Assembly (NCBI RefSeq): GCF_001854805.1
Contig: NZ_MBLO01000277.1
Location: 1-63,015, forward strand
DNA from: Pseudofrankia coriaricola
Lineage (GTDB): Bacteria; Actinomycetota; Actinomycetes; Frankiales; Frankiaceae
DNA length: 63,015 nucleotides
Reading direction: 5' to 3'
Of the stretch, positions 1 to 63,015 are shown one piece after another; the stretch's first letter is position 1, and the number at the start of each line of letters is the position of its first letter. The notes below the pieces were generated by a model, which ran no database searches, had not been told where the DNA came from, and saw nothing but the letters and a program-made list of their open reading frames with translations. A program made the translations under genes and the position numbers.

Positions 1-121
1 CCCCGAACGTGTGCAACTGGACCTGGGCAGACCCACCCGGCCGCTCGGTGACCCGCACACAGGCCACGATCTCGTCCTTGTGCACGTCCAGACCGGCGCA
101 CCGCGCCACCTGCGCTTCCAT
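1..121 (-). mobile_element. IS110-family transposase, N-terminus only (cut by window edge)
   Basis: An ATG at 121 opens a frame of 40 codons with no stop before the window edge. It contains CAGLDVHKDEIVACVRV, the first block of the DEDD transposase/recombinase of IS110 elements, in which the Asp of GLDVHKD is a catalytic acid. IS110 enzymes use a RuvC-like N-terminal domain and a C-terminal Ser domain; the rest lies outside the window. The right end of the element should fall just beyond 121, but no inverted repeat is expected in this family and none is evident. Confidence 0.85.
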
Positions 122-427
122 CAGACCCCCAGACGGTCGTCCCGACAGGACAGGGCGGCCACCCGGGGGGATCCGATGATCAAAGAGTCTAGAGGTCGCG
201 CTCGAAGCAGCAGTCCCACGTGCCTGCAGATCCCCACGTCACACTAAGCGACGGGCTCAACCTTCGGCACCAAGCTCGCCCGACGTCGTCCAGGTGACCA
301 CAGGCATTTTCCGACGCCCCACGTGGCCGGCGACGCCGGCCCTCACCACTAAGCGGGTACCTCGGCGCATGAGGTGTAGAAGGTTGCCGCGGCTCCCGCC
401 GTCGGTCTGCGAGAGCTCACGGGGCGG
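122..427. other. Intergenic, no gene recognised
   Basis: About 300 bases between the IS110 gene and the DUF302 gene. No frame with family resemblance was seen. It may hold the IS110 5' end and scar sequence. Confidence 0.5.
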
Positions 428-958
428 TCACGAAGCGAGTTCCTCGGGCACTGGGGCGCCGAGCCTCGTGAGTAGATTCGCGACCAGCCGATCGAGGTGG
501 CGGCCGACCTCGGCGATGGCGGGGTTGCCGTAGCTGTCGAACAGCGTGCTTGGCTGGTCTATCGCGAAACGAGTGTCGCCCTCGGTGTTGGCGTAGATGA
601 CCGTGCGCAGGGGTGCGTACAGCATCACGGTCGGGTCGTGGCGGAACATGCGTTCGGCGATCGTGTGGTTGCCCATCAGGTACTCGACGCACTTCCAGTC
701 CGAGGGCGAACCGGCCATCGTGGCGGTGACGTCGCTGCGCCAGTAGATCATGAACCCGTGCGGCGCGTTGATCTCGGCGAGTTCGAGGGCGGCGTCCCAG
801 GTGGCGAGCAGCCCGAACCGGGCGAGGTCTACCGCGGGGACGAGCTCCTCATATCGCGACACGGCCCGGTCGTAGGGCAGGGGCACCGCAACGTCGAGCC
901 GGCGCACCAGGTGCTCAGTGACGCATACGGGCTCAGTAGTGTGTACGGGGACTGTCAT
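428..958 (-). CDS. DUF302-like domain protein
   Basis: The product is 176 aa, starting at ATG 958. The central part, with PHGFMIYWRSDV, YLMGNHTIAERMFRHDP, YAPLRTVIY and FAIDQPSTLFDSYGNPAI, fits the DUF302 alpha/beta fold: a small soluble domain of unknown function that often binds a hydrophobic or haem ligand. There is no signal peptide or membrane segment. Downstream and upstream neighbours are broken genes, so no operon context helps. Function is unknown; assignment is by remembered family pattern only. Confidence 0.65.
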   Translation of the reverse strand: MTVPVHTTEPVCVTEHLVRRLDVAVPLPYDRAVSRYEELVPAVDLARFGLLATWDAALELAEINAPHGFMIYWRSDVTATMAGSPSDWKCVEYLMGNHTIAERMFRHDPTVMLYAPLRTVIYANTEGDTRFAIDQPSTLFDSYGNPAIAEVGRHLDRLVANLLTRLGAPVPEELAS

Positions 959-1126
959 GAACTTCTCCGCATGTCAGCTCGCTCGACAGCACAACACGCC
1001 GCTGTCGGTCAAATACAGAGGGATGTCTACCCGGTCGACGTCGGCGGGCAAACGGCTGTCCGCCGTGCATCGCCTGGACCAGGTGGCTTTGGTGGTCCGG
1101 CAAGGTCGCCAACCACGGCGGCAAGG

Positions 1127-1456
1127 TTCAGGTACCCGTGCGTTCGCCGGCAGCGGCTCTAGCCCCGCCGGGTCGCCGCCTCCAGTGGCCGCGACGACGA
1201 GCACGTCCTCGCCCGCGAGCCCGGCCAGCGCGGGCCGGATCAGCTGGTCGGCGTCGGTCGCGACCGTCCCCTGGTTGACAAGCACGACCCGCCGCCCGGA
1301 CAGTTCGCGCCACCAGGCCGGCGCCCGCCAGCCGAGGTCGACCGGCTGGCGTGGCGGTCCGACGAAGGCGACCTGGGGATGGGTGAGCGCGACGAAGTCG
1401 TCGAGGTCGCCGTCGACCATCGCGCGGATGTGGCGGACCGTCACGTCGACGAGCAC
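1127..1456 (-). pseudogene. Glycosyltransferase (MGT/GT1-type) internal fragment
   Basis: About 110 codons resemble the linker and start of the C-terminal nucleotide-sugar domain of macrolide-type glycosyltransferases: HPQVAFVGPP, then VVLVNQGTVATDADQLIRPA and LVVAATGG. The acceptor domain (about 200 residues) is missing upstream. After PANARVPE the frame loses resemblance, although family members would continue for another 100 residues with the donor-binding His/Gly-rich motif. It is therefore a fragment truncated at both ends. Confidence 0.7.
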
Positions 1457-1528
1457 GTCGCGGTCGAGCCCCGTGATCGCCGGCCGGGGCGCCCGGACAA
1501 CGACGGGGGCGACCGCCGGGGCGGGCCG

Positions 1529-1846
1529 CCCCTGCTCAACTCGAACGGCACGCTGTGGGGCGGCGCCGGTCTGGGCGCCGCCGTCGCCGAGCAGGTGCTG
1601 GGGCGTTCCGTGATCTGGGCGAACGTGCAGTACATCAGTCCGATCCGGGCCGGCGAGCGGCTTCAGCTGCGGTGGAGGCCGGATGGCGTGGCCGGAGCCT
1701 GTCTCAGGCCGTCGTGCGGGGAGCGGTGGACGGGCGGCCGGCGCTACTCGTCCCTGGGACCTTCGGCGCCCGCGCCGATGACGCGGGCGAGAACACCGAC
1801 CGGCACCTGGTGGCGCCGCCCATCAACGTGCTGGCGCCGGAAGGCA
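1529..1846 (+). pseudogene. Acyl-CoA thioesterase (TesB-like) fragment, frameshifted
   Basis: One frame (1529-1679) reads NSNGTLWGGAGLGAAVAEQV then VIWANVQYISPIRAGE, the beginning of the hotdog fold of TesB-like acyl-CoA thioesterases. The similarity then jumps to the neighbouring frame (about 1693-1846) with SLSQAVVRGAVDGRPALLVP, the continuation of the same strand-turn-strand. The second hotdog repeat is absent. A frameshift plus a 3' truncation make this a dead gene. Another thioesterase scrap, the C-terminal end, occurs at 31091-31260 on the other strand. Confidence 0.65.
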
Positions 1847-1980
1847 CCGAGGACCGGGGAGTCGGGCGTCACCCGCCACCTGGCGGGTGATGCCCGTCGG
1901 ACGGCGGGTCGTGGTGCGGGATGCGTGAGGTGCAGCATGCGTCTGACGGTCAGGTCAGGACGTCGATGACGGGAGAGCCA

Positions 1981-2976
1981 ATGACGACCACGACTCCGGC
2001 ACCTTCTGCTGTCGGCCCGCCGCCTCCGTTCGACCTCGAGCTGGCCGCCGTTCTGGACGTCTTGGGCGATCAGATGTCGCTCCCGGTGACAGTGGACATG
2101 ATCCCGGCGATGCGGGCGTCCTTCGCACAGTGGAGGACCTCGGATGAGGATCTGAGCCGCGGCGGGGCGTTCGAGGTCCAGGATCTGTCGGTGCCCGGGC
2201 CGCCCGGCGCGCCAGCGGTCTCCCTGTTGGTGTGCCGGCCCACGGCGACCAGCGCGCCGATGGCGGCGATCTACTACATGCATGCCGGAGGCATGATCCT
2301 CGGCGACAACCGGTTGGGCCTCCCGGAGGCGCTCGACTGGGCGCAGGAGCTGAACCTCGCGATCGTCTCCGTGGAATACCGTCTCGCCCCCGAGCATCCG
2401 CACCCCGCGCCGGTGGAGGACTGCTACGCGGGGCTGGTGTGGACGGCCACCCATGCCGGCGACCTGGGCGTGGATCCGGATCGGATCATTGTCGCCGGTG
2501 GCAGTGCGGGGGGCGGTCTGGCCGCGGCGGTCGCGCTGCTCGCCCGGGACCGCGGCGGCCCACCCCTGGCCGGGCAGATGCTGATGTGCCCGATGATCGA
2601 CGATCGGAACGACAGCCCGTCCAGTCGCCAGATGGCCGGACAGGGGGTGTGGGATCGCAATGCGAACAGCACGGGCTGGTCGGCACTGCTTGGGGCCGGG
2701 TGTGGCGGCCCGGACGTCTCGCCCTACGCCGCGCCGGCCCGGGCCGCCGACCTGTCAGGGCTTCCAACGGCCTTCGTCGATGTCGGCTCGGCGGAGACCT
2801 TCCGGGACGAGGACGTCACCTACGCCACCCGTATCTGGCAGGCCGGCGGCCGCGCTGAGCTGCACGTGTGGCCGGGAGGCTTCCATGGATTCGACCGCAC
2901 GGCTCCGCAGGCCGCGATCTCGCGGGACGCCAAGGCGGCGCGGGTACGTTGGCTGCGCAGGGTTCTGCAGGCATGA
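1981..2976 (+). CDS. Alpha/beta hydrolase, hormone-sensitive-lipase family esterase
   Basis: The product is 331 aa from ATG 1981, chosen because GGGAGAG sits just upstream; earlier in-frame starts lie in non-conserved sequence. The oxyanion motif is HAGG (YYMHAGGMILGD) in place of the usual HGGG, followed by EYRLAPEHPHPAPVEDC and the nucleophile elbow GGSAGGG. The acid is expected near DVGSAETFRDED and the base is the His of GGFHGFD. No signal peptide is visible, so it is cytoplasmic and probably acts on short acyl or lactone esters. It is followed 75 bases later by a PucR-like regulator on the same strand. Confidence 0.88.
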   Translation: MTTTTPAPSAVGPPPPFDLELAAVLDVLGDQMSLPVTVDMIPAMRASFAQWRTSDEDLSRGGAFEVQDLSVPGPPGAPAVSLLVCRPTATSAPMAAIYYMHAGGMILGDNRLGLPEALDWAQELNLAIVSVEYRLAPEHPHPAPVEDCYAGLVWTATHAGDLGVDPDRIIVAGGSAGGGLAAAVALLARDRGGPPLAGQMLMCPMIDDRNDSPSSRQMAGQGVWDRNANSTGWSALLGAGCGGPDVSPYAAPARAADLSGLPTAFVDVGSAETFRDEDVTYATRIWQAGGRAELHVWPGGFHGFDRTAPQAAISRDAKAARVRWLRRVLQA

Positions 2977-3051
2977 CTCGAGGCCCCCGGACCGGGCGCA
3001 GCCGTCCGTATACGGCTGGGCACCGGCGGTTGCGGCAGGCACGATGTAGCG

Positions 3052-4107
3052 GTGAGAGAGCTCGTCGCGAAGCTGGCAGCGCTCGACCCCGACGCGGGCG
3101 CCGCCGTCAAGGTGATCGCCTATTTCGACCGGCTCATCGAAGGGCAAGCTGGCCTGGAGCCGATCGTGCGCGGCGCGGCGGTGCTCGCGGGCTGCCCGGC
3201 GCGGCTCATCGACGACGAGCGCCGGGTGCACATCGAGATCGAGGCCGACGGTCGGCGGCGCGACGCTGTCACCCGCCCGGATCCGGCGTGGCTGAGCGCA
3301 CCTGTTGTCCCCGGCGGTCCCCAGGCGCTCTGGCTGGAGCGCCCTGGCCCGGCAGGTCCGATCGACGCGATGGTGCTCGAGCGGGCCACGGCGGCGGCCC
3401 GCGTCGTCCTCGCACGGACCAGGCGCGGCGTCGCGGCCGGCTGCGTGACACCGCACGACCCGGCTTCGGTCGAGGTGGTGCTCGACGCGACGGTCCCCGC
3501 GGACCTCCGTCTCAACGCCGCCCGGCGTCTTGGTCTGGACCGTACCGCCCGGGCACGGGCGGTGGCGCTGGAAGGTGGTCTGGCGCGAGTCGAGGCTGCT
3601 TCGGGGTCCCAAGCGCCGGACCCGGATGTCGGCCGCCGGCGTGCGGGTGTCGGCCCGGCGGTGGCGGTGCTGGAGCTACCCTCGTCCTGGGCGGCGGCGC
3701 GGACGGCGCTGCGCCTGACCGCCGACGGCACCGCATCGGACCCAGGCCCGAGGATCGTCCACGCCGACCATCTGGGCGGGCTCGCCGTCCTCGCCGCCGC
3801 GGTCGTCGCCGCGACGGAGCCGGCGCCCGACGTCCGCGCCCTGGAACGCGTGGGGGCCGACGCGCCGTGGATGCTCGCCACCCTCGACGCCATCGCCTCG
3901 AGCCCGAGCCTGCGCGCCGCGGCGGGCGTCCTCTCGGTGCACCACTCGACGCTGCAGGATCGGATCGCTCGCGCGGAGCACCTGCTCGGCTGGTCGATCC
4001 GCGAGCCGCAGGGACGCCTCCGTCTCCAGCTCGCGCTCGTCTTACGACGCCTGCACAGGAACCGGCCCCTCGAGGCGGAATGGGATCGACGACCACCCTG
4101 GACGTAG
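3052..4107 (+). CDS. PucR-like transcriptional regulator
   Basis: The product is 351 aa from GTG 3052. The last 60 residues form a helix-turn-helix of PucR type: ASSPSLRAAAGVLSVHHSTL then QDRIARAEHLLGW and LRLQLALVLRRL. The N-terminal 290 residues are an Ala-rich sensor region without a catalytic motif and without membrane spans. PucR-family proteins usually control adjacent catabolic genes. Here the natural candidates are the upstream esterase and the downstream FMN dehydrogenase, which starts 147 bases after this stop. The effector is unknown. Confidence 0.75.
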   Translation: MRELVAKLAALDPDAGAAVKVIAYFDRLIEGQAGLEPIVRGAAVLAGCPARLIDDERRVHIEIEADGRRRDAVTRPDPAWLSAPVVPGGPQALWLERPGPAGPIDAMVLERATAAARVVLARTRRGVAAGCVTPHDPASVEVVLDATVPADLRLNAARRLGLDRTARARAVALEGGLARVEAASGSQAPDPDVGRRRAGVGPAVAVLELPSSWAAARTALRLTADGTASDPGPRIVHADHLGGLAVLAAAVVAATEPAPDVRALERVGADAPWMLATLDAIASSPSLRAAAGVLSVHHSTLQDRIARAEHLLGWSIREPQGRLRLQLALVLRRLHRNRPLEAEWDRRPPWT

Positions 4108-4253
4108 CCGCATGACGACCGGGCTCTGCGGGCCGGAGGCGCGGCCCGTCAAGGCGACGGCGCGGACGCGGACGGCGGCGTGGCGCGGTCCACCGCCATG
4201 ACACGGCGGTGGACCATACGGGCCGGATTTCTGCTGATTAGGGATTGATCGCG

Positions 4254-5417
4254 ATGAGGCGGTTGGACAGCGTTGAGGACGGGCATCGACGGGCACGTCG
4301 ACGCCTGCCGAACTCCGTGTACTGGTTCATCGAGGGGGGCACCGAGGAGGAGCTCACCCTGCGGGAGAACCGCCGCGCCTTCCAGGAGGTGACCTTCCGC
4401 CCGCGGGCCGCCACCGCCTACACCAACCATGACCTGACCACCACCGTGCTCGGCACGCAGCTGTCCATGCCGGTGATCGTCTCGCCGGCCGGGTACATCC
4501 GGCTCGCGCACCGCGGCGGCGAACTGGCCGCGGCCCGCGCCGCGGCGTCCGCCGGCACCGCGATCGGGGTCAGCACCCTGTCCAGCTACCCGATCGCGGA
4601 GATCGCCGCCGCGGGCGCCCGGGCCACCTGGTACCAGCTGTACTTCGCCGGCGGCCGGCCCGGCGCCCAGATCGCCATCGACGCGGCGCGGAAGGCCGGC
4701 TGCACCGCTCTGATCCTCACCGTCGATCTCGCCGGCACCGCCGGACGGGACCGCCGCCGCCGCGCCAATGCGCCGATCAGAGTCGACCTGCGCAGCGCGC
4801 TGACCTATGCCCCCGAGATGGTGCTGCGGCCCCGGTGGCTGGCCGGATTCCTGCGCGACGGCCTCGGCCTGAACGTGCCCAACGTGCGGCTCACCCACGA
4901 CGGCCCCCCGCTGTCCGTCGCCGAGGCCAGCGCCAGCATGCGCCGCCACCCTCCGACCTGGGACGACGTCAGCTGGATCCGCGAACGCTGGGACGGCCCG
5001 ATCATCATCAAGGGAGTGCTCTCCGGCGACGACGCCCGCCGCGCGGTAGACACCGGGGCGGCCGCGGTCGTCGTGTCCAACCACGGCGGCAATGCCCTCG
5101 ACGGGACACCGGCGACGCTGCGGGTGCTGCCCGAGGTCGTCGCCGCGGTCGGGAACGACGCCGAGGTGCTCCTCGACAGCGGTGTCCGCCGCGGCGCCGA
5201 CGTCGTCAAAGCCCTCGCCCTTGGCGCCAGCGCGGTACTCGTCGGACGGGCCTACATCTGGGGCCTCGCAGCTGGCGGCGAAGAAGGCGCCCGTCAGGTA
5301 CTGGAAATCCTGCGCCACGGGATCTCCACCACGCTGTCCCTGCTCGGCTGCCCGAGCCTGGCCGACCTCGACGACACCTACCTACGCCGGCCGACCGGAC
5401 AGGGCGGAGAAAGGTGA
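4254..5417 (+). CDS. FMN-dependent alpha-hydroxy-acid dehydrogenase family, MftD-like
   Basis: The product is 387 aa from ATG 4254. It is a TIM-barrel FMN enzyme of the lactate/glycolate oxidase superfamily. The active-site Lys (IIIKGVLSGDDA, about residue 253) and His (SNHGGNALDG, about 277) are present, but the substrate-carboxylate Arg three residues after the His is Asn. That HGGN-LDGTPA pattern, the opening RRLPNSVYWFIEGGTEE and the tail LALGASAVLVGRAYIWGLAA are those I associate with MftD, which makes pre-mycofactocin. No mftA, B, C, E or F gene is in the window, so this is either an orphan paralogue or a hydroxy-acid dehydrogenase with changed substrate binding. Confidence 0.8.
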   Translation: MRRLDSVEDGHRRARRRLPNSVYWFIEGGTEEELTLRENRRAFQEVTFRPRAATAYTNHDLTTTVLGTQLSMPVIVSPAGYIRLAHRGGELAAARAAASAGTAIGVSTLSSYPIAEIAAAGARATWYQLYFAGGRPGAQIAIDAARKAGCTALILTVDLAGTAGRDRRRRANAPIRVDLRSALTYAPEMVLRPRWLAGFLRDGLGLNVPNVRLTHDGPPLSVAEASASMRRHPPTWDDVSWIRERWDGPIIIKGVLSGDDARRAVDTGAAAVVVSNHGGNALDGTPATLRVLPEVVAAVGNDAEVLLDSGVRRGADVVKALALGASAVLVGRAYIWGLAAGGEEGARQVLEILRHGISTTLSLLGCPSLADLDDTYLRRPTGQGGER

Positions 5418-5639
5418 TGATACCGGCACCGGCTGCTGCTGATGTCGGCGTCCGCTTCTCGCGCCGGGCCGTTCGTACCGGCGGGCCGCTCGGGGGATCG
5501 GAACACATTGGTGCGCCGCGCCAGCACGCCGGTCTCGTGTCGATGCGCGCGGAGCTGGGCACGGCGCACTCTTTAGCGCATTGGAACCTTGGTGGAGCTG
5601 CCCGCGCAGTCGACGGGCTCCGCCAGAGAGAGGAATAGT

Positions 5640-6395
5640 ATGTTCGAGTTAACCGGCCATGTGGCGCTGGTGACCGGCGCCGGTCGGAACATGGGTGCCG
5701 GAGCGGCCCTGGCTCTTGCCGCGCAGGGAGCCGCCGTGGCCGTCAACGATCTCGTGCCCGAGCGGGCCGAAGCAACCCGCGCGCACATCGAGTCAGACGG
5801 CGGGCGCGCCATTGCCGTGCCGTTCGACATTCTCGACCCAGAAGCCGTCATGGCAGGGGTCGCCGATGTCAAGGCGGCGTTCGGTCGGCACGTGGACATC
5901 CTGGTCAACAATGCAGGCATCCACCCCGACATGACGGCGACACCGTTCCGTCAGCTTCCCGTGGAACGCTGGCGTGGCCCAGTGGAGATCAATGTCTTCG
6001 GGTCGATGTACTGCATCCATGCGGTGCTCGAGGACATGTGTGAGCACGGGTGGGGTCGAATTGTACAGATCTCCTCCGGGGCGGGCCGTACCGGCCTGAG
6101 CATCGGCGTATCGGTGTACGGGGCCGGCAAGAGCGGGATCGAGGGTTTCATCCGCCACCTCTCCCAAGAGGTCGCCGGAACCGGGGTGACCGCCAACAGC
6201 CTGGCCCTCGGACTCATGAACAACACCGCGACCGGGGATGCGCACATCACCAGGGCACAGGCCGCCTCGATCCCGGTGAAAAGGCTGGGGACCCCGGGTG
6301 ACGTCGGCGCGGCGGTGGTCTTCCTCGCCGCCGAAGAAACGTCCTGGCTGACCGGCCAGACTATCAACCTCAACGGTGGGGCCACGATGAACTGA
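5640..6395 (+). CDS. Short-chain dehydrogenase/reductase
   Basis: The product is 251 aa from ATG 5640, preceded by GAGAGAGGA. It is a classical SDR: cofactor motif TGAGRNMGAG (residues about 12-21), NNAG, catalytic Ser in ISSGAG and YGAGK for the Tyr/Lys pair. The C-terminal WLTGQTINLNGGATMN is the usual end of the fold. Asp after the second strand (NDLVPERA) suggests NAD(H) preference. The substrate is unknown; it lies in a same-strand series from 2 to 9.5 kb, with 222 bases to the preceding gene. Confidence 0.88.
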   Translation: MFELTGHVALVTGAGRNMGAGAALALAAQGAAVAVNDLVPERAEATRAHIESDGGRAIAVPFDILDPEAVMAGVADVKAAFGRHVDILVNNAGIHPDMTATPFRQLPVERWRGPVEINVFGSMYCIHAVLEDMCEHGWGRIVQISSGAGRTGLSIGVSVYGAGKSGIEGFIRHLSQEVAGTGVTANSLALGLMNNTATGDAHITRAQAASIPVKRLGTPGDVGAAVVFLAAEETSWLTGQTINLNGGATMN

Positions 6396-6706
6396 CCGTG
6401 GGAAGCGCGCGGGATGGTGAAGACAGCCGGCATCGAGCGCCACCCCGATCTGACCACCCGCCAACCCGCCCCGGCCCAGGAAGGACCCGCCTGACCCCCC
6501 GGGGCCGTGGACCCGGCGCCCGCCGAGGCGACAACCGGCCCCGACCCTGCCCACCAACCACGAAACAATAATCAGAAGCGTCGGATCGTGACCGACGGGG
6601 CACTCTCACGATCCCGGTGGAAGATCCAGGTCGACGAAACTCGCGACTTCTTGCATATTCCTCGCGCGGATGAAGATCGCCGCGGGACCTGTGCTGCAAT
6701 CGTGGC
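6396..6706 (+). other. Intergenic before the AraC regulator
   Basis: Just over 300 bases with no family-like frame. It probably carries the end of the SDR transcript and the promoter of the AraC gene. No strong hairpin was recognised. Confidence 0.4.
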
Positions 6707-7612
6707 ATGTCTCTGGAGGAGCTTCGCGATCTGCTTGAGCGGCATGTGCGTCCCGATGGAGCCATTGCTATCGACGGGGTCCGGACCTGCAGAGCCGACC
6801 ACAACGTGGCGCCGGTGTCCTCAATGTCCGGCGCGGTGCTGGCGGTCGTCGCTCAGGGTCGCAAGCGTCTGGCGCTGGGAGACCGGGTCTACGAGTACGG
6901 CGCTGGTCAGTACGTCGTCACCTCGGTCGACCTTCCGGTGACGGGGCACTTCATCGATGCCGACGCGGGGCGCCCCGGGCTCGGTTTCGGGATGACTCTG
7001 GAGCCTGCCGCCATCGCGGAGTTGCTGCTGGCGGCAGGGCCGGGGGATCTGCCACGGTCGCCGGGCACGGCACGGCCGGGAATCGCGGTCAGTGACGCCC
7101 CGGACGAGTTGCTGGACGCTGTCGTGCGGCTGCTGCGTCTGCTTGACCGGCCACGGGACCGGAAGGCACTGGTCCCGTTGGTCAAGCGCGAGATCCTCTG
7201 GTGGTTGATGACCGGGGAACAAGGTGACGTCGTGCGTCAGCTCGGCCTGGCCGACAGTAGCCTGGCGCACATCAGACGTGCTGTGGGGTGGATCCGGGAG
7301 AACTACACCCGGCCGTTCCGGGTCGAGGAAGTAGCGCAACTTTCGGGGATGAGTGTCTCCGCCTTCCACCGGAACTTCCAGGCGGTAACGGCGATGACCC
7401 CGATCCAGTACCAGAAGCACATCCGGCTGCAGGCCGCGAGATTGCTGTTGGCGAACCGTCCGAACGACGTCACCGGTGTCGGCCACCGGGTCGGATACGA
7501 CAGTCCGGCCCAGTTCAGCCGGGAGTACCGGCGCCAGTTCGGTTTCCCGCCCAGCGTTGATGCGGTGCGCCTGCGCGGCGGAGCCGGTCCCGTTGCCGCG
7601 GCGCTGCCGTAA
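6707..7612 (+). CDS. AraC-family transcriptional regulator
   Basis: The product is 301 aa from ATG 6707. The N-terminal half (about 1-190) matches the AraC_N arm found in regulators of alcohol and aldehyde genes (GAVLAVVAQGRKRLALGDRV, YVVTSVDLPVTGHF). The C-terminal 100 residues contain two HTH motifs: FRVEEVAQLSGMSVSAFHRN and DVTGVGHRVGYDSPAQFSRE, ending in the conserved FG-PPS stretch. It likely controls the downstream oxidoreductase genes (deazaflavin-dependent reductase and aldo/keto reductase), which is inference from order alone. Confidence 0.9.
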   Translation: MSLEELRDLLERHVRPDGAIAIDGVRTCRADHNVAPVSSMSGAVLAVVAQGRKRLALGDRVYEYGAGQYVVTSVDLPVTGHFIDADAGRPGLGFGMTLEPAAIAELLLAAGPGDLPRSPGTARPGIAVSDAPDELLDAVVRLLRLLDRPRDRKALVPLVKREILWWLMTGEQGDVVRQLGLADSSLAHIRRAVGWIRENYTRPFRVEEVAQLSGMSVSAFHRNFQAVTAMTPIQYQKHIRLQAARLLLANRPNDVTGVGHRVGYDSPAQFSREYRRQFGFPPSVDAVRLRGGAGPVAAALP

Positions 7613-7794
7613 AAGCCGGCGAAGCGAAGAGGATCGTGCAACGACTCGAGAGGATCCTGCTGGCCCGGCGCTCGTGGCGGAGTTTTCATGGAGTCACCGG
7701 AACGTGCGACGGATCCCGGGGCCCTCACCACGACGAAGGAAGCGAGTAATGATGGTCACAGACCGCGCACTGACCGCCTCCGGGGAGAGAAGTT

Positions 7795-7875
7795 ATGAAG
7801 TACCGCACGCTGGGGCGGACCCGAGTCGAGGACCGCGACGTGCCCCTCGACGACGAGCGGCGGACCGGGCTGTGA
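7795..7875 (+). CDS. 26-residue mini-ORF copying an aldo/keto reductase N-terminus
   Basis: ATG 7795, after GGGGAGAGA, opens MKYRTLGRTRVEDRDVPLDD and stops at TGA 7875. Its first ten residues almost repeat MKCRTLGRTG, the start of the intact aldo/keto reductase at 8444, and the DNA matches there too. Its TGA overlaps the GTG start of the next gene (CTGTGACC), so translation could be coupled. It is either a remnant of a duplicated reductase gene whose body was replaced, or a leader peptide by exaptation. Confidence 0.5.
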   Translation: MKYRTLGRTRVEDRDVPLDDERRTGL

Positions 7876-8321
7876 CCGTGGACGACGCCGTCATCCGCGC
7901 ACTCGACATCGGACCGGACTCCTCCGCGGCCGAGCGCACGATCGACATCACGACACTGGGTGCACGTAGCGGTATCCCGCGGCGTATCGAGATCTGGCTC
8001 CACCGCGTCGACGGTCGCTGGTATCTGAGCGGCATGCCCGTACCCCGTAGCTGGTATGCGAACCTGCGCGCCCATGCTCGATTCGTCGTGCATCTCAAGC
8101 ACGGGGTCACGGCCGATCTGCCCGCGACCGCGGTGCCGGTCGACGAGCCGACACGGCGGCGGGTGATCACTGCGGTCCTCGACCTGCAGAACCGGCCCGA
8201 GATCGCCGCGCGAGTCAGCCAGCCCCAGAACTTCGACGACTGGTTCGCGCGCAGCCCGCTGGTCGAGATCGTGTTCGACGACGAGCAGTTGCGGACAGCG
8301 TCCTCGGCGCGGTCCGAATAG
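7872..8321 (+). CDS. Deazaflavin (F420)-dependent nitroreductase family protein
   Basis: The product is about 149 aa. GTG 7872 is chosen because it overlaps the stop of the mini-ORF before it; GTG 7878 is an alternative. The core, ITTLGARSGIPRRIEIWLHR then YLSGMPVPRSWYANLRAH and FVVHLKHG, is the split beta-barrel of the DDN/DUF385 family, which binds F420 and reduces quinones, enones or nitro groups. The usual membrane-anchoring N-terminus is missing, so it is probably soluble. It precedes an aldo/keto reductase by about 120 bases. Confidence 0.8.
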   Translation: MTVDDAVIRALDIGPDSSAAERTIDITTLGARSGIPRRIEIWLHRVDGRWYLSGMPVPRSWYANLRAHARFVVHLKHGVTADLPATAVPVDEPTRRRVITAVLDLQNRPEIAARVSQPQNFDDWFARSPLVEIVFDDEQLRTASSARSE

Positions 8322-8443
8322 TCCGAACCTCGCCGGCCGGTGATGTCGTGTCCGTCGTCGGGTCGGTTCCCGGCGTCAGCGCGTCGAGGCACGGGGCCGC
8401 CCACTCACCAACCACTCACCACACGCTCCGAAGGAGGAGAAGC

Positions 8444-9472
8444 ATGAAGTGCCGCACGCTGGGCCGGACCGGAATCCAGGTCAGCCCTTACTGCCTGGGC
8501 GCCATGATGTTCGGGGCCATCGGAAACCCCGACCACGACGACTCGATCCGGATCATCCACAGGGCCATAGACGCAGGGATCAACTTCATCGACACCGCCG
8601 ACGTGTACTCCCAGGGCGAATCCGAGGAGATCGTCGGCAAGGCACTCAAGGGCCGCCGCGACGACGTCGTGCTCGCCAGCAAGATGCACTACCCGATGGG
8701 CGACGATCCGAACCACCGTGGGAACTCACGGCGCTGGATCATCGCCGCAGTCGAGAATTCCCTGCGCCGCCTGCAGACCGATCACCTCGACCTCTACCAG
8801 GTCCACCGCCCCGACCCGACGGTCGACGTGGAGGAGACACTGTCAGCCCTGTCCGATCTGATCCACAGCGGCAAGGTACGCGCGATCGGTACGTCGACCT
8901 TCCCGGCCTCGGAGATCGTCGAGGCGCAGTGGGTCGCCGAGCGGCGCGGCCTGGCGCGCTTCCGCACCGAGCAGCCGCCGTACTCGATCGTCAACCGAAG
9001 CGTCGAACGCGAGGTGCTGCCGATCTGCCAGCGGTACGGGATGGGCACGCTGGTCTGGAGCCCGCTGGGCCAAGGCCTGCTCACCGGCCGGTACCGCAAG
9101 GGCCAGCAGACCGACACCCACCGATCCGGCGGCATGCCGCAGCACTTCAGCGACGAGCGCAAGCTCGACGTGGTCGAACAGCTCATCCCGCTCGCCGACA
9201 AGGCCGGCCTGCCGATGACCCACCTCGCGATGGCGTTCGCGATCGCCCACCCGGGCGTCACCTCGGCGATCATCGGGCCCCGCACCATGGAACACCTCGA
9301 TGACCTGCTCGCCGGCGTCGACGTCACCCTGGACGACGAGGTCCTCGACCGGATCGACGAGATCGTTCCGCCCGGGACCGACGCCGGCCCCAACGACGTG
9401 GCATACACACCACCGGCCGTCTCGAACGTGAGCCTGCGTCGCCGGCCAGTCGCCGAGCGCTCCGCCGCCTGA
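8444..9472 (+). CDS. Aldo/keto reductase
   Basis: The product is 342 aa from ATG 8444, with AAGGAGGAG at an ideal distance. The catalytic tetrad can be read: Asp and Tyr in DTADVYSQGE, Lys in LASKMHYPMG and His in YQVHRPDPTV. The barrel continues through GTSTFPASEIV, VWSPLGQGLLTGRY and IGPRTMEHLDD. It reduces carbonyls with NADPH in the cytoplasm. The substrate is unknown. It closes the intact left-hand gene series; beyond it the DNA is a patchwork of fragments. Confidence 0.93.
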   Translation: MKCRTLGRTGIQVSPYCLGAMMFGAIGNPDHDDSIRIIHRAIDAGINFIDTADVYSQGESEEIVGKALKGRRDDVVLASKMHYPMGDDPNHRGNSRRWIIAAVENSLRRLQTDHLDLYQVHRPDPTVDVEETLSALSDLIHSGKVRAIGTSTFPASEIVEAQWVAERRGLARFRTEQPPYSIVNRSVEREVLPICQRYGMGTLVWSPLGQGLLTGRYRKGQQTDTHRSGGMPQHFSDERKLDVVEQLIPLADKAGLPMTHLAMAFAIAHPGVTSAIIGPRTMEHLDDLLAGVDVTLDDEVLDRIDEIVPPGTDAGPNDVAYTPPAVSNVSLRRRPVAERSAA

Positions 9473-9489
9473 ACGACCGCCGCGTGGAG

Positions 9490-9670
9490 GGGCCGTCATG
9501 TGGACCGCGACTGCCTCCACCCCGGAGTAGCACGCATGGGCCTGTTCGCCGTAGCCGGAGCCGGCCAGCATGTACATCGTCGTCACGACGTTCGCGCCCG
9601 AGGCGAGGATCCGCTCGAGGTGGTCGAAGTCCGGCCGGTACGCCATGTACGCCACGCAGTCGGGCCGCAG
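9490..9670 (-). pseudogene. Dihydrodipicolinate-reductase-like (DapB-fold) N-domain fragment
   Basis: Sixty codons fused in frame to the 3' end of the transposase remnant read LRPDCVAYMAYRPDFDHLER then ILASGANVVTTMYMLAG, the end of the Rossmann domain of DapB-like NAD(P)H-dependent dehydrogenases. The C-terminal domain of what looks like the same family is found separately at 10248-10496. The two pieces are on the same strand but in reversed order, so a simple insertion cannot explain them. Confidence 0.6.
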
Positions 9671-10084
9671 CGCCGGACTGACGCAGGCCACCAGCACGGT
9701 GCCGCCGGTGTCGACGAGCAGATGACGCTTGATACCAGGGACTTTCTTGCCACCGTCGTAGCCGTGCAGCCCACCCCGGTCGGTGGCGCGCACACTCTGG
9801 CTGTCGAGAACGCCCGCAGCCGGAGTCGGGTCGCGGCCGCCACCGACACGGTCGCGTTCGCGCAGCCGGGCCAGAATCGGCTCCCAGCGGCCTTCAATCC
9901 GCCAGCGCCGCCAGTAGTGGTAGACCGTCTGCCAGGGCGGCAGGTCATGCGGCAACAGCCGCCAGGCACACCCCGCCCGCATCCAGTAGGCCAACGCGTT
10001 CACGATCTCCCGGCGCTCATGCGCTGGCGGCCGACAACCTGGCTTGGGACCGGGAATCAGCGGGGCGATCAACTCCCATTCGGC
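9671..10084 (-). pseudogene. IS5-type transposase N-terminal fragment
   Basis: About 138 codons: AEWELIAPLIPGPKPGCRPP, then ALAYWMRAGCAWRLLPHDLP, WQTVYHYWRRWR, LDSQSVRATDRGG and KRHLLVDTGG. These are the DUF4096 N-terminal domain and the first DDE block (the Asp of LDSQSV) of IS5-group enzymes. The remaining half of the DDE domain is gone and the frame passes straight into DapB-like sequence. At the other end it abuts an SDR fragment at about 10090. It cannot encode an active enzyme. Confidence 0.8.
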
Positions 10085-10092
10085 CCGCGTTG

Positions 10093-10246
10093 TAGGTGCT
10101 GCTGGTGACCCGCGCCCTGGGTGCCGCCCGTGGAGCTCACCAGCGCGATCCCGCCGCGGCCGCGCGCGGCCATCCTCGCGCCGAGCAGGTGGCACAGGAT
10201 CACCGGCGTCGCGCAGTTGGCCCGGGCCGAGAGCACGTGCAGATCG
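10093..10246 (-). pseudogene. Short-chain dehydrogenase internal fragment
   Basis: About 50 codons read NCATPVILCHLLGARMAARG then RGGIALVSSTGGTQGAG, the helix E to strand F segment of an SDR, with the catalytic Ser region VSS. Neither the cofactor motif nor YxxxK is present. It is flanked by the transposase remnant on one side and the DapB-like C-domain scrap on the other. Confidence 0.6.
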
Positions 10247-10247
10247 A

Positions 10248-10496
10248 CGCGCAGACCGCGGGAATGGCGTTGACGGCGTTCATCGCCGTCCAGACCCGAC
10301 CCCAGTAGCCCCCGTCCCCGATCGGGTGCTTCCGCGACGGCTCAAGGGTGAGCGTCGTCGACGGCTCCCATAGATGATCACCGAGTACTTGAGGGTGCCG
10401 TATTCCCGCCGTCCACGCGACCACCTCCGAAGGCAACCGAACCACAGCCACTCCTGTGGACTCGTCACCACCACTCGCGACCTTTGACATCACCAA
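10248..10496 (-). pseudogene. DapB-like C-domain fragment
   Basis: The minus frame reads SEVVAWTAGIRHPQVLGDHL then STTLTLEPSRKHPIGDGGYW and TAMNAVNAIPAVCA, the C-terminal domain of DapB-fold dehydrogenases, where TAM-AVNAIPAVC is highly conserved. It stops matching at about 10248, where an SDR scrap begins in another frame. No start codon or complete domain remains. Confidence 0.6.
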
Positions 10497-11010
10497 TCAC
10501 ATAGAACCCTCTAGGTACAGGCAGTCCGGCTCCTCCTCTGGCCCGTCGGTCGCCGGTCGTCGCCGGACTCCTTCGGTTGCCGATCACCGTGGGCGGACGG
10601 CTCGAGGCCGAAGTGAGGACGGACCGGGTCGCGCCCGACGAGGTCGGCGGCAACGGCCCGGCGCTACGTCGCGAGCCGGCTCGCCGCTGCGACACCGGCG
10701 CCGATGATCAGCCGAATGAGCTCGGCGCATAGGTAGAGGCCCAAGGGCCGGCCGCACGGCGTTTCTGCTCTGCCACGGCCAGCGGTGATGCCTACGGATG
10801 GCGGTGTAGAGATCGAGACCTTCGATGGCGAAGCCACCAACAGGCCCCAGATCGCCATCTCGAGTGTGGCCCCCGTCACGCCACGGACCGTAGCCGATCG
10901 GTACGCCTGTTGGAGCAGCAATCCCTACAAGCGCCATAAGATTGGCCTGGTCAGCAGGCCTGTTGCGGTGCGAGGAGCCAGGGCGCGCGGAGCCCCGGCC
11001 GGCCTCGTGG
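10497..11010. other. Gene-poor stretch of about 500 bases
   Basis: Several short open frames exist on both strands, for example an 85-codon minus frame at 10664-10921, but none shows family resemblance or convincing codon bias. It lies between two sets of transposon and gene scraps and is probably degraded coding DNA. Confidence 0.4.
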
Positions 11011-11172
11011 TCAGATGGCGTGGGCGAGCTCGGCGAATGCCGCCTCGAGCCGGCGTTGTGGTTCGGCGTCGGTTCCGAGTTCGTAGTGGCCGCGGCGGAT
11101 GTTCCGGACCAGCGCATGTCCGGTACTGATCGTCTGGGGCGGGCGCAGCCGTTTCGGTCCCCGCATCGGCCG
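11011..11172 (-). pseudogene. IS6-type transposase C-terminal remnant
   Basis: The minus frame reads RPMRGPKRLRPPQTISTGHA then LVRNIRRGHYELGTD and RLEAAFAELAHAI before a stop. This matches the end of IS6-family DDE transposases (RPM-G-KRL, GHA-V-NLRRGHYEL). The preceding part of the enzyme, including the DDE acids, is not recognisable, so only about 54 codons survive. It sits just downstream of the GGDEF gene. Confidence 0.7.
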
Positions 11173-11258
11173 CAGACGAGGGCGGGCGGCGCGCCATCGC
11201 TCGATCATGCCTTGGCTGCCGAGGAGGGCTACGACTTCGGATGTACGGCAGCGCCGAT

Positions 11259-13649
11259 TTAAGTAATCGGCGGCGGTCTTCCTGCTCGCGCTATGTGCGA
11301 GTGCGTTAGCCCTGGCGCCGATAGCGGTCGGGTGGCCGTCGGAATCTTGTTCAGGGGGCGAGGTGGGCCGTAGAGCGGGCCGGTGCCGAGGTGGCATCCG
11401 GCGTTGGCGAGGTGCCGCGCTTGGCTGTCGTTGTCGATGGCGGTGGCGACCGCCGTCAGGTCGAGCCGGGTGGTGACCGCGAGGATCGCGTCGCGGACGC
11501 GGCGGGGGTGCGGGGTGGCCGGGGTGGTGTCAAGGCCGGTGAGGCAGGGGTGCAGTCTGATGATCTCGATATACGCGAGGTGCCAGCAGGCGAAGCTGCC
11601 GGCGTTGCCGCCAACGCCATCGAGGGCGAGGCGAACACCGCGGGCGGCAAGGCGTTGTAGCAAAGAATCGTTGATGGTGAGGCCGGAGATCGCGCAGGTT
11701 TCGGCGAGCGAGAGGATAATCGCCCGGCCGGCCGTGCGCTGTTCGGTGAGCAGACGCACGGCGGATGCGACGGGCGCCTGCTCAAGATCGAAGCTCATGG
11801 GAACGGAGACGAAGACAGGCTTAGCCGCCTGCGGGCCGCCATCCATCACGTCCCGACAGACCTGTTCGAGGACCCGGCCGGCAAGAGCCGCAGTTAGCCC
11901 TGCCTCGTCGGCAAGCCGAGTGAACAGGTCGGGCGCGAGCTCTCCGAACTGCTGGTATTTCCAGCAGGGCACGGCGTCGACGGCGACGGTCTTCCCGGTG
12001 TTGAGATCTACCACAGGTAGGTAACGGACTTCCAGGTTTCCGGCGCGGTCGACACTGTGGATCGCCTCTTCGAGATCAGCGCGGATCTGTGGGGCAGCAG
12101 CTGGAGTGGACAGCTCGGGTCGGTACACGACCAGCCCACCTTTACCCTGCCGTTTTGCCGCGTACATGGCGATGTCGGCGTCTCGCAGGAGGGCGTCGGC
12201 GCAGGGCGGGCTATGGTCGTCGGCCAAGACGAGTCCGAGGCTGACACCGACGGGCCGAGTGTGTCCGGCGAGGATGGTCGGCGCGCGGATTTTAGTGGCA
12301 AGCCGTTGGCATGCTCGCTCAGGGTTGCTGTAACCGTCCTTGAGGAGAATCGCGAACTCGTCACCACCAAGCCGGGCGACGGTGTCGCCCGATCGGACAC
12401 CATTGCGCAACCGGCTCGCAGTGGTCCTGAGCAGGGCATCGCCGGCGGCGTGGCCGAGGGTGTCGTTGATCCTCTTGAAATCGTCGAGATCGCAGTAGAC
12501 CAATGCGAAGGGATGACTGGCACGGCATATGAGCGCCTGCTGGATCCGGTCAGTGAACAACCTTCGGTTTGCCAGGCCGGTGAGAGGGTCATGAAACGCG
12601 AGGTAGTGCAGCTGCTGTCGGCTGGTCTGAACCGATGCGAGGAGCCGGGTGTTCTCGTCCAGAGTCATCATCTGGCGGAGGAGGACTACCAGCAGTAGGC
12701 CGATCAGGGCACCGCGTTCGATGCTGTCAATGGCGCTGTTCGCGATCAGCTGGCCGATCACCATCAGACCGGCCACTCCCAGTGCCAGGTAGGGCAGCGC
12801 GGCGCGTATCCACAATGTGCGTGGACTGCCACCGCGGCGAGCTGGCACAGGGGAGCCTGGCACCGGGACCAGGCCGGCGAGCAGGAGCAGCAGCCAGCCT
12901 GCGGCACAAGTGATGTCCACAATCGGCGCGATGCTGTGTCCCCCCGCGGCGATGACGATGAGGTAGATCGCCGTGGACAGCATCGTCACGCCGAGGCCGG
13001 CTCCGAGGAGAGCCAGCGCGAGCCCCGACCGCGGTTGCCGGAAGGTCGACAACAGCAGGATGGCAGCTAGCAGGACCAGGTAACCGACCACAGTCCCCGT
13101 GTTGGAGACGATCCCCGGGGCGTCGAGACGTCGTGTTCGGACCGCCGGCGCCAGGACCGTAGCCCAGGTCAGCAGGAACATGGAGCCAACGACCACCAGG
13201 CTGTCCAGCGCTGTGATCACATACCAGTGGTATCCGTCGCGCCCTACGGCGAATCCGCTACTTCCGGCGTCGAGCGGGTCCGTAGGGAACGCCAGCACCC
13301 CCGCCAGATACACAATCATGATCACAAGGAAGGCGTTCGCCGACCACGGCATATGGGACGGAAGAGCCGAGCCGTGTTCGATAATCCACCGGACGTGCCA
13401 GGTGGATGCGGCGGCAGTCAAGATTGTCGCGCCGCCGATGATCAGCCGCCACAGGCGGTCCGCTCCTCGGACCCGCCAACCAGTCCACACCAGACAGACC
13501 GCCGCGGCCAGACATGCGCCGAGGGCCGCGCAACCCGCAACCTTTTCACCAAGATCCGGCGGAAACACAAACCCACATACCGTCACGACAAGGACATAGG
13601 CCGCGCAGGCCAGCGCCACGCATCGCGCTTTTCTCCGGGCGCCGATCAT
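11259..13649 (-). CDS. Membrane GGDEF diguanylate cyclase with degenerate EAL domain
   Basis: The product is 796 aa from ATG 13649 (GTG 13715 would add 22 residues). Residues 1-330 carry about eight to nine hydrophobic spans forming a membrane sensor. GGDEF domain: HDPLTGLANRRLF, CDLDDFKRINDTLGHAAGD and intact GGDEF at about 428-432. RSGD, five residues earlier, is a canonical inhibitory I-site. The following EAL-type domain is dead by inspection: the EAL signature reads VDA (TVAVDAVPCW), the metal Asn is lost (VSVPMS) and DDFG reads DGVG. So it probably makes c-di-GMP and uses the EAL fold, if at all, for binding. Neighbours give no functional clue. Confidence 0.9.
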   Translation of the reverse strand: MIGARRKARCVALACAAYVLVVTVCGFVFPPDLGEKVAGCAALGACLAAAVCLVWTGWRVRGADRLWRLIIGGATILTAAASTWHVRWIIEHGSALPSHMPWSANAFLVIMIVYLAGVLAFPTDPLDAGSSGFAVGRDGYHWYVITALDSLVVVGSMFLLTWATVLAPAVRTRRLDAPGIVSNTGTVVGYLVLLAAILLLSTFRQPRSGLALALLGAGLGVTMLSTAIYLIVIAAGGHSIAPIVDITCAAGWLLLLLAGLVPVPGSPVPARRGGSPRTLWIRAALPYLALGVAGLMVIGQLIANSAIDSIERGALIGLLLVVLLRQMMTLDENTRLLASVQTSRQQLHYLAFHDPLTGLANRRLFTDRIQQALICRASHPFALVYCDLDDFKRINDTLGHAAGDALLRTTASRLRNGVRSGDTVARLGGDEFAILLKDGYSNPERACQRLATKIRAPTILAGHTRPVGVSLGLVLADDHSPPCADALLRDADIAMYAAKRQGKGGLVVYRPELSTPAAAPQIRADLEEAIHSVDRAGNLEVRYLPVVDLNTGKTVAVDAVPCWKYQQFGELAPDLFTRLADEAGLTAALAGRVLEQVCRDVMDGGPQAAKPVFVSVPMSFDLEQAPVASAVRLLTEQRTAGRAIILSLAETCAISGLTINDSLLQRLAARGVRLALDGVGGNAGSFACWHLAYIEIIRLHPCLTGLDTTPATPHPRRVRDAILAVTTRLDLTAVATAIDNDSQARHLANAGCHLGTGPLYGPPRPLNKIPTATRPLSAPGLTHSHIARAGRPPPIT

Positions 13650-14175
13650 CCCAACACGCCTCGTCGACGTGCAGGGCGCTGCACTTTTGCCGGCTAGCCC
13701 CGCTGGCCCGTCCACGGAATCGTTCTACCACCACCATCCGGTAATCAAACACCGATACCCGGGCGTCTTTTCGCCCATTGTCGGACGAAATCCGATTAGT
13801 CGGTCTGCAGGTGCATGGTACGGTCCTTTAGCGGGCCTACTGAGGGGCCAGCGCCCGTCGACGGACAGCGAACGGACCGGCGGATCGGCGGATCGGCCAC
13901 GTCAACACTCGACCGACCCTAGGCTCGTCGAGAAGGCCCGCGAGATGATTGGCGTGACGGTGGCCACGCCACGAGTATCACAGTCACGTTCCGCAAGCGG
14001 CATAGCAACGAATCGTTCCTCTCCGCCGCCTCGGCGGGTTCGGCCGGAATCAGTTGGCTGATCGATCCGGTGCGCGGCACTCACCAAGCCGAGGTCACCG
14101 CCGCCATCAACGACCAGGGCGTGTAGATCGTCAAGGAACGCCATCCGCCTTATCCCTCGAGGACACAGTGCTCGC
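13650..14175. other. Intergenic stretch between the GGDEF gene and an SDR gene
   Basis: About 500 bases. A plus frame of about 65 codons ending at a TAG near 14127 (with ISWLIDPVRGTHQAEVTAA) has coding-like composition but no start that I trust and no family I recognise. The promoter of the GGDEF gene should lie near 13700-13800. Confidence 0.35.
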
Positions 14176-14928
14176 TTAGAGGAAGCTGCCGCCGCCATCG
14201 ACCATCAGGGTGCAGCCGGTGATGTAGCTGGCGGCCGGGGATACTAGGAAAGCGACCGCGCGGCCAATGTCCTGTTCGGCATCGCCGGTTCGTTTGATGG
14301 ACAGCGAGCGCAGGATCCCGTCGAGCATTTTCGGGTGCTCCTCGATCTTGGCCTGTGTCGTCGGCCCGGGCGCGAACGGGGACACCGCGTTCACGGTGAT
14401 GCCATGCGTGCCCCATTCACGGGCCGCGACCTTCGTCAGCCCGCCGACGGCTGCTTTCGCCGCGACGTAGGCCGAGTAGCCAGGCAGCCCGGACAGCTCC
14501 GAGCCGGACCGCAAGTTGACGATCCGCCCGTCACCTTTGAGATGCGGGAAGGCCGCCCGCATGAACGCGAGTGTCGCGACCGGCCCGGTCGCGAACGACA
14601 GCGCGAGAGTCGCGTCGGTCGTCTCCTCCAGGGGAACACCGACGACGCTCGCCATCGCGTTGTTGACCAGGATATTCAGCCCGCCGAACCGGTCCACGGT
14701 CGCTGCGACGCACGCCGTGACCTGCGCGGTGTCCCGGATGTCGCATGGATAGGCAAGTGCCTTGGCGCCGCGTTCCTCGACCTCCGCCGCGACCGCCTTC
14801 GCGTTCTCTGCGTTCAGCTCGGCGATCGTGACAGCCGCGCCTTCGGCAGCCAGCGCGAGTGCGATTCCTCGGCCGATGCTCTGCCCGGCCCCGGTGACGA
14901 GGGCGACCTTGCCATCGAGCGTGCCCAC
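14176..14928 (-). CDS. Short-chain dehydrogenase/reductase
   Basis: The product is 250 aa if it starts at GTG 14928 (GTGGGCACGCTCGATGGCAA, with AAAGG upstream); GTG 14991 would add 21 residues not usual for the family. Classical SDR: TGAGQSIGRG, NNAMAS, Ser in LRSGSEL, YVAAK, and the end YITGCTLMVDGGGSFL. The normally conserved NNAG is NNAM, and the active Ser region is RSGSELSG rather than SSxxg. It is surrounded by gene remnants and has no operon partner. Confidence 0.82.
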   Translation of the reverse strand: MGTLDGKVALVTGAGQSIGRGIALALAAEGAAVTIAELNAENAKAVAAEVEERGAKALAYPCDIRDTAQVTACVAATVDRFGGLNILVNNAMASVVGVPLEETTDATLALSFATGPVATLAFMRAAFPHLKGDGRIVNLRSGSELSGLPGYSAYVAAKAAVGGLTKVAAREWGTHGITVNAVSPFAPGPTTQAKIEEHPKMLDGILRSLSIKRTGDAEQDIGRAVAFLVSPAASYITGCTLMVDGGGSFL

Positions 14929-14991
14929 GCGCTTACCTTTCGTCGATCGTTCGGCAGTCAGGATGCCCGCAGGACGGATGATCGGCTTCAC

Positions 14992-15219
14992 ACCTTCTCC
15001 GAGCTCTGACCGAGGTCCCGATCCATTCAGTCGTATCGGAGGCCGCCGACACGAGCGCGGAGATTGGTGTCGAGAGTCCGGTTGTCCGATCGGGACGAGG
15101 ACAGCCGCGCCGGTGAGCGCGCAGTGAGGTCGAGCGGTGCCGTCCTCACTGCGGACCAGCGGCAGGATGCCGCCTACCTGGGGAGCCGCATTATCACAAC
15201 CGGGAGGGTCCCACGCCTA
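14992..15219. other. Short gene-less stretch after the SDR start
   Basis: Nothing family-like was seen. The promoter of the SDR gene at 14928 is expected here. Confidence 0.3.
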
Positions 15220-15510
15220 GCGGATCTTTGCGTCTCTCGCGGCAGCGCCGGGCGTGCGTGGCAGGCGGCGATCTTGTCGTCCAAGAGCTGGATGCGGCTG
15301 TCAATTTCGAGCCCGAAGGTCTCGTACTCCTCTGGCTTCCAGCCGGTGCGATGCCCAGTTCGAGGCCGCAGGCCGCACGCTGTTCCAGGCGGCCTCGGGT
15401 GGGATGCCGCCCAACAGCGAGCACGGAATGCCAACTTTGATCGGCTGTGCGGTGGGCCGCTCCTTGGTATAGGTGGCCGGCGTCAGCGCCCCAGTACTGC
15501 CCAGACGCAC
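15220..15510 (-). pseudogene. LLM-class flavin oxidoreductase remnant with multiple frameshifts
   Basis: Pieces in three minus frames line up as one LLM-type (F420/FMN) oxidoreductase segment: QPIKVGIPCSLLG, then RAACGLELGIAPAG, then WKPEEYETFGLEIDSRIQLL followed by DDKIAA. The order fits the G-RL--G-G-GW-PEEYE-FG pattern of the family. No frame is open long enough to encode a domain. A dyad promoter at 15642, pointing this way, may once have driven it. The assignment is tentative because it depends on joining frames by eye. Confidence 0.42.
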
Positions 15511-15641
15511 GCAGGCCCTCCGTCGACTCAGGATCTCGGTATGCGCGGGGCCATGGCACCCGGGCCGCCAGCGCCCCAATCACATGTCGAAGCGGAGATC
15601 CGCCACGACTGCCGCCCTAGAGTACCCTGACGAGACGAACG

Positions 15642-15655
15642 ATAGCATCCACTAT
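15642..15655 (-). promoter_or_regulatory. 14-bp dyad ATAGCATCCACTAT (site 1)
   Basis: Matches ATAGY-N4-RCTAT. Read on the minus strand, TTGCAC lies 17 bases before TATCGT, which overlaps the dyad, so this looks like a promoter with an operator at its -10. It points toward the LLM-like remnant. Confidence 0.65.
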
Positions 15656-15947
15656 GTAGTGGTGCAACGAGTCGGTTCGGCCCGACCAGCCCGCAGGGCT
15701 ACCTACCCGGTCAACCCGACGACCGCCGTCGATCACGCGCCCGCCACGAGCCCCCAAAGGTGGTGACGAAGGAGAGCGGATCTGCGACAAACTGTCACAG
15801 TTACATGGTCTGCGGCTAAGCCACTCGCTCGCAACGCCCACGTCAGTTGCACTTCATTCACTAGAACGCCAAGATCAAGGCAATCTGAATAAGTCGTTGG
15901 GGTCGTCCGAGCGATGGGGTGGATGGGCGCCGGCGTGCCGAGAGTAG
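15656..15947. other. Gene-less stretch
   Basis: About 290 bases without a recognisable frame on either strand. Confidence 0.3.
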
Positions 15948-16273
15948 CGTCGTCACAATGAGAACTGGGTCACCGGACTCGACGAGCTACGCACCGGTCA
16001 GCACGACGCCGAGTCTGCCTCTCTTGTTCAAGCCGCAATTGCTGCCAACCAGCCAGTCGTCATCTACGGCAGTGAGCCACCCCGCACCGGTCTCGCCCTC
16101 GCTCATCATTACCGCTCTTTCCCGCCAAGGCCAAGCGAACTCTACACCGATATTTCCAGGGAGGCGATCGAGGCCGCGGGCCGGAATCATCAGGCCGCAG
16201 GCCCTGGTATCAGCACTGTACGCCGATTCATTCACGGAATACCGGCCGGCGGCGTCCAGCCAGGTTTGAGACC
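15948..16273 (+). other. Unrecognised open stretch
   Basis: A frame opening after a stop at 15945-15947 reads, in part, ENWVTGLDELRTGQHDAESA, VQAAIAANQPVVIYGSEPP and LYTDISREAIEAAG. It looks like protein rather than noise but has no usable start codon. I do not recognise the family. It runs into the hydrolase remnant that follows, so it is probably another fragment. Confidence 0.3.
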
Positions 16274-16561
16274 GATGTTGGAGATCACCCCAGGTTCGCC
16301 GTTCGGGTCGATCCCTATCTCTCCCCGCTGTTCGGCGATTTCACCAAGGGCTTCCCTCCAACCCTGCTTACCACAGGTACCAGGGATCTGTTCCTGTCGA
16401 ACACGGTGCGGATGCACCGCGCCCTGCGCGCCGCCGGTATCACGGCGGATTTGCATGTAATGGAGGCGGCTGGCCACGGGGGCTTCCTCGGCATGGCCCC
16501 TGAAGACGCCGAGCTGGACCGCGAGGTCCGCTGCTTCGTTGACGCCCACTGGTCCGACTGA
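16274..16561 (+). pseudogene. Alpha/beta hydrolase C-terminal fragment
   Basis: About 95 codons ending at TGA 16561 read DPYLSPLFGDFTKGFPPTLL, TTGTRDLFLSNTVRMHRALR and AAGHGGFLGMAPED. This is the C-terminal third of an HSL-type esterase, with the catalytic Asp (GTRD) and His (GHGGF) regions. The oxyanion hole and nucleophile are missing, so it is inactive. It is a different family member from the intact esterase at 1981. Confidence 0.75.
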
Positions 16562-16949
16562 GGGTTCTCGACCCCAAGCGGGTCCGGAGCAGCGCGTCCG
16601 CCCGATCCCATAGGCCGACACTACGATGCTCATGAGGGCCGCCAACTCATTGAGCTTCTCCTCGACGTTCTCCTATGAGACGCGGCATCTGGCCAAACCG
16701 GCTCCCGGATGTCCACCGCCTCGGACGTCGTCGGCAACGTGCTCGCCGCGTTCGAAGCCGCGGCCGTTGGCACGGCGTTTTCGTTCAGGGGCAGTTTGGG
16801 GCCGAGCCGTCGCACCCCAAGCGCACGCGTGGCGTTACGTGCTGGTCTCCATCAGTGCGGCCAACTGCTTTTGTCACGGCAGGTAGGGGCCGTGCCCCGG
16901 TCGCCGTCCCCGAGCAGTCCCTACACTGCGAGCTCGTATGGCGAGATGC
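16562..16949. other. Gene-less stretch
   Basis: About 390 bases. Short frames only; no convincing family match. Confidence 0.3.
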
Positions 16950-17180
16950 CGAGATCAGGACCAGCCATCGCGCCCACCTGCGGTACCCGGGCCGCCCCAT
17001 CCACCGAGCCCTCATCGGCGCCCGGCCAGATTCGACCGGGGCTGACGTCGCCCATGGGTCTGGATGGCAGACCGCCGTGAGCGCCTCCTCGGCCATGACG
17101 TACTTCGCCATCGTCGATGATCCTCCGGCCGTCAGGCCGTGGTCGTGCACCAGGCCGCGAGGGGAACCACCCAGCACCCC
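16950..17180 (-). pseudogene. Acyl-CoA dehydrogenase C-terminal remnant
   Basis: The minus frame reads PRGLVHDHGLTAGGSSTMAK then YVMAEEALTAV, the last helical-bundle segment of acyl-CoA dehydrogenases (usually ...AG--SSMAKY-A-EAAL-AVD--IQ-HGG). The normal His-Gly-Gly continuation is destroyed. Only this piece survives, so the call is tentative. Confidence 0.42.
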
Positions 17181-17265
17181 TCTAGTGACTTGCGGTTGAC
17201 TATGAGCCCGAGGCCTGCGTTCCGGATGTCTACGGTTGAGGGGCCTTGACGCGATCTCACCTCAC

Positions 17266-17291
17266 GATAGTGAATATATAGTCACTATCGT
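17266..17291. promoter_or_regulatory. 26-bp perfect inverted repeat (operator candidate)
   Basis: Arms CGATAGTGA and TCACTATCG, nine bases each, are separated by eight A+T-rich bases. The arm core ATAGTGA/TCACTAT resembles the halves of the 14-bp dyads but with wider spacing. It lies 350 bases upstream of the lipoprotein gene at 17641. Confidence 0.6.
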
Positions 17292-17456
17292 CGGCCACAA
17301 GCCAGCCCGGTGTCGCTCGAGGGCAGGGGCGCCATGCCGGCTAGCCCGCGCGCCATCCGGGCGCCACCCGGCCGCCAGCACCCCGGTGGCCCACCTCGAC
17401 CACGCGGGCCCAACGGCAGCGTAGACCGCGTGGTTGATCCAACATTGCAATATAGA

Positions 17457-17470
17457 ATAGTACCTGCTAT
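17457..17470 (+). promoter_or_regulatory. 14-bp dyad ATAGTACCTGCTAT (site 2) with promoter boxes
   Basis: TTGCAA at 17445-17450 lies 17 bases before TATCGT at 17468-17473, which overlaps the right half of the dyad. It points at the lipoprotein gene 170 bases downstream. Confidence 0.72.
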
Positions 17471-17471
17471 C

Positions 17472-17485
17472 GTGAGGTACCTCAC
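17472..17485. promoter_or_regulatory. 14-bp perfect palindrome GTGAGGTACCTCAC
   Basis: It directly adjoins the right edge of dyad site 2, at about the expected transcription start. The sequence differs from the dyad, suggesting a second regulator's operator or a 5' mRNA element. Confidence 0.55.
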
Positions 17486-17640
17486 AATCTGGTCGCGGGC
17501 GGACATCTCCGCGCTCATTCGCGATGGAGGGACCCGCAGCCGCTATGTCGACGCTCCTTGACGCCCGTGGCCTCGGCGTTTGTAACCACTGCGATGACGG
17601 ACTGCCATCGCGCCAGACTCAACCTCGCCGGAGGAAGATC

Positions 17641-19026
17641 ATGCGCATCCTGCGCCAGTTATCGGCTCTACGCGCCGCTCCCGTGGCCGTCGTTGCGGTC
17701 CTCGTGGTGGCCGCAGCGGCCTGCGGTGGCTCCTCGGCCGGCGGTTCGGACGTCGCCTCGCTCGACGACACATCCGCCTGGGTGAAGACTGGACCGACCA
17801 CCGGCCCGTCTACTGGGTGGAGCGACGGCGGCTACAAGGTCGACACCAGCAAGCTGACATGCACCCAGCCGTCCAAGGATGAGACGCGCGGGATCACTGA
17901 CACCTCAATCACCGTCGAGGGCCTCGCCTATCTGACCAGTCCAGGCGGAGCCTCGATGCAAGGTGCCGACGTCGGCGCCAAGGTCCGGTTCGATGCCGCC
18001 AACGAGGCGGGTGGCATCAACGGCCGCAAGATCGACTTTAGGGGTGTGCTCGACGACGGCCAGGATGCCAGCCGCAACCTGTCCCAGGCCAATATCATCG
18101 CGACTCGGGACAGAGCGTTCGCCGCCGTCCCGGTTGTCACCAGCCTTTCCGGATACGCCGATGTCTTCTGTCAGAACAATGTTCCCTACTTCGGCTGGGG
18201 CACCAACGACGGCTTCTGCGACTCCGCGCTTGCTTTTGGCGTCACAGGATGCAACTACAATACCGCCGTGCTGGCCAATAACCTCGCCGGGTTGGTCAAC
18301 TCGATGTTCCCGGACTCGAAAGCCACACATACCCTCGCAATCGTCGGCCAGGACCTCGACTCCAGTCGTACCGCCGTCGACGCCCTCAAACATTACGCCG
18401 AAGCAGGCGGCACGAAGGTTATCTACGCTAAGACGCCTATCCCAGCCGGCGGCCTGACCGACGCCACCGCCATCGTCCAGGCAATCATGACCGCCAACGG
18501 CGGCACTCCGCCGGAGGTCGTCTACTACATCACCGACTTCGCCACCACGCTGAAGCTCATCCAGTCGCTGAAGGCCGCCGGGTACCCGGGCAAGAACCTC
18601 ACCCCAATCTACGACCCGGCGCTGTCCGGCCTGAATGACCTCGACGGTATGTACGCGACCGGCAGCTGGCTGCCCGGCATCGACGACTCCAACAAGGTCG
18701 CGAGCCAGATGGTCGCGGACTTCAAGAAGTACGCCCCCGACCAGCGAATCGGCATCGCCGCGCTCGCCGGCTACTGGTCAGCCGACTTGTTCGTCGCCGC
18801 CGCCACTGCCGCCGGCAAGGACCTCACCGTCGACAAGTTCGTCAATTTCCTGAACGCCGGCTTTGTCCACAACGGCGATGGCGCCGTACCGGAGACCCGC
18901 TGGCCACTCAACCACTTCGTGACAACACCCTGTAGCTCCCTTGTTCAACTCACCGGCGGAACCTGGAAGCCAATCACCCAACTCACCTGCGGCTCACTAC
19001 TCGTGAAAAAGCCGGCCAAGGGATAG
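17641..19026 (+). CDS. ABC-type substrate-binding lipoprotein (LivJ/amide-binding type)
   Basis: The product is 461 aa from ATG 17641, with GGAGGAAG upstream. The N-terminus is a lipoprotein signal: basic start, hydrophobic run and lipobox AAAC with Cys at residue 28. The rest is a type-1 periplasmic binding fold: ITDTSITVEGLAYLTSPGGA, INGRKIDFRGVLDDG, then the second lobe with YYITDFATTLKLIQSLKAAG. It should be anchored outside the membrane and bind a small organic ligand. No permease or ATPase genes are adjacent. It is headed by dyad site 2 and followed by a hairpin. Confidence 0.9.
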   Translation: MRILRQLSALRAAPVAVVAVLVVAAAACGGSSAGGSDVASLDDTSAWVKTGPTTGPSTGWSDGGYKVDTSKLTCTQPSKDETRGITDTSITVEGLAYLTSPGGASMQGADVGAKVRFDAANEAGGINGRKIDFRGVLDDGQDASRNLSQANIIATRDRAFAAVPVVTSLSGYADVFCQNNVPYFGWGTNDGFCDSALAFGVTGCNYNTAVLANNLAGLVNSMFPDSKATHTLAIVGQDLDSSRTAVDALKHYAEAGGTKVIYAKTPIPAGGLTDATAIVQAIMTANGGTPPEVVYYITDFATTLKLIQSLKAAGYPGKNLTPIYDPALSGLNDLDGMYATGSWLPGIDDSNKVASQMVADFKKYAPDQRIGIAALAGYWSADLFVAAATAAGKDLTVDKFVNFLNAGFVHNGDGAVPETRWPLNHFVTTPCSSLVQLTGGTWKPITQLTCGSLLVKKPAKG

Positions 19027-19048
19027 GCGTAGGCCGAGGTACTTCCCC

Positions 19049-19089
19049 TCTGGGGCACGTCGGCGATGTGTGCCCCGACGTGCCCCAGA
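19049..19089 (+). terminator. Strong hairpin after the lipoprotein gene
   Basis: Perfect 15-bp stem, TCTGGGGCACGTCGG with CCGACGTGCCCCAGA, and an 11-base loop, beginning 23 bases after the stop. There is no T-run, as is common for actinobacterial terminators. Confidence 0.75.
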
Positions 19090-19480
19090 GCGAGCTACCT
19101 GCCCCCTGAGCCTCTTGATAGCCAACGGCCACGGCCGCCCGCCTGTTCATCACCAGCACCCTCTCTGGGGGCAAGGCGCCGATACAGCCGCCCAGTTCGG
19201 CGCCGGCCGAAAAGTTTTGCGCCTCGCCACACTCGTTACGTCGACTGTTAGGGAACAGGAACGTCAGGCGGGGAGTTCGCGAATGGCTGCCGCGGACCAC
19301 CAGGCAAGGGCCAGCAAGTCCAGATGGAGGCCTACACGTGGCCGCCTCAGCGAATGGCTTGGAACGGTGTCCGCCACGCGCTGTGCCCGGCTGAAATGAG
19401 GAGCCCGCGTTGGATCCCACCGGGCGACGGCATCCCGCGGTAACGCTTCGCATTTTCCTACAACGGGGAGACCGAGCGTC
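19090..19480. other. Gene-less stretch
   Basis: About 390 bases with no recognisable gene between the terminator hairpin and a broken lipoprotein gene. Confidence 0.4.
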
Positions 19481-19708
19481 ATGAGCCTCCGCCGACTGCG
19501 GGCGCGGGCGATTACCACTGCTCTGGCCGCCATGCTGGTCGGCCTCCCCGCCATCCTCACGGATGCGGACTGGCGTCAGACACCATCGCCGCAGAAGGCG
19601 AAACCTGCCCGACACAGGCGCCGGGCATAACAGCGAACTCCATCAAGATAGGCCTTTTTTGTCCCGGCACCGGTCCTCCCGGCGTCGCATCCGCCGTCAA
19701 CGCGACGA
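19481..19708 (+). pseudogene. Substrate-binding lipoprotein N-terminal fragment, frameshifted
   Basis: ATG 19481 opens MSLRRLRARAITTALAAMLV, a signal peptide. After a frame change the sequence continues as CGLASDTIAAEG, PTQAPGITANSIKIGLFCPG and TG, the lipobox Cys and first strand of a LivJ-type binding protein. Resemblance ends at about 19708, where AtuA-like sequence begins. It is a second, dead copy of the type of gene found at 17641 and 28472. Confidence 0.65.
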
Positions 19709-19717
19709 GCCCGCCTC

Positions 19718-20268
19718 ATGGTCGACGGCGGCCCGATCGACGTGCTCACCGGGGACTACCTCGCCGAACTGACGATGCTCATACTTTGGAAGACCAGAAG
19801 CAGGCCCGGTGGCACGGGCTACGCGCGCACGTTCCTCGCCCAGATCGAGGATGTCCTCGGTACCTGCCTGGACCGCGGCATCAGGATCGTCTCTAACGCG
19901 GGCGGGCTCGACCCGGCGGGCCTTGCCGAGAAGGTCCGCACGGTGGCGGCTGACCTCGGCCTGCGCCCCAACATCGCCTACGTCACCGGCGACAACCTCG
20001 TCGACCGCGTCAGCGCGCTACAGGCCGCCGGCGAGAAGTTCGTCCACCTCGATACCGGCCGGTGTCTCGCCGACACCGGCATCGAGCCGGTCACGGCGAA
20101 CGCCTACCTCGGCGGCTGGGGCATCGCCGCGGCGCTGTCCGCCGGCGCCGACATCGTCATCACCCCGCGGGTCACCGACGCCTCCCTGGTCGTCGGCCCG
20201 GCGGCCTGGTGGCACGGCTCGGAACGCACCGACTGGGACCGGCTCGCTGGCGCCGTCGCCGGGCCGAG
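19718..20268 (+). pseudogene. AtuA-like (DUF1446) internal fragment
   Basis: The frame starting at ATG 19718 reads MVDGGPIDVLTGDYLAELTM, RGIRIVSNAGGLDPAGLAEK, NAYLGGWGIAAAL and VTDASLVVGPAAWWHG. It aligns closely with residues from about 27 onward of the intact AtuA at 49994-51856, but lacks the N-terminal 26 residues and everything after about residue 210. The frame stays open to 20344 but similarity ends near 20268, just before a dyad promoter. DNA divergence from the intact copy shows it is not a recent duplication. Confidence 0.85.
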
Positions 20269-20311
20269 CCCGCAGCGGCTCGGGCCGTGCCGACCGAGGG
20301 TGGGTGATCCC

Positions 20312-20340
20312 TCGACAGTAAGGATAGCAGCTACTATAAT
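20312..20340 (+). promoter_or_regulatory. Promoter with 14-bp dyad ATAGCAGCTACTAT (site 3)
   Basis: TCGACA at 20312-20317, exactly 17 bases, then a perfect TATAAT at 20335-20340. The dyad (20324-20337) covers spacer and -10 box, so a bound dimer would block RNA polymerase. It drives the crotonase at 20405. Confidence 0.8.
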
Positions 20341-20404
20341 CTAGGTATACATTATCCTATTTATCGATCATCATGGTCGCTCATCTGCTCCGAAGGAGAC
20401 CCGC

Positions 20405-21175
20405 ATGACCGAAGGCGACGACGCCTTGGTCCGGGTGACGCTGGACGACGGGGTCGCGATGCTGACCTTGGACGCCCCCGCCCGACGCAACGCGCTGTCC
20501 TATGAGTTGAGCATGGATCTCGCCCACGCCGTGGACACAGCGCTCGAGGGCGGTGCGCAGGCCATCATCCTTAGTGCCACGCCGCCTGTGTTCTGCTCTG
20601 GCGGCTCGCTGGAGGACCTGGTCAGGCCCAAGGCTCCGTTACGCGAGATGTACGAGGGTTTTCTCAAGGTCGCGGACGCCCCGGTTCCCACGATCGCCGC
20701 CGTCAGCGGCCCCGTCATCGGGGCCGGCCTGAACCTGCCGATGGCCTGTGACGTCGTGCTCTGCTCGCCGTCAGCGGTCTTCGACCCGCGATTCCTCGAT
20801 GTCGGCATCCACCCGGGCGGCGGCCATCTGTGGCGTCTGTCCCGGCAGGTCGGCAGCCAGGGCGCGGCGGCGCTCGTCCTGCTCGGCGACACGCTGACCG
20901 GCGAGGAGGCGGCGGCGCGTGGCCTCGCCTGGCGCTGCCTTCCGGAGAACGACTTGCTTGACGCGGCGCTGAAGCTCGCTCGTCGGGCCGCCAACAGGGA
21001 CCCGGAGCTAGTGGCACGGACCAAGCAGTCGCTGCGGGCCAGCCTTGCATTGACCGAATCAAAGGCCGCGCTGGAGCTGGAGCTCGCGGCACAGGAGTGG
21101 GCGGTCTCCCGGCCCGGCTTCGCGGCCCAGGTTGCCGAGATCAAGAAGAGTCTCAGCAAGCGCCAGGTCAGGTAG
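20405..21175 (+). CDS. Enoyl-CoA hydratase/isomerase (crotonase) family
   Basis: The product is 256 aa from ATG 20405 with GAAGGAGA upstream. Oxyanion-hole segments are FCSGGSLEDL and SGPVIGAGLNLPMACDVVLC. The usual catalytic Glu pair is not obvious: the region reads FLDVGIHPGGGHLWRLSRQV, with Asp or Gly where Glu is typical and no Glu after RGLAW. So it may be an isomerase, thioesterase-like or lyase-like crotonase rather than a hydratase. It heads a plus-strand run with the class II aldolase and two SDRs and is under dyad site 3. Confidence 0.88.
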   Translation: MTEGDDALVRVTLDDGVAMLTLDAPARRNALSYELSMDLAHAVDTALEGGAQAIILSATPPVFCSGGSLEDLVRPKAPLREMYEGFLKVADAPVPTIAAVSGPVIGAGLNLPMACDVVLCSPSAVFDPRFLDVGIHPGGGHLWRLSRQVGSQGAAALVLLGDTLTGEEAAARGLAWRCLPENDLLDAALKLARRAANRDPELVARTKQSLRASLALTESKAALELELAAQEWAVSRPGFAAQVAEIKKSLSKRQVR

Positions 21176-21209
21176 TAGAAACCGATCCGGGCCAGGTAGG
21201 GAGTACGAA

Positions 21210-21995
21210 ATGGCTGGATTCGTCACCCGGACGCCGCCGACCTTCAGCTCTGTCGAACAGGAGCGGCTGTACCGCAGGCAGCGGCTGGCGGCGGCATTTC
21301 GGGTACTTGGCCGGTCCGGGTTCAACGAGGGCGTCGCCGGACACGGCAGCGTCCGCGACCCGGAGCTGCCCGACCACTACTGGGTTAACGTCTACGGACA
21401 AAGCTTCCGCCAGGTCAAGGTCTCCGACCTCTGCCTGGTCGACGGGAGCGGCACGGTCGTCGACGGTCCGAACAGGGGCCCCAGAGCGCGCAACCTGGTT
21501 GCCTACGCCGCGCTGACCATCCATGGCGCCGTCCACGACGCCCGTTCCGACGTCATCTCCGCCGTGCACACCCACGGCCTTTACGGCCGGACCTGGGCGG
21601 CGCTCGGCCGCCCGCTTGACCCGATCTCCCAGGACGCCTGCGCCTTCTACCGGGACCAGGGCATTCTCGACGACTACACCGGCGTCGTCCTCGAGGAGGA
21701 GGAAGGCAGGAAGCTGGCCGCGGCGCTCGGCGATCACAAGGCGGTTCTGCTGCGCAACCACGGCGTCCTGACCGTCGGCCACTCCGTCGACGAGGCGTTC
21801 TGGTGGCACCTGAGCTACGAGCGCTGCGCCCACTCCCAGCTCATGGCCGAGGCGTCCCTCACGAAGCCCCACCTGATCCCACCCGAGGACGCGGCGCTGA
21901 CCGCCTCCCAGGTCGGCACCCACCGTTTCGGCTGGTTCTCCTTCCAACCGCTCTACGACTGGATCACCGCCGAGGAGCCAGACCTCCTCGACTGA
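21210..21995 (+). CDS. Class II aldolase/adducin family protein
   Basis: The product is 261 aa from ATG 21210, 34 bases after the crotonase. Metal ligands of the family are visible: HTHGLYG for the HxH pair and the later NHGVLT, with AGHGSVRDPE binding the substrate phosphate or carboxylate region. Members cleave or decarboxylate hydroxy-acid or hydroxy-keto compounds with Zn or Mn. Being in a catabolic run, it probably performs a retro-aldol or decarboxylation step. The substrate is unknown. Confidence 0.87.
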   Translation: MAGFVTRTPPTFSSVEQERLYRRQRLAAAFRVLGRSGFNEGVAGHGSVRDPELPDHYWVNVYGQSFRQVKVSDLCLVDGSGTVVDGPNRGPRARNLVAYAALTIHGAVHDARSDVISAVHTHGLYGRTWAALGRPLDPISQDACAFYRDQGILDDYTGVVLEEEEGRKLAAALGDHKAVLLRNHGVLTVGHSVDEAFWWHLSYERCAHSQLMAEASLTKPHLIPPEDAALTASQVGTHRFGWFSFQPLYDWITAEEPDLLD

Positions 21996-22226
21996 ACTGC
22001 GCAACCTGAGTGGATCATCCGCCCTGGCTAGGTCCACACCGGCCGGCGATCCTCGTGACGTCTCGGGATTCATCGGCGACGCCCGGTCCTGCGCCCCGCG
22101 GTGAACACGACATCGTGGCTGCCATACAACGACGAGCGAGCTGGATTCCGCACACCGACGCGACTCAACGGAGCTATAGGTTCCGGCCGAAAACAGGCCG
22201 CATGGTAAATGTAGGGAGTTGCCATC

Positions 22227-23111
22227 TTGGGTGATTTGTGTCATGGGCGCGTCGCGATCGTCACTGGCGCCAGCCGTGGCATCGGAAAGGCGGCAGCGAT
22301 CCGCCTCGCCGCCGAGGGTGCGGCGGTTGCGATCACCGCGCGCTCCCTCGATGCCGAGCGGTTCGGCAGCTCGCTTCGGCGCACCGCTGAATATATCGAG
22401 GCCGCGGGCGGCAACGTCCTCCCGGTCGAAATCAACCTCGAAGAGCCGATCCCAGGCAGGGACTGGCTCATCGACCGAGTCGAGGCCGATCTCGGCCCAG
22501 TCGACATCCTGGTCAACAACGCGGCGATCGGCGGCTTCAAACGCTTTACGGCCTGGGCCGACGAGGAACTGCGGGCGATGCAGGAGGTCAACGTCTGGGC
22601 ACCATGGCAACTCGCCCGCAGAGCGCTCCAAGGAATGGCGGCGCGAGGTCGAGGGTCGGTAGTCAATGTAACGTCCATCTCCGCTCGTATCCCCAATGGT
22701 CCGCCGTTTTCGGCGGGCGCTGTCGCCTACCGAGGTTCGGCGTACGGTTCCACCAAGGCGATGCTCGACCGATGGACCGTCAGCGCGGCGGCCGAGTACG
22801 AAGACGCTGGGGTGGCCCTCAATGCGATCGCGCCCACCGGGGCTGCGGCGACCGAAGCCGTGCTCATGTCGATCAAAGCCGGCCAGATGCCCGCGACGGC
22901 CTGCGAGCCGCTCGAGACGATGGCCGAGGCGATCCTCACGCTCGCGACCGCCGAGCCGTCGAGCGGCCTGACTGGACGGGTGACTACAAGTCTCGAGCTG
23001 TTGGCGGAGTTGGGACGGCCGGTCTGGGACCTTTCCGGGACCACGCTCGTCAACGGCTGGCAGCAGGCCGATCTCATCCAGCTTCTTGCCGACGTAAGGA
23101 GGGCCCGGTAA
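22227..23111 (+). CDS. Short-chain dehydrogenase/reductase
   Basis: The product is 294 aa from TTG 22227, with TAGGGAG upstream; no better start exists nearer the motif. TGASRGIGKA, NNAAIGG, Ser in VTSISAR and YGSTK identify a classical SDR. It is 40 residues longer than usual, with a C-terminal tail (SGLTGRVTTSLELLAELGRP). Its stop overlaps the next SDR start (TAATG), so the two are co-translated. The next gene shares the same tail organisation, suggesting an ancient tandem duplication. Confidence 0.88.
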   Translation: MGDLCHGRVAIVTGASRGIGKAAAIRLAAEGAAVAITARSLDAERFGSSLRRTAEYIEAAGGNVLPVEINLEEPIPGRDWLIDRVEADLGPVDILVNNAAIGGFKRFTAWADEELRAMQEVNVWAPWQLARRALQGMAARGRGSVVNVTSISARIPNGPPFSAGAVAYRGSAYGSTKAMLDRWTVSAAAEYEDAGVALNAIAPTGAAATEAVLMSIKAGQMPATACEPLETMAEAILTLATAEPSSGLTGRVTTSLELLAELGRPVWDLSGTTLVNGWQQADLIQLLADVRRAR

Positions 23112-23971
23112 TGGATACGTCATCACACGATCGCGAGCTGAGTGCTCTCACGGGCCATATAGCGTTGGTCACCGGTGGTCGCCGTGGCATCGGACGAGCG
23201 ATCATGTGTCGCCTCGCGGCCCATGGAGCAGCGGTGGTATTCACCTGCGTCGATACCTCCGAGGACTTCGTCAGCGAAACACTCGAGATCTTGAGGAAGG
23301 CTGGCGCCGCTCATGGCCTGATCGAGGCTGATCTCGCAGACGGGGCGTCAAGATCGGATCTCGTTGATCGAGCGTCATCGCTCTTCGGCCCTCCAGATAT
23401 CATCGTAAACAATGCGGCGCTCGGCGACGTCCATCAGGCGCCTCCAAGCGGCGTCACGCTGGGCCAGCGGCGGACGATGTTCGAGGTGAACCTGCATGCA
23501 CCCGTCGATCTGATCCAGCAAGCTCTTCCAATGATGAAGGACAAAGGCTGGGGCAGGATCGTCAACCTGTTGAGCGACAGCATCCACCAACAACCTGTGC
23601 CGTACCTCGCCCCGGCAGGGACGGTCCACGGACTGACGGCATACGGCGCCTCGAAAGCCGCCCTCGAACGCTTTACACTCGGTCTCGCCGCCGAATTACA
23701 CGGAACCGGTGTCCATATCAACGGGCTCTACCCGCACAAGGTCGCCGTCACGGAGAGCCAGTCCGCCCGAGCAGTCGCCGGGATGCGCGCTCAACCACAG
23801 GCGGCGGAGAGCTTGGAGACCATGGCCGAGGCCGCATACCAACTCGTAACGGGTTCGTTCACCGGGCTGTCCACCAGCAGCCGAGCGTTTCTCCACAGCC
23901 TGCAACAGTCAGTCCGTAGTCTCGACGGGAGAACAGTGGTAGGGGACGCCACCACCGTACCCGACCTATGA
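23111..23971 (+). CDS. Short-chain dehydrogenase/reductase, paired with the preceding one
   Basis: The product is 286 aa from ATG 23111 (overlapping stop of the previous gene). TGGRRGIGRA, NNAALGD, Ser in NLLSDSIHQ and YGASK are present. Both this and the upstream SDR end with an SLETMAEA or PLETMAEA block followed by a TGxs motif, unlike usual SDRs, and may form a heteromeric pair. The substrate is unknown. It is the last gene of the plus-strand run starting at 20405. Confidence 0.88.
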   Translation: MDTSSHDRELSALTGHIALVTGGRRGIGRAIMCRLAAHGAAVVFTCVDTSEDFVSETLEILRKAGAAHGLIEADLADGASRSDLVDRASSLFGPPDIIVNNAALGDVHQAPPSGVTLGQRRTMFEVNLHAPVDLIQQALPMMKDKGWGRIVNLLSDSIHQQPVPYLAPAGTVHGLTAYGASKAALERFTLGLAAELHGTGVHINGLYPHKVAVTESQSARAVAGMRAQPQAAESLETMAEAAYQLVTGSFTGLSTSSRAFLHSLQQSVRSLDGRTVVGDATTVPDL

Positions 23972-24078
23972 TGCGACTCGCCGCCTGATCGTTGGTAGCG
24001 GCGAACCGTCCAAGGTGACGACCCGTACCGTGAATAGCCTGGAAGAGCCGCGGATGTATTCGGCGCACAGGCAGCCCG

Positions 24079-24471
24079 GCCGAGTAGAGCATATTTATCG
24101 GGACGCTCAAGCAGCTCCCTGTCGTACACGGCGCCAGATAAAACGGCCTTGAAACCAAGACCGGCTTGGCGTGCGGCAGCGATGATCTCGCGGAGACTGT
24201 CGGGGGCCACCTGGCCGATCACCGCATCCGCTCGACTGGCCGCGATGTTCGCAGCCGTCTGCGCGGCGGGACTCTGGCCCGCCGTGTAAGCGATGCGTGC
24301 CACCACCTGAACGCCCGCCGCGGTCAGGCTTCGCACCATCCCGTCGCTGTAGGAGCGGGTAGCAGCCGAGTTCGGGTCCTCGACGATGGCGGCTCTCCTG
24401 CCTCCACGTGCCGCGACAAACTGGCCATAGGTGGTGATCGATCCCTCGCTGACGACCGAGTACGACGTAGG
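24079..24471 (-). pseudogene. Substrate-binding protein, internal fragment
   Basis: A minus frame reads SYSVVSEGSITTYGQFVAAR, DGMVRSLTAAGVQVVARIAY, ASRADAVIGQVAPDSLREII and AAARQAGLGFKAVLSGAVYD. This is the middle of a LivJ-type periplasmic binding protein. It has no signal peptide, no first lobe and no C-terminus, so it is a remnant, the second broken one in the island. It lies directly downstream of the LLM oxidoreductase gene. Confidence 0.65.
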
Positions 24472-24484
24472 CGACGGGGACTTC

Positions 24485-25492
24485 CTACTTGGTGGCGGCG
24501 AGGAGATCGGCCCATAGCGACGGCTCAGCGTTGTACCCGCTGTAGAATGTGATGCGCTCATAGGCCTTGTTGACCTTGGCGACGAGCTTGGGTCCGACCT
24601 CGGCCGGGGTGCCGACGATGGAGAATTCGTGCAGCATCTCGTCGGTGATCACGTCGGCCATGTCATCCCAGCGGCCCTGCTTGGACAGGGTGTTGAGCTC
24701 GTCCTGCGCGTCACCCCATCCGTGTATTTCGAGTACCTGGCGGTAGGCAGGCGTGGAGCCGTAGAAGGCGATCCGGGTCTTCGTGCCGCGGATCGCGGTC
24801 GCCAGGTCGTCCTCCGTGCGGCCGATGGTGACGAAGGATGGACCGTTGATGACGAAGCCATCGAGGCCACCCTTGCCCGCCTTGGCACGCCCGCGCAGGA
24901 GTGCCGGAATCGTGACTTTCTCTAGGTACCGCATGGTCGTGAACGGGTGGACGAAGAACCCGTCTGCAACCTCGCCAGCGACTTCGGTCATCTTCTCACC
25001 GACCCCGGCGAGGTAGACCGGGGGCGGCCCGAACTCGTGCGGCTCAGGTGTGAAGAACGGGGTCATGAGGGTGTGCGAGTAGAAGTCGCCGCGGAAGTCG
25101 AGCTTCACGCCGTCGTGCCAGGCTGCCCAGATGGCGCGGGTCGCTAGGATCAGCTCTCGCATGCGAGCGGCCGGGTTTGACCACGGCATGGAGAAGCGAC
25201 GCTCGATGTGGGGCTTGATCTGCGAGCCGAGGCCGAGCACGAAACGACCCCGGGAGTAGAGCGCGAGGTCGTAGCCAGCGTTCGCGAGTGTCATAGGCGA
25301 TCGGCCGAACGCGACGACGATCGCGGTCCCCACGGTGAGGGTCTCGGTCGCCATGGCGGCCTGCAGGCTCTGCAGAAAGGGATCGTGCTTGGTCTCGGCG
25401 GTCCAGGCTCCCGCATAGCCGCTACTCTCAATTCTCGCGGCATCCGCCTGCGTCACTCCGATGTCGTCGGACAGGCTCGCGTCGATCTTCAT
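24485..25492 (-). CDS. LLM-class F420-dependent oxidoreductase
   Basis: The product is 335 aa from ATG 25492, with AAGGAGA at proper distance. It begins MKIDASLSDDIGVTQADAAR and has YAGAWTAETKHDPFLQSLQA, TVGTAIVVAFGRSPMTLANA and RGRFVLGLGSQIKPHIERRF, the luciferase-like TIM barrel used with F420. The final residues are complete. It probably oxidises an alcohol or reduces an enone in the pathway. The gene upstream (25540-26040) begins a minus-strand operon with it, 47 bases apart. Confidence 0.9.
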   Translation of the reverse strand: MKIDASLSDDIGVTQADAARIESSGYAGAWTAETKHDPFLQSLQAAMATETLTVGTAIVVAFGRSPMTLANAGYDLALYSRGRFVLGLGSQIKPHIERRFSMPWSNPAARMRELILATRAIWAAWHDGVKLDFRGDFYSHTLMTPFFTPEPHEFGPPPVYLAGVGEKMTEVAGEVADGFFVHPFTTMRYLEKVTIPALLRGRAKAGKGGLDGFVINGPSFVTIGRTEDDLATAIRGTKTRIAFYGSTPAYRQVLEIHGWGDAQDELNTLSKQGRWDDMADVITDEMLHEFSIVGTPAEVGPKLVAKVNKAYERITFYSGYNAEPSLWADLLAATK

Positions 25493-25539
25493 CCGTCTCC
25501 TTCTGACTGGCCGCCCGTTCTGGGACCGGCGGCCAGTGG

Positions 25540-26040
25540 TCATGGTTTTGCGGCGTCGTCGGCGTCAGGAGCGGTCGGCATCCGGGCCGTGACGATGACG
25601 ATGGTCTTCATCTCCGCGACCAGCCGTCCATCCGCTGCGCGGAACTCGTCCCAGGTCAGCGACGCCGACTTGGGCACCAGGTTCTGGGTCGGTGCGGCGA
25701 CCCGCTCGGCGAGCGTGCCGGGGTGCAGTTCGGAGAACGGGGTGCGCCTGGGGTTGAGCGTCTCGTCGCCGCCAGAGACGGCCGGGTCCCCGATGGCCGC
25801 GTGAACGATCACGTCCCGTCCGTCCTCGGCCACGCCGGCGGCATCGCAGCCGAGGATCATCGGCAGTCGTTCCGCTGGCAGGCCGACCCCTCGAAGGCTG
25901 AAGAGCTCGTGATGGTTCAGCGTCGCGGCGTGGACCGAGACCGTCGTCCAGCCTTCGGGCGCAGGTCGTTCCGGCTGCTCGTCCACAGCCAGACCGGCGA
26001 GCGGATCATCAGGGTGCGCGGAGACGGCGGCGGCGAGCAT
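25540..26040 (-). CDS. Truncated zinc-type medium-chain dehydrogenase, chimeric tail
   Basis: The product is 166 aa from ATG 26040. The start, MLAAAVSAHPDDPLAGLAVD, and GWTTVSVHAATLNHHELFSL form the GroES-like domain of MDR quinone or alcohol reductases. After LVPKSASLTWDEF the sequence is not that family: AADGRLVAEMKTIVIVTARM resembles the end of a MaoC/hotdog domain. The NAD(P)-binding domain (about 200 residues) is absent. It is probably a fusion of two gene ends and inactive as a dehydrogenase, though it still lies directly after dyad site 4. Confidence 0.65.
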   Translation of the reverse strand: MLAAAVSAHPDDPLAGLAVDEQPERPAPEGWTTVSVHAATLNHHELFSLRGVGLPAERLPMILGCDAAGVAEDGRDVIVHAAIGDPAVSGGDETLNPRRTPFSELHPGTLAERVAAPTQNLVPKSASLTWDEFRAADGRLVAEMKTIVIVTARMPTAPDADDAAKP

Positions 26041-26086
26041 GGCCAGCAAGCTATGGCTGTTCCTGCGACAGACGCCACAGATTTAT

Positions 26087-26100
26087 ATAGTGAACACTAT
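26087..26100 (-). promoter_or_regulatory. 14-bp dyad ATAGTGAACACTAT (site 4)
   Basis: It lies 46 bases upstream of ATG 26040. On the minus strand, TGGTCA lies 18 bases before TATATA, which overlaps the dyad. The flank CACTATGTGG-N3-TGACCAC recurs at site 5. Confidence 0.75.
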
Positions 26101-26485
26101 GTGGCATTGACCACAGAGCGGCCGCGCCCGCCGGATGGTCCCGTCTCCGATACAGGCCCCATCCTCGGCATTCAGCCTCGCGATGCGACCGTCTGGGAGG
26201 GTCGACGGCACGGACGCGCTCAGCGGTTCCTACGTCTACGGCCGCCGATCCAGCCGCATACTGATCGGTACCGGTCGGCCGTACTGGAGCTAACCCCGTG
26301 CACGACGTCACCGTTGCGCTCGACGACCGGACGATGCGGTCGCGCGGGGATGAAAGGATCGCCTGGCAACACCCACACGCTCGGGCAGGCACCGGGCAGA
26401 CGCTGCCGATCCGGGCGATCCGCATCGGCGGCCCCGGCGCCGTCATCGGCGCGGCAGACCGGCTGGAAGTACTGGAAGGAGCACC
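26101..26485. other. Intergenic between divergent MDR and TetR genes
   Basis: About 385 bases. No gene recognised; the TetR promoter should be here. Confidence 0.4.
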
Positions 26486-27151
26486 GTGGCGGAGGCGATC
26501 GATGGTGTCACGGGGCAGGCACCTCGGGACCGGTCCCGGAGGGGCCGCGCGACGAAGGACCCGGCGGGCCGGACCCAGATCCTGGACGCGGCCGTCGCCT
26601 GCATCCTGGAGCTCGGCTTCTACCGGGCCAGCACCAACGAGATCGCCCGGCGCGCGAACGTCAGCTGGGGTGCCATCCAGTACTATTTCGGCTCCCGCGA
26701 AGCCCTGATGATCGCCGCTGCCGAAGAACTCAACCGCCGCTTCATCGACGCCATCGCCGAACGCCACGTCGAGGGCGACACCCTCGAAACACGGATTCAC
26801 TCCCTCTACGACCTGCTCGCCCAGTACTACAGCGAACCGACCTTCCTCGCTCGCCTGCAGATTCTCCTCAACCTCCAACATGACCCCGACACCTCGGCCG
26901 ACGCGACGGAAAGCCTGCGCAGTCAGGCAGAGCGCGTCGCCGGCGAAATCAGACGCCTCCTCACCGAAACCCTCGGCGAGGACGCCGACCCGGGCCGCAG
27001 CACCGTGCTGTTCCACGCCATCCGCGGCTTCGCCATAAGCCAGCAGCTCGCCGAGTCCGCCTGCCCACCCATCGCCGAGCGCGAGGCCGCGACCCGAACG
27101 CGCTTTCTCGCCGGCATCGTCGCCACGGAGCTGCAGGCGAGAAACGCGTAG
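26486..27151 (+). CDS. TetR-family regulator A
   Basis: The product is 221 aa from GTG 26486, with AAGGAG upstream. The N-terminal domain has ILDAAVACILELGFYRASTN, EIARRANVSWGAIQYYFGSR and EAL, a TetR DNA-binding domain. Its recognition helix (WGAIQYYFGSREAL) is nearly that of the second TetR at 37603 (WGTIQHQFGTREAL), and the effector domains also align. It is a candidate for binding the repeated 14-bp dyads. The ligand, perhaps an acyl-CoA or pathway intermediate, is unknown. Confidence 0.92.
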   Translation: MAEAIDGVTGQAPRDRSRRGRATKDPAGRTQILDAAVACILELGFYRASTNEIARRANVSWGAIQYYFGSREALMIAAAEELNRRFIDAIAERHVEGDTLETRIHSLYDLLAQYYSEPTFLARLQILLNLQHDPDTSADATESLRSQAERVAGEIRRLLTETLGEDADPGRSTVLFHAIRGFAISQQLAESACPPIAEREAATRTRFLAGIVATELQARNA

Positions 27152-27242
27152 GCCAGCCAGCGAAGTCCGTCGCTATTCCTTGGCAGACCAGTAGGTCACG
27201 ACGATGGAACGGGTCGCTGTTCACGGTGCCGAAACCCGTCAG

Positions 27243-28184
27243 TCAGACCGAGATAGGGACCGACGCATACCCACGCACCGTGCTGGTGTGCACCCGTTCC
27301 AGCCGGCTGTGGTCGACGCTCCAGGACGGGAAGCGCCTCAGGGTTTCCTCCAGCGCGACGCGTCCCTCGAGCCGGGCCAGCGCCGCGCCGAGGCAGAAGT
27401 GCACGCCGTGGCCGAACGCCAGGTGCCGCTGCCCCGCCCGGCGGACATCGAAGCGGTCGGGGTCGTCGAAGGCTCGCGGGTCACGCCCGGCGCTGCCAGT
27501 GAGCAGGAGGACCTTGGAGTCCTTGGGAATGTCCACGCCGCGCAGGGTCACGTCACGGGTCGTCCAGCGTCCCTGAACGGGAGACGGCGCCTCGTAGCGC
27601 AGCAGTTCCTCGACCGCACCCGGGATGAGCCTCGGATCGGCAGTGAGGTCGGCAAGCTGCGCCGGGTGATCGGCGAGGATGACGGCCGCGTTGCCCAGCA
27701 GCTTGGCAACGGTCTCCGTTCCCGCCGAGTAGAGCAGCAGGGCGAAACGGACGCACTCGTCGGTGCCGAGCCGACGGGACCCACCGGTATTGTCAGTGAT
27801 CTCCGCGTTGACGAGGTCAGTGACCATGTCCTCGCGCGGTGACCGGCGACGCTCCGCCGCCAGGTCCGCGAGGTAGCCGGCCAGGGCGAGTCCCGCCGTC
27901 GCCGCCTTCTCGTTGACCATGCCCACACCCGGCTCGATGTGGAACATCCCGTCGACGAGCCGGCGCAACTCCTCCTGGTCCTCGCTCGGCACGCCAACGA
28001 GAGCCGAGATGACCCGCGACGGCACCTGCGCGGCGAAATCGCGGACATAGTCGACCGAACGCTCATCGGGCCGCCTCGACCTCCGCTCCGACCACCATGT
28101 TCGATTCCCTGACGCCACCTCAGGCGACCAAAGGTAGCACTCACTATGTGGTGATGACCACCGAACGGCTTCGCCGCGAGCCAT
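27243..28184 (-). pseudogene. Cytochrome P450, 5'-truncated
   Basis: From about 28070 to 27243 the frame is a good bacterial P450 C-terminal two-thirds: DYVRDFAAQVPSRVISALVG, I-helix LLYSAGTETVAKLLG, EELLR of the ExxR motif and haem loop FGHGVHFCLG with the axial Cys. The first 120 residues, including the B-C loop, are missing and replaced by unrelated sequence (start at 28184). A P450-like scrap (DFDVAVSYADIRQVS) appears in another frame near 28330, which suggests frameshift decay. It converges with the TetR gene at 27151. Confidence 0.75.
28134..28147 (-). promoter_or_regulatory. 14-bp dyad GTAGCACTCACTAT (site 5, one mismatch)
   Basis: One base differs from ATAGY-N4-RCTAT. The flank CACTATGTGG-N3-TGACCAC is shared with site 4. 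It lies inside the nonconserved 5' part of the P450 remnant and points to it. Confidence 0.6.
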
Positions 28185-28471
28185 GGCGTCCGCCGCAGGG
28201 CGCCGCTGGTGGCCACTCCAACGATCGTTCGGTCAGGATCCAGCCCGGTCACCGAACCGAACGGGATGGCCGCGAAGCGACTGGGCGGCCAACGGGTTTC
28301 GAGAGCCCGACACCTGACGGATGTCCGCGTAGCTGACGGCGACGTCGAAATCATTTGCTCGGGGCTGGCAGCCCCTCGGTCGTAACGAGCCACCTCAGAT
28401 GAGATAGTGCGAGATACATCACTGTTGCTATGCTGTCGCTTCTTTCGAATTCGGGCAGGAGACATGACGTC

Positions 28472-29767
28472 ATGAGCCCTCAGCGCATGCGTGCGCGAGT
28501 GGTCACCTCAGCGACCGCCGCCTTACTCGTCGGGCTGTCCCTCACTGGTTGTGCAGCCTCCTCGTCCTCGCCCAGCGCGGCGGACGCCGCGGGCGGCCCC
28601 TGCGCATCGCCGGGCGTGACCAGCAAGTCGATCAAGATCGGACTCATCTACCCGGACACCGGCGGCGCGGTCGCGACCGGCTTCCGATCGGCACGCAGCG
28701 CCGTCGAGGCGCGGATCGACCACCAGAACGCGAACGGCGGCATACACGGGCGGCAGGTCGTCCTCGAGTGGCGCGACGACGAGTCGAGCGCCGAGGGGTT
28801 CACCCACGCGGCGCACGACCTCCTCGACAACGAGCAGGTCTTCGGCCTCATCGCGCAGACCATCGGCATCGGGCCGTCCGCCGCATGGCTGGACGAGGCC
28901 GGCGTGCCGGTGGTCGGGGTCGCCACCGACAGCTCCTGGACCGACGACCACGACAACATGTTCACCTTCGGGTCGCTGTTCAACGAGGGAAACCCGGTCT
29001 CCACCTTCGGTGAGTACGTGAAGAAGCAGGGTGGGACGAGGGCCTACCTCGTCATCGACCCGTCCGCCCCGGCGTCGCACGGCCTGGCGACGCAGTTCGC
29101 GCCCAGCCTGACCTCCCAGGGCGTGACGGTCGTCGGCACGAGCGACTACACCCAGTCCGTCTCCAACCCGACCCACGTGATCGACAGCCTCGAGAGGACC
29201 GGCGCCGACGCGCTCATCGGCGTGCTGCAGTTGGGCGCTTACGTCGACATCTACGCCGCGGCGAAGGCCGCGGGCATCAGGCTGAAGGTGGCACTGACCA
29301 CCGCCGGCTACAACATGGAGCTGCTCGCCGCCAGGGGCCGCGACATGGCCGGCATGTCGGTTCTCGTGGGCTACCAGTCCTTCCAGCAGGACTCCCCCAC
29401 CATGCGCGTCTACCACGAGGCCATGGCCGCCTACGCGCCGGAACTCGCCGACCCGAACGAGGAGGTCGCGCTCGCCTCCTACGTGGCGGCCGACGAGATG
29501 CTCGTCGGCCTCGACCGCGCCGGGCAGTGCCCCACCCGCGAGGCGTTCATCCACAACCTGCGCCAGGTGCACGACTACTCGGCCGGCGGCCTGATCGCGC
29601 CCACCGATCTCAGCCAGCCGAAGGCACCGGCAAGATGCTTCAACTTCCTGCGGGTGAACGCGTCTGGAGACGCCTACGCCGTGGTCCCCGGCGGGAACGG
29701 TCCAGCGGGGTTCTGGTGTGGCACCGCCCTGGGCTCCGGCAACGGCACGCCCCGTTCTGGCAGGTGA
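28472..29767 (+). CDS. ABC-type substrate-binding lipoprotein
   Basis: The product is 431 aa from ATG 28472, with AGGAGA upstream. The lipobox is LTGC. The mature part begins SPGVTSKSIKIGLIYPDTGG and continues with NANGGIHGRQVVLEWRDDES, a type-1 binding fold of the LivJ family. Like the one at 17641 it has no permease or ATPase neighbour. It shares a gene-end block (ARCFNFLRVNA) with binding proteins for aromatic or branched acids in actinobacteria, from memory. It is followed by an acyl-CoA dehydrogenase with its own dyad promoter. Confidence 0.9.
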   Translation: MSPQRMRARVVTSATAALLVGLSLTGCAASSSSPSAADAAGGPCASPGVTSKSIKIGLIYPDTGGAVATGFRSARSAVEARIDHQNANGGIHGRQVVLEWRDDESSAEGFTHAAHDLLDNEQVFGLIAQTIGIGPSAAWLDEAGVPVVGVATDSSWTDDHDNMFTFGSLFNEGNPVSTFGEYVKKQGGTRAYLVIDPSAPASHGLATQFAPSLTSQGVTVVGTSDYTQSVSNPTHVIDSLERTGADALIGVLQLGAYVDIYAAAKAAGIRLKVALTTAGYNMELLAARGRDMAGMSVLVGYQSFQQDSPTMRVYHEAMAAYAPELADPNEEVALASYVAADEMLVGLDRAGQCPTREAFIHNLRQVHDYSAGGLIAPTDLSQPKAPARCFNFLRVNASGDAYAVVPGGNGPAGFWCGTALGSGNGTPRSGR

Positions 29768-29826
29768 CCCACGGCACTTCCCGCCCGGTCACGCAATGCC
29801 ACCAACTTCATCGCGGCTCCTACAAC

Positions 29827-29840
29827 ATAGTTACTGCTAT
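29827..29840 (+). promoter_or_regulatory. 14-bp dyad ATAGTTACTGCTAT (site 6)
   Basis: It lies 51 bases before the GTG of the acyl-CoA dehydrogenase. TATTGT overlaps its right edge; no clear -35 was seen. Confidence 0.68.
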
Positions 29841-29890
29841 TGTCACACCTTGTTGGAGTTGGCCCCAGTCTGGGTGAGGAGCGTGTCGAC

Positions 29891-31063
29891 GTGCGGCGAG
29901 AACTCTTCGGGCCTGACCACGAGGCGCTGCGGGAGACCGCACGCACGTTCGTCGAGCGTGAGGTGGTTCCCCATCAGGATGCCTGGTTGGAGAAGGGTCT
30001 CGTGGACCGGTCGGCCTGGCTGGCCGCCGGCGCCCAGGGGCTGCTGGGTATCGCCGCACCGGCCGAGTATGGGGGTGCCGGCGAACGCGACTACCGGTAT
30101 CGGCTGGTGCTCATTGAGGAGCTGGCCAGGGTCGGCGCGGCGTCCTTCAACGCCGGCACGTCCGTGCAGGACGACCTCGTCGTCCCCTATCTGAGGGACC
30201 TCGGCACTCCCGAGCAGCAGGCGGCCTGGCTGCCGCGGTTGTGCGCGGGGGAGGCGATCGGCGCGCTGGCGATGACCGAGCCGGGCGCGGGCAGCGACCT
30301 GCAGGGCATCCGCACCAGCGCGGTCCGCGACGGCGACGGCTGGCGCCTGTCCGGCAGCAAGACCTTCATCACCAACGGCATCCTGGCCGACGTCGTCATC
30401 GTCTTCGCCCGCACGGACCCCGCCGCCGGCTCCCGCGGGTACAGCCTGTTCCTGGTCGACAGCACGGCCGCCGGCTTCCGCCATGGCCGCAAGCTCGAGA
30501 AGCTCGGCCTGCGCGGTAACGACACCGCCGAACTGTTCTTCGACGACATCACGCTGCCCGCGGCCGCCCTGCTCGGCACCGAGGGCCGCGGCCTGGCCCA
30601 CCTCATGGAACGGCTGCCGCTCGAGCGGCTGTCGATCGCCGCCACGTCCTACGCGTTCGCCCGCGCCGCCTACGACTGGACCGTCGAGTACTGCTTCGGG
30701 CGCCGCGCCTTCGGCCAGCCGATCGGCGACTTCCAGAACACCCGGTTCACCCTCGCGGAACTCGCCACCGAACTGGACGTCGCGCAGGCGTACCACGACC
30801 GCGCCGTCCTCGCCCTGGGCGACGGCTCACTGACGGCGGTGGACGCCGCCAAGGCCAAATGGTGGCTGACCGACCTGCAGAACCGGGTCGTCGACCGGTG
30901 CGTGCAGCTATACGGCGGCTACGGCTTCATGTGGGAATATCCGATCACCCGTGCCTATGCCGATGCCCGCATCCAGCCGATCTTCGGCGGCACCAACGAA
31001 ATCATGAAAGAGATCATCGGCCGCGACATCGCCCGGCGGACCACCACAGACACCCAGCGCTGA
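29891..31063 (+). CDS. Acyl-CoA dehydrogenase
   Basis: The product is 390 aa from GTG 29891 (GAGGAG at 29875; a start at 29840 would place the dyad in the coding region). FAD/substrate motifs: AMTEPGAGSDLQGIRTSAVR, SKTFITNGILADV, RGYSLFLVDST and QLYGGYGFMWEYPI, with FGGTNEIMKEI near the end. The last block has Gly where short/medium-chain enzymes have the catalytic Glu (YEGT), as in long-chain and isovaleryl-type enzymes, whose base lies in helix G. It oxidises an acyl-CoA to the enoyl-CoA with electron-transfer flavoprotein. The substrate is unknown. Confidence 0.93.
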   Translation: MRRELFGPDHEALRETARTFVEREVVPHQDAWLEKGLVDRSAWLAAGAQGLLGIAAPAEYGGAGERDYRYRLVLIEELARVGAASFNAGTSVQDDLVVPYLRDLGTPEQQAAWLPRLCAGEAIGALAMTEPGAGSDLQGIRTSAVRDGDGWRLSGSKTFITNGILADVVIVFARTDPAAGSRGYSLFLVDSTAAGFRHGRKLEKLGLRGNDTAELFFDDITLPAAALLGTEGRGLAHLMERLPLERLSIAATSYAFARAAYDWTVEYCFGRRAFGQPIGDFQNTRFTLAELATELDVAQAYHDRAVLALGDGSLTAVDAAKAKWWLTDLQNRVVDRCVQLYGGYGFMWEYPITRAYADARIQPIFGGTNEIMKEIIGRDIARRTTTDTQR

Positions 31064-31090
31064 TCAGCGAGACCGGGCCGCCCGCCCACG

Positions 31091-31260
31091 TCACAGCCGA
31101 CGGCGCGGACGCAGCACAGCGGACTGCCCAACGGTCGCCAGCAACCGGCCGTCCTCATCGAACATCCGGGCGTGCAGCTGCGCGACGCCGCGCACAAATG
31201 CCTCCACCGAAATATCGAGCAGCACCCAGCCGCCCGCTGGACCCGAGTTATGGATGGCTG
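31091..31260 (-). pseudogene. Acyl-CoA thioesterase (TesB-like) C-terminal scrap
   Basis: The minus frame ending at TGA 31091 reads GWVLLDISVEAFVRGVAQLH then ARMFDEDGRLLATVGQSAV, the last hotdog segment of TesB-like thioesterases. Directly upstream the frame changes into GDAKRVFHLE, matching the last residues of the amidohydrolase at 45194. It is a junction of two gene tails. Confidence 0.7.
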
Positions 31261-31274
31261 GCCTGAGGACGTTC

Positions 31275-31302
31275 GAGGTGGAAGACCCGCTTGGCGTCGC
31301 CG
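31275..31302 (-). repeat. 28-base copy of an amidohydrolase 3' end
   Basis: This stretch is almost identical (one mismatch in 28) to positions 45199-45226, the end of the minus-strand amidohydrolase gene. Both encode KRVFHL. It is a displaced gene tail or a site of recombination. Confidence 0.65.
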
Positions 31303-31377
31303 CATACGGGCTCGGTGCGGATCAGTCGGTGTACTCGCCAGCCAGAACAGGGTGGTCCGGCTACCCGCCCCGTCGGG

Positions 31378-32424
31378 TTAGCCCGGTAACGAGATGCCGA
31401 CGGACGTGAGCCAGCTGGCGATGCGGTCCCAGAGCACCGTCCTGGTCATGGCCTGGTTGTGGCAGTGCGCTGAGCCGCGTAGGACGAACAGGGTCGCGTC
31501 CTTCACGGATCGGTAGCGGGCGAGGTTCCCGAGGTAGTCGTCGGTGAGGTCGTGGTCACCGAACGCGAGGAACAGGGGGATGTCGATGCTGGCCTTCTCC
31601 GTATCCGTCGCCCCAGGGATCAGTGATGCCATGCCGCAGCTGTGCAGTAGTTCGGCCTGCTGGGCGACGAACGCGGCGCGGACCGGGGCGGGGACGTCGG
31701 GCAGGAAGAACGAGTTCGGTGGTAGTCGTCGGCGGCGGCCGGGCGGCCGCTCGGCGTGGGCCCGGGCCAGGGCGCGAAGGTGGTCGTGCAGCGCGTCGCC
31801 GGCGGGCCGATCGGCGTCGCTGATGAACTGCGGCAGCCCGTCGCCGCCGTGGCCGAGGCCGACGAGCGCGTCGAAACAGCGGTGGCGTGCCTGCTGGACC
31901 GTGGCGAGCATGCCGCCCATGGAATGCCCAAGGCCGACGGCCAGCACGTCGCCGTCGACCATCTCCCTGACCATGCCCAGGGCACGGGCGTGGATGGCCG
32001 CGAGCATCCGAGGCGTCACCAGGAAGATGTCGTCCACCGCGCTCGACGCGCCGATGCCGAGATGGTCGAGCGCCACGACGATGGCGCCCCGGCTGGCGAG
32101 ATGCTCGGCCATGCTCCACCCGTCGAGACCGTCGACGTGCAGGTCGAAGTAGGCGGTGGTGCAGCGGCCGCCGGCGAGGCAGTAGACGAGCGGGGTTCGC
32201 GGCCCCGGCCAGGTCGCCGTCGGCATGCGCAGCCAGCCATGCAGCACGTGCGTGCCCGGCAGGTCGACGGCGTCCGACACGTCGATCTCGAGGTTGGTCC
32301 GGCCCGTCAGACCGGGCTGGCCGGGCCGGTGGCCGTTGACCCCTGTCACCACGTCGAGACCCCCGCTCGCGGCCTGCCCTGGCCGGTCCGGTGCTCCTGG
32401 CTGGCTCATTCGACGCTGGCTCAT
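31378..32424 (-). CDS. Alpha/beta hydrolase
   Basis: The product is 348 aa from ATG 32424; this ATG overlaps the stop of the CoA-transferase before it (ATGA), so the pair is co-translated. The nucleophile is in GLGHSMGGMLATV, the strand before the acid is LFLAFGDHDLTDDY and the His is likely in RGSAHCHNQAM. YCLAGGRCTTAYFDLHVDGL includes an N-terminal strand and helix. A cytoplasmic esterase or thioesterase/C-C hydrolase role in the pathway is likely. The substrate is unknown. Confidence 0.85.
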   Translation of the reverse strand: MSQRRMSQPGAPDRPGQAASGGLDVVTGVNGHRPGQPGLTGRTNLEIDVSDAVDLPGTHVLHGWLRMPTATWPGPRTPLVYCLAGGRCTTAYFDLHVDGLDGWSMAEHLASRGAIVVALDHLGIGASSAVDDIFLVTPRMLAAIHARALGMVREMVDGDVLAVGLGHSMGGMLATVQQARHRCFDALVGLGHGGDGLPQFISDADRPAGDALHDHLRALARAHAERPPGRRRRLPPNSFFLPDVPAPVRAAFVAQQAELLHSCGMASLIPGATDTEKASIDIPLFLAFGDHDLTDDYLGNLARYRSVKDATLFVLRGSAHCHNQAMTRTVLWDRIASWLTSVGISLPG

Positions 32425-32429
32425 TCGAC
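32400..32429. repeat. 15-bp perfect tandem duplication at the gene junction
   Basis: Two copies of GCTGGCTCATTCGAC, back to back, cover the CoA-transferase stop and hydrolase start. Each copy carries an ATGA on the minus strand. A related 17-bp unit is repeated three times at 40923-40973, also over a stop codon. Confidence 0.85.
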
Positions 32430-34835
32430 CCAGTGCTCTTCGAACACCGCTCCGGCGGCGACGAGCTTGTCGATGTCGGCGTCGTCGAAGCCGTGCTCGC
32501 GCAGGAGCTCGCGGGTGTGCTGGCCGCAGACGGGTGGCGGGCCCCAGATGTGCTGCGGGGTGTCGGACAGCTGGATGGTCTTGCCGAAGTGTTCGAAGCT
32601 GCCGAGTTTCGGGTGCTGCTGATGCACGACGAGCTCGTGGGCGTCCATCTCCGGGTCGTCGAAGACGTGCCGGCCGAATTCCGCGTCGCACAGTTCGACG
32701 GGGACGCCCGCGGCGTCGAGAAGGGCGAACGCCTCTGTACCCGGCCGGGCACGGAACCAGGGCTCGAGGTGGGCCGCGTCGAGCCGGTCGAGGTCGATGC
32801 CCGTGGCCGCGGCGAGCGCGTCGCGGTGTGGCGGGGTGACCGCGGCGACGCACGCCCATCCGTCGCCTGTCTCGTAGAGCCGGTAGAGGTCATCGAGCCC
32901 GAGCTGCATGCGGTCGAGGCGCGGCCGCGGGAGCGCGCTGCCGTCGGCCTTGACGGCGGCCATGGACGCGACCAGGAGACCGGCGTTGAGGATGGAGGTA
33001 TCGACGGACTGTGCCTCGCCGGTGCGCGCCCGGTGGTAGAGGGCCTGGATGACGCCGATCGCGGAGAAGAATCCGTTGCCGGTGTCACCCAGCGAGGTGA
33101 GGCTCCAGAACGGCTTGCCACCGTCCCAGCAGCCGCCGTCCTCCCAGGTGACGCCGGCCAGCGAGTTGCCGGTCTGGTCGTTGCCGGGCGAGTCGGAGCG
33201 GGGGCCGCGGTCGAAGCCGCGGGTGTGGCAGTAGATGATGTTCGGGTTGATCTCGCGCAGGGCGGCCTCGTCGCACTTCAGCCGCGCCAGCGCGCCCCGG
33301 CGCATGTTGGAGTGCACGACGTCGGCGGAGGCGACGAGCCGGTGCAGGACCGCGAGGCCGTCCGGGGTCTTCAGATCGATGCCGATGCTGCGCTTGCCGC
33401 GGTTGGCGCCGTAGGCGATGTGCTGGGCGTGCCACCAGCGGTCACGAAGAGCGTTGACCTTGATGACGTTCGCGCCGAGGTCGGCGAGCACCTGGGTGCC
33501 GAACGGGCCGGCGACCGCGAAGCCGAGGTCGAGCACGGTGATCCCCTCGAGCGGGGCTCGCCGGCTCGCCACCGGCGTCGGCGCCGCGCCGGCTCGTACC
33601 GGAGATCCCTTGGAAGCGGATCCGCCGGCCAGGACGCTGTCGGTGTGTTCGCCGACGCGCGGCACCGGGCCCCGCGCCTCCCCCGGCGTGCGGCTGAGTC
33701 CGTAGAGGATGCCTGCCTGACGCAGCGGCCCGTGCTCGGGATGGTCGAGCTCGATGACGGCGTGCTCGGCAAGCAGCGCCGGGTCGCGCAGCGCCTCCTC
33801 CGGGGTGCGGACTGGCTGCAGCGGGACGCCCGCCCGCGCGGCGACGGTGACCCACTCGTCGCTGGGGAACCGGGCGAAGGCCTCGACCATTTCCGGGAAG
33901 TAGTGGGCGAGGATGACGATGCTTTCAGGGTCGGGCCCGATCCGGTCCGGGTCCTCGCGCGCGCTGGTGATGTCGCGGCGCTCGGCCAGGGTGTCGCCGT
34001 CGGCGCTGCTGATTGCGAAGCGGGGGTTCGGTACCCACTGCTCGATCCAGCGCCCGTCGGAGCACTGGAAGAAGCCCTTCGGAGCTCGCCGGTCGTACAC
34101 CCAGGAGCGGTAACCGACCGCGTCGGGCCGGCCGACCCGCTGCCACTTCGACGCGGTTCCGCTCAGCGCGGCCTGCAGCAGGGATGTCTCGACGTGCTGG
34201 CCGCGACCGGTGTGCTCACGGGCGAACAACGCCGCGTTGATGCCGGTGGAGGCGAGGAACGCGGCCCCCATGCTCAGCCACGGCGCGTAGGTGAAGATCG
34301 GCCCGCGACGAGGCGCGCCGGGCTCCATGCCCGCGGGAATCTCGAGGTCGGCGAGGTACGGCTCCTCGCCGTGCATGTAGGGGACGGCGCCGCCGTCGTG
34401 GCCGCGCTGCGTGTCCAGGATGCCGAGCCTGGCGGCCACGAGCGCCTCGTAGCCCGGCCGGTCGCGGTGACCGGCGTGCGGCCCGTACCCGGTGATCGAG
34501 CACACGACCAGCCGGGGATTGCGGGCCAGCAGCGTTTCCGCGTCTAGGCCGAGACGGGCCATCGCGCCCGGCGCGAAGGCCTCCAGCACGACGTCCGCCT
34601 TCTCGACCAGTGTCAGGAACCGGTCGCGCTCGTCGGCCCGCTTGAGGTCGAGGACGACGCTGCGCCGCCCCCGCAGCCAGACGTCATAGCCGGGACTGCC
34701 GCGGAACGGGTCGCCGCCGGGCGGCTCGACCTTGACCACGTCCGCGCCGTGGTCGGCCAGGAGCATCCCGGTGACGGGGCCGGCGATGCCCCAGGACAGG
34801 TCGAGCACGCGGACGCCGTCGAGAACGCTTGGCAT
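32421..34835 (-). CDS. Double-length CaiB/BaiF CoA-transferase
   Basis: The product is 804 aa from ATG 34835, about twice the usual 400. It holds two class III CoA-transferase units. The N-half begins GVRVLDLSWGIAGPVTGMLL, the C-half GITVLDLGFAVAGPFGTQVL. The catalytic Asp of the family sits in GDxxxG. The C-half has it (SLGDTGNGFFSAI, Asp584). The N-half reads PWLSMGAAFLAST at the same place, with no Asp. So one active unit and one degenerate unit seem fused. It should move CoA between acyl acids. It is in an operon with the DUF35/thiolase pair upstream and the hydrolase downstream. Confidence 0.9.
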   Translation of the reverse strand: MPSVLDGVRVLDLSWGIAGPVTGMLLADHGADVVKVEPPGGDPFRGSPGYDVWLRGRRSVVLDLKRADERDRFLTLVEKADVVLEAFAPGAMARLGLDAETLLARNPRLVVCSITGYGPHAGHRDRPGYEALVAARLGILDTQRGHDGGAVPYMHGEEPYLADLEIPAGMEPGAPRRGPIFTYAPWLSMGAAFLASTGINAALFAREHTGRGQHVETSLLQAALSGTASKWQRVGRPDAVGYRSWVYDRRAPKGFFQCSDGRWIEQWVPNPRFAISSADGDTLAERRDITSAREDPDRIGPDPESIVILAHYFPEMVEAFARFPSDEWVTVAARAGVPLQPVRTPEEALRDPALLAEHAVIELDHPEHGPLRQAGILYGLSRTPGEARGPVPRVGEHTDSVLAGGSASKGSPVRAGAAPTPVASRRAPLEGITVLDLGFAVAGPFGTQVLADLGANVIKVNALRDRWWHAQHIAYGANRGKRSIGIDLKTPDGLAVLHRLVASADVVHSNMRRGALARLKCDEAALREINPNIIYCHTRGFDRGPRSDSPGNDQTGNSLAGVTWEDGGCWDGGKPFWSLTSLGDTGNGFFSAIGVIQALYHRARTGEAQSVDTSILNAGLLVASMAAVKADGSALPRPRLDRMQLGLDDLYRLYETGDGWACVAAVTPPHRDALAAATGIDLDRLDAAHLEPWFRARPGTEAFALLDAAGVPVELCDAEFGRHVFDDPEMDAHELVVHQQHPKLGSFEHFGKTIQLSDTPQHIWGPPPVCGQHTRELLREHGFDDADIDKLVAAGAVFEEHWVE

Positions 34836-34931
34836 ACTTCTCCTCAGTGTCGCTGGACTGCGGCGTCACTCGGACCGCGACGTCACTGAGACCGCGGCCT
34901 CCGGTACTGCGGGCCGATGCCCATGGACCGG

Positions 34932-36101
34932 TCAGTCCCGGGTCAGGATGGCGCCGGTGCGGCTCGCGGTCACCAGGACCCGCGCCGCATCGGGCACCTG
35001 GTTCACGGCCGTTCCCCGCAGCTGGCTGACCGCCTCGAGCACGAGGTTCAGCCCGTGGATGTAGCCCTCGCCGATGAGTCCGCCGTTGGTGTTGGTGGGG
35101 AGCGCGCCGCCCGGGGCGAGGCTGCCGGCGGCGACGAAGTCCTTCGCCTCGCCGAACCCGCAGAACCCGAGGGCCTCGAGCTGCATCAGCAGGATCGGTG
35201 AGAACGCGTCGTAGATCATGGCGGCGTCGAGCTCGTCGCGCCGGAACCCGGACCGCTCGAACAGCCGGCGGCCCAGCGCCACCGACCCCTCCATCACCGC
35301 CAGGTCGCGGCTGTAGTGGTCGGACGCGATCTCCTGCTCGAAGAGGCCGGCGCCCGCCGCGGCGGCGATGAACGCGGGCCGGTTCGGCAGGTCGGCGGCG
35401 CGCTCCCGCGACGTGATGACGAGGGCGACGGACCCGTCGGTCTCCTGGCAGCAGTCGAACAGTCGGATGCAGGGCTCGGCGATCCAGCGCGACGCCTGGT
35501 GGTCCTCGAGCGTCATCGGCCGCTGGTATCCCCAGGCCGCCGGATTCGTCTCGGCGTAGGCCCGCAGCTGCACGACGGCCCGCCCGATGTCGGCGCTCGT
35601 CACGCCGTAGGTGTGCATGTACCGGGTGGCGTTCAGCGCCATCCACGACGCCGGCGTCAGTACCCCGTAGGGCATGCACCACTGCATCGCCGTCGTCCCC
35701 GAATGCCCGGACGTCGGTGACGCCGCCGTCTTCGCGCCACCGAACCGGGTCGCGCCCGACCGTGCCCGGATGGCCCGGTAGGCGACGACGACCTCGGCGG
35801 CGCCGCTGGTGATCGCGGCGGCGGCGTGCAGCAGGGTGCCCATGGAGCCGCCGCCGCCGTAGGGCACCCGGGACGAGAACCCGATCTCCTGGAAGCCGAC
35901 GGCCCGCACGAGCTCGGTCTCCTCGACGGGGTCGACCGTGTAGCTGACGATTCCGTCGACGTCCGCGGCGGTCAGCCCCGCGTCGCGAAGCGCGTCCCGG
36001 ATCGCCTCGCACGCCAGCCGCAGCTCGGTCCGGCCGGCCTGGCGCGAGAACTCGGTCGCGCCGACCCCGACGATCGCGGCCCGGCCGCCGAACCCGCTCA
36101 C
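34932..36101 (-). CDS. Thiolase-fold lipid-transfer-like protein (Ltp2-type aldolase candidate)
   Basis: The product is 389 aa from GTG/ATG 36101, overlapping the stop of the DUF35 gene by four bases. It is thiolase-like (AAIVGVGATEFSRQAGRTEL, VPYGGGGSMGTLLHAAAAI) but lacks the Cys of true thiolases. Tyr297 in MIYDAFSPI and Tyr347 in GEGYIHGLN are 50 residues apart, the same spacing I recall for the essential Tyr294 and Tyr344 of the steroid side-chain retro-aldolase Ltp2, which also needs a DUF35 partner. I infer a retro-aldol C-C cleavage of a beta-hydroxyacyl-CoA. Confidence 0.85.
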   Translation of the reverse strand: MSGFGGRAAIVGVGATEFSRQAGRTELRLACEAIRDALRDAGLTAADVDGIVSYTVDPVEETELVRAVGFQEIGFSSRVPYGGGGSMGTLLHAAAAITSGAAEVVVAYRAIRARSGATRFGGAKTAASPTSGHSGTTAMQWCMPYGVLTPASWMALNATRYMHTYGVTSADIGRAVVQLRAYAETNPAAWGYQRPMTLEDHQASRWIAEPCIRLFDCCQETDGSVALVITSRERAADLPNRPAFIAAAAGAGLFEQEIASDHYSRDLAVMEGSVALGRRLFERSGFRRDELDAAMIYDAFSPILLMQLEALGFCGFGEAKDFVAAGSLAPGGALPTNTNGGLIGEGYIHGLNLVLEAVSQLRGTAVNQVPDAARVLVTASRTGAILTRD

Positions 36102-36499
36102 GACGCGCTCCGTGCCGGCCGGAACACCGGTACCGACCCGTCGCCGGCCGTCGGCTCAAACGCGACCTCCAGCCGCATGCCGATCCGGATGTCCCCCGGC
36201 GCCACGTCCACCAGGTTCGACACCAGCCGGATGCCCTCGTCGAGGTCGACGAGCGCGGCCAGGACCGGGTAGTCGAAGGCAGGGTTGCGCGGGTGGTGCA
36301 GCAGGGCGTAGCTGTACAGGGCGCCGCGACCGGACAGCTGCTCGGCCTTGTAGTCGAGCGACTGGCAGTGCGGACACATCGGACGGGGCGGATGACGCAA
36401 CACCCCACACCCGCCACACCGCTGCGCGACCAGCCGGCCCTCGGCGGCCGCGTCCCAGAAGATGGCCGAATCGTCCGTGACGACAGTAGAAGGTCTCAC
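36098..36499 (-). CDS. DUF35 / Zn-ribbon OB-fold protein
   Basis: The product is 133 aa from ATG 36499. Four Cys form the zinc ribbon (RCGGCGVLRHPPRPMCPHCQ), followed by an OB-fold (GRGALYSYALLHHPRNPAFD). DUF35 proteins bind acyl-CoA and partner thiolase-fold enzymes. The overlapping start of the thiolase-like gene supports a fixed complex. It is first in a minus-strand operon of four genes and its start lies nine bases from dyad site 7. Confidence 0.92.
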   Translation of the reverse strand: MRPSTVVTDDSAIFWDAAAEGRLVAQRCGGCGVLRHPPRPMCPHCQSLDYKAEQLSGRGALYSYALLHHPRNPAFDYPVLAALVDLDEGIRLVSNLVDVAPGDIRIGMRLEVAFEPTAGDGSVPVFRPARSAS

Positions 36500-36507
36500 A
36501 CTGCTAG

Positions 36508-36521
36508 ATAGTAAGTGCTAT
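36508..36521. promoter_or_regulatory. 14-bp dyad ATAGTAAGTGCTAT (site 7) between divergent genes
   Basis: It lies between the DUF35 gene (minus) and the amidohydrolase gene (plus), nine and 33 bases from the two starts, so one bound protein could control both operons. Confidence 0.75.
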
Positions 36522-36553
36522 GGTTCCCGGGACGCAAGATCTTGGGAGGACAC

Positions 36554-37606
36554 ATGGCCAAGCTGATCTCAGCGGACTCGCACGTGGCGGTGAGCCTCGA
36601 CGCGATCCGAGAGCGGGTGCCACGGTCGCTGCACGGCGCGTTCGACGACGCCATCGCCGCCCAAGCCAGGATCGATGAACACCTGCGGGCCGGGCGGAAG
36701 ATCTCGATGGATGACTGGGACCTCGAGGCATTCCGTGACCCCGGTTACCGCGACCCGGTGGCACGCCTCGCCGCGATGGACCGTGACGGCGTACGGGCCG
36801 AGGTCCTCTACTCCGAGGTGAGCGCGTTCCGATCGTTCGGCCTCGTCAAGGGCGACTGGAAACCGATCAGCCGCGCCTTCACCGACCACCTCGTCGAGTT
36901 CGCCTCCCACGACCCGGACCGGCTCGCGGTGTCCTACCAGGTCCCCATCCTCGACATCGCCTACGCCGTCGCCGAGGTCGAGCGCCTCGCCGGACTCGGC
37001 GCCCGCTCGGTGCACCTGCCGAACTTCCCGAGCGAACTCGGCCTGCCCGACTACCACGAACCGCTGTACGACCCACTGTGGGCCGTGCTGCAGGAGACCG
37101 GAATCTCGATCAGCCACCACCTCGGCAACCGCCACTGGCTGTACGACATCATGCGCCGCGACCCGACCCCACAGGCAGCGATCTTCACGTCGATGCCAGC
37201 CCTGGCGCTGTCAGAGGTGATCGCCTGGTGGATCCTCACCGGCACCCTCGAACGGTTCCCGGACCTCAAAATCGTCTTCGTCGAGCCCAGCCTGTACTGG
37301 GTGCCGGGCTTCCTGGCCAGCCTCGACCGCAAGGCGGACGTCTACGACCTGCCCGGGGTGCGGCGAAAGCCCAGCGAGTACTTCCGCCGCAACATGGCGC
37401 TCACGTTCATGGACGACGAGGTCGGACTCGGGCTGCGTCACCTGATCGGGATCGAGAACATCTTGTGGTCCACCGACTTCCCACACCCCGCGACCACCTG
37501 GCCGCACTCCCAGGAGATCGTGGCCCGCCAGTTCGCGGACATCCCCGACGACGAACGCGACCTGATCTGCGCCGGCAACGCGGAACGGATCTACGGCCTG
37601 GCATGA
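36554..37606 (+). CDS. Amidohydrolase-2 family (ACMSD-like) protein
   Basis: The product is 350 aa from ATG 36554 (GGGAGGA upstream). The fold is that of ACMSD-like decarboxylases or hydrolases: ISADSHVAVSLD at the start, ISISHHLGNRH, VFVEPSLYWVPGF and STDFPHPATTWPHS near the end. The usual HxH metal motif is reduced to a single His (DSHVAV). The acid of STDFPHP and the central His residues remain. It may be a metal-dependent decarboxylase or C-C hydrolase. Its stop overlaps the following TetR start (ATGA). Confidence 0.85.
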   Translation: MAKLISADSHVAVSLDAIRERVPRSLHGAFDDAIAAQARIDEHLRAGRKISMDDWDLEAFRDPGYRDPVARLAAMDRDGVRAEVLYSEVSAFRSFGLVKGDWKPISRAFTDHLVEFASHDPDRLAVSYQVPILDIAYAVAEVERLAGLGARSVHLPNFPSELGLPDYHEPLYDPLWAVLQETGISISHHLGNRHWLYDIMRRDPTPQAAIFTSMPALALSEVIAWWILTGTLERFPDLKIVFVEPSLYWVPGFLASLDRKADVYDLPGVRRKPSEYFRRNMALTFMDDEVGLGLRHLIGIENILWSTDFPHPATTWPHSQEIVARQFADIPDDERDLICAGNAERIYGLA

Positions 37607-38301
37607 GCGGATCGGGGTCCGGGCCCGTGGACGCGAGCCGCCGCCCGCGGCCAGACGGCGCCGCCACCAGGGCCCGCGTGCTCGACGCCGTCGTCGAGTG
37701 CATCCTGAAGAACGGCTATTACCAGGCCAGCTCCAACGCCATCGCCCGCCACGCCGGAGTCACGTGGGGCACCATCCAGCACCAGTTCGGAACCCGCGAG
37801 GCACTGCTGCTCGCCGTGGTCCAGGACCGATGGCAGCGCCTGACCAGGCACCTCGGCACCGCCGCCGTGTCCGGTGAGACCCTCGAGGAGCGCCTCGCCG
37901 GCGTGATGGGCGCGCTCGAAACGCACTACGGCTCCCCCGAGCACCTGGCGATCATGCAGATCATGCTCGACCTGGCCCAGTCGCCGGCCACCGCCGAGTC
38001 GACGAAACGCGCCGTGGAGACCCACGCCGCCGAGCTTTCCCAAGTGTGGCACCCTCTGCTCGCGAAGGCTCTCGGGGACGCGGCAAGCGACGAAGACCTG
38101 GTCCGTTACGCCTTCCTGACCATCCGCGGCTACCTCAGCGCCAACGCCATGGCGGCCCGGCTTGGCCCGCAGCCTCCCGACGGAGCCGTGCGCGCGCTGC
38201 TGCTGCAGGGCATCGCCCGCGCGATCCGAGAACACGCGACGCGAACCGGCCGGGCGCCGGGCCCGGCGACCGGCAGTTCGAATTCTCCGGCAGGCGGATG
38301 A
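37603..38301 (+). CDS. TetR-family regulator B
   Basis: The product is 232 aa from ATG 37603, overlapping the amidohydrolase stop. The HTH is LDAVVECILKNGYYQASSNA then IARHAGVTWGTIQHQFGTRE. It is a paralogue of the TetR at 26486 with nearly the same recognition helix. Transcribed from the divergent promoter with dyad site 7, it probably represses its own operon and perhaps all dyad sites. Confidence 0.92.
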   Translation: MSGSGSGPVDASRRPRPDGAATRARVLDAVVECILKNGYYQASSNAIARHAGVTWGTIQHQFGTREALLLAVVQDRWQRLTRHLGTAAVSGETLEERLAGVMGALETHYGSPEHLAIMQIMLDLAQSPATAESTKRAVETHAAELSQVWHPLLAKALGDAASDEDLVRYAFLTIRGYLSANAMAARLGPQPPDGAVRALLLQGIARAIREHATRTGRAPGPATGSSNSPAGG

Positions 38302-38428
38302 CGGGCTGGATCACCAGCCAGGGACACAGGAAGGAATCGTGCAGGTGCGACCGAGCTCGGCCGGCGAGACCCGGTGGCGCGGCATGGGCCTGCGGGACGA
38401 GTGTGGGTGTAGGTCCGTCACTCGGGCG

Positions 38429-39316
38429 TCAGTCGGCCATCCAGACGTCGAAGAGCAGCAAGGTGTCCTGGTACTCGCGGAGTTCAACGATCTCGCCCGC
38501 GCGGCAGACGAACAGGTGGTGGTACCGGTTGTCGTACGTGCGTCCGTTCGCTGCGTTTACGGCGTAGCCACGGGCCTCGACGGCGACGCGGTCGTCTTCG
38601 GCCGTGAGGGTGCGCGCGATGAGGTCGAACCGACCGTCCACGCATCCTTTGACCGTGTTTCTGAAGATCTCCAGCGTCTCGGCCTTGGAGTAGCCGATGT
38701 CCGCATTGAGCGCGGGCGCCGCGGCGAGCATCGACGACTGGCGCCGGCCGCTGGTGGGCTGCCGCCACCGGAAGTCCTCGCTGAGCAGCTCTGCGAGGGC
38801 AGTCCAGTCACCTGCTGTGTAGAGCTCGCAGAAGCGGCGCGCCAAGCCCTTGTTCGTCGCGAGATGGTCGCCATCTCCTCCGGTACGAGGGTTGCCATAG
38901 CGCCGCATGAAGGTCACGTTGAAGCCGAACCATTGAGCAGGATCGCAGACCAGCTGATAGACCGCCTGCGCTTGCTCGCAGTCGTTGCCGAGACGACTGT
39001 CGTACTCGAAGACGATCCGGTACCCGTGTTCCTGCAGCCAGCTCCTGGTCTCGTCGACATCGGCGACCTCCCAGACGAGCGGCCCGATCTGCCCAGGACC
39101 TCGCCGGAGCTTCTCCCCGAAGCCGCCCGCCGCTCCGATCGGGGCGACCAGCTCGATGAATCCACCGAAGTCCGTCGCAGAGAGGACCGGCCGGCCATCG
39201 ATCGCGTGCGGCTTCGGTAAGCACAGGCCCAGGACCTCGTTGAACTGTTGGACCGCCCGATCTATCTCGCTCTCGGCGACGACCAACTCGACGCGGTTGA
39301 ATCCCTCGATCTTCAT
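38429..39316 (-). CDS. VOC (glyoxalase-like) and SnoaL/NTF2-like fusion
   Basis: The product is 295 aa from ATG 39316; an ATG at 39355 falls within a perfect hairpin and is less likely. Residues 1-140 form a VOC domain (MKIEGFNRVELVVAESEIDR, ATDFGGFIELVAP, YRIVFEYDSRLG). Residues 155-295 form an NTF2-like domain (RRFCELYTAGDWTALAELLS, YDNRYHHLFVCRAGEIVELR). Both folds act as isomerases, dioxygenases or cyclases, and the fusion suggests two successive steps on one substrate. Function is unknown. Confidence 0.85.
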   Translation of the reverse strand: MKIEGFNRVELVVAESEIDRAVQQFNEVLGLCLPKPHAIDGRPVLSATDFGGFIELVAPIGAAGGFGEKLRRGPGQIGPLVWEVADVDETRSWLQEHGYRIVFEYDSRLGNDCEQAQAVYQLVCDPAQWFGFNVTFMRRYGNPRTGGDGDHLATNKGLARRFCELYTAGDWTALAELLSEDFRWRQPTSGRRQSSMLAAAPALNADIGYSKAETLEIFRNTVKGCVDGRFDLIARTLTAEDDRVAVEARGYAVNAANGRTYDNRYHHLFVCRAGEIVELREYQDTLLLFDVWMAD

Positions 39317-39331
39317 ACGCCACCCTGTCCG

Positions 39332-39373
39332 GCGCACGCTCCGCGGAGCAGTCATCCCCCGCGGAGCGTGCGC
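39332..39373. promoter_or_regulatory. 15-bp perfect inverted repeat upstream of the VOC gene
   Basis: Arms GCGCACGCTCCGCGG and CCGCGGAGCGTGCGC are separated by 12 bases and lie 16 bases before ATG 39316. It could be a 5'-UTR attenuator, a terminator of upstream transcription or an operator. Confidence 0.6.
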
Positions 39374-39684
39374 ACCCTGGCACCTGAAAGTTCAGTTATC
39401 TACGACGTCGGCGCGTGGCCGGCGGTGTCATCCGTTCGCGGTGAACCGGTCGGAGGTCGCCCGGATCCACGTCTGGTCGGCAGGCCGTCAGGCGGCCAGC
39501 GGACCCGACGTGGGTGCCGCCTCAGTAAGCCAGGGCCTAGAGGGCCAAAGGGTGTGCGAAAATGATCTTCCTTCGCACACCCGGCGGCCGTTGTCCCCAG
39601 GATCACTGACGGCCGATCTCGCTATTGCGACAGCGGCCAATTCCAAGGGAGGCCTCGCGATCACCATCAGATCGTTAACACGAC
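39374..39684. other. Gene-less stretch
   Basis: About 310 bases between the inverted repeat and dyad site 8; no gene recognised. If site 8 serves the VOC gene, this is a long leader. Confidence 0.4.
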
Positions 39685-39698
39685 ATAGTAAACACTAT
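39685..39698. promoter_or_regulatory. 14-bp dyad ATAGTAAACACTAT (site 8)
   Basis: It lies 370 bases upstream of the VOC gene and 150 bases from the end of the crotonase gene. No clear -35 was found for either direction. Confidence 0.6.
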
Positions 39699-39851
39699 CT
39701 CACATGGATGGACTGGACCAGTATTCGTAGGCAGGGACTGCTACCAGGCCGGACCGCTCCCTACCTACGAAGGGGTGTGGGCCGTCTCCACAGCGGCACC
39801 GCGCGGGCTCGCGACCGGACCAGGATGCGCCGCGGTACGTCCGTTGCCGTC

Positions 39852-40763
39852 CTACGCGTCCGAGCGAGATCCGGCGTTGGGCTCGGTCGACCGGATCCAG
39901 TCGTCGTAGAACGGCGGCAGGTCGGTCGCCGCGGAGGTCGTGAACCGTGCGTCGCGCTTCTCGCGGAACGCGGCGACGCCCTCGGCCCCGTCGCCGCGGC
40001 TCGTGTAGAACATCGACAGCGAGTCGATCCGGTGCGCGTCGGCCGGGTGCGCAACAGCCGCGTTGCGGTACATCATCTGGCGCGTCAGTGCGACGCCGAC
40101 GGGCGACCGGCCCGCCGTCCAGCTGTCCGCGAGCGCTCTCGCCGCGACCAAGAGCTCGGCGGGGTCGTGGACCGAGCCCGCCAGCCCCACGGCCACGGTC
40201 TTCTCCGCGTCGAGGATCTCCGCGCTGTAGACCAGATCGAGCGCGGTCGCCATGCCGACGAGCCGCGGCAGGAACCAGGTCGAGCAGGCCTCCGGGGTGA
40301 TCCCGAGACGCCCGAACACCAGGCCGAACCGGCCACGGGTCGACATCAGCCGCGCGTCCATCGCGAGCGTCATCGTCGCCCCGATGCCGACGGCGGCCCC
40401 GTTGATCGCCGCGATCACCGGCTTGCGACAGTCGTAGATCGCCAGAGTCACCCGGCCACCCGTGTCCCGGATCCGCCGAAGAGCGGGATCGTCAAGGTTC
40501 ACCAGGTCCGCGAGCGTCGGCGTGGCCGTCTCGTCGAGGCCGAAGGCGTTGCCCCCGACCGCGAGGTCCATGCCCGCGCAGAACGCGCGACCAGAGCCGG
40601 TGACGATGACGGCACGGACGCGGTCATCGTCGTTGACATCGCGGAAGGTCGTCTCCAGCTCGTCGGCCATCTCGACGGTGAACGCATTGAGCGCGTCGGG
40701 ACGGTCGAGCCTGACTGTGAGAACCCCGTCACTGACCTCGTGCTGGAGGGTCGTGAAACCCAC
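39852..40763 (-). CDS. Enoyl-CoA hydratase/isomerase (crotonase) family
   Basis: The product is 303 aa from GTG 40763 (GAGG at -7); GTG 40781 is an alternative. Oxyanion motifs are FCAGMDLAVGG and NGAAVGIGATMTLAMDARLM. GRLGITPEACSTWFLPRLVG has one of the two usual catalytic Glu residues (TPEA). The other position is not Glu. The C-terminal tail is longer than usual. The enzyme is a likely hydratase, isomerase or dehalogenase-like crotonase. It follows the SRPBCC gene on the same strand. Confidence 0.88.
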   Translation of the reverse strand: MGFTTLQHEVSDGVLTVRLDRPDALNAFTVEMADELETTFRDVNDDDRVRAVIVTGSGRAFCAGMDLAVGGNAFGLDETATPTLADLVNLDDPALRRIRDTGGRVTLAIYDCRKPVIAAINGAAVGIGATMTLAMDARLMSTRGRFGLVFGRLGITPEACSTWFLPRLVGMATALDLVYSAEILDAEKTVAVGLAGSVHDPAELLVAARALADSWTAGRSPVGVALTRQMMYRNAAVAHPADAHRIDSLSMFYTSRGDGAEGVAAFREKRDARFTTSAATDLPPFYDDWIRSTEPNAGSRSDA

Positions 40764-40922
40764 GAACAGACCTCGTTTCACCGGGCGCCACGACGGCGCC
40801 GAGAGCCGCCCGCCCGGCGCGGCCTCGGCGATGCCAGTTGCTGGCTCGGGCGATCTCGGCACACGACGGTCCGGCACCGGGCGGCGGCTGGCCGCCCGCC
40901 GCGCGAACCTCGCCGGGGCGCC

Positions 40923-40973
40923 GCTGGCTATTCGACGGTGCTGGTTATTCGACTGTGCTGGTTATTCGACGGT
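40923..40973. repeat. Three tandem 17-bp units over the SRPBCC stop codon
   Basis: GCTGGCTATTCGACGGT, GCTGGTTATTCGACTGT and GCTGGTTATTCGACGGT. The SRPBCC stop lies in the third. The unit is close to the 15-bp unit at 32400-32429. Confidence 0.9.
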
Positions 40974-41429
40974 GCGGGCGAGGATTCCGAGGGTGGCGCG
41001 CAGCGCGGCCTCGGGGATCACGGGGAAGATCCCTTTGCCGCGGTAGGCGTCGGGGATCTGTGACCAGTCGTAGTACGAGGTGACCCGGGTACCGGCGCCC
41101 TTAGGTTCCAGGCGGTAGCCGTACAGGTGCCGCAGCGGCTGGTCGTTCACCTTGCTGCCGATCGTCCATTCGATGAGCGCGTCCGGCTCGTACTCCGTGA
41201 TGATCACGGTCACGTCGTACTGACCGAGCGGGTAGTCGTTCAGCGCCTCGCGGTCCATGTGCACGACGAACGAGTCGCCGACCGTACTCACCGGCTCGCC
41301 GTCGGCCGACTGAAGCATCCCGGAACTGTCGATCTTCACATGCCCCGCGGGATCCCGCAGCACGGCGAACACCGTCGAGGGCGACGCCGTCACCTGCCGA
41401 GAGACCTCGAACCGCTCCGCTTCCATCAT
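40962..41429 (-). CDS. SRPBCC-family protein
   Basis: The product is 155 aa from ATG 41429. It begins MMEAERFEVSRQVTASPSTV and continues FVVHMDREALNDYPLGQYDV and GTRVTSYYDWSQIPDAYRGK, a START/Bet v 1-like helix-grip fold binding hydrophobic ligands. Such proteins in catabolic clusters act as cyclases, aromatases or carriers. The start has no strong ribosome site. It is the first gene of a minus-strand pair with the crotonase at 39852. Confidence 0.85.
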   Translation of the reverse strand: MMEAERFEVSRQVTASPSTVFAVLRDPAGHVKIDSSGMLQSADGEPVSTVGDSFVVHMDREALNDYPLGQYDVTVIITEYEPDALIEWTIGSKVNDQPLRHLYGYRLEPKGAGTRVTSYYDWSQIPDAYRGKGIFPVIPEAALRATLGILARTVE

Positions 41430-41629
41430 GGACACCACCCTGCCACGGCGACCAAACGCAGGCCAGAACAGAACATTCACCCAGGCCACGGCCATCTCGA
41501 CAGACGTCCGCAGAGAAGCGAGCTCCACCTTCATCACGTTCGGTAGCCGGTCGGCGCCGGGCGACACCTACCGGAAGACCTGCGATCTTGGGAGGTCCCG
41601 CACTATTCGCCGGACTGTTGCATTACTAC

Positions 41630-41643
41630 ATAGCGATAACTAT
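41630..41643 (+). promoter_or_regulatory. 14-bp dyad ATAGCGATAACTAT (site 9) with promoter boxes
   Basis: TTGCAT at 41618-41623, then 17 bases, then TATCTT at 41641-41646 overlapping the dyad. It points to the aldehyde dehydrogenase at 41713. Confidence 0.75.
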
Positions 41644-41712
41644 CTTGTATGTGGTCACAGATGGCAGGTGGGGCGCGACATGCGCATGGCCGACGGATGA
41701 GGCGACTTCCTG

Positions 41713-43122
41713 ATGAGTGCGCAGGCAACGGTGAGTGAGCTAGGTCAGCTGATCAACGGCGCGCTGGTAACGAGTGATCGGTCCATGCCCGTCGCTGATC
41801 CGTCCACCGGGGAGCTGGTCGCGCACTTCCCGGCGGCGACGGTCGCGATGGTGGACGACGCGATGTCGGCGGCGTCCGCCGCTCTCCCCGCATGGTCGGC
41901 CAGGCCGGAGGCAGACCGTCGCGCGGTGATCAAGGCGATGGCCGAGGCGATTGGGGCCAACTACGCGACGATCGAGGAGCTCACCGCGCTGGAGAAGGGC
42001 GCCGCCTCGATCGCGCTGGAGGCGTTGGCCGCGCCCTGGTTCGGCAACCACATCGCCGAGCAGGAGCTCCCCGTCGACGTCATCGAGGACTCCGCCGAGC
42101 GCACCGTCAAGGTGGTTCGCGCCCCCGTCGGCGTCGTCGCGGCGATCATCCCATGGAACGCGCCAATCCTCATTCTCGCCGAGAAGGTCTTCAGCGCCCT
42201 GCTGGTCGGAAACACGATCGTCGCGAAGCCCTCACCGTTCACGCCGCTGGCCACGCTCTACGTCGCGAAGATCTGGAAAGACCTCGTCCCACCGGGCGTG
42301 GTCAACATCCTCGCTGGCGACGACGAGGTCGGAAAGGCGATGGTCTCGCACCCGACCACCCGGCTGATCAGCTTCACGGGCAGCGTCGCGGCGGGCCGCG
42401 CGATCGCCGCCGCCGCCGCGCCGGGCCTCAAGAACCTGCTGCTCGAACTGGGCGGCAACGACGCCGCTATCGTGCTCGACGACGTCGACCCGAAGAAGGT
42501 CGCGCAGCGAATCTTCGATTCCGCGTTCACCGGCCACGGCCAGGTCTGCGCCGCGATCAAACGGGTGTACGCCCATGAGACGGTCTACCAGGACCTCGTC
42601 GACGAACTCGCGGTGATCGCCCGCGAACGGGTTGCCGGCATGATCCCGCTATCCACCAAGCCCCAGTTCGACCGTGTCAGCGCGCTCGTCACCGATGCCC
42701 TCGACAACGGCGGGAAGGCGGTCACCGGCGGCGCCGCGGTCAACGGCTCCGGCTACTTCTACCCGCCGACCATCCTGACGGGCGTCGGCCCTGGCGTGCG
42801 GGTCGTGGACGAGGAGCAGTTCGGGCCGGTCCTGCCGGTCATCCCGTTCAGCGACGTCGAGTGGGCCGTCAAGCAGGCCAACGCCACCGAGTACGGGCTG
42901 TGCGCCTCCGTCTGGACCTCGGACCTCGCACGGGGCGAGCAGCTCGCCACCCGCCTCGAAGCCGGCACCGCCTGGGTGAACCAGCACACCGAGATCGACC
43001 CGAAAATCCCGTTCGGCGGCGTGAAGTCCAGCGGCATCGGTCGGAACAACGGCCAGGTCGGCCTCGACGCCTACGCCGAGCTCAAGACCGTCATCGTCTA
43101 CAAGGACCCGGAGCGGGTCTGA
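41713..43122 (+). CDS. Aldehyde dehydrogenase (NAD(P)-dependent)
   Basis: The product is 469 aa from ATG 41713. Active-site motifs are complete: IIPWNAPILI, FTGSVAAGRAIA, Glu in LLLELGGNDAAIVL, and Cys in GHGQVCAAIKRVY. SSGIGRNNGQVGLDAYAELK is the oligomerisation tail. It oxidises an aldehyde to the acid. Being the first gene after dyad site 9, with two SDRs following, it likely completes an alcohol-aldehyde-acid series feeding the CoA-transferases. Confidence 0.95.
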   Translation: MSAQATVSELGQLINGALVTSDRSMPVADPSTGELVAHFPAATVAMVDDAMSAASAALPAWSARPEADRRAVIKAMAEAIGANYATIEELTALEKGAASIALEALAAPWFGNHIAEQELPVDVIEDSAERTVKVVRAPVGVVAAIIPWNAPILILAEKVFSALLVGNTIVAKPSPFTPLATLYVAKIWKDLVPPGVVNILAGDDEVGKAMVSHPTTRLISFTGSVAAGRAIAAAAAPGLKNLLLELGGNDAAIVLDDVDPKKVAQRIFDSAFTGHGQVCAAIKRVYAHETVYQDLVDELAVIARERVAGMIPLSTKPQFDRVSALVTDALDNGGKAVTGGAAVNGSGYFYPPTILTGVGPGVRVVDEEQFGPVLPVIPFSDVEWAVKQANATEYGLCASVWTSDLARGEQLATRLEAGTAWVNQHTEIDPKIPFGGVKSSGIGRNNGQVGLDAYAELKTVIVYKDPERV

Positions 43123-43249
43123 TCGAAATCTCATTTCGTCTCCGCGGGTAAGAAGGCTCACCCCAATGAGCCAGACAGAAGCCAGAACAGCGGCCGCTGT
43201 AGCAAAGCCGCACCGGGCGAGGCCGCCGCAGAATGGAATGGAGAAGTGC

Positions 43250-44116
43250 GTGGAGGACCTCGAAGGAAAGGTCGCCGTCGTCACTGGCAGCGGCGGGCCG
43301 CACGGCATCGGCCGGGCCACGGCCCGGCTCTTCGCGCAGCAGGGCTGCAGGGTCGTGCTGTCCGACGTCGACGCTGCGGCGTTGGCGGACGCCGTCGGGG
43401 AGCTGCACGACCTCGGTCACGACGTGCTCGGCGTGCCGACCGACGTCGCGGACTTCGACTCGGTCCGACAGTTGGCCGACGCCGCCTTCGAGCAGTACGG
43501 ACAGGTGGACATCCTGTTCCTCAACGCCGGTGTCGCCGGGGGCGGCGGCCTGTTCGACGACGAGATCTCCGACTGGCGCCGCATCTACGACATCAACTTC
43601 TTCGGGATCCTGCACGGCATCAAGGCGTTCGCCCCACGCATGATCGCCCAGGGAACTCCCGGCCATATTCTCGGTACGTCGTCCGGGTCCGGAGCCGTTG
43701 GCGTCATGTACCAGACGCCTGCGTACTCGACCTCCAAGCAGGCTGTCTGCACGCTGATGGAATGCCTACACGGCCAGCTACGCGACCAGCGGTCACTGAT
43801 CCAGGCGCACGTCGTGCTCCCTCCCCTGACGAAGACGAACCTGGCGGGCGACCGCGAGACTATGACGTTCGTGCAGCGAGGCCTTGAGGCGGGCGGCGTG
43901 GCGGCCGTGCTCGCGGAGCCGGCGGAAGTCGCGACGACGGTGCTGGAGACCGTGCGTAGCGGGAACTTCTGGGCTCACCACGACCACGAGGCCGACAAGC
44001 GGCTCCACGGTGGCCGGTTCGCCGCCGATATCGACTGGCAGGATGAAGTGATTCGCCGGCGGGCGGCGGCCATCATCGACCGGTCGGCTCCCGATCCCTA
44101 CCTGTGGGGAATGTGA
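43250..44116 (+). CDS. Short-chain dehydrogenase/reductase
   Basis: The product is 288 aa from GTG 43250 (GGAG six bases upstream; ATG 43238 possible). The cofactor loop, TGSGGPHGIGRA, is longer by two residues than usual. NAGVAGGG, catalytic Ser in GTSSGSGAV and YSTSK are present. LLSDVDAAALAD implies NAD(H). The C-terminal region (about 60 residues beyond the core) resembles SDRs of steroid or alicyclic catabolism. It is likely the dehydrogenase preceding the aldehyde dehydrogenase 128 bases upstream. Confidence 0.9.
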   Translation: MEDLEGKVAVVTGSGGPHGIGRATARLFAQQGCRVVLSDVDAAALADAVGELHDLGHDVLGVPTDVADFDSVRQLADAAFEQYGQVDILFLNAGVAGGGGLFDDEISDWRRIYDINFFGILHGIKAFAPRMIAQGTPGHILGTSSGSGAVGVMYQTPAYSTSKQAVCTLMECLHGQLRDQRSLIQAHVVLPPLTKTNLAGDRETMTFVQRGLEAGGVAAVLAEPAEVATTVLETVRSGNFWAHHDHEADKRLHGGRFAADIDWQDEVIRRRAAAIIDRSAPDPYLWGM

Positions 44117-44244
44117 CGTAGCGGGACTGGGCTGCTGCCTGCAGGTCCCATATCAGGACCCAGGTCGGAAAGGCACCAGCTCGCGGGACCACATCCAGGT
44201 CGACAGTCGAGGCTGCGGGCTTGGCCAGCACGGGGAGGAACGTC

Positions 44245-45069
44245 GTGGGAGATCAGACCATCGTCATCACGGGCGGAAGCAGTGGTGTCGGTGCCGCCGC
44301 CGCCCGACAACTGGCGGCCAAGGGCGAGCGGGTGGTGCTGGTCGGCCGCTCCCAGGACAGGACGGCGGCGGTCGCCGCCGAGATCGACGTTCCCTACCAC
44401 CTCGCCGACTTCGAGGACCTCGAGAGCGTCCGCGGCCTCGCCGACCAGCTCTCCGCCGGGTATCCGCGGATCGAGGTGCTCGCCAACAACGCCGGCGGCA
44501 TCTTCGGGGACCGGGAGGTCACGAAGGACGGCTTCGAGAAGACCTTCCAGATCAATCACCTCGCGCCGTTCCTGCTCACCTACCTACTCATGCCGACGCT
44601 CGTGTCGTCGCGAGCCAAGCTGCTGCAGACCTCCAGCGTCGCGGCGAAGCGCTACGGCCACCTCGACCTTGACGACCTGCAGAACGAACGGAGGTACTCG
44701 CCGAACAAGGCCTACGGCGACAGCAAGCTGGCCAACATCCTGTTCACGAGCGAGCTGCACCGCCGGTACCACGACCGGGGTGTCTCGGCGGTCGCGTTCC
44801 ACCCTGGCAACCTCGCGACCAACTTCGCCAGCGAAACCACCAGCTGGTTTCGTTGGATCTACCGTCCTCCGTTCTCGCGATTGCTTCTCAAGGGAGCGGA
44901 CGAAGGCGGCGACGCCCTGGCCTGGCTCGCCGAGGGAACCCCTGGCTCGACCTGGGAGCCCGGCGAGTACTACTCCGGCAACAAGCTCGCCCGCAGCGCC
45001 CCCCAGGCGGAAGACGCTCGCCTCGCGGAGGAGCTGTGGGACCGCAGCGTCTCCATGCTCGGGCTGTAG
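44245..45069 (+). CDS. Short-chain dehydrogenase/reductase (retinol dehydrogenase-like)
   Basis: The product is 274 aa from GTG 44245 (GGGGAGG upstream). TGGSSGVGAA, NNAGGIF, Ser in LLQTSSVAAK, YGDSK and the long loop DLDDLQNERRYSPNK point to the retinol/protochlorophyllide group. A C-terminal extension with WEPGEYYSGNK is typical of the group. Final gene of the plus run begun at 41713; a palindromic terminator follows. Confidence 0.9.
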   Translation: MGDQTIVITGGSSGVGAAAARQLAAKGERVVLVGRSQDRTAAVAAEIDVPYHLADFEDLESVRGLADQLSAGYPRIEVLANNAGGIFGDREVTKDGFEKTFQINHLAPFLLTYLLMPTLVSSRAKLLQTSSVAAKRYGHLDLDDLQNERRYSPNKAYGDSKLANILFTSELHRRYHDRGVSAVAFHPGNLATNFASETTSWFRWIYRPPFSRLLLKGADEGGDALAWLAEGTPGSTWEPGEYYSGNKLARSAPQAEDARLAEELWDRSVSMLGL

Positions 45070-45138
45070 ACGGCCGTATTGGGCCGGGCCGCGCGTCGTC
45101 CCGGTGGACGGCAGCTGCCACCGGCGACGGCTGCTCCC

Positions 45139-45162
45139 CCGACCCCCGGCGCCGGGGGTCGG
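45139..45162. terminator. 24-bp perfect palindrome between convergent genes
   Basis: CCGACCCCCGGC and GCCGGGGGTCGG, joined without spacer, lie between the SDR end (45069) and the amidohydrolase end (45194). The position suits a bidirectional terminator. Confidence 0.7.
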
Positions 45163-45193
45163 CTCCGCGACAGTGGGTGGCCCGGGCCCGGGC

Positions 45194-46267
45194 TCAGAGG
45201 TGGAAGACCCGCTTGGCGTTGCCGTAGACGAGCTTGTGGGCCTCGTTGGCGGGGACGTCGCGCATGAGTTCGGCGACGACCTTGCGCGAGTTGGGCCAGG
45301 TGCAGGCCGGGTGGGGGAAGTCGGTGGACCACATGATGTTGTCGATGCCGATGTCGTGGCGCATGTTCACGCCGCGCCGCTCGTCCATGAAGGTGAGGAA
45401 GATGTTGCTCTGGAAGTAGGCGCTGGGCTTCTGCTTCAGGGCGGGGAACTCGTAGCCGTGCGTGGTCATGTAGTCGAGGATGTCGAGGTAGTACGGCACC
45501 CAGCTCAGGCCGGGCTCGACGAAGACGAACTTCAGCCCTGGGAAGCGCTCGAACAGACCCGACAGCAGCAACATGCCGAGCTGTTCGGACAGCCGCATCG
45601 GCGGCTGGGAGGTGAAGACACCCAGCTGCGGGGTGGGGTCGACGGCGGCGAGCTGCCAGTACTCGTCCTCGACGCCGAGGTGCAGGCAGACGGGCATGTC
45701 CAGCTCCTGCAGCCGCGCCCACAGCGGGTCGTAGCGGGGGTCGTAGTACTCGGGCAGGCCGACCGAGCCGGGCTTGGTGGGCAGGTGCACGGTGCGCGCC
45801 TGGTGGTCGGTCACCAGCCGTTCGAGCTCGGCGACCGCCTGGTCGATGTCGAGCAGGGGGAGCTGGTAGGCGACGAGCAGCCGGGCGGGATCGGCGGCGG
45901 CGAAGGCGGAGCTGATGTCGGCGAAGGCGCGGGCGGTCTCCTTCCAGCCGTCGAGCATCTTGTGGAAGATCCGGAACGCGGACAGGTCGCTGAAGAGAAT
46001 CTCGACGTCGACGCCGTCCTCGTCCATCGCCGCGAGCCGGGCGGTGGGGTCGGAGTACCCGGGGTGGCGGGCGGCCTCGTGCAGGTAGGAGCCCAGGCCG
46101 AGCGGCGGGGTTCCGCGGCGCTGCATCGCGGCCAACCTGGGTGCCTCGACCAGTCGGTTGGCGTGGTCGATCCCGTCGTGGAAGCGGGCTGGTACCGCTT
46201 CCTTGAGCTGGTCGATCGTGACCCGGTAGTGGGAGTCCACGGAGATGAGTCGATCGAGTCCGGGCAC
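45194..46267 (-). CDS. Amidohydrolase-2 family (ACMSD-like) protein
   Basis: The product is 357 aa from GTG 46267 (TAGGAGGTG upstream). It is a paralogue of the one at 36554: LISVDSHYRVTIDQ, VCLHLGVEDEYWQ, FVFVEPGLSWVPYY, STDFPHPACTWPNS and the end VYGNAKRVFHL. The first metal motif is again DSH with only one His. It follows a double CoA-transferase gene on the same strand by 68 bases, as part of a two-gene operon. A copy of its last bases occurs at 31275. Confidence 0.88.
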   Translation of the reverse strand: MPGLDRLISVDSHYRVTIDQLKEAVPARFHDGIDHANRLVEAPRLAAMQRRGTPPLGLGSYLHEAARHPGYSDPTARLAAMDEDGVDVEILFSDLSAFRIFHKMLDGWKETARAFADISSAFAAADPARLLVAYQLPLLDIDQAVAELERLVTDHQARTVHLPTKPGSVGLPEYYDPRYDPLWARLQELDMPVCLHLGVEDEYWQLAAVDPTPQLGVFTSQPPMRLSEQLGMLLLSGLFERFPGLKFVFVEPGLSWVPYYLDILDYMTTHGYEFPALKQKPSAYFQSNIFLTFMDERRGVNMRHDIGIDNIMWSTDFPHPACTWPNSRKVVAELMRDVPANEAHKLVYGNAKRVFHL

Positions 46268-46335
46268 AGGGCACCTCCTACGGTGATGGTGGCTTTGGTC
46301 CCGTGGGGGAACACAGCTGGTTGGGTGTTCCGGGT

Positions 46336-48849
46336 TCAGGGGGTGGGCGCGGTTTCCAGCACGGTCCGGGAGGCGATCAGCGCGTCGATCGCGTCGGACT
46401 GGTAGCCGAGCTCGGCTAGCACCGGTCGGGTGTGTTCGCCGGCGAGGCAGGGCGGCCCGGAGACTCCGCCGGGGTGAACCGTGAGGTCGACCAGGACGCC
46501 GGGCTGCTCGAGGCGGCCGACCCCGGGGCGATGGGCGGTGGCGATCCAGCCGCGGGCGCGGATGTCCGGGTCGTCGAACAGCTGGGTGGAGTAGGTCGTG
46601 GAGGAGATCTCGCAGGGCAGGTCGCGTTTGTCGAACGCGGGGACGATCTCCTCGGCGGTCCGGCGGGCAAACAGCGGCTCGAGTGCGGCCCTCAGCTCCG
46701 CGTCGTGGGCGCGGCGAGCGGCAAAGTCGGCGAACCGCGGGTCGTCTCGCAGCTCGGCGGCCTCCAGCACGTCACACAGGTCGGACCAGGCAGGCGCGGC
46801 GAGGACGGCGATGGACAGCCAGCTGTCGTCGGCGAGCCGGTACAGCCCGTGCAGGGCTGAAAGGCCACGTTGGGCGGCGTCGATGCGTGGCCGCTCGACC
46901 GGTGTGCCGTCGGCCAGGCTGTAGGCGTAGGACGTCGCCAGTAGGGCGGCGTTGATGATCGCGGTGCCGACCCGCTGCCCCTCGCCGGTGCGCTCGCGAT
47001 GGTAGAGCGCCTGCATGACGGCGATCGCCCAGAGGTAGCCGTTGCCGGTGTCGCCCATGTTGACCCGGCTCCAGAGCGGCGGGCCGCCAAGCCGGCAGGC
47101 GCCGTCCTCGTACTCGGTGCCGGCCAGCGCGTTCGCGGTCTGGTCGGTGCCCGGCTGCGACGAGCGCGGCCCGTCCTCGAAGCCGCGGGTGTGGCAGTAG
47201 ATCAGCCCGGGGAACCGGGTGCGCAGCTGTTCGTAGCCGATGCCGAGTCGCTCGGCCGCGCCGGGGCGCATGTTGTGGGCGACGACGTCGGCGGTGGCGA
47301 GGAGGCGGTCGAGCACTTCGCGACCAGCTGGGTCCTTGAGGTTGAGGGCGATGCTGCGCTTGCCCCAGTTGGTGCCGAGGCCCAGGTGGGTGGTGGACCA
47401 GTAACCGTCGTGCAGGGCGTGCACCTTGATCACATCGGCGCCGAGGTCGGCGAGCACCCGGCCGCCCCACGGGCCGGCCACCCCGATACCGAGGTCGAGT
47501 ACCCGCACGCCGTCCAGCGGTCCGCGCCGCAGCGGCGCGCCCTGCCGGGTGGCCGCGGGAGTCGACGCCTGCCCGTGCTGGCCGCCTCCGTCAGCGAGGC
47601 CGACGCCGGCGGAGGCGGCCAGGACCTGGTGGGTGTGCTCGCCGGGGCGCGGTGCCGGGCCGGTCACGGCGCCGGGGGCGGCCGCGAACTCCAGGAGGAC
47701 TCCGGCGTGCCGGATGGGCCCTACCTCGGGGTCGGCGACCTCGACGACGCATCCGTGGTCGAGCAGCGCCTGGTCGGCGAACGCCTCCTCCGGCGAGCGG
47801 ACCAGGGCGATACCCAGGTTGCGCGCCGCGCCGAACGCGACCCACTGCTCACTGGGAAACTTCCGGAACGCCTCGACGAGCTCCTGGTGGAACAGGTACA
47901 GGATCGGCAGCTCGTCCGCGTCCATGCCGATGCGCACGCCGCCTCCGCCCCGCATGTCGTCCCGCGGACCGTCGAGCATCAGCTCGTCGCCGACCGCCGC
48001 GTCGAGCACCAAGGTGGGACGAATCGTCCAGAAATGCACCCAGCGACCGTCGGCGCATTCGAACAGGCCCTCGGGCGCTCGCCGGTCGGTCACCCACATC
48101 CAGTAGCCGGGCGCGTCCGCGTTGTCCACCCGCTGCCAGTTCGGCCCGGCCGCGGCCATCGCGCCCTGCAGGAGGGACGTCTGGACGTGCTCGCCGAGCC
48201 CGGTCACCTCGCGGGCGCGCAGCGCCGCGCTGATGCCGGCGGTGGCCAGGTAGGCGGCGCCCAGGCTCGGCCACATCGAGCGCAGGAACACCGGTCCTTC
48301 CTGGCCGAACCGGCTCGCTGGCAGGTCCGGCACCTCCAGGTCCGGCAACGGGATCCCCGCCCGGCTGATCCGGTTCAGCGCCGTCCCCGGATAGCCCCGG
48401 GCCTCCCACTGCAATCCGGTGCGGGCGGCGACGAGGGAGTCATAGCCCGGGCGGTGCGCGTCCGGGCCGTCCGGCCCGTAGCCGGTGATCGAGCAGTACA
48501 CCAGCCGTGGGCTGCGCCGGCGCAGCGTCGCCTCGTCGATACCCAGCCGCTCGGTCACGCCGGGCTCGAACGACTCCACCAGTACGTCGGATCGCTCGGC
48601 CAGCCGCAGGAACGCCGCGCGCTGGTCGTCGTCGCGCAGGTCGAGGACGGCGCTGCGCTTGCCCCTGTTCCACACCCGGTAGGCGACCTCGTCACGTGCC
48701 GGATCTCCAGCGGGCGACTCGATCCGCAGCACGTCCGCGCCGGAGTCGGCCAGCAGCATCGTGGTCATCGGACCGGCCGCGCCCCAGGACAGATCGAGCA
48801 CACTCAGGCCGGCGAGCGGCCCGCCCCGAAGAGGCGTCGGATCAAGCAC
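46336..48849 (-). CDS. Double-length CaiB/BaiF CoA-transferase
   Basis: The product is 837 aa from GTG 48849 (GGGAGG upstream). It has the same two-unit layout as the gene at 32421. N-half: LSVLDLSWGAAGPMTTMLLA; at the catalytic site it reads MWPSLGAAYLATA, with no Asp. C-half: GVRVLDLGIGVAGPWGGRVL and VNMGDTGNGYLWAI with Asp600. The two proteins align over their entire lengths, so the fusion and the loss in the N-half predate their divergence. It should form or transfer a CoA ester of a pathway acid. Dyad site 10 lies 140 bases upstream. Confidence 0.92.
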   Translation of the reverse strand: MLDPTPLRGGPLAGLSVLDLSWGAAGPMTTMLLADSGADVLRIESPAGDPARDEVAYRVWNRGKRSAVLDLRDDDQRAAFLRLAERSDVLVESFEPGVTERLGIDEATLRRRSPRLVYCSITGYGPDGPDAHRPGYDSLVAARTGLQWEARGYPGTALNRISRAGIPLPDLEVPDLPASRFGQEGPVFLRSMWPSLGAAYLATAGISAALRAREVTGLGEHVQTSLLQGAMAAAGPNWQRVDNADAPGYWMWVTDRRAPEGLFECADGRWVHFWTIRPTLVLDAAVGDELMLDGPRDDMRGGGGVRIGMDADELPILYLFHQELVEAFRKFPSEQWVAFGAARNLGIALVRSPEEAFADQALLDHGCVVEVADPEVGPIRHAGVLLEFAAAPGAVTGPAPRPGEHTHQVLAASAGVGLADGGGQHGQASTPAATRQGAPLRRGPLDGVRVLDLGIGVAGPWGGRVLADLGADVIKVHALHDGYWSTTHLGLGTNWGKRSIALNLKDPAGREVLDRLLATADVVAHNMRPGAAERLGIGYEQLRTRFPGLIYCHTRGFEDGPRSSQPGTDQTANALAGTEYEDGACRLGGPPLWSRVNMGDTGNGYLWAIAVMQALYHRERTGEGQRVGTAIINAALLATSYAYSLADGTPVERPRIDAAQRGLSALHGLYRLADDSWLSIAVLAAPAWSDLCDVLEAAELRDDPRFADFAARRAHDAELRAALEPLFARRTAEEIVPAFDKRDLPCEISSTTYSTQLFDDPDIRARGWIATAHRPGVGRLEQPGVLVDLTVHPGGVSGPPCLAGEHTRPVLAELGYQSDAIDALIASRTVLETAPTP

Positions 48850-48990
48850 CAGATCCTCCCGGAATCGGATCGGCGTACCAAGACGGCGGGGGCGAGCATG
48901 CCCGCGAGGGCGCGGGCGTCCCCTCGGACGGCAACAGCGGGCAGGATCCGCCGATCGACGATCACGCGATCCAGCCACTCAGCTACGAAG

Positions 48991-49004
48991 ATAGCATGCA
49001 CTAT
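48991..49004 (-). promoter_or_regulatory. 14-bp dyad ATAGCATGCACTAT (site 10)
   Basis: It is followed by the GTGGT flank, as at sites 4 and 5. It points to the double CoA-transferase, and TATCTT overlaps the dyad in that direction. Confidence 0.68.
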
Positions 49005-49382
49005 GTGGTAGGTACCATAACTGCGGTGAGCCGTCGCGGCCTGCTCCGGCGCTCCCGGAGGACACCGTGCTCCTCCGGGAGGCGGCCAGGGAGGGCCCGC
49101 TTGGCGCGCGGGCGGCGGGTATCGCGACCCGCGCGGTCTTGATCCGACCGGATGGCGTCACTCCGTCGACGCCGGACGACGTCGCCACGAACAAGGTCCG
49201 CCCGTCCCCGCCTCCCAGCGCACAGGAGTACGCGGTGGCACTGGTCGGGACGACTCAGTACGACCGTGGCAGGCCGAGCGTGTGCTGCGCGACAGCAGCT
49301 CCGCGTCCTCAGCGAACTCCACGGGTGCCTCCAGCAGAGTAGGAGATTCGACCCTCATCCACCGCTCTCACCCATGCCCTCC
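49005..49382. other. Gene-less stretch
   Basis: About 380 bases. A plus frame has LLREAAREGPLGARAAGIAT then RAVLIRPDGVTPSTPDD, which resembles the tail of an aromatic FAD monooxygenase (…RPDG-VAW-…), but it is too short and diverged for a call. Confidence 0.35.
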
Positions 49383-49997
49383 TCACGTGGTCATCCGGGA
49401 AAGACCCAGGCAGGCGTGAGCCACGCCGGTCAGAACGGCTGCGAGGTCGCCACGCGGCAGGCCGCTGTCATGGTTGACCACTGACTGGATCGCGCCGATC
49501 GCGGCGTGCACCAGAGTCCGCGCTTCGGCCTCGTTCAGCTCGGGCCGGGCCTCGTGGAGGTTGGTCACCCATTCCTCGATGTAGCGCCGCTGCATGCGCC
49601 GCAGCCCGCGGCCGCGATCGGGTGGCAGCGTGGCGGCCTCCCGCAGGTAGAGCGCGACCAAAACCCGACGATCGATGGAGAAGGCCACCTGGGCCGCGAT
49701 CAGTTGGCTCAGCGTGGTCGCCGGGTCAGCGCCCGCGTCGACGATCCGCATCGCGTCCGCCCACAGGTTGTCCATGACGCCCTCGAGAAGGGCCGCCAGC
49801 ACCTCGGACTTTCCGTTGAAGTGTCGGTAGATCCCGGAGCCGACGATCCCGGCGGCCTCACCGATGTCCGCCATGGTCACCGCGTGGTAGCCACGGGCGG
49901 CGATCAGCTCGGCCGAGGCGGCCAGGATCCGCTCCCGCCGTTCCGGGTCACGCACCCGAACGCGGGTCGCCGGCGCGGCCTGCGCACCCTCGCTCAC
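49383..49997 (-). CDS. TetR-family regulator of the Atu-like operon
   Basis: The product is 204 aa from GTG 49997, overlapping the AtuA stop (GTGA). HTH: IAARGYHAVTMADIGEAAGI then VGSGIYRHFNGKSEVLAAL. The C-terminal domain is unlike those of the two island TetR proteins. It is the last gene of the operon and probably represses it, as the terminal or first TetR gene does in Atu/Liu-type clusters. The operator was not identified. Confidence 0.93.
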   Translation of the reverse strand: MSEGAQAAPATRVRVRDPERRERILAASAELIAARGYHAVTMADIGEAAGIVGSGIYRHFNGKSEVLAALLEGVMDNLWADAMRIVDAGADPATTLSQLIAAQVAFSIDRRVLVALYLREAATLPPDRGRGLRRMQRRYIEEWVTNLHEARPELNEAEARTLVHAAIGAIQSVVNHDSGLPRGDLAAVLTGVAHACLGLSRMTT

Positions 49998-51856
49998 TGG
50001 GCAGCCCGGGTCCGACGCGTGGTCGGGGCGGGGGCGTCCGGGACGGCGTTGGCCGGAACCAGGGCTACCGGGACGGCGAGGTGACGGGAGCGCATGTACT
50101 CCCCGAGCCCCTTCGCCTGCGGGTCGGGACGGGTCGACGAGGCGACGCCCTCTCCCAGCAAGCCGACGATCACGAAGTTGAGCGCCCGCAGGTTGGGCAG
50201 GTCGTACCGCCGGACCACCAGCCCCCGCGCCTCCGGCAGCAGCTCGGTGAACCGCTGGATGGTCAGTGTGTCCCGCAGCCAGTCGTAGACGGCGTGGTCG
50301 CTGGCCCAAAGCCCGACGTTCGCGTTGCCGCCTTTGTCTCCCGACCGGGCACCGACCAGGCGGCCGAGCGGTATTCGTACCGTCGAGCCTTCATCGGCTG
50401 TCGGCCGCGAAACGGGCTGCCTCTCGGTCGTCAGCGCGGGGCCGCCATTTTCCAGGGTGCCGAGCGCGACATCGGTTCCCTGGCCGCGCGGGCTGTGCGG
50501 GATGACGGACGACGAACCGTCGGCGAACGTTACTCGATGCTCGACGGCATCCCTGGCCACGGTCGTCGGCCAGTACACGCCGTAGGCGCTCTCGGGACCG
50601 GGCGGGGTGGTGGTGTGGAAGCCGGCGTATCCACCCAGGGCCAGCGCCTGGGTCGCGTTGGAGAACGCCCGGCCGACCCGACTGCGGTCGGCGTCCTTGA
50701 CCGTGATTCTCAGGTGCGCCGTGGCATGCGCGTTGGCGTCGGCGTCCGGCCGGTCGAAGCGCAGCAGCCGCACGTCGACCTCGTCGAACGACTCCTCGCC
50801 GCCGAGGAGATCGAATAGCTCCCGGCGGGCCCACGCCGCCTTCCGCTCGATGTCGAGACCGGTCAGGACCAGCGTCATCGTGTTGCGGTAGCCACCCAGA
50901 TAGTTCAAGGCCACCTTGAGACGGCCCGACGGCGCGCTGCCCCGCGTTCCGGACAGGCGCACCCGGTCGAGTGCATCCTGGGTCAGGCGCACAGTGTCAA
51001 AGTGGGTGGTGACGTCCGGGCCGGCGTACTCCGGTCCGGCGATCTCGTACAGAAGCTGGGCGGTCACGGTTCCCACCGATACCAGGCCGCCGGTGCCCGG
51101 ATGCTTCGTGATGACGCTGGAACCGTCGGCGGCGACCTCGGCGATCGGGAATCCTGGGTAGCGCAGATCGGTGATCTCGTCGAGGAACGCGTAGTTGCCG
51201 CCGGTCGCCTGGGGCCCGCATTCGATGACATGCCCAGCGGCGACCGCGCCGGCCAGCCGGTCCCAGTCCGTCCGCCCCCAGCCGTGCCACCAGGCGGCCG
51301 GGCCGACGACGAGGGAGGCGTCGGTGACCCGGGAGGTCACGACGACGTCGGCGCCGCCGGCCAGGGCCGCGGCGATGCCCCATCCCCCGAGGTAGGCATT
51401 GGCGGTGAGCGGCTCCACGGCGGCCGCGGCCAGGTCCCGCCCGGTGTCGAGGTGCGTGAACCGCTCACCGGTCGCCTGCAGGTCGCCGAGCCGGCCCACC
51501 AGGTCATCGCCGGTGACGTACGCGACGTTCGGCGCCAGCCCCAGCTCGGCCGCGATCCTCGCCACTCGCTCGGCCAGCCCGGCGGGGTCGAGCCCGCCCG
51601 CGTTGGTGACGATCCTGATCCCCCGGTCCAGGCAACTACCGAGGACCTCGGTGAGCTGGTCGACGAAGGTCCGGGCGTAGCCAGCGCCGCCGCGGGCGCG
51701 GGCCTTCCACAGGATGAACATGGTCAGCTCGGCCAGGTAGTCACCGGTGAGGACGTCGATCGGCCCGCCATCCACCATGAGTCGGGCGGCATCGATCCGG
51801 TCGCCGTAGAACCCGGAGCAATTGGCGATGCGCACCGGCCGCCTGAGTCCGCTCAC
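49994..51856 (-). CDS. atuA: AtuA family protein (DUF1446), full length
   Basis: The product is 620 aa from GTG 51856, overlapping the stop of the preceding gene (GTGA). The N-terminal 450 residues are the AtuA/DUF1446 domain (RIANCSGFYGDRIDAARLMV, GGLDPAGLAERVARI, YLGGWGIAAALAGGADVVVT). The last 110 residues are the ferredoxin-fold AtuA C-terminal domain (GARSGDKGGNANVGLWASDH, FVIVGLLGEGV), often a separate small gene. AtuA is required for acyclic terpene use in Pseudomonas, with unclear chemistry, and accompanies acyl-CoA carboxylases. A partial, older copy lies at 19718. Confidence 0.92.
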   Translation of the reverse strand: MSGLRRPVRIANCSGFYGDRIDAARLMVDGGPIDVLTGDYLAELTMFILWKARARGGAGYARTFVDQLTEVLGSCLDRGIRIVTNAGGLDPAGLAERVARIAAELGLAPNVAYVTGDDLVGRLGDLQATGERFTHLDTGRDLAAAAVEPLTANAYLGGWGIAAALAGGADVVVTSRVTDASLVVGPAAWWHGWGRTDWDRLAGAVAAGHVIECGPQATGGNYAFLDEITDLRYPGFPIAEVAADGSSVITKHPGTGGLVSVGTVTAQLLYEIAGPEYAGPDVTTHFDTVRLTQDALDRVRLSGTRGSAPSGRLKVALNYLGGYRNTMTLVLTGLDIERKAAWARRELFDLLGGEESFDEVDVRLLRFDRPDADANAHATAHLRITVKDADRSRVGRAFSNATQALALGGYAGFHTTTPPGPESAYGVYWPTTVARDAVEHRVTFADGSSSVIPHSPRGQGTDVALGTLENGGPALTTERQPVSRPTADEGSTVRIPLGRLVGARSGDKGGNANVGLWASDHAVYDWLRDTLTIQRFTELLPEARGLVVRRYDLPNLRALNFVIVGLLGEGVASSTRPDPQAKGLGEYMRSRHLAVPVALVPANAVPDAPAPTTRRTRAAQ

Positions 51857-52752
51857 GACTGGCTCCCGCCAGTCGATCCGCCGGGGACGCAGCGGGCGGG
51901 GACGGCGCCGCCGGCCAGGATCCGGTCGCCGCCCGACGGGTCAGGGACGTTGGCACCAGGCGGTCGGCCAGGCCCCGGTGGGCCGGCGAAGATCTGGGCC
52001 ACCTCCAACCAGCGCCGCGCCGGCTCGCCGGTCGCCTCCAGCCGCAGGTCGTCGCGGTGGCGGCGCTGGGTGACGAGCAGGCAGAAGTCCAGGGCCGGTC
52101 CTCGCAGGACGGAGGTGGCGGAATCGGGGCCCCACTCCCATCGGTCGCACTCGGGCGCGGTGAGCTCCACCCGGACTGGATCGGCTGGGATGGGCCGGCC
52201 GCGCACGGTGAAACCCCAGGCCATGGTGGCCACACCCAGATGGGCGATGGGGCGGAGCCGGACGGTCGGGACCCGCTCCCGTCCCAGCGCGTCGGCGACG
52301 TCCTGACCGTGGGCCCACGTTTCCATCAGCCGCGCCGTGGCTGACGAGGCGGAGTTCATCGGCGGGCCGAACCACGGCAACTTCACGGTCGGATCTGCTG
52401 CCAGCAGGGCCGCCGACAGCGCGGCCCTGGCCTGGATGAACCAGTCGAGGGCGGCGGGCCCGGCGAGATCACGGCAGCGCGCGGCGATCACGTCGCTGAA
52501 GTCGTCGCCGAGTCCGGTCAGCTCCCGTGCCCTGGCCGCGAAGGCCTCGGGGTCGGTCGCGGCGAGCGCCGTCGCCTCATCAAAGTAGGCCAGGTGCGTG
52601 ACCTGGTCGCGGATGTTCCACCCGGCGGCTGGAGTCGGGGTGAGCCAGGCGTCCTCGTCCAACGGCTCCAGCAGCGCCAGCAGATCGACGGTCTCGGCTG
52701 TCAGATCGTCACACAGCGCGCGGACCCGCGCCGCCCTCGCGTCGTCCCCCAT
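51853..52752 (-). CDS. TIGR03084-type, mycothiol-isomerase-like metal-binding protein
   Basis: The product is 299 aa from ATG 52752. It starts with a four-helix DinB-like bundle: LTPTPAAGWNIRDQVTHLAY and FDEATAL, then METWAHGQDVADALG. His of VTHLAYFDE, with Glu and His of ETWAH, form a metal site like that of mycothiol-dependent maleylpyruvate isomerase. The TIGR03084 family is restricted to actinobacteria and has unknown function. It is one nucleotide from the crotonase stop and overlaps AtuA, so expressed together with carboxylase genes. Confidence 0.85.
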   Translation of the reverse strand: MGDDARAARVRALCDDLTAETVDLLALLEPLDEDAWLTPTPAAGWNIRDQVTHLAYFDEATALAATDPEAFAARARELTGLGDDFSDVIAARCRDLAGPAALDWFIQARAALSAALLAADPTVKLPWFGPPMNSASSATARLMETWAHGQDVADALGRERVPTVRLRPIAHLGVATMAWGFTVRGRPIPADPVRVELTAPECDRWEWGPDSATSVLRGPALDFCLLVTQRRHRDDLRLEATGEPARRWLEVAQIFAGPPGPGRPPGANVPDPSGGDRILAGGAVPARCVPGGSTGGSQS

Positions 52753-52753
52753 C

Positions 52754-53563
52754 TCAGCGTCCCTTCCATACCGGCCGGCGGCCCTCTCGGAATGCCCGCG
52801 GCCCCTCCTGGGCGTCGTCACTCAGGTAGACCGGCTCCCACAGCCGCTCGGCCTCCTCGTAAGCACGTTCCACCGGATACCGGGCCAACAGTCCGACGGT
52901 CTGCTTGGCCAGCCGGACCGACAGTGGTGCGTTGGCGGCCACGCGCAGCGCGAGGTCGTGGGCGGCCGCGCGCAGCTGATCGGCCGGCACGACCTCGTTG
53001 ACCAGGCCCAGCTCATAGCCGCGCCGCGCGGAGACCGGCTCGCCGGTCAGCAGCATGTGCATGACCACCCGCGGGGGCAGCAGGTAGGGCAGCGACGCGG
53101 CCCACGGTGTTCCCCGCCCCACCTTCGCCTCGGTGATCGCGAAGCGGGCATGCTCGGCGGCCACGACCAGGTCGGCGCACTGGGTCAGCAGGAAACCGCC
53201 GGCATATGCGACGCCGTTGACCGCCGCGATGACCGGCTTGTCGATCTCGATGTTCCGCCCGATCTGCGGGAGGTAGTCGGGTGGCGGGACCCGCAGTGTC
53301 TCGGTTGCCATCTCCTTGAGGTCGCCGCCCGCGCAGAAGGCCCTGTCCCCGGCCGCGGTCATGACGAGCACCGCGGCATCGACGTCGTCGCGGAACCGCC
53401 GCACGCCCGTCCACAGCCCCGCGCGGACCTCCGCCGACAGCGCGTTGCGGCGTTCTGGACGATCGATCGTCAGCCAGGCGACCGGCCCGTCGAGGGCGTA
53501 GCCGACCGCCGGACGCTCGCTGCCGTCCGCCGCGCCCTCGTCCGGCGCGGCCTCACCGGTCAC
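52754..53563 (-). CDS. Enoyl-CoA hydratase family, Atu/Liu-type
   Basis: The product is 269 aa from GTG 53563, overlapping the stop of the biotin carboxylase gene (GTGA). Oxyanion motifs are FCAGGDLKEM and NGVAYAGGFLLTQCADLVVA. Glu in FAITEAKVGRGTPWAASLPY occupies the first catalytic site as in AtuE and LiuC, whose substrates are isohexenylglutaconyl-CoA and methylglutaconyl-CoA. It probably hydrates the glutaconyl-CoA type product made by the adjacent carboxylase. Specificity is not settled by sequence. Confidence 0.9.
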   Translation of the reverse strand: MTGEAAPDEGAADGSERPAVGYALDGPVAWLTIDRPERRNALSAEVRAGLWTGVRRFRDDVDAAVLVMTAAGDRAFCAGGDLKEMATETLRVPPPDYLPQIGRNIEIDKPVIAAVNGVAYAGGFLLTQCADLVVAAEHARFAITEAKVGRGTPWAASLPYLLPPRVVMHMLLTGEPVSARRGYELGLVNEVVPADQLRAAAHDLALRVAANAPLSVRLAKQTVGLLARYPVERAYEEAERLWEPVYLSDDAQEGPRAFREGRRPVWKGR

Positions 53564-55560
53564 GCCGTGCCGTCCGCGGTGACGATGGCCAGGATGTGCC
53601 CGCTGTCGACGGTGTCGCCCGGCCCGGCGGAGATCTCGGTGACGACGCCGTCGACCGGCGTGCGGACGGTGTGCTCCATCTTCATCGCCTCCAGCACGAG
53701 GATTGGGTCACCTGCAGTGACCCGGTCGCCTACGGCCACGGCCAGGCGCACCACGACGCCGGGCATGGGCGCCGCGAGCGAGCCCGGCGCCTCGGCCGCC
53801 CCCGGCTCGACGAAGCGCGGCACTTCCCGGGCGGCCGTCGAACCGCCCCGGCCGTCGGCATACCACCAGCCGTCGGCGGCGTGGGTGAGGTGCACCGTCG
53901 CGCGGATCCCGGCTACGGTGAGGTCCACCATCTCGGCCTCGGTCCGGTGCGCGAGCACCTCGTAGTCCCTGCCGTCGACGGTCGCCTCGATCCGATCGGC
54001 GCGGCGTCGATACAGCACCTCGATCTGCCGGCCGTCGACCTCGAAGGCGACCCGCTGGGGGACGACGGCGACGTTGCGCCAGCCCGCAGGGGCGGTCGGC
54101 AGGACGGCGGCCGCCCGCCGCCGCTCGACCCCGGCGAGGGTGGCCGCGAGCAGATGGGTGGCCACCACCGCGTCCGGCAGTCCGCTCGATCCGAGCGCGG
54201 TGAGGTCCAGGCCGTCGAGGTAGCCGGTATCCACCTGGCCAGAGCGGAACCGCTCGTCGCGCAGGATCGCCACCAGCAGGGACCGGTTCGTGGTCAGCCC
54301 GTGCACGCGGGTCCGGTCGAGGGCGCGGGCCAGCCGGCGGATCGCCTGGTCCCGGGTGGCTCCGTGGGCGATCACCTTGGCCAGCATTGCGTCGTAGTGA
54401 ACGCCGACCACCGACCCGTCCGCCACGCCCCGGTCGACCCGAATGCCGGCGAGCGCGGGGACGTCGAAGCGGTGAACGGTACCGATCGCGGGCAGGAATC
54501 CGGCCGCGACATCCTCGGCATAGAGGCGGGCCTCGATCGCGTGCCCGTCGATGCGGGCCGCGCGCAGCTCATCGGGCAACGGCTCGCCTTCAGCGACCCG
54601 CAGCTGGGCGCGGACCAGGTCCAGGCCGGTGATCTCCTCAGTGACCGGATGCTCGACCTGCAGGCGGGTGTTCACCTCGAGGAAGAAGAACCGGCCCCGC
54701 GGGTCGAGCACGAACTCGACGGTGCCCGCTCCGACGTACCCGATCGCCTTGGCGGCGGCGATCGCGGCCGAACCCAGACTCCCCCGCAGCTCGTCATCGA
54801 CGGCGACCGACGGCGCCTCCTCGATGATCTTTTGGAAGCGTCGCTGAACCGAGCACTCACGCTCGAACAGGTGCACCACGTCACCGAACGCGTCGCCGAA
54901 GATCTGCACCTCGATGTGGCGGGGCCGCTCGACGTAGGTCTCAAGGAAGACCGCGCCGTCGCCGAACGCCGCCGCCGCCTCGCGGCGCGCGCCCGCGACG
55001 GCCGTGGCCAGCCCGGCCGGCTCGCGCACGATCCGCATGCCCCGACCGCCACCGCCGTAGACCGCCTTGACCAGCAGCGGGAACTCCAGACTCGCCGTGG
55101 CCTGTACCAGTCGCGCGGGGTCGGCGGCCAGCTCGTCGTCGACCACCAGGCCAGCGAGCACCGGCACACCCGCCTGCGCCATCAGCGTCTTGGCCTGGGT
55201 CTTGGAGCCCATCGCCTCGATGGCCTCCGGCGGCGGCCCGACGAACACGAGCCCGGCGTGCGCGCAGGCACGGGCGAAACCGGCGTTCTCCGACAGGAAC
55301 CCGTAGCCGGGGTGGACGGCATCGGCGCCGGTCCGCCGCGCCGCGTCGAGGATCGCGTCGAGGCGCAGGTATGTCTCGGCCGGCGTCGCGCCGGGGAGCC
55401 GGACAGCCTCGTCGGCCTCGTCGACGAAAGGAGTCTCCGCGTCCGGGTCGCTGAACACAGCAACCGTCGCGATGTCCATCTCGTGGGCGGTGCGAAGGAT
55501 CCGGGAGGCGATCTCGCCCCGGTTCGCGACCAGCAGCTTCTTGATTCGGTTCACCGGCAT
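53560..55560 (-). CDS. Acyl-CoA carboxylase alpha subunit (biotin carboxylase and biotin carrier)
   Basis: The product is 666 aa from ATG 55560, four bases after the beta-subunit stop. Domains: BC N-terminal (KKLLVANRGEIASRILRTAH), ATP-grasp (KAVYGGGGRGMRIVREP, HIEVQIFGD, ERECSVQRRFQKIIEEAPS), BC C-terminal, linker, and a biotinyl domain at about 595-666. Lys627 in LEAMKMEHT is the biotinylated residue. Length and order match the alpha subunits of methylcrotonyl-, geranyl- and propionyl-type carboxylases. It works with the beta subunit in the cytoplasm, using ATP and bicarbonate. Confidence 0.96.
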   Translation of the reverse strand: MPVNRIKKLLVANRGEIASRILRTAHEMDIATVAVFSDPDAETPFVDEADEAVRLPGATPAETYLRLDAILDAARRTGADAVHPGYGFLSENAGFARACAHAGLVFVGPPPEAIEAMGSKTQAKTLMAQAGVPVLAGLVVDDELAADPARLVQATASLEFPLLVKAVYGGGGRGMRIVREPAGLATAVAGARREAAAAFGDGAVFLETYVERPRHIEVQIFGDAFGDVVHLFERECSVQRRFQKIIEEAPSVAVDDELRGSLGSAAIAAAKAIGYVGAGTVEFVLDPRGRFFFLEVNTRLQVEHPVTEEITGLDLVRAQLRVAEGEPLPDELRAARIDGHAIEARLYAEDVAAGFLPAIGTVHRFDVPALAGIRVDRGVADGSVVGVHYDAMLAKVIAHGATRDQAIRRLARALDRTRVHGLTTNRSLLVAILRDERFRSGQVDTGYLDGLDLTALGSSGLPDAVVATHLLAATLAGVERRRAAAVLPTAPAGWRNVAVVPQRVAFEVDGRQIEVLYRRRADRIEATVDGRDYEVLAHRTEAEMVDLTVAGIRATVHLTHAADGWWYADGRGGSTAAREVPRFVEPGAAEAPGSLAAPMPGVVVRLAVAVGDRVTAGDPILVLEAMKMEHTVRTPVDGVVTEISAGPGDTVDSGHILAIVTADGTA

Positions 55561-55564
55561 CGCC

Positions 55565-57211
55565 TCACATCCGGAAGACGCCGTAGCCGCGGCGTCCCTC
55601 GACCGGTGCGGAGTGGACGGCCGACAGCGCGAGGCCAAGCACCGTGCGGGTGTCGCGCGGGTCGATGACGCCGTCGTCGTACACCTTGCCGCTCATGAAG
55701 AAGGAGTGGGACTCGGCGTCAATCTGCCGTTCGATCTCGGCCCGGCGCCGCGCGTCGGCCTCCTCGTCGAACGGTCGGCCGGCGGCGCTCGCCGAGGCCC
55801 TGCCGACGATCGACAGCACGCCGGCGAGCTGAGCGGAGCCCATCACCGCGCACCGAGCGCCAACCCAGGTGAACATGAACCGAGGGTCGTAGGCTCTGCC
55901 CGACATGCCGTAGTTGCCGGCGCCGAACGATGCCGCCATGTTGACCGTCAGATGTGGCACCGCGCTGTTCGTCACCGCGTTGATCAACTTAGCGCCGTCC
56001 GGGATGATGCCTCCCCGCTCGTACTGGGTCCCGACCATGAAGCCGGTCGTGTTCTGCAGGAAGACCAGGGGGGTGTCGATCTGGTTGGCAATCTGGATGA
56101 ACTCCGCGCCCTTCTTGGCCTCAGCGCTGAACAGCACGCCATTGGCGTTGGCCAGGATGCCGACACCGAAGCCGTGGATCGAGGCCCAACCGGTGACCAG
56201 GCTGGTGCCGAAGTCCGGCTTGTACTCGCCGAACCGAGAGCCATCGACCACGCGGGCGATGGCCTCCCTCGGGTCGAACGGCACCCGGAAATCGGCCGGG
56301 GCGATGCCGAGCAGTTCCTCGGGATCATGGAGGGGCGGGTCGGCCGGCAGTCTCGGCCCGGGGCCGGCCTTCCGCCAGTTGATCTCCGACAGAATGCGCC
56401 GGCCGATCCTGATGGCGTCGTGTTCGTCGACCGCGAAGTAGTCGCCGAGCCCTGAGATCCGGGTGTGCATGGCGGCGCCGCCGAGCTCTTCGTCGTCGGC
56501 CTCCTCACCGGTCGCCATCCTGACCAGCGGGGGCCCGCCGAGGAACACCTTCGCCTGCAGGTCGACGAGCACCGTGTGGTCACACATCCCGGGCACGTAG
56601 GCGCCGCCGGCGGTCGAGTTGCCGAACACCAGCGCGATCGTCGGGACGCCCGCCGCCGACAGCTCGGACAGGTCATGGAAGATCTTTCCTGCCTGCACGA
56701 AGAGATCGGACTGGCTCGGCAGGTCCGCGCCACCGGACTCGACCAGGTTGACCACCGGCAGGCGGTTGCGTCTGGCGATCTCGAGCGCGCGCAGGGTCTT
56801 GCGCAGCGAATATGGGTTCATCGCGCCGCCGCGGACGGTGGGGTCATGCGCGATGATCACGATCTCGACGCCGGACACCTCACCGATACCGGTGACCACG
56901 CTCGCACCGACTGTGAACTCGCTCCCCCAAGCCGCCAGGGTCGACAGCTCGAGGAACGGGGCGTCCCGGTCGAGCAACAGCTCGATGCGCTCCCGGACCA
57001 GTAGGCGCCCCCGCTCCCGGTGCCGGGCCTGGTAACGCTCGCCGCCGCCCGCGCTGGCCAGCTCGAACTGCTCTTCCAACGCGGCGAGGTTGGCGAGCTG
57101 GGCGTCGCGGTTGGCCCGGTAGCCCTCCGACGACAGGTCGACCCGCGACCGCAGGACGACCCCCTCGTCCATGCGGGGACAGCTCCGACCGTGCAGGATG
57201 CCGACGCCCAT
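55565..57211 (-). CDS. Acyl-CoA carboxylase beta subunit (carboxyltransferase)
   Basis: The product is 548 aa from ATG 57211 (GGGAG upstream; ATG 57172 lacks a ribosome site). N- and C-terminal carboxyltransferase domains: VVNLVESGGADLPSQSDLFV, FGNSTAGGAYVPGMCDHTVL, QNTTGFMVGTQYERGGIIPD and VNMAASFGAGNYGMSGRAYD. This is the methylcrotonyl/geranyl-CoA type. Specificity between those is attributed in Pseudomonas to one beta residue (bulky Phe or small Gly). By rough alignment FVQAGKIF here puts Ala at that place, pointing away from methylcrotonyl-CoA; this needs a proper alignment. First gene of the six-gene operon. Confidence 0.95.
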   Translation of the reverse strand: MGVGILHGRSCPRMDEGVVLRSRVDLSSEGYRANRDAQLANLAALEEQFELASAGGGERYQARHRERGRLLVRERIELLLDRDAPFLELSTLAAWGSEFTVGASVVTGIGEVSGVEIVIIAHDPTVRGGAMNPYSLRKTLRALEIARRNRLPVVNLVESGGADLPSQSDLFVQAGKIFHDLSELSAAGVPTIALVFGNSTAGGAYVPGMCDHTVLVDLQAKVFLGGPPLVRMATGEEADDEELGGAAMHTRISGLGDYFAVDEHDAIRIGRRILSEINWRKAGPGPRLPADPPLHDPEELLGIAPADFRVPFDPREAIARVVDGSRFGEYKPDFGTSLVTGWASIHGFGVGILANANGVLFSAEAKKGAEFIQIANQIDTPLVFLQNTTGFMVGTQYERGGIIPDGAKLINAVTNSAVPHLTVNMAASFGAGNYGMSGRAYDPRFMFTWVGARCAVMGSAQLAGVLSIVGRASASAAGRPFDEEADARRRAEIERQIDAESHSFFMSGKVYDDGVIDPRDTRTVLGLALSAVHSAPVEGRRGYGVFRM

Positions 57212-57555
57212 AGGTCTCCCGCCACACCGTTAGTGAATGATCGATATTCGCCGGCTCTTACCCCGGCCGCCACTGGCGGGCACAATGCCCGACTCTGAAG
57301 CACTATCGGGACCGACCGCCGGGTGCCTGGACAGCGAACTAGTGAATCTGCATTCTCTACAACCGTTTGTGGCAGGGATCACATCCCAGGGCGCCGAGAA
57401 GCGGCGGCGCGTCAACGGCCGCCGAAAGACGGTTGCGAGGCTCATCTGGCCTCGGTGTAGCGAACGACCGCTCCAGACGGAGCCGGGAGCCAGCTTCTCG
57501 ACCTGGTTCCGTCCTAGCGACACGGCCGATCGGCCCCTGGCGGTCCCTCGTCGTT
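57212..57555. other. Promoter region of the Atu-like operon and gene-less DNA
   Basis: About 340 bases. Minus-strand promoter of the carboxylase operon expected near 57230-57260, an A+T-richer patch. No dyad of the island type is present. No gene recognised. Confidence 0.4.
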
Positions 57556-57756
57556 CGTCGCTTGGACGCAGACCTGGAGGACCGCGATGTGCTGGCCCAC
57601 GGTCGCCGGGAGATCAACACGACGGACCTGGTTGTCACGCCAGGCTTCGTCGACGGCCACATCCACCTGGATGCCCAGCTTTACTGGGACCCGGCCGGCA
57701 CCCCGTCGTGCTGGCACGGCGTCACCTCGGTCGTTCTCGGGAACTGTGGCGTGACG
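57556..57756 (+). pseudogene. D-aminoacylase-type amidohydrolase (amidohydrolase-3) N-terminal fragment
   Basis: About 67 codons read [40 protein letters not shown] and VVLGNCGVT. This includes the metal-binding HxH (GHIH) of N-acyl-D-amino-acid deacylases. The remaining 450 residues are missing, and no start codon is apparent before it. It is a truncated remnant near an IS scrap. Confidence 0.75.
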
Positions 57757-57892
57757 GTTCGCGCCCTGCCGGCCCGGCGACGAGCATCAGCAGGGCGTGC
57801 CAGCCGTCGGTGGCCTGTACCGTGCCAGAACTCGGCTTCAGGCCGTTGACCTGTGGCTTCGCCGCCCAGCCCGTGGCGCATGACCGTGTCTC

Positions 57893-58503
57893 ATGGTGGT
57901 GCGGTTGGTGTACCTGGCGATCGTGCGGATGTTTGGCTGGCTGGTGCTGCTGGCGCGTAGCGACGCAGCGAGGACGACGGAACTGTTGGTACTGCGCCAC
58001 GAGGTCGCTGTGCTACGTCGCCAGGTTGGATGGCCCCGATTCACCTGGCCAGACCGCGCGGTCCTGGCCGCGCTGGCCCGACTGCTACCCCGCGAGGTCC
58101 GATCGTGCCGGCTGGTCACCACGACGACGCTGCCGGCCTGGCACCGCCGCCTGGCCCGCCGACGCTGGACCTACCCACACCGGACGGGCCACCCGCCGGT
58201 GGACGATGACCTACGGACGCTCGTGATCCGCCTGGCCCGCGACAACTGAGCTTGGCCCCCGAGTACCGACAGTGTCCGCCGTAGGGGGCCGAGCTCAGCG
58301 CCCGCTGGCCGCGTGTGATGTTTCCCGACGCTCGCCGCCGGATCAGGTCGGGCAATGCGACTTGCCCGGCATCGTGTCGTAGTCCGCGAAGTAGAAGCCG
58401 CTACCCGAACCGATCACCGCCCCCGACCGGCTCACCCACCTCAACATCCGCTGACGCGACCACCTCGGCGGCATCCTGCACGAGTACGAACATGCCGCCT
58501 GAC
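57893..58503 (+). pseudogene. Integrase-type (rve) transposase remnant
   Basis: The 5' end, 57893-58249, reads [54 protein letters not shown] and [12 protein letters not shown] before a stop: the HTH half of an integrase-family IS transposase, usually followed by PRWG-RR-QGEL. Near 58410-58503 a piece of the 3' end is legible (TAPDRLTHLNIR, stop, RDHLGGILHEYEHAA). The catalytic DDE core is deleted or unreadable. The element is dead. Confidence 0.75.
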
Positions 58504-58707
58504 CTGCCCGGACGTACTTTTCGGCAAGTACAGGGTGCTAGCACGCGGAACTCCGGGTTCTGGCCACCCTTGGCAAGAAGCACCGCGGTGCGTCTGAATG
58601 GTCGCCATGCAGCGAGCGCGCCGATCCGGCGGTTCATGCTGGTCAGGTCATCGCCATCGCCGTCAGATGAATGGGGCGATCCTCCAACGAGGGGAAACGA
58701 GATCGTC
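58504..58707. other. Region upstream of the permease gene
   Basis: Two hundred bases between IS remnant and the permease start. No ATPase gene or tail of one was seen, although such permeases are normally preceded by one. Confidence 0.4.
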
Positions 58708-61146
58708 ATGATGCGGTCCGTCAGTGCGGCGCTGGCGCCTGTGTGGGGGTGGCTGTGGCTGGACCTGCGCCGCCGCGCCCGGTCGCTGGTGGTACTGGCG
58801 TTGCTGGTGGCGGTGGCGTCCGGCACGGTGATGGCGGCGACGGCGGGGGCGCGCCGCGGCGATTCGGCGATGGACCGGCTGCTCGCCCGGACCCTGCCGG
58901 TAACGGTGCTGATAATCCCGAGCCAGCCGATCGTCGACTGGGCGCCGGTGCGGAAGTTGCCCGGCGTCGCCGCGCTCGGCGAAATCGTGAGCAGCAGCTC
59001 CAATCTGAGGTTGGAGGGAATCCCGGAAGACGGGGTCAACCGGGTAACGCCGGCAGACGGCGGGCTGATGGGGACGATCGAGCGGCCGGTGGTGCTGTCG
59101 GGCCGACTCGCCGACCCGGCGCGGGTGGACGAGGTGGTCGTCAGCCCCGCCTTCCTCGACTACAACCACCTCAAGCTGGGGGACACGGTCACCGCGAGGC
59201 TGTTCACCCCGGCGGAGGTCGACCATGGCGGCACGGGCGAGGAGGTAACCCCGACCGGGCCCCGCCAGCCGCTGCGGATCGTCGGGGTCGTCCGGTCGAA
59301 CGTCTTCATCAGCGAGCCCGGCGGGTCCGGGGATCTTCCCCGGCGGCTGGTCACGACCGAGGCGTTCACCGCGAAGTACCGCGCCAACCTGCTGGGCAGC
59401 ACGGGCGAGATCTGGGCTGTGGTCCGGTTGACCGTCGGCGAGGCCGGCATTCCCGCGTTCCAGCGGGCGTTCGCGAACCTGACCGGCCGCGACGACAGCA
59501 GTTTCCAAAACTGGTGGCGGGTCGCTCGCCAGAATGAGAAGGCGACCGGTTTCGAGGCCGGTGTCCTGCTGGCGTTGGCGCTGGCCGCCCTGCTGGCGGC
59601 GGTGGTGCTGCTCGGCCAGATGGTCCTTCGCTACACCGCGGCGTCCGTCGCCGATCTGGAGACGCTGCGGACGCTGGGGATGACGTCCAGGGAGGCGGTG
59701 CTGGCGTCCGCGGTCGGGCCGGCGCTCGCCGCTGTCGCTGGGGTGGTCGCCGGGGCGGGTGCGGCGGTGGCGGTGTCCCCGCTGTTCCCGATCGGCGCGG
59801 CGAGCTACATGGAGCCCGATCCGGGGGTGGACGCGGATCTGGCGGTGCTGGTCGGGGTGGCCGGGGTCGTGGTGGTGGCGATGGTGGCGACCGCGGTGGG
59901 CTCGACATGGTTCGCGTTGATGGCGAAGAGGGCCGTCGTGCCCGCTCGCCGGTCGGTGGTCGCGGCGGCGGCGTACCGGCTGGAGCTGCCGGTGCCGGTC
60001 GTGGTCGGCATCCGGTTCGCCCTCGAACCGGGCCGAGGCCGGGCGGCGGTGCCGGTGCGGCCGGCGCTGGTCGGCGCGGTGGTGGGTGTGCTCGGGGTGC
60101 TGGCCGCGCTGACGTTCCGGGCCGGGGCGGTGGACGCGGCGGGAAACCCGGCGCGGTTCGGCCAGGTGCCGCTCGCTGCCTGGGTCGGCAATGACAGCGC
60201 GGACTTCGGACCGACGCGGCCGGTGCAGGAGGCGTGGGCCCGCGACCCGGACGTGGTGGGGGTCAACGACACCCGGGTGGGGTCTGCCCTGGTGGGCAGC
60301 GCATCTATCACCGTCTTCAGCTACGCGCCGGTGGGCGAACGTCCGCTGCCCGTGGTGACGCTGTCCGGCCGGATGCCCACCGGGCCGGGCGAGATTGCGC
60401 TGGCGCCGGAATCGGCCCACGAAGCGGGGGCGAAGGTCGGAGACCTGCTGACCGTCAATGCCGGGGCGCCGGCCCGGCTGCGGGTGACCGGCATCGCGTT
60501 CGTCCCCGAAAATCCCCAGAACTCCTACGCCGAGGGGGCCTGGCTCACCGCCGAGGGCTACGAGCGGGTGTTCCCCGATGGTTTCTTCATGTTCCACGAA
60601 ACGCATCTGGCGCTCGGTCCCGGCGCGGACGTCGCGGCCGTGACGGAGCGGCTGACCGCGACGATCGTCCAGGTCGCCGGGGCGCCGGTGATTCCCATCG
60701 GCGAGAACCCAATCGTTCCGGGCGAGATCACCCAGGTCCGGAACGTGCGGGTGCTGCCGCTGGCGCTGGGGGTGTTCCTCGGCCTGCTCGCGGTGGGCGC
60801 GACCGGCCATGCGCTGGCCACCGCGGCGCGCCAGCGCAGACATGAGGTGGCGGTGCTGCGCGCGTTGGGTGTCACCCGGAGGCAGAGCCGGCTGATCGTG
60901 GTCACGCAGGCCATCACGATCGCCATCGTGGGGCTGGCCTTCGGCGTGCCGCTGGGGGTGGCGCTGGGCCGGATGGTGTGGCGGTGGGTCGCTGAGAGCG
61001 TGCCGTTGCAGTACGTGCCGCCGGTCGCCGTCCTCGCGCTGGCGCTGGTCGGGCCGGCGGCGTTGCTGGTGGGCACCCTGCTGGCCACGCTGCCGGCCCG
61101 CCGCGCCGCCCGCCTCCGCGCCGGCGACGTCCTGCGGGCGGAATGA
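58708..61146 (+). CDS. FtsX/MacB-type ABC transporter permease (orphan)
   Basis: The product is 812 aa from ATG 58708 (the ribosome site is weak; ATG 58711 is equivalent). The layout is that of a fused double FtsX permease: TM at about 20-45, a large extracytoplasmic domain, three TM with ALAALLAAVVLLGQMVLRYT and LETLRTLGMTSREAVLASAV, then a second set with [20 protein letters not shown] near the end. Such proteins usually pump lipoproteins or peptides with an ATPase partner. None is in the window; the upstream DNA is IS debris. Confidence 0.9.
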   Translation: MMRSVSAALAPVWGWLWLDLRRRARSLVVLALLVAVASGTVMAATAGARRGDSAMDRLLARTLPVTVLIIPSQPIVDWAPVRKLPGVAALGEIVSSSSNLRLEGIPEDGVNRVTPADGGLMGTIERPVVLSGRLADPARVDEVVVSPAFLDYNHLKLGDTVTARLFTPAEVDHGGTGEEVTPTGPRQPLRIVGVVRSNVFISEPGGSGDLPRRLVTTEAFTAKYRANLLGSTGEIWAVVRLTVGEAGIPAFQRAFANLTGRDDSSFQNWWRVARQNEKATGFEAGVLLALALAALLAAVVLLGQMVLRYTAASVADLETLRTLGMTSREAVLASAVGPALAAVAGVVAGAGAAVAVSPLFPIGAASYMEPDPGVDADLAVLVGVAGVVVVAMVATAVGSTWFALMAKRAVVPARRSVVAAAAYRLELPVPVVVGIRFALEPGRGRAAVPVRPALVGAVVGVLGVLAALTFRAGAVDAAGNPARFGQVPLAAWVGNDSADFGPTRPVQEAWARDPDVVGVNDTRVGSALVGSASITVFSYAPVGERPLPVVTLSGRMPTGPGEIALAPESAHEAGAKVGDLLTVNAGAPARLRVTGIAFVPENPQNSYAEGAWLTAEGYERVFPDGFFMFHETHLALGPGADVAAVTERLTATIVQVAGAPVIPIGENPIVPGEITQVRNVRVLPLALGVFLGLLAVGATGHALATAARQRRHEVAVLRALGVTRRQSRLIVVTQAITIAIVGLAFGVPLGVALGRMVWRWVAESVPLQYVPPVAVLALALVGPAALLVGTLLATLPARRAARLRAGDVLRAE

Positions 61147-61155
61147 GATCGCGCG

Positions 61156-61340
61156 ATGGGGAGCGTCGATGCAGTCGACGTCAAACGCGGAAGCATGGTC
61201 ATGCCCATGGTGACCAGCGACATCGCCGACAAGGTTCACGTCCACGGCTACGACGCCGAAGCCGAGCTGGAGCCTGGCGCGGAACGCGTCGTCACCCTGG
61301 TCGCCGACCGCGGCGCCTCCAAACGAAGCGCTGCTCGATC
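61156..61340 (+). pseudogene. Cupredoxin-like domain scrap
   Basis: One frame reads MPMVTSDIADKVHVHGYDAE then AELEPGAERVVTLVADRG. The D-VHVHGYD-…-PG pattern matches a small cupredoxin-type domain used in secreted copper or EfeO-like proteins. The continuation (…PGVFEVE-HE-…) is lost into a G/R-rich frame. A short remnant at best. Confidence 0.4.
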
Positions 61341-61499
61341 ACGCGCAGCGCGTGGCCGGCGACGGCGACGGCGACGGCGTAGCGCACGGCCCTGCCGGGC
61401 GAGATAGATCCCCGGGGCTCGGTGGAGACGCTGGCGATCGGAACGATAGTGTCAGGCCAGCGCCCAGGATGTACTCGACGAGCTCCGTGCGGGAGACCG
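61341..61499. other. Leader region of the kinase gene
   Basis: No coding sequence recognised. CGGGAGA just before 61500 serves as ribosome site of the kinase. Confidence 0.4.
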
Positions 61500-63015
61500 A
61501 TGACCAGTACGTTGGGAGCAGACCACGTCGGCTCGGCGGGGGGCGTTCTGCCTGCTCCGGCGAACGCCGCCAGTGGGGCGGAGCCACCCTGGGAGGTGGT
61601 GTTCACCCCGCTCGCCCCCGACGACCCCCGCGAGATCGGCGGGTACAGACTGCGGGCGCGGATTGGCCAGGGTGGTATGGGCGCGGTGTACTTCTCGTAC
61701 ACCCTCGGTGGGCAGCCGGTGGCGCTCAAGGTAGCCCGGCCCGAGATCGCCGCCGACCCTGAGTTCCGCCGGCGCTTCGCCTCCGAGGTGGCGATCGCCC
61801 AACGGGTGCAGGGCGTTTACACCGCTTCGGTCATCGACGCCGACCCGCACGCCGTTCGACCCTGGCTGGCCACCGCCTATGTCGCCGGCCCCTCCCTGGC
61901 CGTCGTCCTCGCCCGCCACGGCCCGCTCCCGGTGAACACCGTCCTGGTACTGCTCGCCGGGGTCGCGGAAGCGTTGTGTTCCATTCATTCCGCCGGCGTT
62001 ATCCACCGTGACCTCAAACCGGGAAACATCATTCTTGCCGGAGGCGGTCCCCGCGTCATCGACTTCGGGATCGCCCGGGCGGTCGAGGCCGCCACGACGG
62101 CGCTCACCCGAACCGGTGCATGGGTCGGCACCCCGGCATTCATGCCCCCGGAGCAGGTCCGGGGACAACAGCTGGACACGGCCGGGGACGTCTTCTCCCT
62201 CGGCGCGACGGCCTATTATGCGGCCACCGGCGCGTTGCCGTTCGGCTCGGACGCCGCAGTCTTTCACCGCATCATGAACGAACAGCCCGACTGGGACCGC
62301 TGCCCGGTGCGGATCCGCGGCGTGCTGCAGCAGTGCGTGGCGAAGGACCCGGCGGCTCGCCCCGCCACGGCGGCGCTGATCGAGTTGTGCCGGGAGGCGT
62401 CCGTTGGTGAGTGGCGACCGATCGGCGAGGGTTGGCTGCCCCCGACCGTGACCGCCGACCTCACCCGATACAGCCTCACCCCGCCCGAACCGCCACCTGG
62501 GCCGTCCTCGACAGCCGAGGCGGTCCGTTCGCGGTCACCGGAACCGGCCACACCCGCGGCCCCCGACCGGCCGGGCCGCCGACGGTCGTTCTGGCTTGCC
62601 GGCGCGCTCGGCGCGGCCGTACTCGCGGCCACCCTCGCGGTCACGTTTCTCGTCGTGTCGAACAAGGGATCGGACCAGTCGAAGGCCGGTCGCACGGCGA
62701 CCGCGGCGGCCCTCGTGAACAGTTCCGCCGACGCCGCGACGCCCGGGAACCCGGCCAGCGGCGGTGTCGTCGCCGACAATCCCGTCACGGCACCCATGAC
62801 GGCACCCGCGGCGAACACCTCGGCCTCATCCTCGACCGCGGCGGCCGGGGCCTCGCCGGCCGGCTCCGGCATCATCTACAGCGCTGCTCTGAAGAATCAG
62901 AACTCCGGGCTCTGTATCGGCGACAGCGTCTCGCAGGGGCTTCGCCACAACACGTGCAACGGAGGCGCCTACCAGCGGTGGAAACTCACCCACCGGAGCG
63001 ACGGCAGCTACCAAC
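61500..63015 (+). CDS. Ser/Thr protein kinase with C-terminal ricin-B-like domain (3' partial)
   Basis: From ATG 61500 the frame is open to the window end (505 codons, no stop). Kinase domain at about 48-310: GQGGMGAVY, ALKVARP, IHRDLKPGN, IDFGIARAV and FMPPEQ in place of APE. A Pro/Ser-rich linker leads to one TM helix (about 365-387, AGALGAAVLAATLAVTF), then an Ala/Thr-rich external stalk and, from about 455, a ricin-B-type lectin start (YSAALKNQNSGLCIGDSVSQ, GAYQRWKLT). It is PknB-like in topology: cytoplasmic kinase, external carbohydrate-binding sensor. The C-terminus lies outside the window. Confidence 0.9.
   Translation, partial: MTSTLGADHVGSAGGVLPAPANAASGAEPPWEVVFTPLAPDDPREIGGYRLRARIGQGGMGAVYFSYTLGGQPVALKVARPEIAADPEFRRRFASEVAIAQRVQGVYTASVIDADPHAVRPWLATAYVAGPSLAVVLARHGPLPVNTVLVLLAGVAEALCSIHSAGVIHRDLKPGNIILAGGGPRVIDFGIARAVEAATTALTRTGAWVGTPAFMPPEQVRGQQLDTAGDVFSLGATAYYAATGALPFGSDAAVFHRIMNEQPDWDRCPVRIRGVLQQCVAKDPAARPATAALIELCREASVGEWRPIGEGWLPPTVTADLTRYSLTPPEPPPGPSSTAEAVRSRSPEPATPAAPDRPGRRRSFWLAGALGAAVLAATLAVTFLVVSNKGSDQSKAGRTATAAALVNSSADAATPGNPASGGVVADNPVTAPMTAPAANTSASSSTAAAGASPAGSGIIYSAALKNQNSGLCIGDSVSQGLRHNTCNGGAYQRWKLTHRSDGSYQ

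Follow-up and report, generated by a model that had tools for sequence, protein, structure and literature searches.

The window, i.e. the whole analysed stretch of 63,015 nucleotides from Pseudofrankia coriaricola (contig NZ_MBLO01000277.1), contains a 14-bp dyad, ATAGY-N4-RCTAT, that recurs across 33 kb. The dyads are, with good confidence, putative operators of one TetR-type repressor over a catabolic regulon, and the product of 26486-27151 is the candidate repressor. The initial annotation had proposed a repressor operator common to a catabolic-gene regulon, a proposal supported by the rarity of the exact motif, its recurrence with related targets and its location mostly outside genes. The present analysis adds the likely binder (26486-27151), an extended palindrome, the spread to other genera and the limits set by dyad-free paralogues and by the generally weak -35 box. 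It builds on the sites as observed, which are rare in the rest of the genome, share one exact spacing, lie in promoter positions, are conserved before related genes and occur alongside the TetR gene.

Dyad sites and their promoter context

The window scan returned nine exact matches and a tenth site, GTAGCACTCACTAT at 28134, with one mismatch to the dyad; all ten sites listed in the initial annotation were thus recovered. The sites (no strand assigned) were as follows:

15642 to 15655: operator-like dyad, exact; nearest called gene start more than 450 bp away, among apparently decayed genes
17457 to 17470: operator-like dyad, exact; substrate-binding protein gene 170 bp on
20324 to 20337: operator-like dyad, exact; enoyl-CoA hydratase gene 67 bp on, overlaps the end of an AtuA fragment
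26087 to 26100: operator-like dyad, exact; alcohol dehydrogenase remnant 37 bp on, TetR gene 385 bp on
28134 to 28147: operator-like dyad, one mismatch; shortened P450 gene 141 bp on
29827 to 29840: operator-like dyad, exact; acyl-CoA dehydrogenase gene 50 bp on
36508 to 36521: operator-like dyad, exact; flanked by the divergent amidohydrolase-fold gene and OB-fold plus Ltp2-like genes
39685 to 39698: operator-like dyad, exact; nearest start, of a glyoxalase/SnoaL gene, 368 bp downstream
41630 to 41643: operator-like dyad, exact; flanked by divergent polyketide-cyclase-fold and aldehyde dehydrogenase genes
48991 to 49004: operator-like dyad, exact; double CoA-transferase gene 141 bp on, conserved island in five aligned upstream regions

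No exact match was present in 100 shuffled windows, nor, in agreement with the initial annotation, in the parts of the window before 15.6 kb and after 49.0 kb. The intergenic or promoter position ascribed to every site was found for most of them, but the 20324 site overlaps the end of the called ORF 19718-20344, which is an AtuA fragment, and 15642 and 39685 are far from gene starts. A second one-mismatch match, at 25415, was rejected as coding sequence inside the called gene 24485-25492 and had rightly been omitted from the earlier site list.

In the whole genome (11,203,906 bases) the exact dyad occurred ten times and the reversed-pattern control three times. Nine of the ten copies were in the window cluster, so that the motif was concentrated at its targets and rare elsewhere; the tenth (C263:36784, locus L029) precedes an NAD(P)-binding protein gene. 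This concentration in a 33-kb stretch, above the reversed control, gave no ground for rejecting the motif as a chance occurrence. One-mismatch matches numbered 70, below the control of 121, and one-mismatch sites are therefore not significant alone and were excluded from the evidence. When the spacing of ATAG-Nk-CTAT was varied from k=0 to k=13, nine matches were obtained at k=6, one each at k=3 and k=11 (the latter overlapping the 17457 site) and none at any other k, i.e. only the 6-bp spacing was enriched. Neither TATC-Nk-GATA nor CTAT-Nk-ATAG had a match over the same range. An inverted repeat at 17264-17291 (10-base arms, 8-base spacer), seen as ATAG-N3-CTAT at 17278, was set aside.

Promoter geometry was counted on 36 exact sites in 18 loci. 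This count omits L019 (no exact site), L027 and L028 (near copies of G002), L029, L030, L034, L035, L054, L064, L109-L113, repeat fetches of the same contigs (L033, L056, L058, L060) and the 3-kb search loci. Thirty-five of the sites were outside called ORFs, and with one in 36 inside an ORF the motif was not common within genes of the loci examined. An ORF start was found within 450 bp of 34 sites and within 200 bp of 30. The initial annotation had suggested building the motif from related genomes; 36 oriented sites, taken from the 18 loci plus L030 with two one-mismatch sites added, yielded an extended two-fold symmetric palindrome, ACATAGYRNNYRCTATGT. Inner bases and flanks varied between sites, whereas the arms and the spacing were constant. 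The right arm coincided with TATNNT in 20 of 34 sites from related loci, oriented to the nearest gene start, consistent with the earlier view that the dyad covers the -10 box. The proposed TCGACA-17-TATAAT promoter at 20324 was confirmed. TTGCAN-17-TATCNT was likewise present at 15642, 17457 and 41630 but did not hold as a general -35 element: TTG stood at the -35 position in 3 of the 34 sites, and the general -35 box is weak. Upstream of the 46336-48849 gene and its relatives, five regions (two of them near-copies) shared ACATAG-N4-TGCTAT while their flanks diverged.

Genes behind the dyads

The genes assigned to the sites, together with their neighbors, were:

17641 to 19026, plus strand: target, substrate-binding protein (Peripla_BP_6), downstream of dyad
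20405 to 21175, plus strand: target, enoyl-CoA hydratase/isomerase, downstream of dyad
25540 to 26049, minus strand: target remnant, N-terminal part of an alcohol dehydrogenase (169 aa); a 324-aa relative lies behind its own site in L022
27243 to 27992, minus strand: target remnant, P450 without N-terminal part (249 aa); a 398-aa relative lies behind its own site in L018
29891 to 31063, plus strand: target, acyl-CoA dehydrogenase, downstream of dyad
32421 to 34835, minus strand: double CoA-transferase family III protein, from gene order probably in the operon led by 36098-36379
34932 to 36101, minus strand: Ltp2-like thiolase-fold protein, best PDB match 6ok1 (E 3e-119)
36098 to 36379, minus strand: target, OB-fold protein (ChsH2 C-terminal type), partner of the Ltp2-like protein, downstream of dyad
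36554 to 37606, plus strand: target, amidohydrolase-fold enzyme, best PDB matches PtmU3 and DitZ
38429 to 39316, minus strand: possible target, glyoxalase/SnoaL-like protein, nearest gene to the 39685 site
40962 to 41567, minus strand: possible target, protein with a polyketide-cyclase fold, transcribed divergently from the aldehyde dehydrogenase gene
41713 to 43122, plus strand: target, aldehyde dehydrogenase, downstream of dyad
45194 to 46267, minus strand: second amidohydrolase-fold enzyme, behind the double CoA-transferase gene
46336 to 48849, minus strand: target, double CoA-transferase family III protein, downstream of dyad

Several of these targets are remnants, and the cluster is mosaic and partly decayed. 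From the set of targets we hypothesize that the regulon serves to degrade, via CoA thioesters, a compound of polycyclic terpenoid or steroid-like type. The enzymes would join an acid of this type to CoA, which would then be oxidised and cleaved in a retro-aldol reaction.

The candidate regulator and its pairing with the dyad

Two TetR-family genes lie within the dyad-bearing stretch:

26486 to 27151, plus strand: TetR-family regulator, proposed dyad binder (Pfam TetR_N, co-occurrence with the dyad, TetR-like model)
37627 to 38301, plus strand: paralogous TetR-family regulator, 36% identity to 26486-27151, just behind the target gene 36554-37606

The predicted binder of the dyads is most likely the 26486-27151 protein. 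Its TetR_N helix-turn-helix domain scored 47.7 bits against a Pfam cut-off of 24, which places it in the TetR family, and its predicted structure (nine helices, mean pLDDT 86.1) has the all-helical TetR fold. Among the 50 Foldseek matches listed for this model the probability was 1.00 and query TM-scores were 0.46-0.61; those of recognisable identity are TetR-family proteins. PDB and fold searches gave general TetR matches only, and the score against the BetI model TIGR03384 (52.9 bits) was far below its cut-off of 201.3.

The TetR protein and the dyad were found together in the genus, the family and beyond. Matches to the TetR protein (E 1e-20) occurred in five of eight genus genomes, the same five that have site clusters. 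In the family it was present in 8 of 35 genomes, in each of which a copy lies no more than 2 kb from an exact site. Clusters of at least two sites within 10 kb were found in six of these eight genomes versus none of the other 27. A scan by the TetR protein alone led to ten loci, four of them on contigs already found by the motif, and all ten (4-21 kb stretches) contained an exact site. Other Frankia genomes and Acidimicrobiales likewise combine operators with related target genes, and the motif is conserved before related genes outside this genome. Two loci of acidimicrobial MAGs carried the TetR gene, the site and similar target genes, and in L062 the site is accompanied by counterparts, at 45-69% identity, of the TetR, amidohydrolase-fold, Ltp2-like, OB-fold and CoA-transferase genes. 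The phylum-wide search scored seven candidates per genome and is a weak test of absence. A Novosphingobium plasmid relative (35% identity, different helix) had no dyad in 20.5 kb. Three further sites may be chance: one in L064, where a partial match (38% identity) is 6 kb away; one of G002 in L110, with no window-related gene nearby; and one of G005 in L113, inside a very long gene.

The mycobacterial search gave 70 matches in 56 of 98 genomes, and loci were obtained for 30 from the search and for 40 by later fetching. The matches formed two groups that are split by overall identity and dyad, not by the helix. Of 30 orthologue-group loci, 23 had an exact ATAG-N6-CTAT ahead of the TetR gene and none had the reversed control pattern; over all 39 members there were 23 exact sites, 15 with one mismatch and one with two, so that 38 of 39 were within one mismatch. 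The arms of this dyad were near-invariant and the inner six bases more variable, and the footprint concerns a single orthologous promoter and counts as roughly one event. The pairing recurs in distant actinobacteria. Members of the paralogue group have 40-51% identity to the query and a very similar recognition helix, mostly WGV[IV]QYHF. Against expectation, none of their 31 stretches of ~2-3 kb contained the exact dyad, nor did any of the 8-11 kb stretches obtained for 20 of the 31; the helix alone therefore does not predict the site. Pairing across distant actinobacteria, together with a paralogue group lacking the dyad, makes the system useful for the study of TetR specificity change.

The pairing also has limits within the family. 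Around a second 26486-27151-type copy in this genome, on C220, 20 kb of sequence lacked ATAG-N6-CTAT and the whole contig lacked exact sites; the nearest site to the copy on C31 of G003 was 4.2 kb away. In several Frankia genomes the nearest exact site was 1-2 kb from the TetR gene, and self-regulation is thus not general.

From the observed arrangement we infer dyad binding, repression, an inducer and a substrate. A dimer of the 26486-27151 protein, perhaps also of its paralogue 37627-38301, would bind the palindrome over 14 to 18 bp. Since the right arm covers the -10 region (TATNNT) in many promoters, the bound repressor would keep RNA polymerase off them. Its release, and with it the induction of about ten promoters of the cluster, may be triggered by a compound of the pathway, perhaps an acyl-CoA thioester. 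TetR proteins are mostly repressors, and both this and the repressor-typical position of the right arm in 20 of the 34 oriented sites argue against an activator or a dual activator/repressor acting at the dyads; the weak look of the promoters (3 of 34 with TTG) and several sites more than 100 bp from a called start would fit such a protein, which we nevertheless regard as very unlikely. Hardly credible is the view that the dyads derive from a repeated mobile or structural element that duplication has spread, with no regulator binding them: the cluster is mosaic, with decayed genes and related gene pairs, but only arms and spacing are kept among sites whose inner bases and flanks differ, and the sites precede gene starts and are also found upstream of related genes from other genera.

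A somewhat weightier, though still unlikely, reading is that the dyads are operators of another regulator (37627-38301, the TetR protein of 49383-49997 or an unlinked protein) and that 26486-27151 travels with the cluster for other reasons. It would accommodate TetR genes that do not always adjoin a site, the C220 copy without a site, the mycobacterial paralogue group without the dyad and the place of 37627-38301 directly behind a target gene. However, no close relative of 37627-38301 was found among the eight genus genomes, where its other matches (35-41% identity) were all of the 26486-27151 type or the C31 copy of G003. The called features of the 4.2-kb locus L063 are the TetR gene, the site, a CoA-transferase gene and one further gene only, and the mycobacterial dyad precedes the orthologue's own gene. 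With 26486-27151 as the preferred repressor, poorly understood catabolic genes of Frankia-type soil actinobacteria become a defined regulon for which both a candidate regulator and an operator are named. A single purified protein and a handful of DNA probes would suffice to test the pair, and searches with the operator could reveal further regulon members in the genomes and, through them, the pathway.

Relation to known systems

A literature search of open-licence PMC articles for the motif or operator, Frankia regulators and the target genes gave, among the articles listed, nothing on such an operator by title. The KstR and KstR2 regulons for cholesterol genes of actinobacteria comprise many palindromic operators and CoA-linked degradation genes, and resemble the system described here in that a TetR protein has many palindromic operators over CoA-linked degradation genes. 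The KstR gene set differs from the window regulon, the dyad presumably differs from the KstR motif, and 26486-27151 scored weakly against the NCBIfam KstR model NF033703 (27.6 bits, equivalog cut-off 280). Bacillus FadR and related acyl-CoA-responsive TetR repressors scored comparatively well in the sequence and fold searches (5gpa, 3whb, 3whc), and an acyl-CoA ligand would suit the target genes of the window; identity to 26486-27151 in the fold alignment is ~20%, and the score against the FadR model NF053878 was 42.3 bits at an equivalog cut-off of 200. The Atu system of acyclic terpene utilisation (regulator AtuR) has a parallel in AtuA-family genes in and beside the cluster, but the intact AtuA and biotin-dependent carboxylase genes of the window (49994-57211) have no exact dyad upstream.

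It is possible, though rather doubtful, that a distinct TetR subfamily with the operator ATAG-N6-CTAT (Frankia relatives, Acidimicrobiales, mycobacteria) controls an undescribed oxygenase/retro-aldol route that acts on polycyclic terpenoid or steroid-like acids: PtmU3-like amidohydrolase-fold enzymes would hydroxylate CoA thioesters, and the Ltp2/OB-fold pair would then cleave these. The Ltp2-ChsH2 steroid side-chain aldolase has its counterpart here in a target enzyme and not in the regulator: 34932-36101 matches the 'Lipid-transfer protein' 6ok1, which we take to be Ltp2 of Thermomonospora curvata, and adjoins its OB-fold partner.

Occurrence of the dyad and of the TetR gene

The ten copies of a 14-bp dyad, ATAGY-N4-RCTAT, that the initial annotation had placed between 15642 and 49004 were all present, nine of them exact and one with a single mismatch. 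The genome scan that it had called for returned ten exact matches in 11,203,906 bases (nine in the window and one on contig C263), and the reversed pattern gave three. When one mismatch was allowed, the whole genome held 70 matches versus 121 for the control, so weight was given only to exact sites or to near-sites with supporting context. The six-base spacing was the only one enriched in the window: ATAG-Nk-CTAT, with k from 0 to 13, occurred nine times at six, once at three, once at eleven and not at the others. Two adjoining dyad-like words with two mismatches each were seen at 28404-28431, 5' of 28616, where a gene for a substrate-binding protein was called. A perfect inverted repeat, ACGATAGTGA-N8-TCACTATCGT, with ten-base arms and an eight-base spacer, was located in a gene-poor stretch (17264-17291); it contains ATAG and CTAT at the three-base spacing and is perhaps another operator form. 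The candidate regulators in the window are:

26486-27151 (+), TetR-type protein, proposed to bind the dyad
37627-38301 (+), paralogue of the former

The protein of 26486-27151 belongs to the TetR family by Pfam and by fold, and no NCBIfam equivalog reached its cut-off. Comparable TetR-family repressors are KstR and KstR2, which control cholesterol genes in actinobacteria. Among the papers listed by searches of the open-licence literature, none described an ATAG-N6-CTAT operator.

An independent scan of a named genome collection with the TetR alignment retrieved ten loci, and the exact dyad was present in all ten. The loci came from:

Frankia nepalensis CN7 (two loci)
Frankia sp. AgB1.9, AgKG'84/4, AgB32 and EI5c
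a Frankia MAG, an Acidimicrobiales MAG, an Ilumatobacteraceae MAG and a Mycolicibacterium

By length, four matched contigs of the genus search; three more matched genomes of the family search, and L062, L063 and L064 were new. At L062 (the Acidimicrobiales MAG) the exact dyad separated the TetR gene from an amidohydrolase-fold gene. A further dyad, with one mismatch and adjoined by a KshA-like Rieske gene, was found 5' of a CoA-transferase gene; four relatives of target genes were 45-69% identical to those of the window. The Mycolicibacterium dyad was 6 kb from a partial TetR match (38% identity) and may be due to chance.

The eight genomes of the genus: exact dyads, reversed controls and matches to the TetR protein of 26486-27151 (E 1e-20 or better)
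Genome; dyads; controls; TetR match
G000 (genome of the window); 10; 3; yes
G001; 2; 5; no
G002; 8; 3; yes
G003; 14; 5; yes
G004; 0; 2; no
G005; 1; 3; no
G006; 4; 2; yes
G007; 3; 0; yes

In the family, the TetR protein was present in 8 of 35 genomes (profile search, E 1e-30). These eight together contained 44 exact dyads versus 19 control sites, and the other 27 contained 30 versus 72. At least two dyads within 10 kb were found in six of the eight (G000, G002, G003, G006, G007 and G014) and in none of the 27 (Fisher p about 2e-5, calculated by hand and ignoring relatedness). All eight had an exact dyad within 2 kb of a TetR copy, as did 10 of the 12 copies listed, a count that includes the paralogue of 37627-38301. 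The exceptions were a copy on contig C31 of G003, with the nearest exact dyad 4.2 kb away, and one on contig C220 of the window's genome, with no dyad in the 20 kb around it. The latter (9926-10597 of locus L054, 67% identity) is a second close TetR copy in this genome; the genes on either side of it encode proteins with a lipoprotein-like beginning. The comparative support for a real operator regulon is good at the sequence level, and the TetR protein is likely its regulator.

Mycobacterial homologues

A phylum search added three TetR matches, all from one genus, which we infer, partly from a PPE-like neighbour, to be Mycobacterium. Among 98 genomes of that genus, 70 TetR matches were found in 56. 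In the first 30 loci, ATAG-N6-CTAT was located 5' of the TetR gene in 23 and the reversed core in none; the other seven had one mismatch (six) or two (one) at the same place. The 40 further matches lacked the exact dyad; in nine of them a form with one mismatch was present in the 400 bp upstream, and in 31 neither form was. As the nine (64-73% identical to the query) are comparable in identity to the less similar of the first 30, they were joined with these into an orthologue group of 39, with 23 exact sites, 15 with one mismatch and one with two, so that 38 of 39 were within one mismatch. The other 31 (40-51% identity) form a paralogue group. Their recognition helix is very similar, but the exact dyad was absent in all 20 examined, over stretches of 8-11 kb. 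The pairing of TetR and dyad thus belongs to the orthologue group, and a protein with that helix need not show it.

The promoter region of the first 30 loci lies between the TetR gene and a divergent gene of 400 residues, for which no Pfam match was obtained in the one examined (L079). TATAAAGTCAA was invariant there in all 30 and closely followed by ATG, which suggests a leaderless transcript. The genes of the dyad-less paralogues (L155-L174) often appeared to stand second in an operon; the end of the gene before them read alike in many genomes, as observed on short upstream stretches of 14.

Promoter position and proposed repression

The consensus of 36 oriented sites extends to ACATAGYRNNYRCTATGT. 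Only one of the 36 exact sites at 18 loci was inside a called ORF, and an ORF start was present within 450 bp for 34 and within 200 bp for 30 (median 73 bp). In five upstream regions, those of gene 46336-48849 and of its relatives (two of the five being near-copies), the dyad was kept while the flanks diverged. The promoters that the initial annotation had drawn around some dyads are real at the sites named, but they are not the general form, since the right arm coincided with TATNNT in 20 of 34 oriented sites and TTG stood at the matching -35 place in three.

A repressor bound over the -10 region would act by occlusion. Its release by an acyl-CoA may be proposed because of the gene set and a weak likeness of the TetR protein to Bacillus FadR. 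That the dyads instead bind an activator, rather than a pure repressor, appears very improbable.

Genes behind the sites and possible substrate

Genes were called with a simple codon-usage script, and the 30 from 11259 to 51856 were annotated with Pfam. The dyads had been said to precede catabolic genes or their remnants; this holds for most sites, but no called gene start lies within 450 bp of 15642. For the dyad at 39685 the nearest called start is 368 bp away. The genes preceded by a dyad encode:

substrate-binding protein
enoyl-CoA hydratase
alcohol dehydrogenase remnant
shortened P450
acyl-CoA dehydrogenase
amidohydrolase-fold enzyme, and divergently the operon OB-fold/Ltp2-like/CoA-transferase
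aldehyde dehydrogenase
double CoA-transferase

Both remnants have longer relatives with exact dyads of their own, a dehydrogenase of 324 residues in locus L022 (169 in the window) and a P450 of 398 residues in locus L018 (249 in the window). An AtuA fragment of 208 residues (19718-20344) overlaps the dyad at 20324 with its end.

The protein of 34932-36101 best matched a 'Lipid-transfer protein', 6ok1 (E 3e-119), which we take to be Ltp2 of Thermomonospora curvata. PMC12329534 describes this Ltp2 as homologous to a bile acid side-chain aldolase, acting on the C3 side chain. For the amidohydrolase-fold protein, PtmU3 and DitZ were the best matches. According to PMC10127204, PtmU3 is a nonheme diiron monooxygenase acting on diterpenoid-CoA, and the metal ligands of the related LynB7 are three His, two Asp and one Glu. 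D8, H10, H189, E244, D308 and H311 were invariant in all seven aligned relatives of the amidohydrolase-fold protein, a set of the same kind when mapped by eye; PtmU3 E313, named in that paper, had no acidic counterpart in the alignment, which counts against the ligand likeness. Taken together, the Ltp2-like match, the PtmU3/DitZ match and the KshA-like Rieske gene of L062 suggest, as a hypothesis, that the substrate is a polycyclic terpenoid or steroid-like acid.

A block at 49383-57211, without an exact dyad, contains a TetR gene (SACE_7040-like, below the cut-off) and genes for AtuA, enoyl-CoA hydratase, biotin carboxylase and carboxyltransferase; three genes of the block have relatives that adjoin a dyad in G002 (locus L109). 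A gene for a GGDEF-EAL protein (11259-13352) adjoins the cluster, and a relative with 53% identity was found near the cluster in locus L020.
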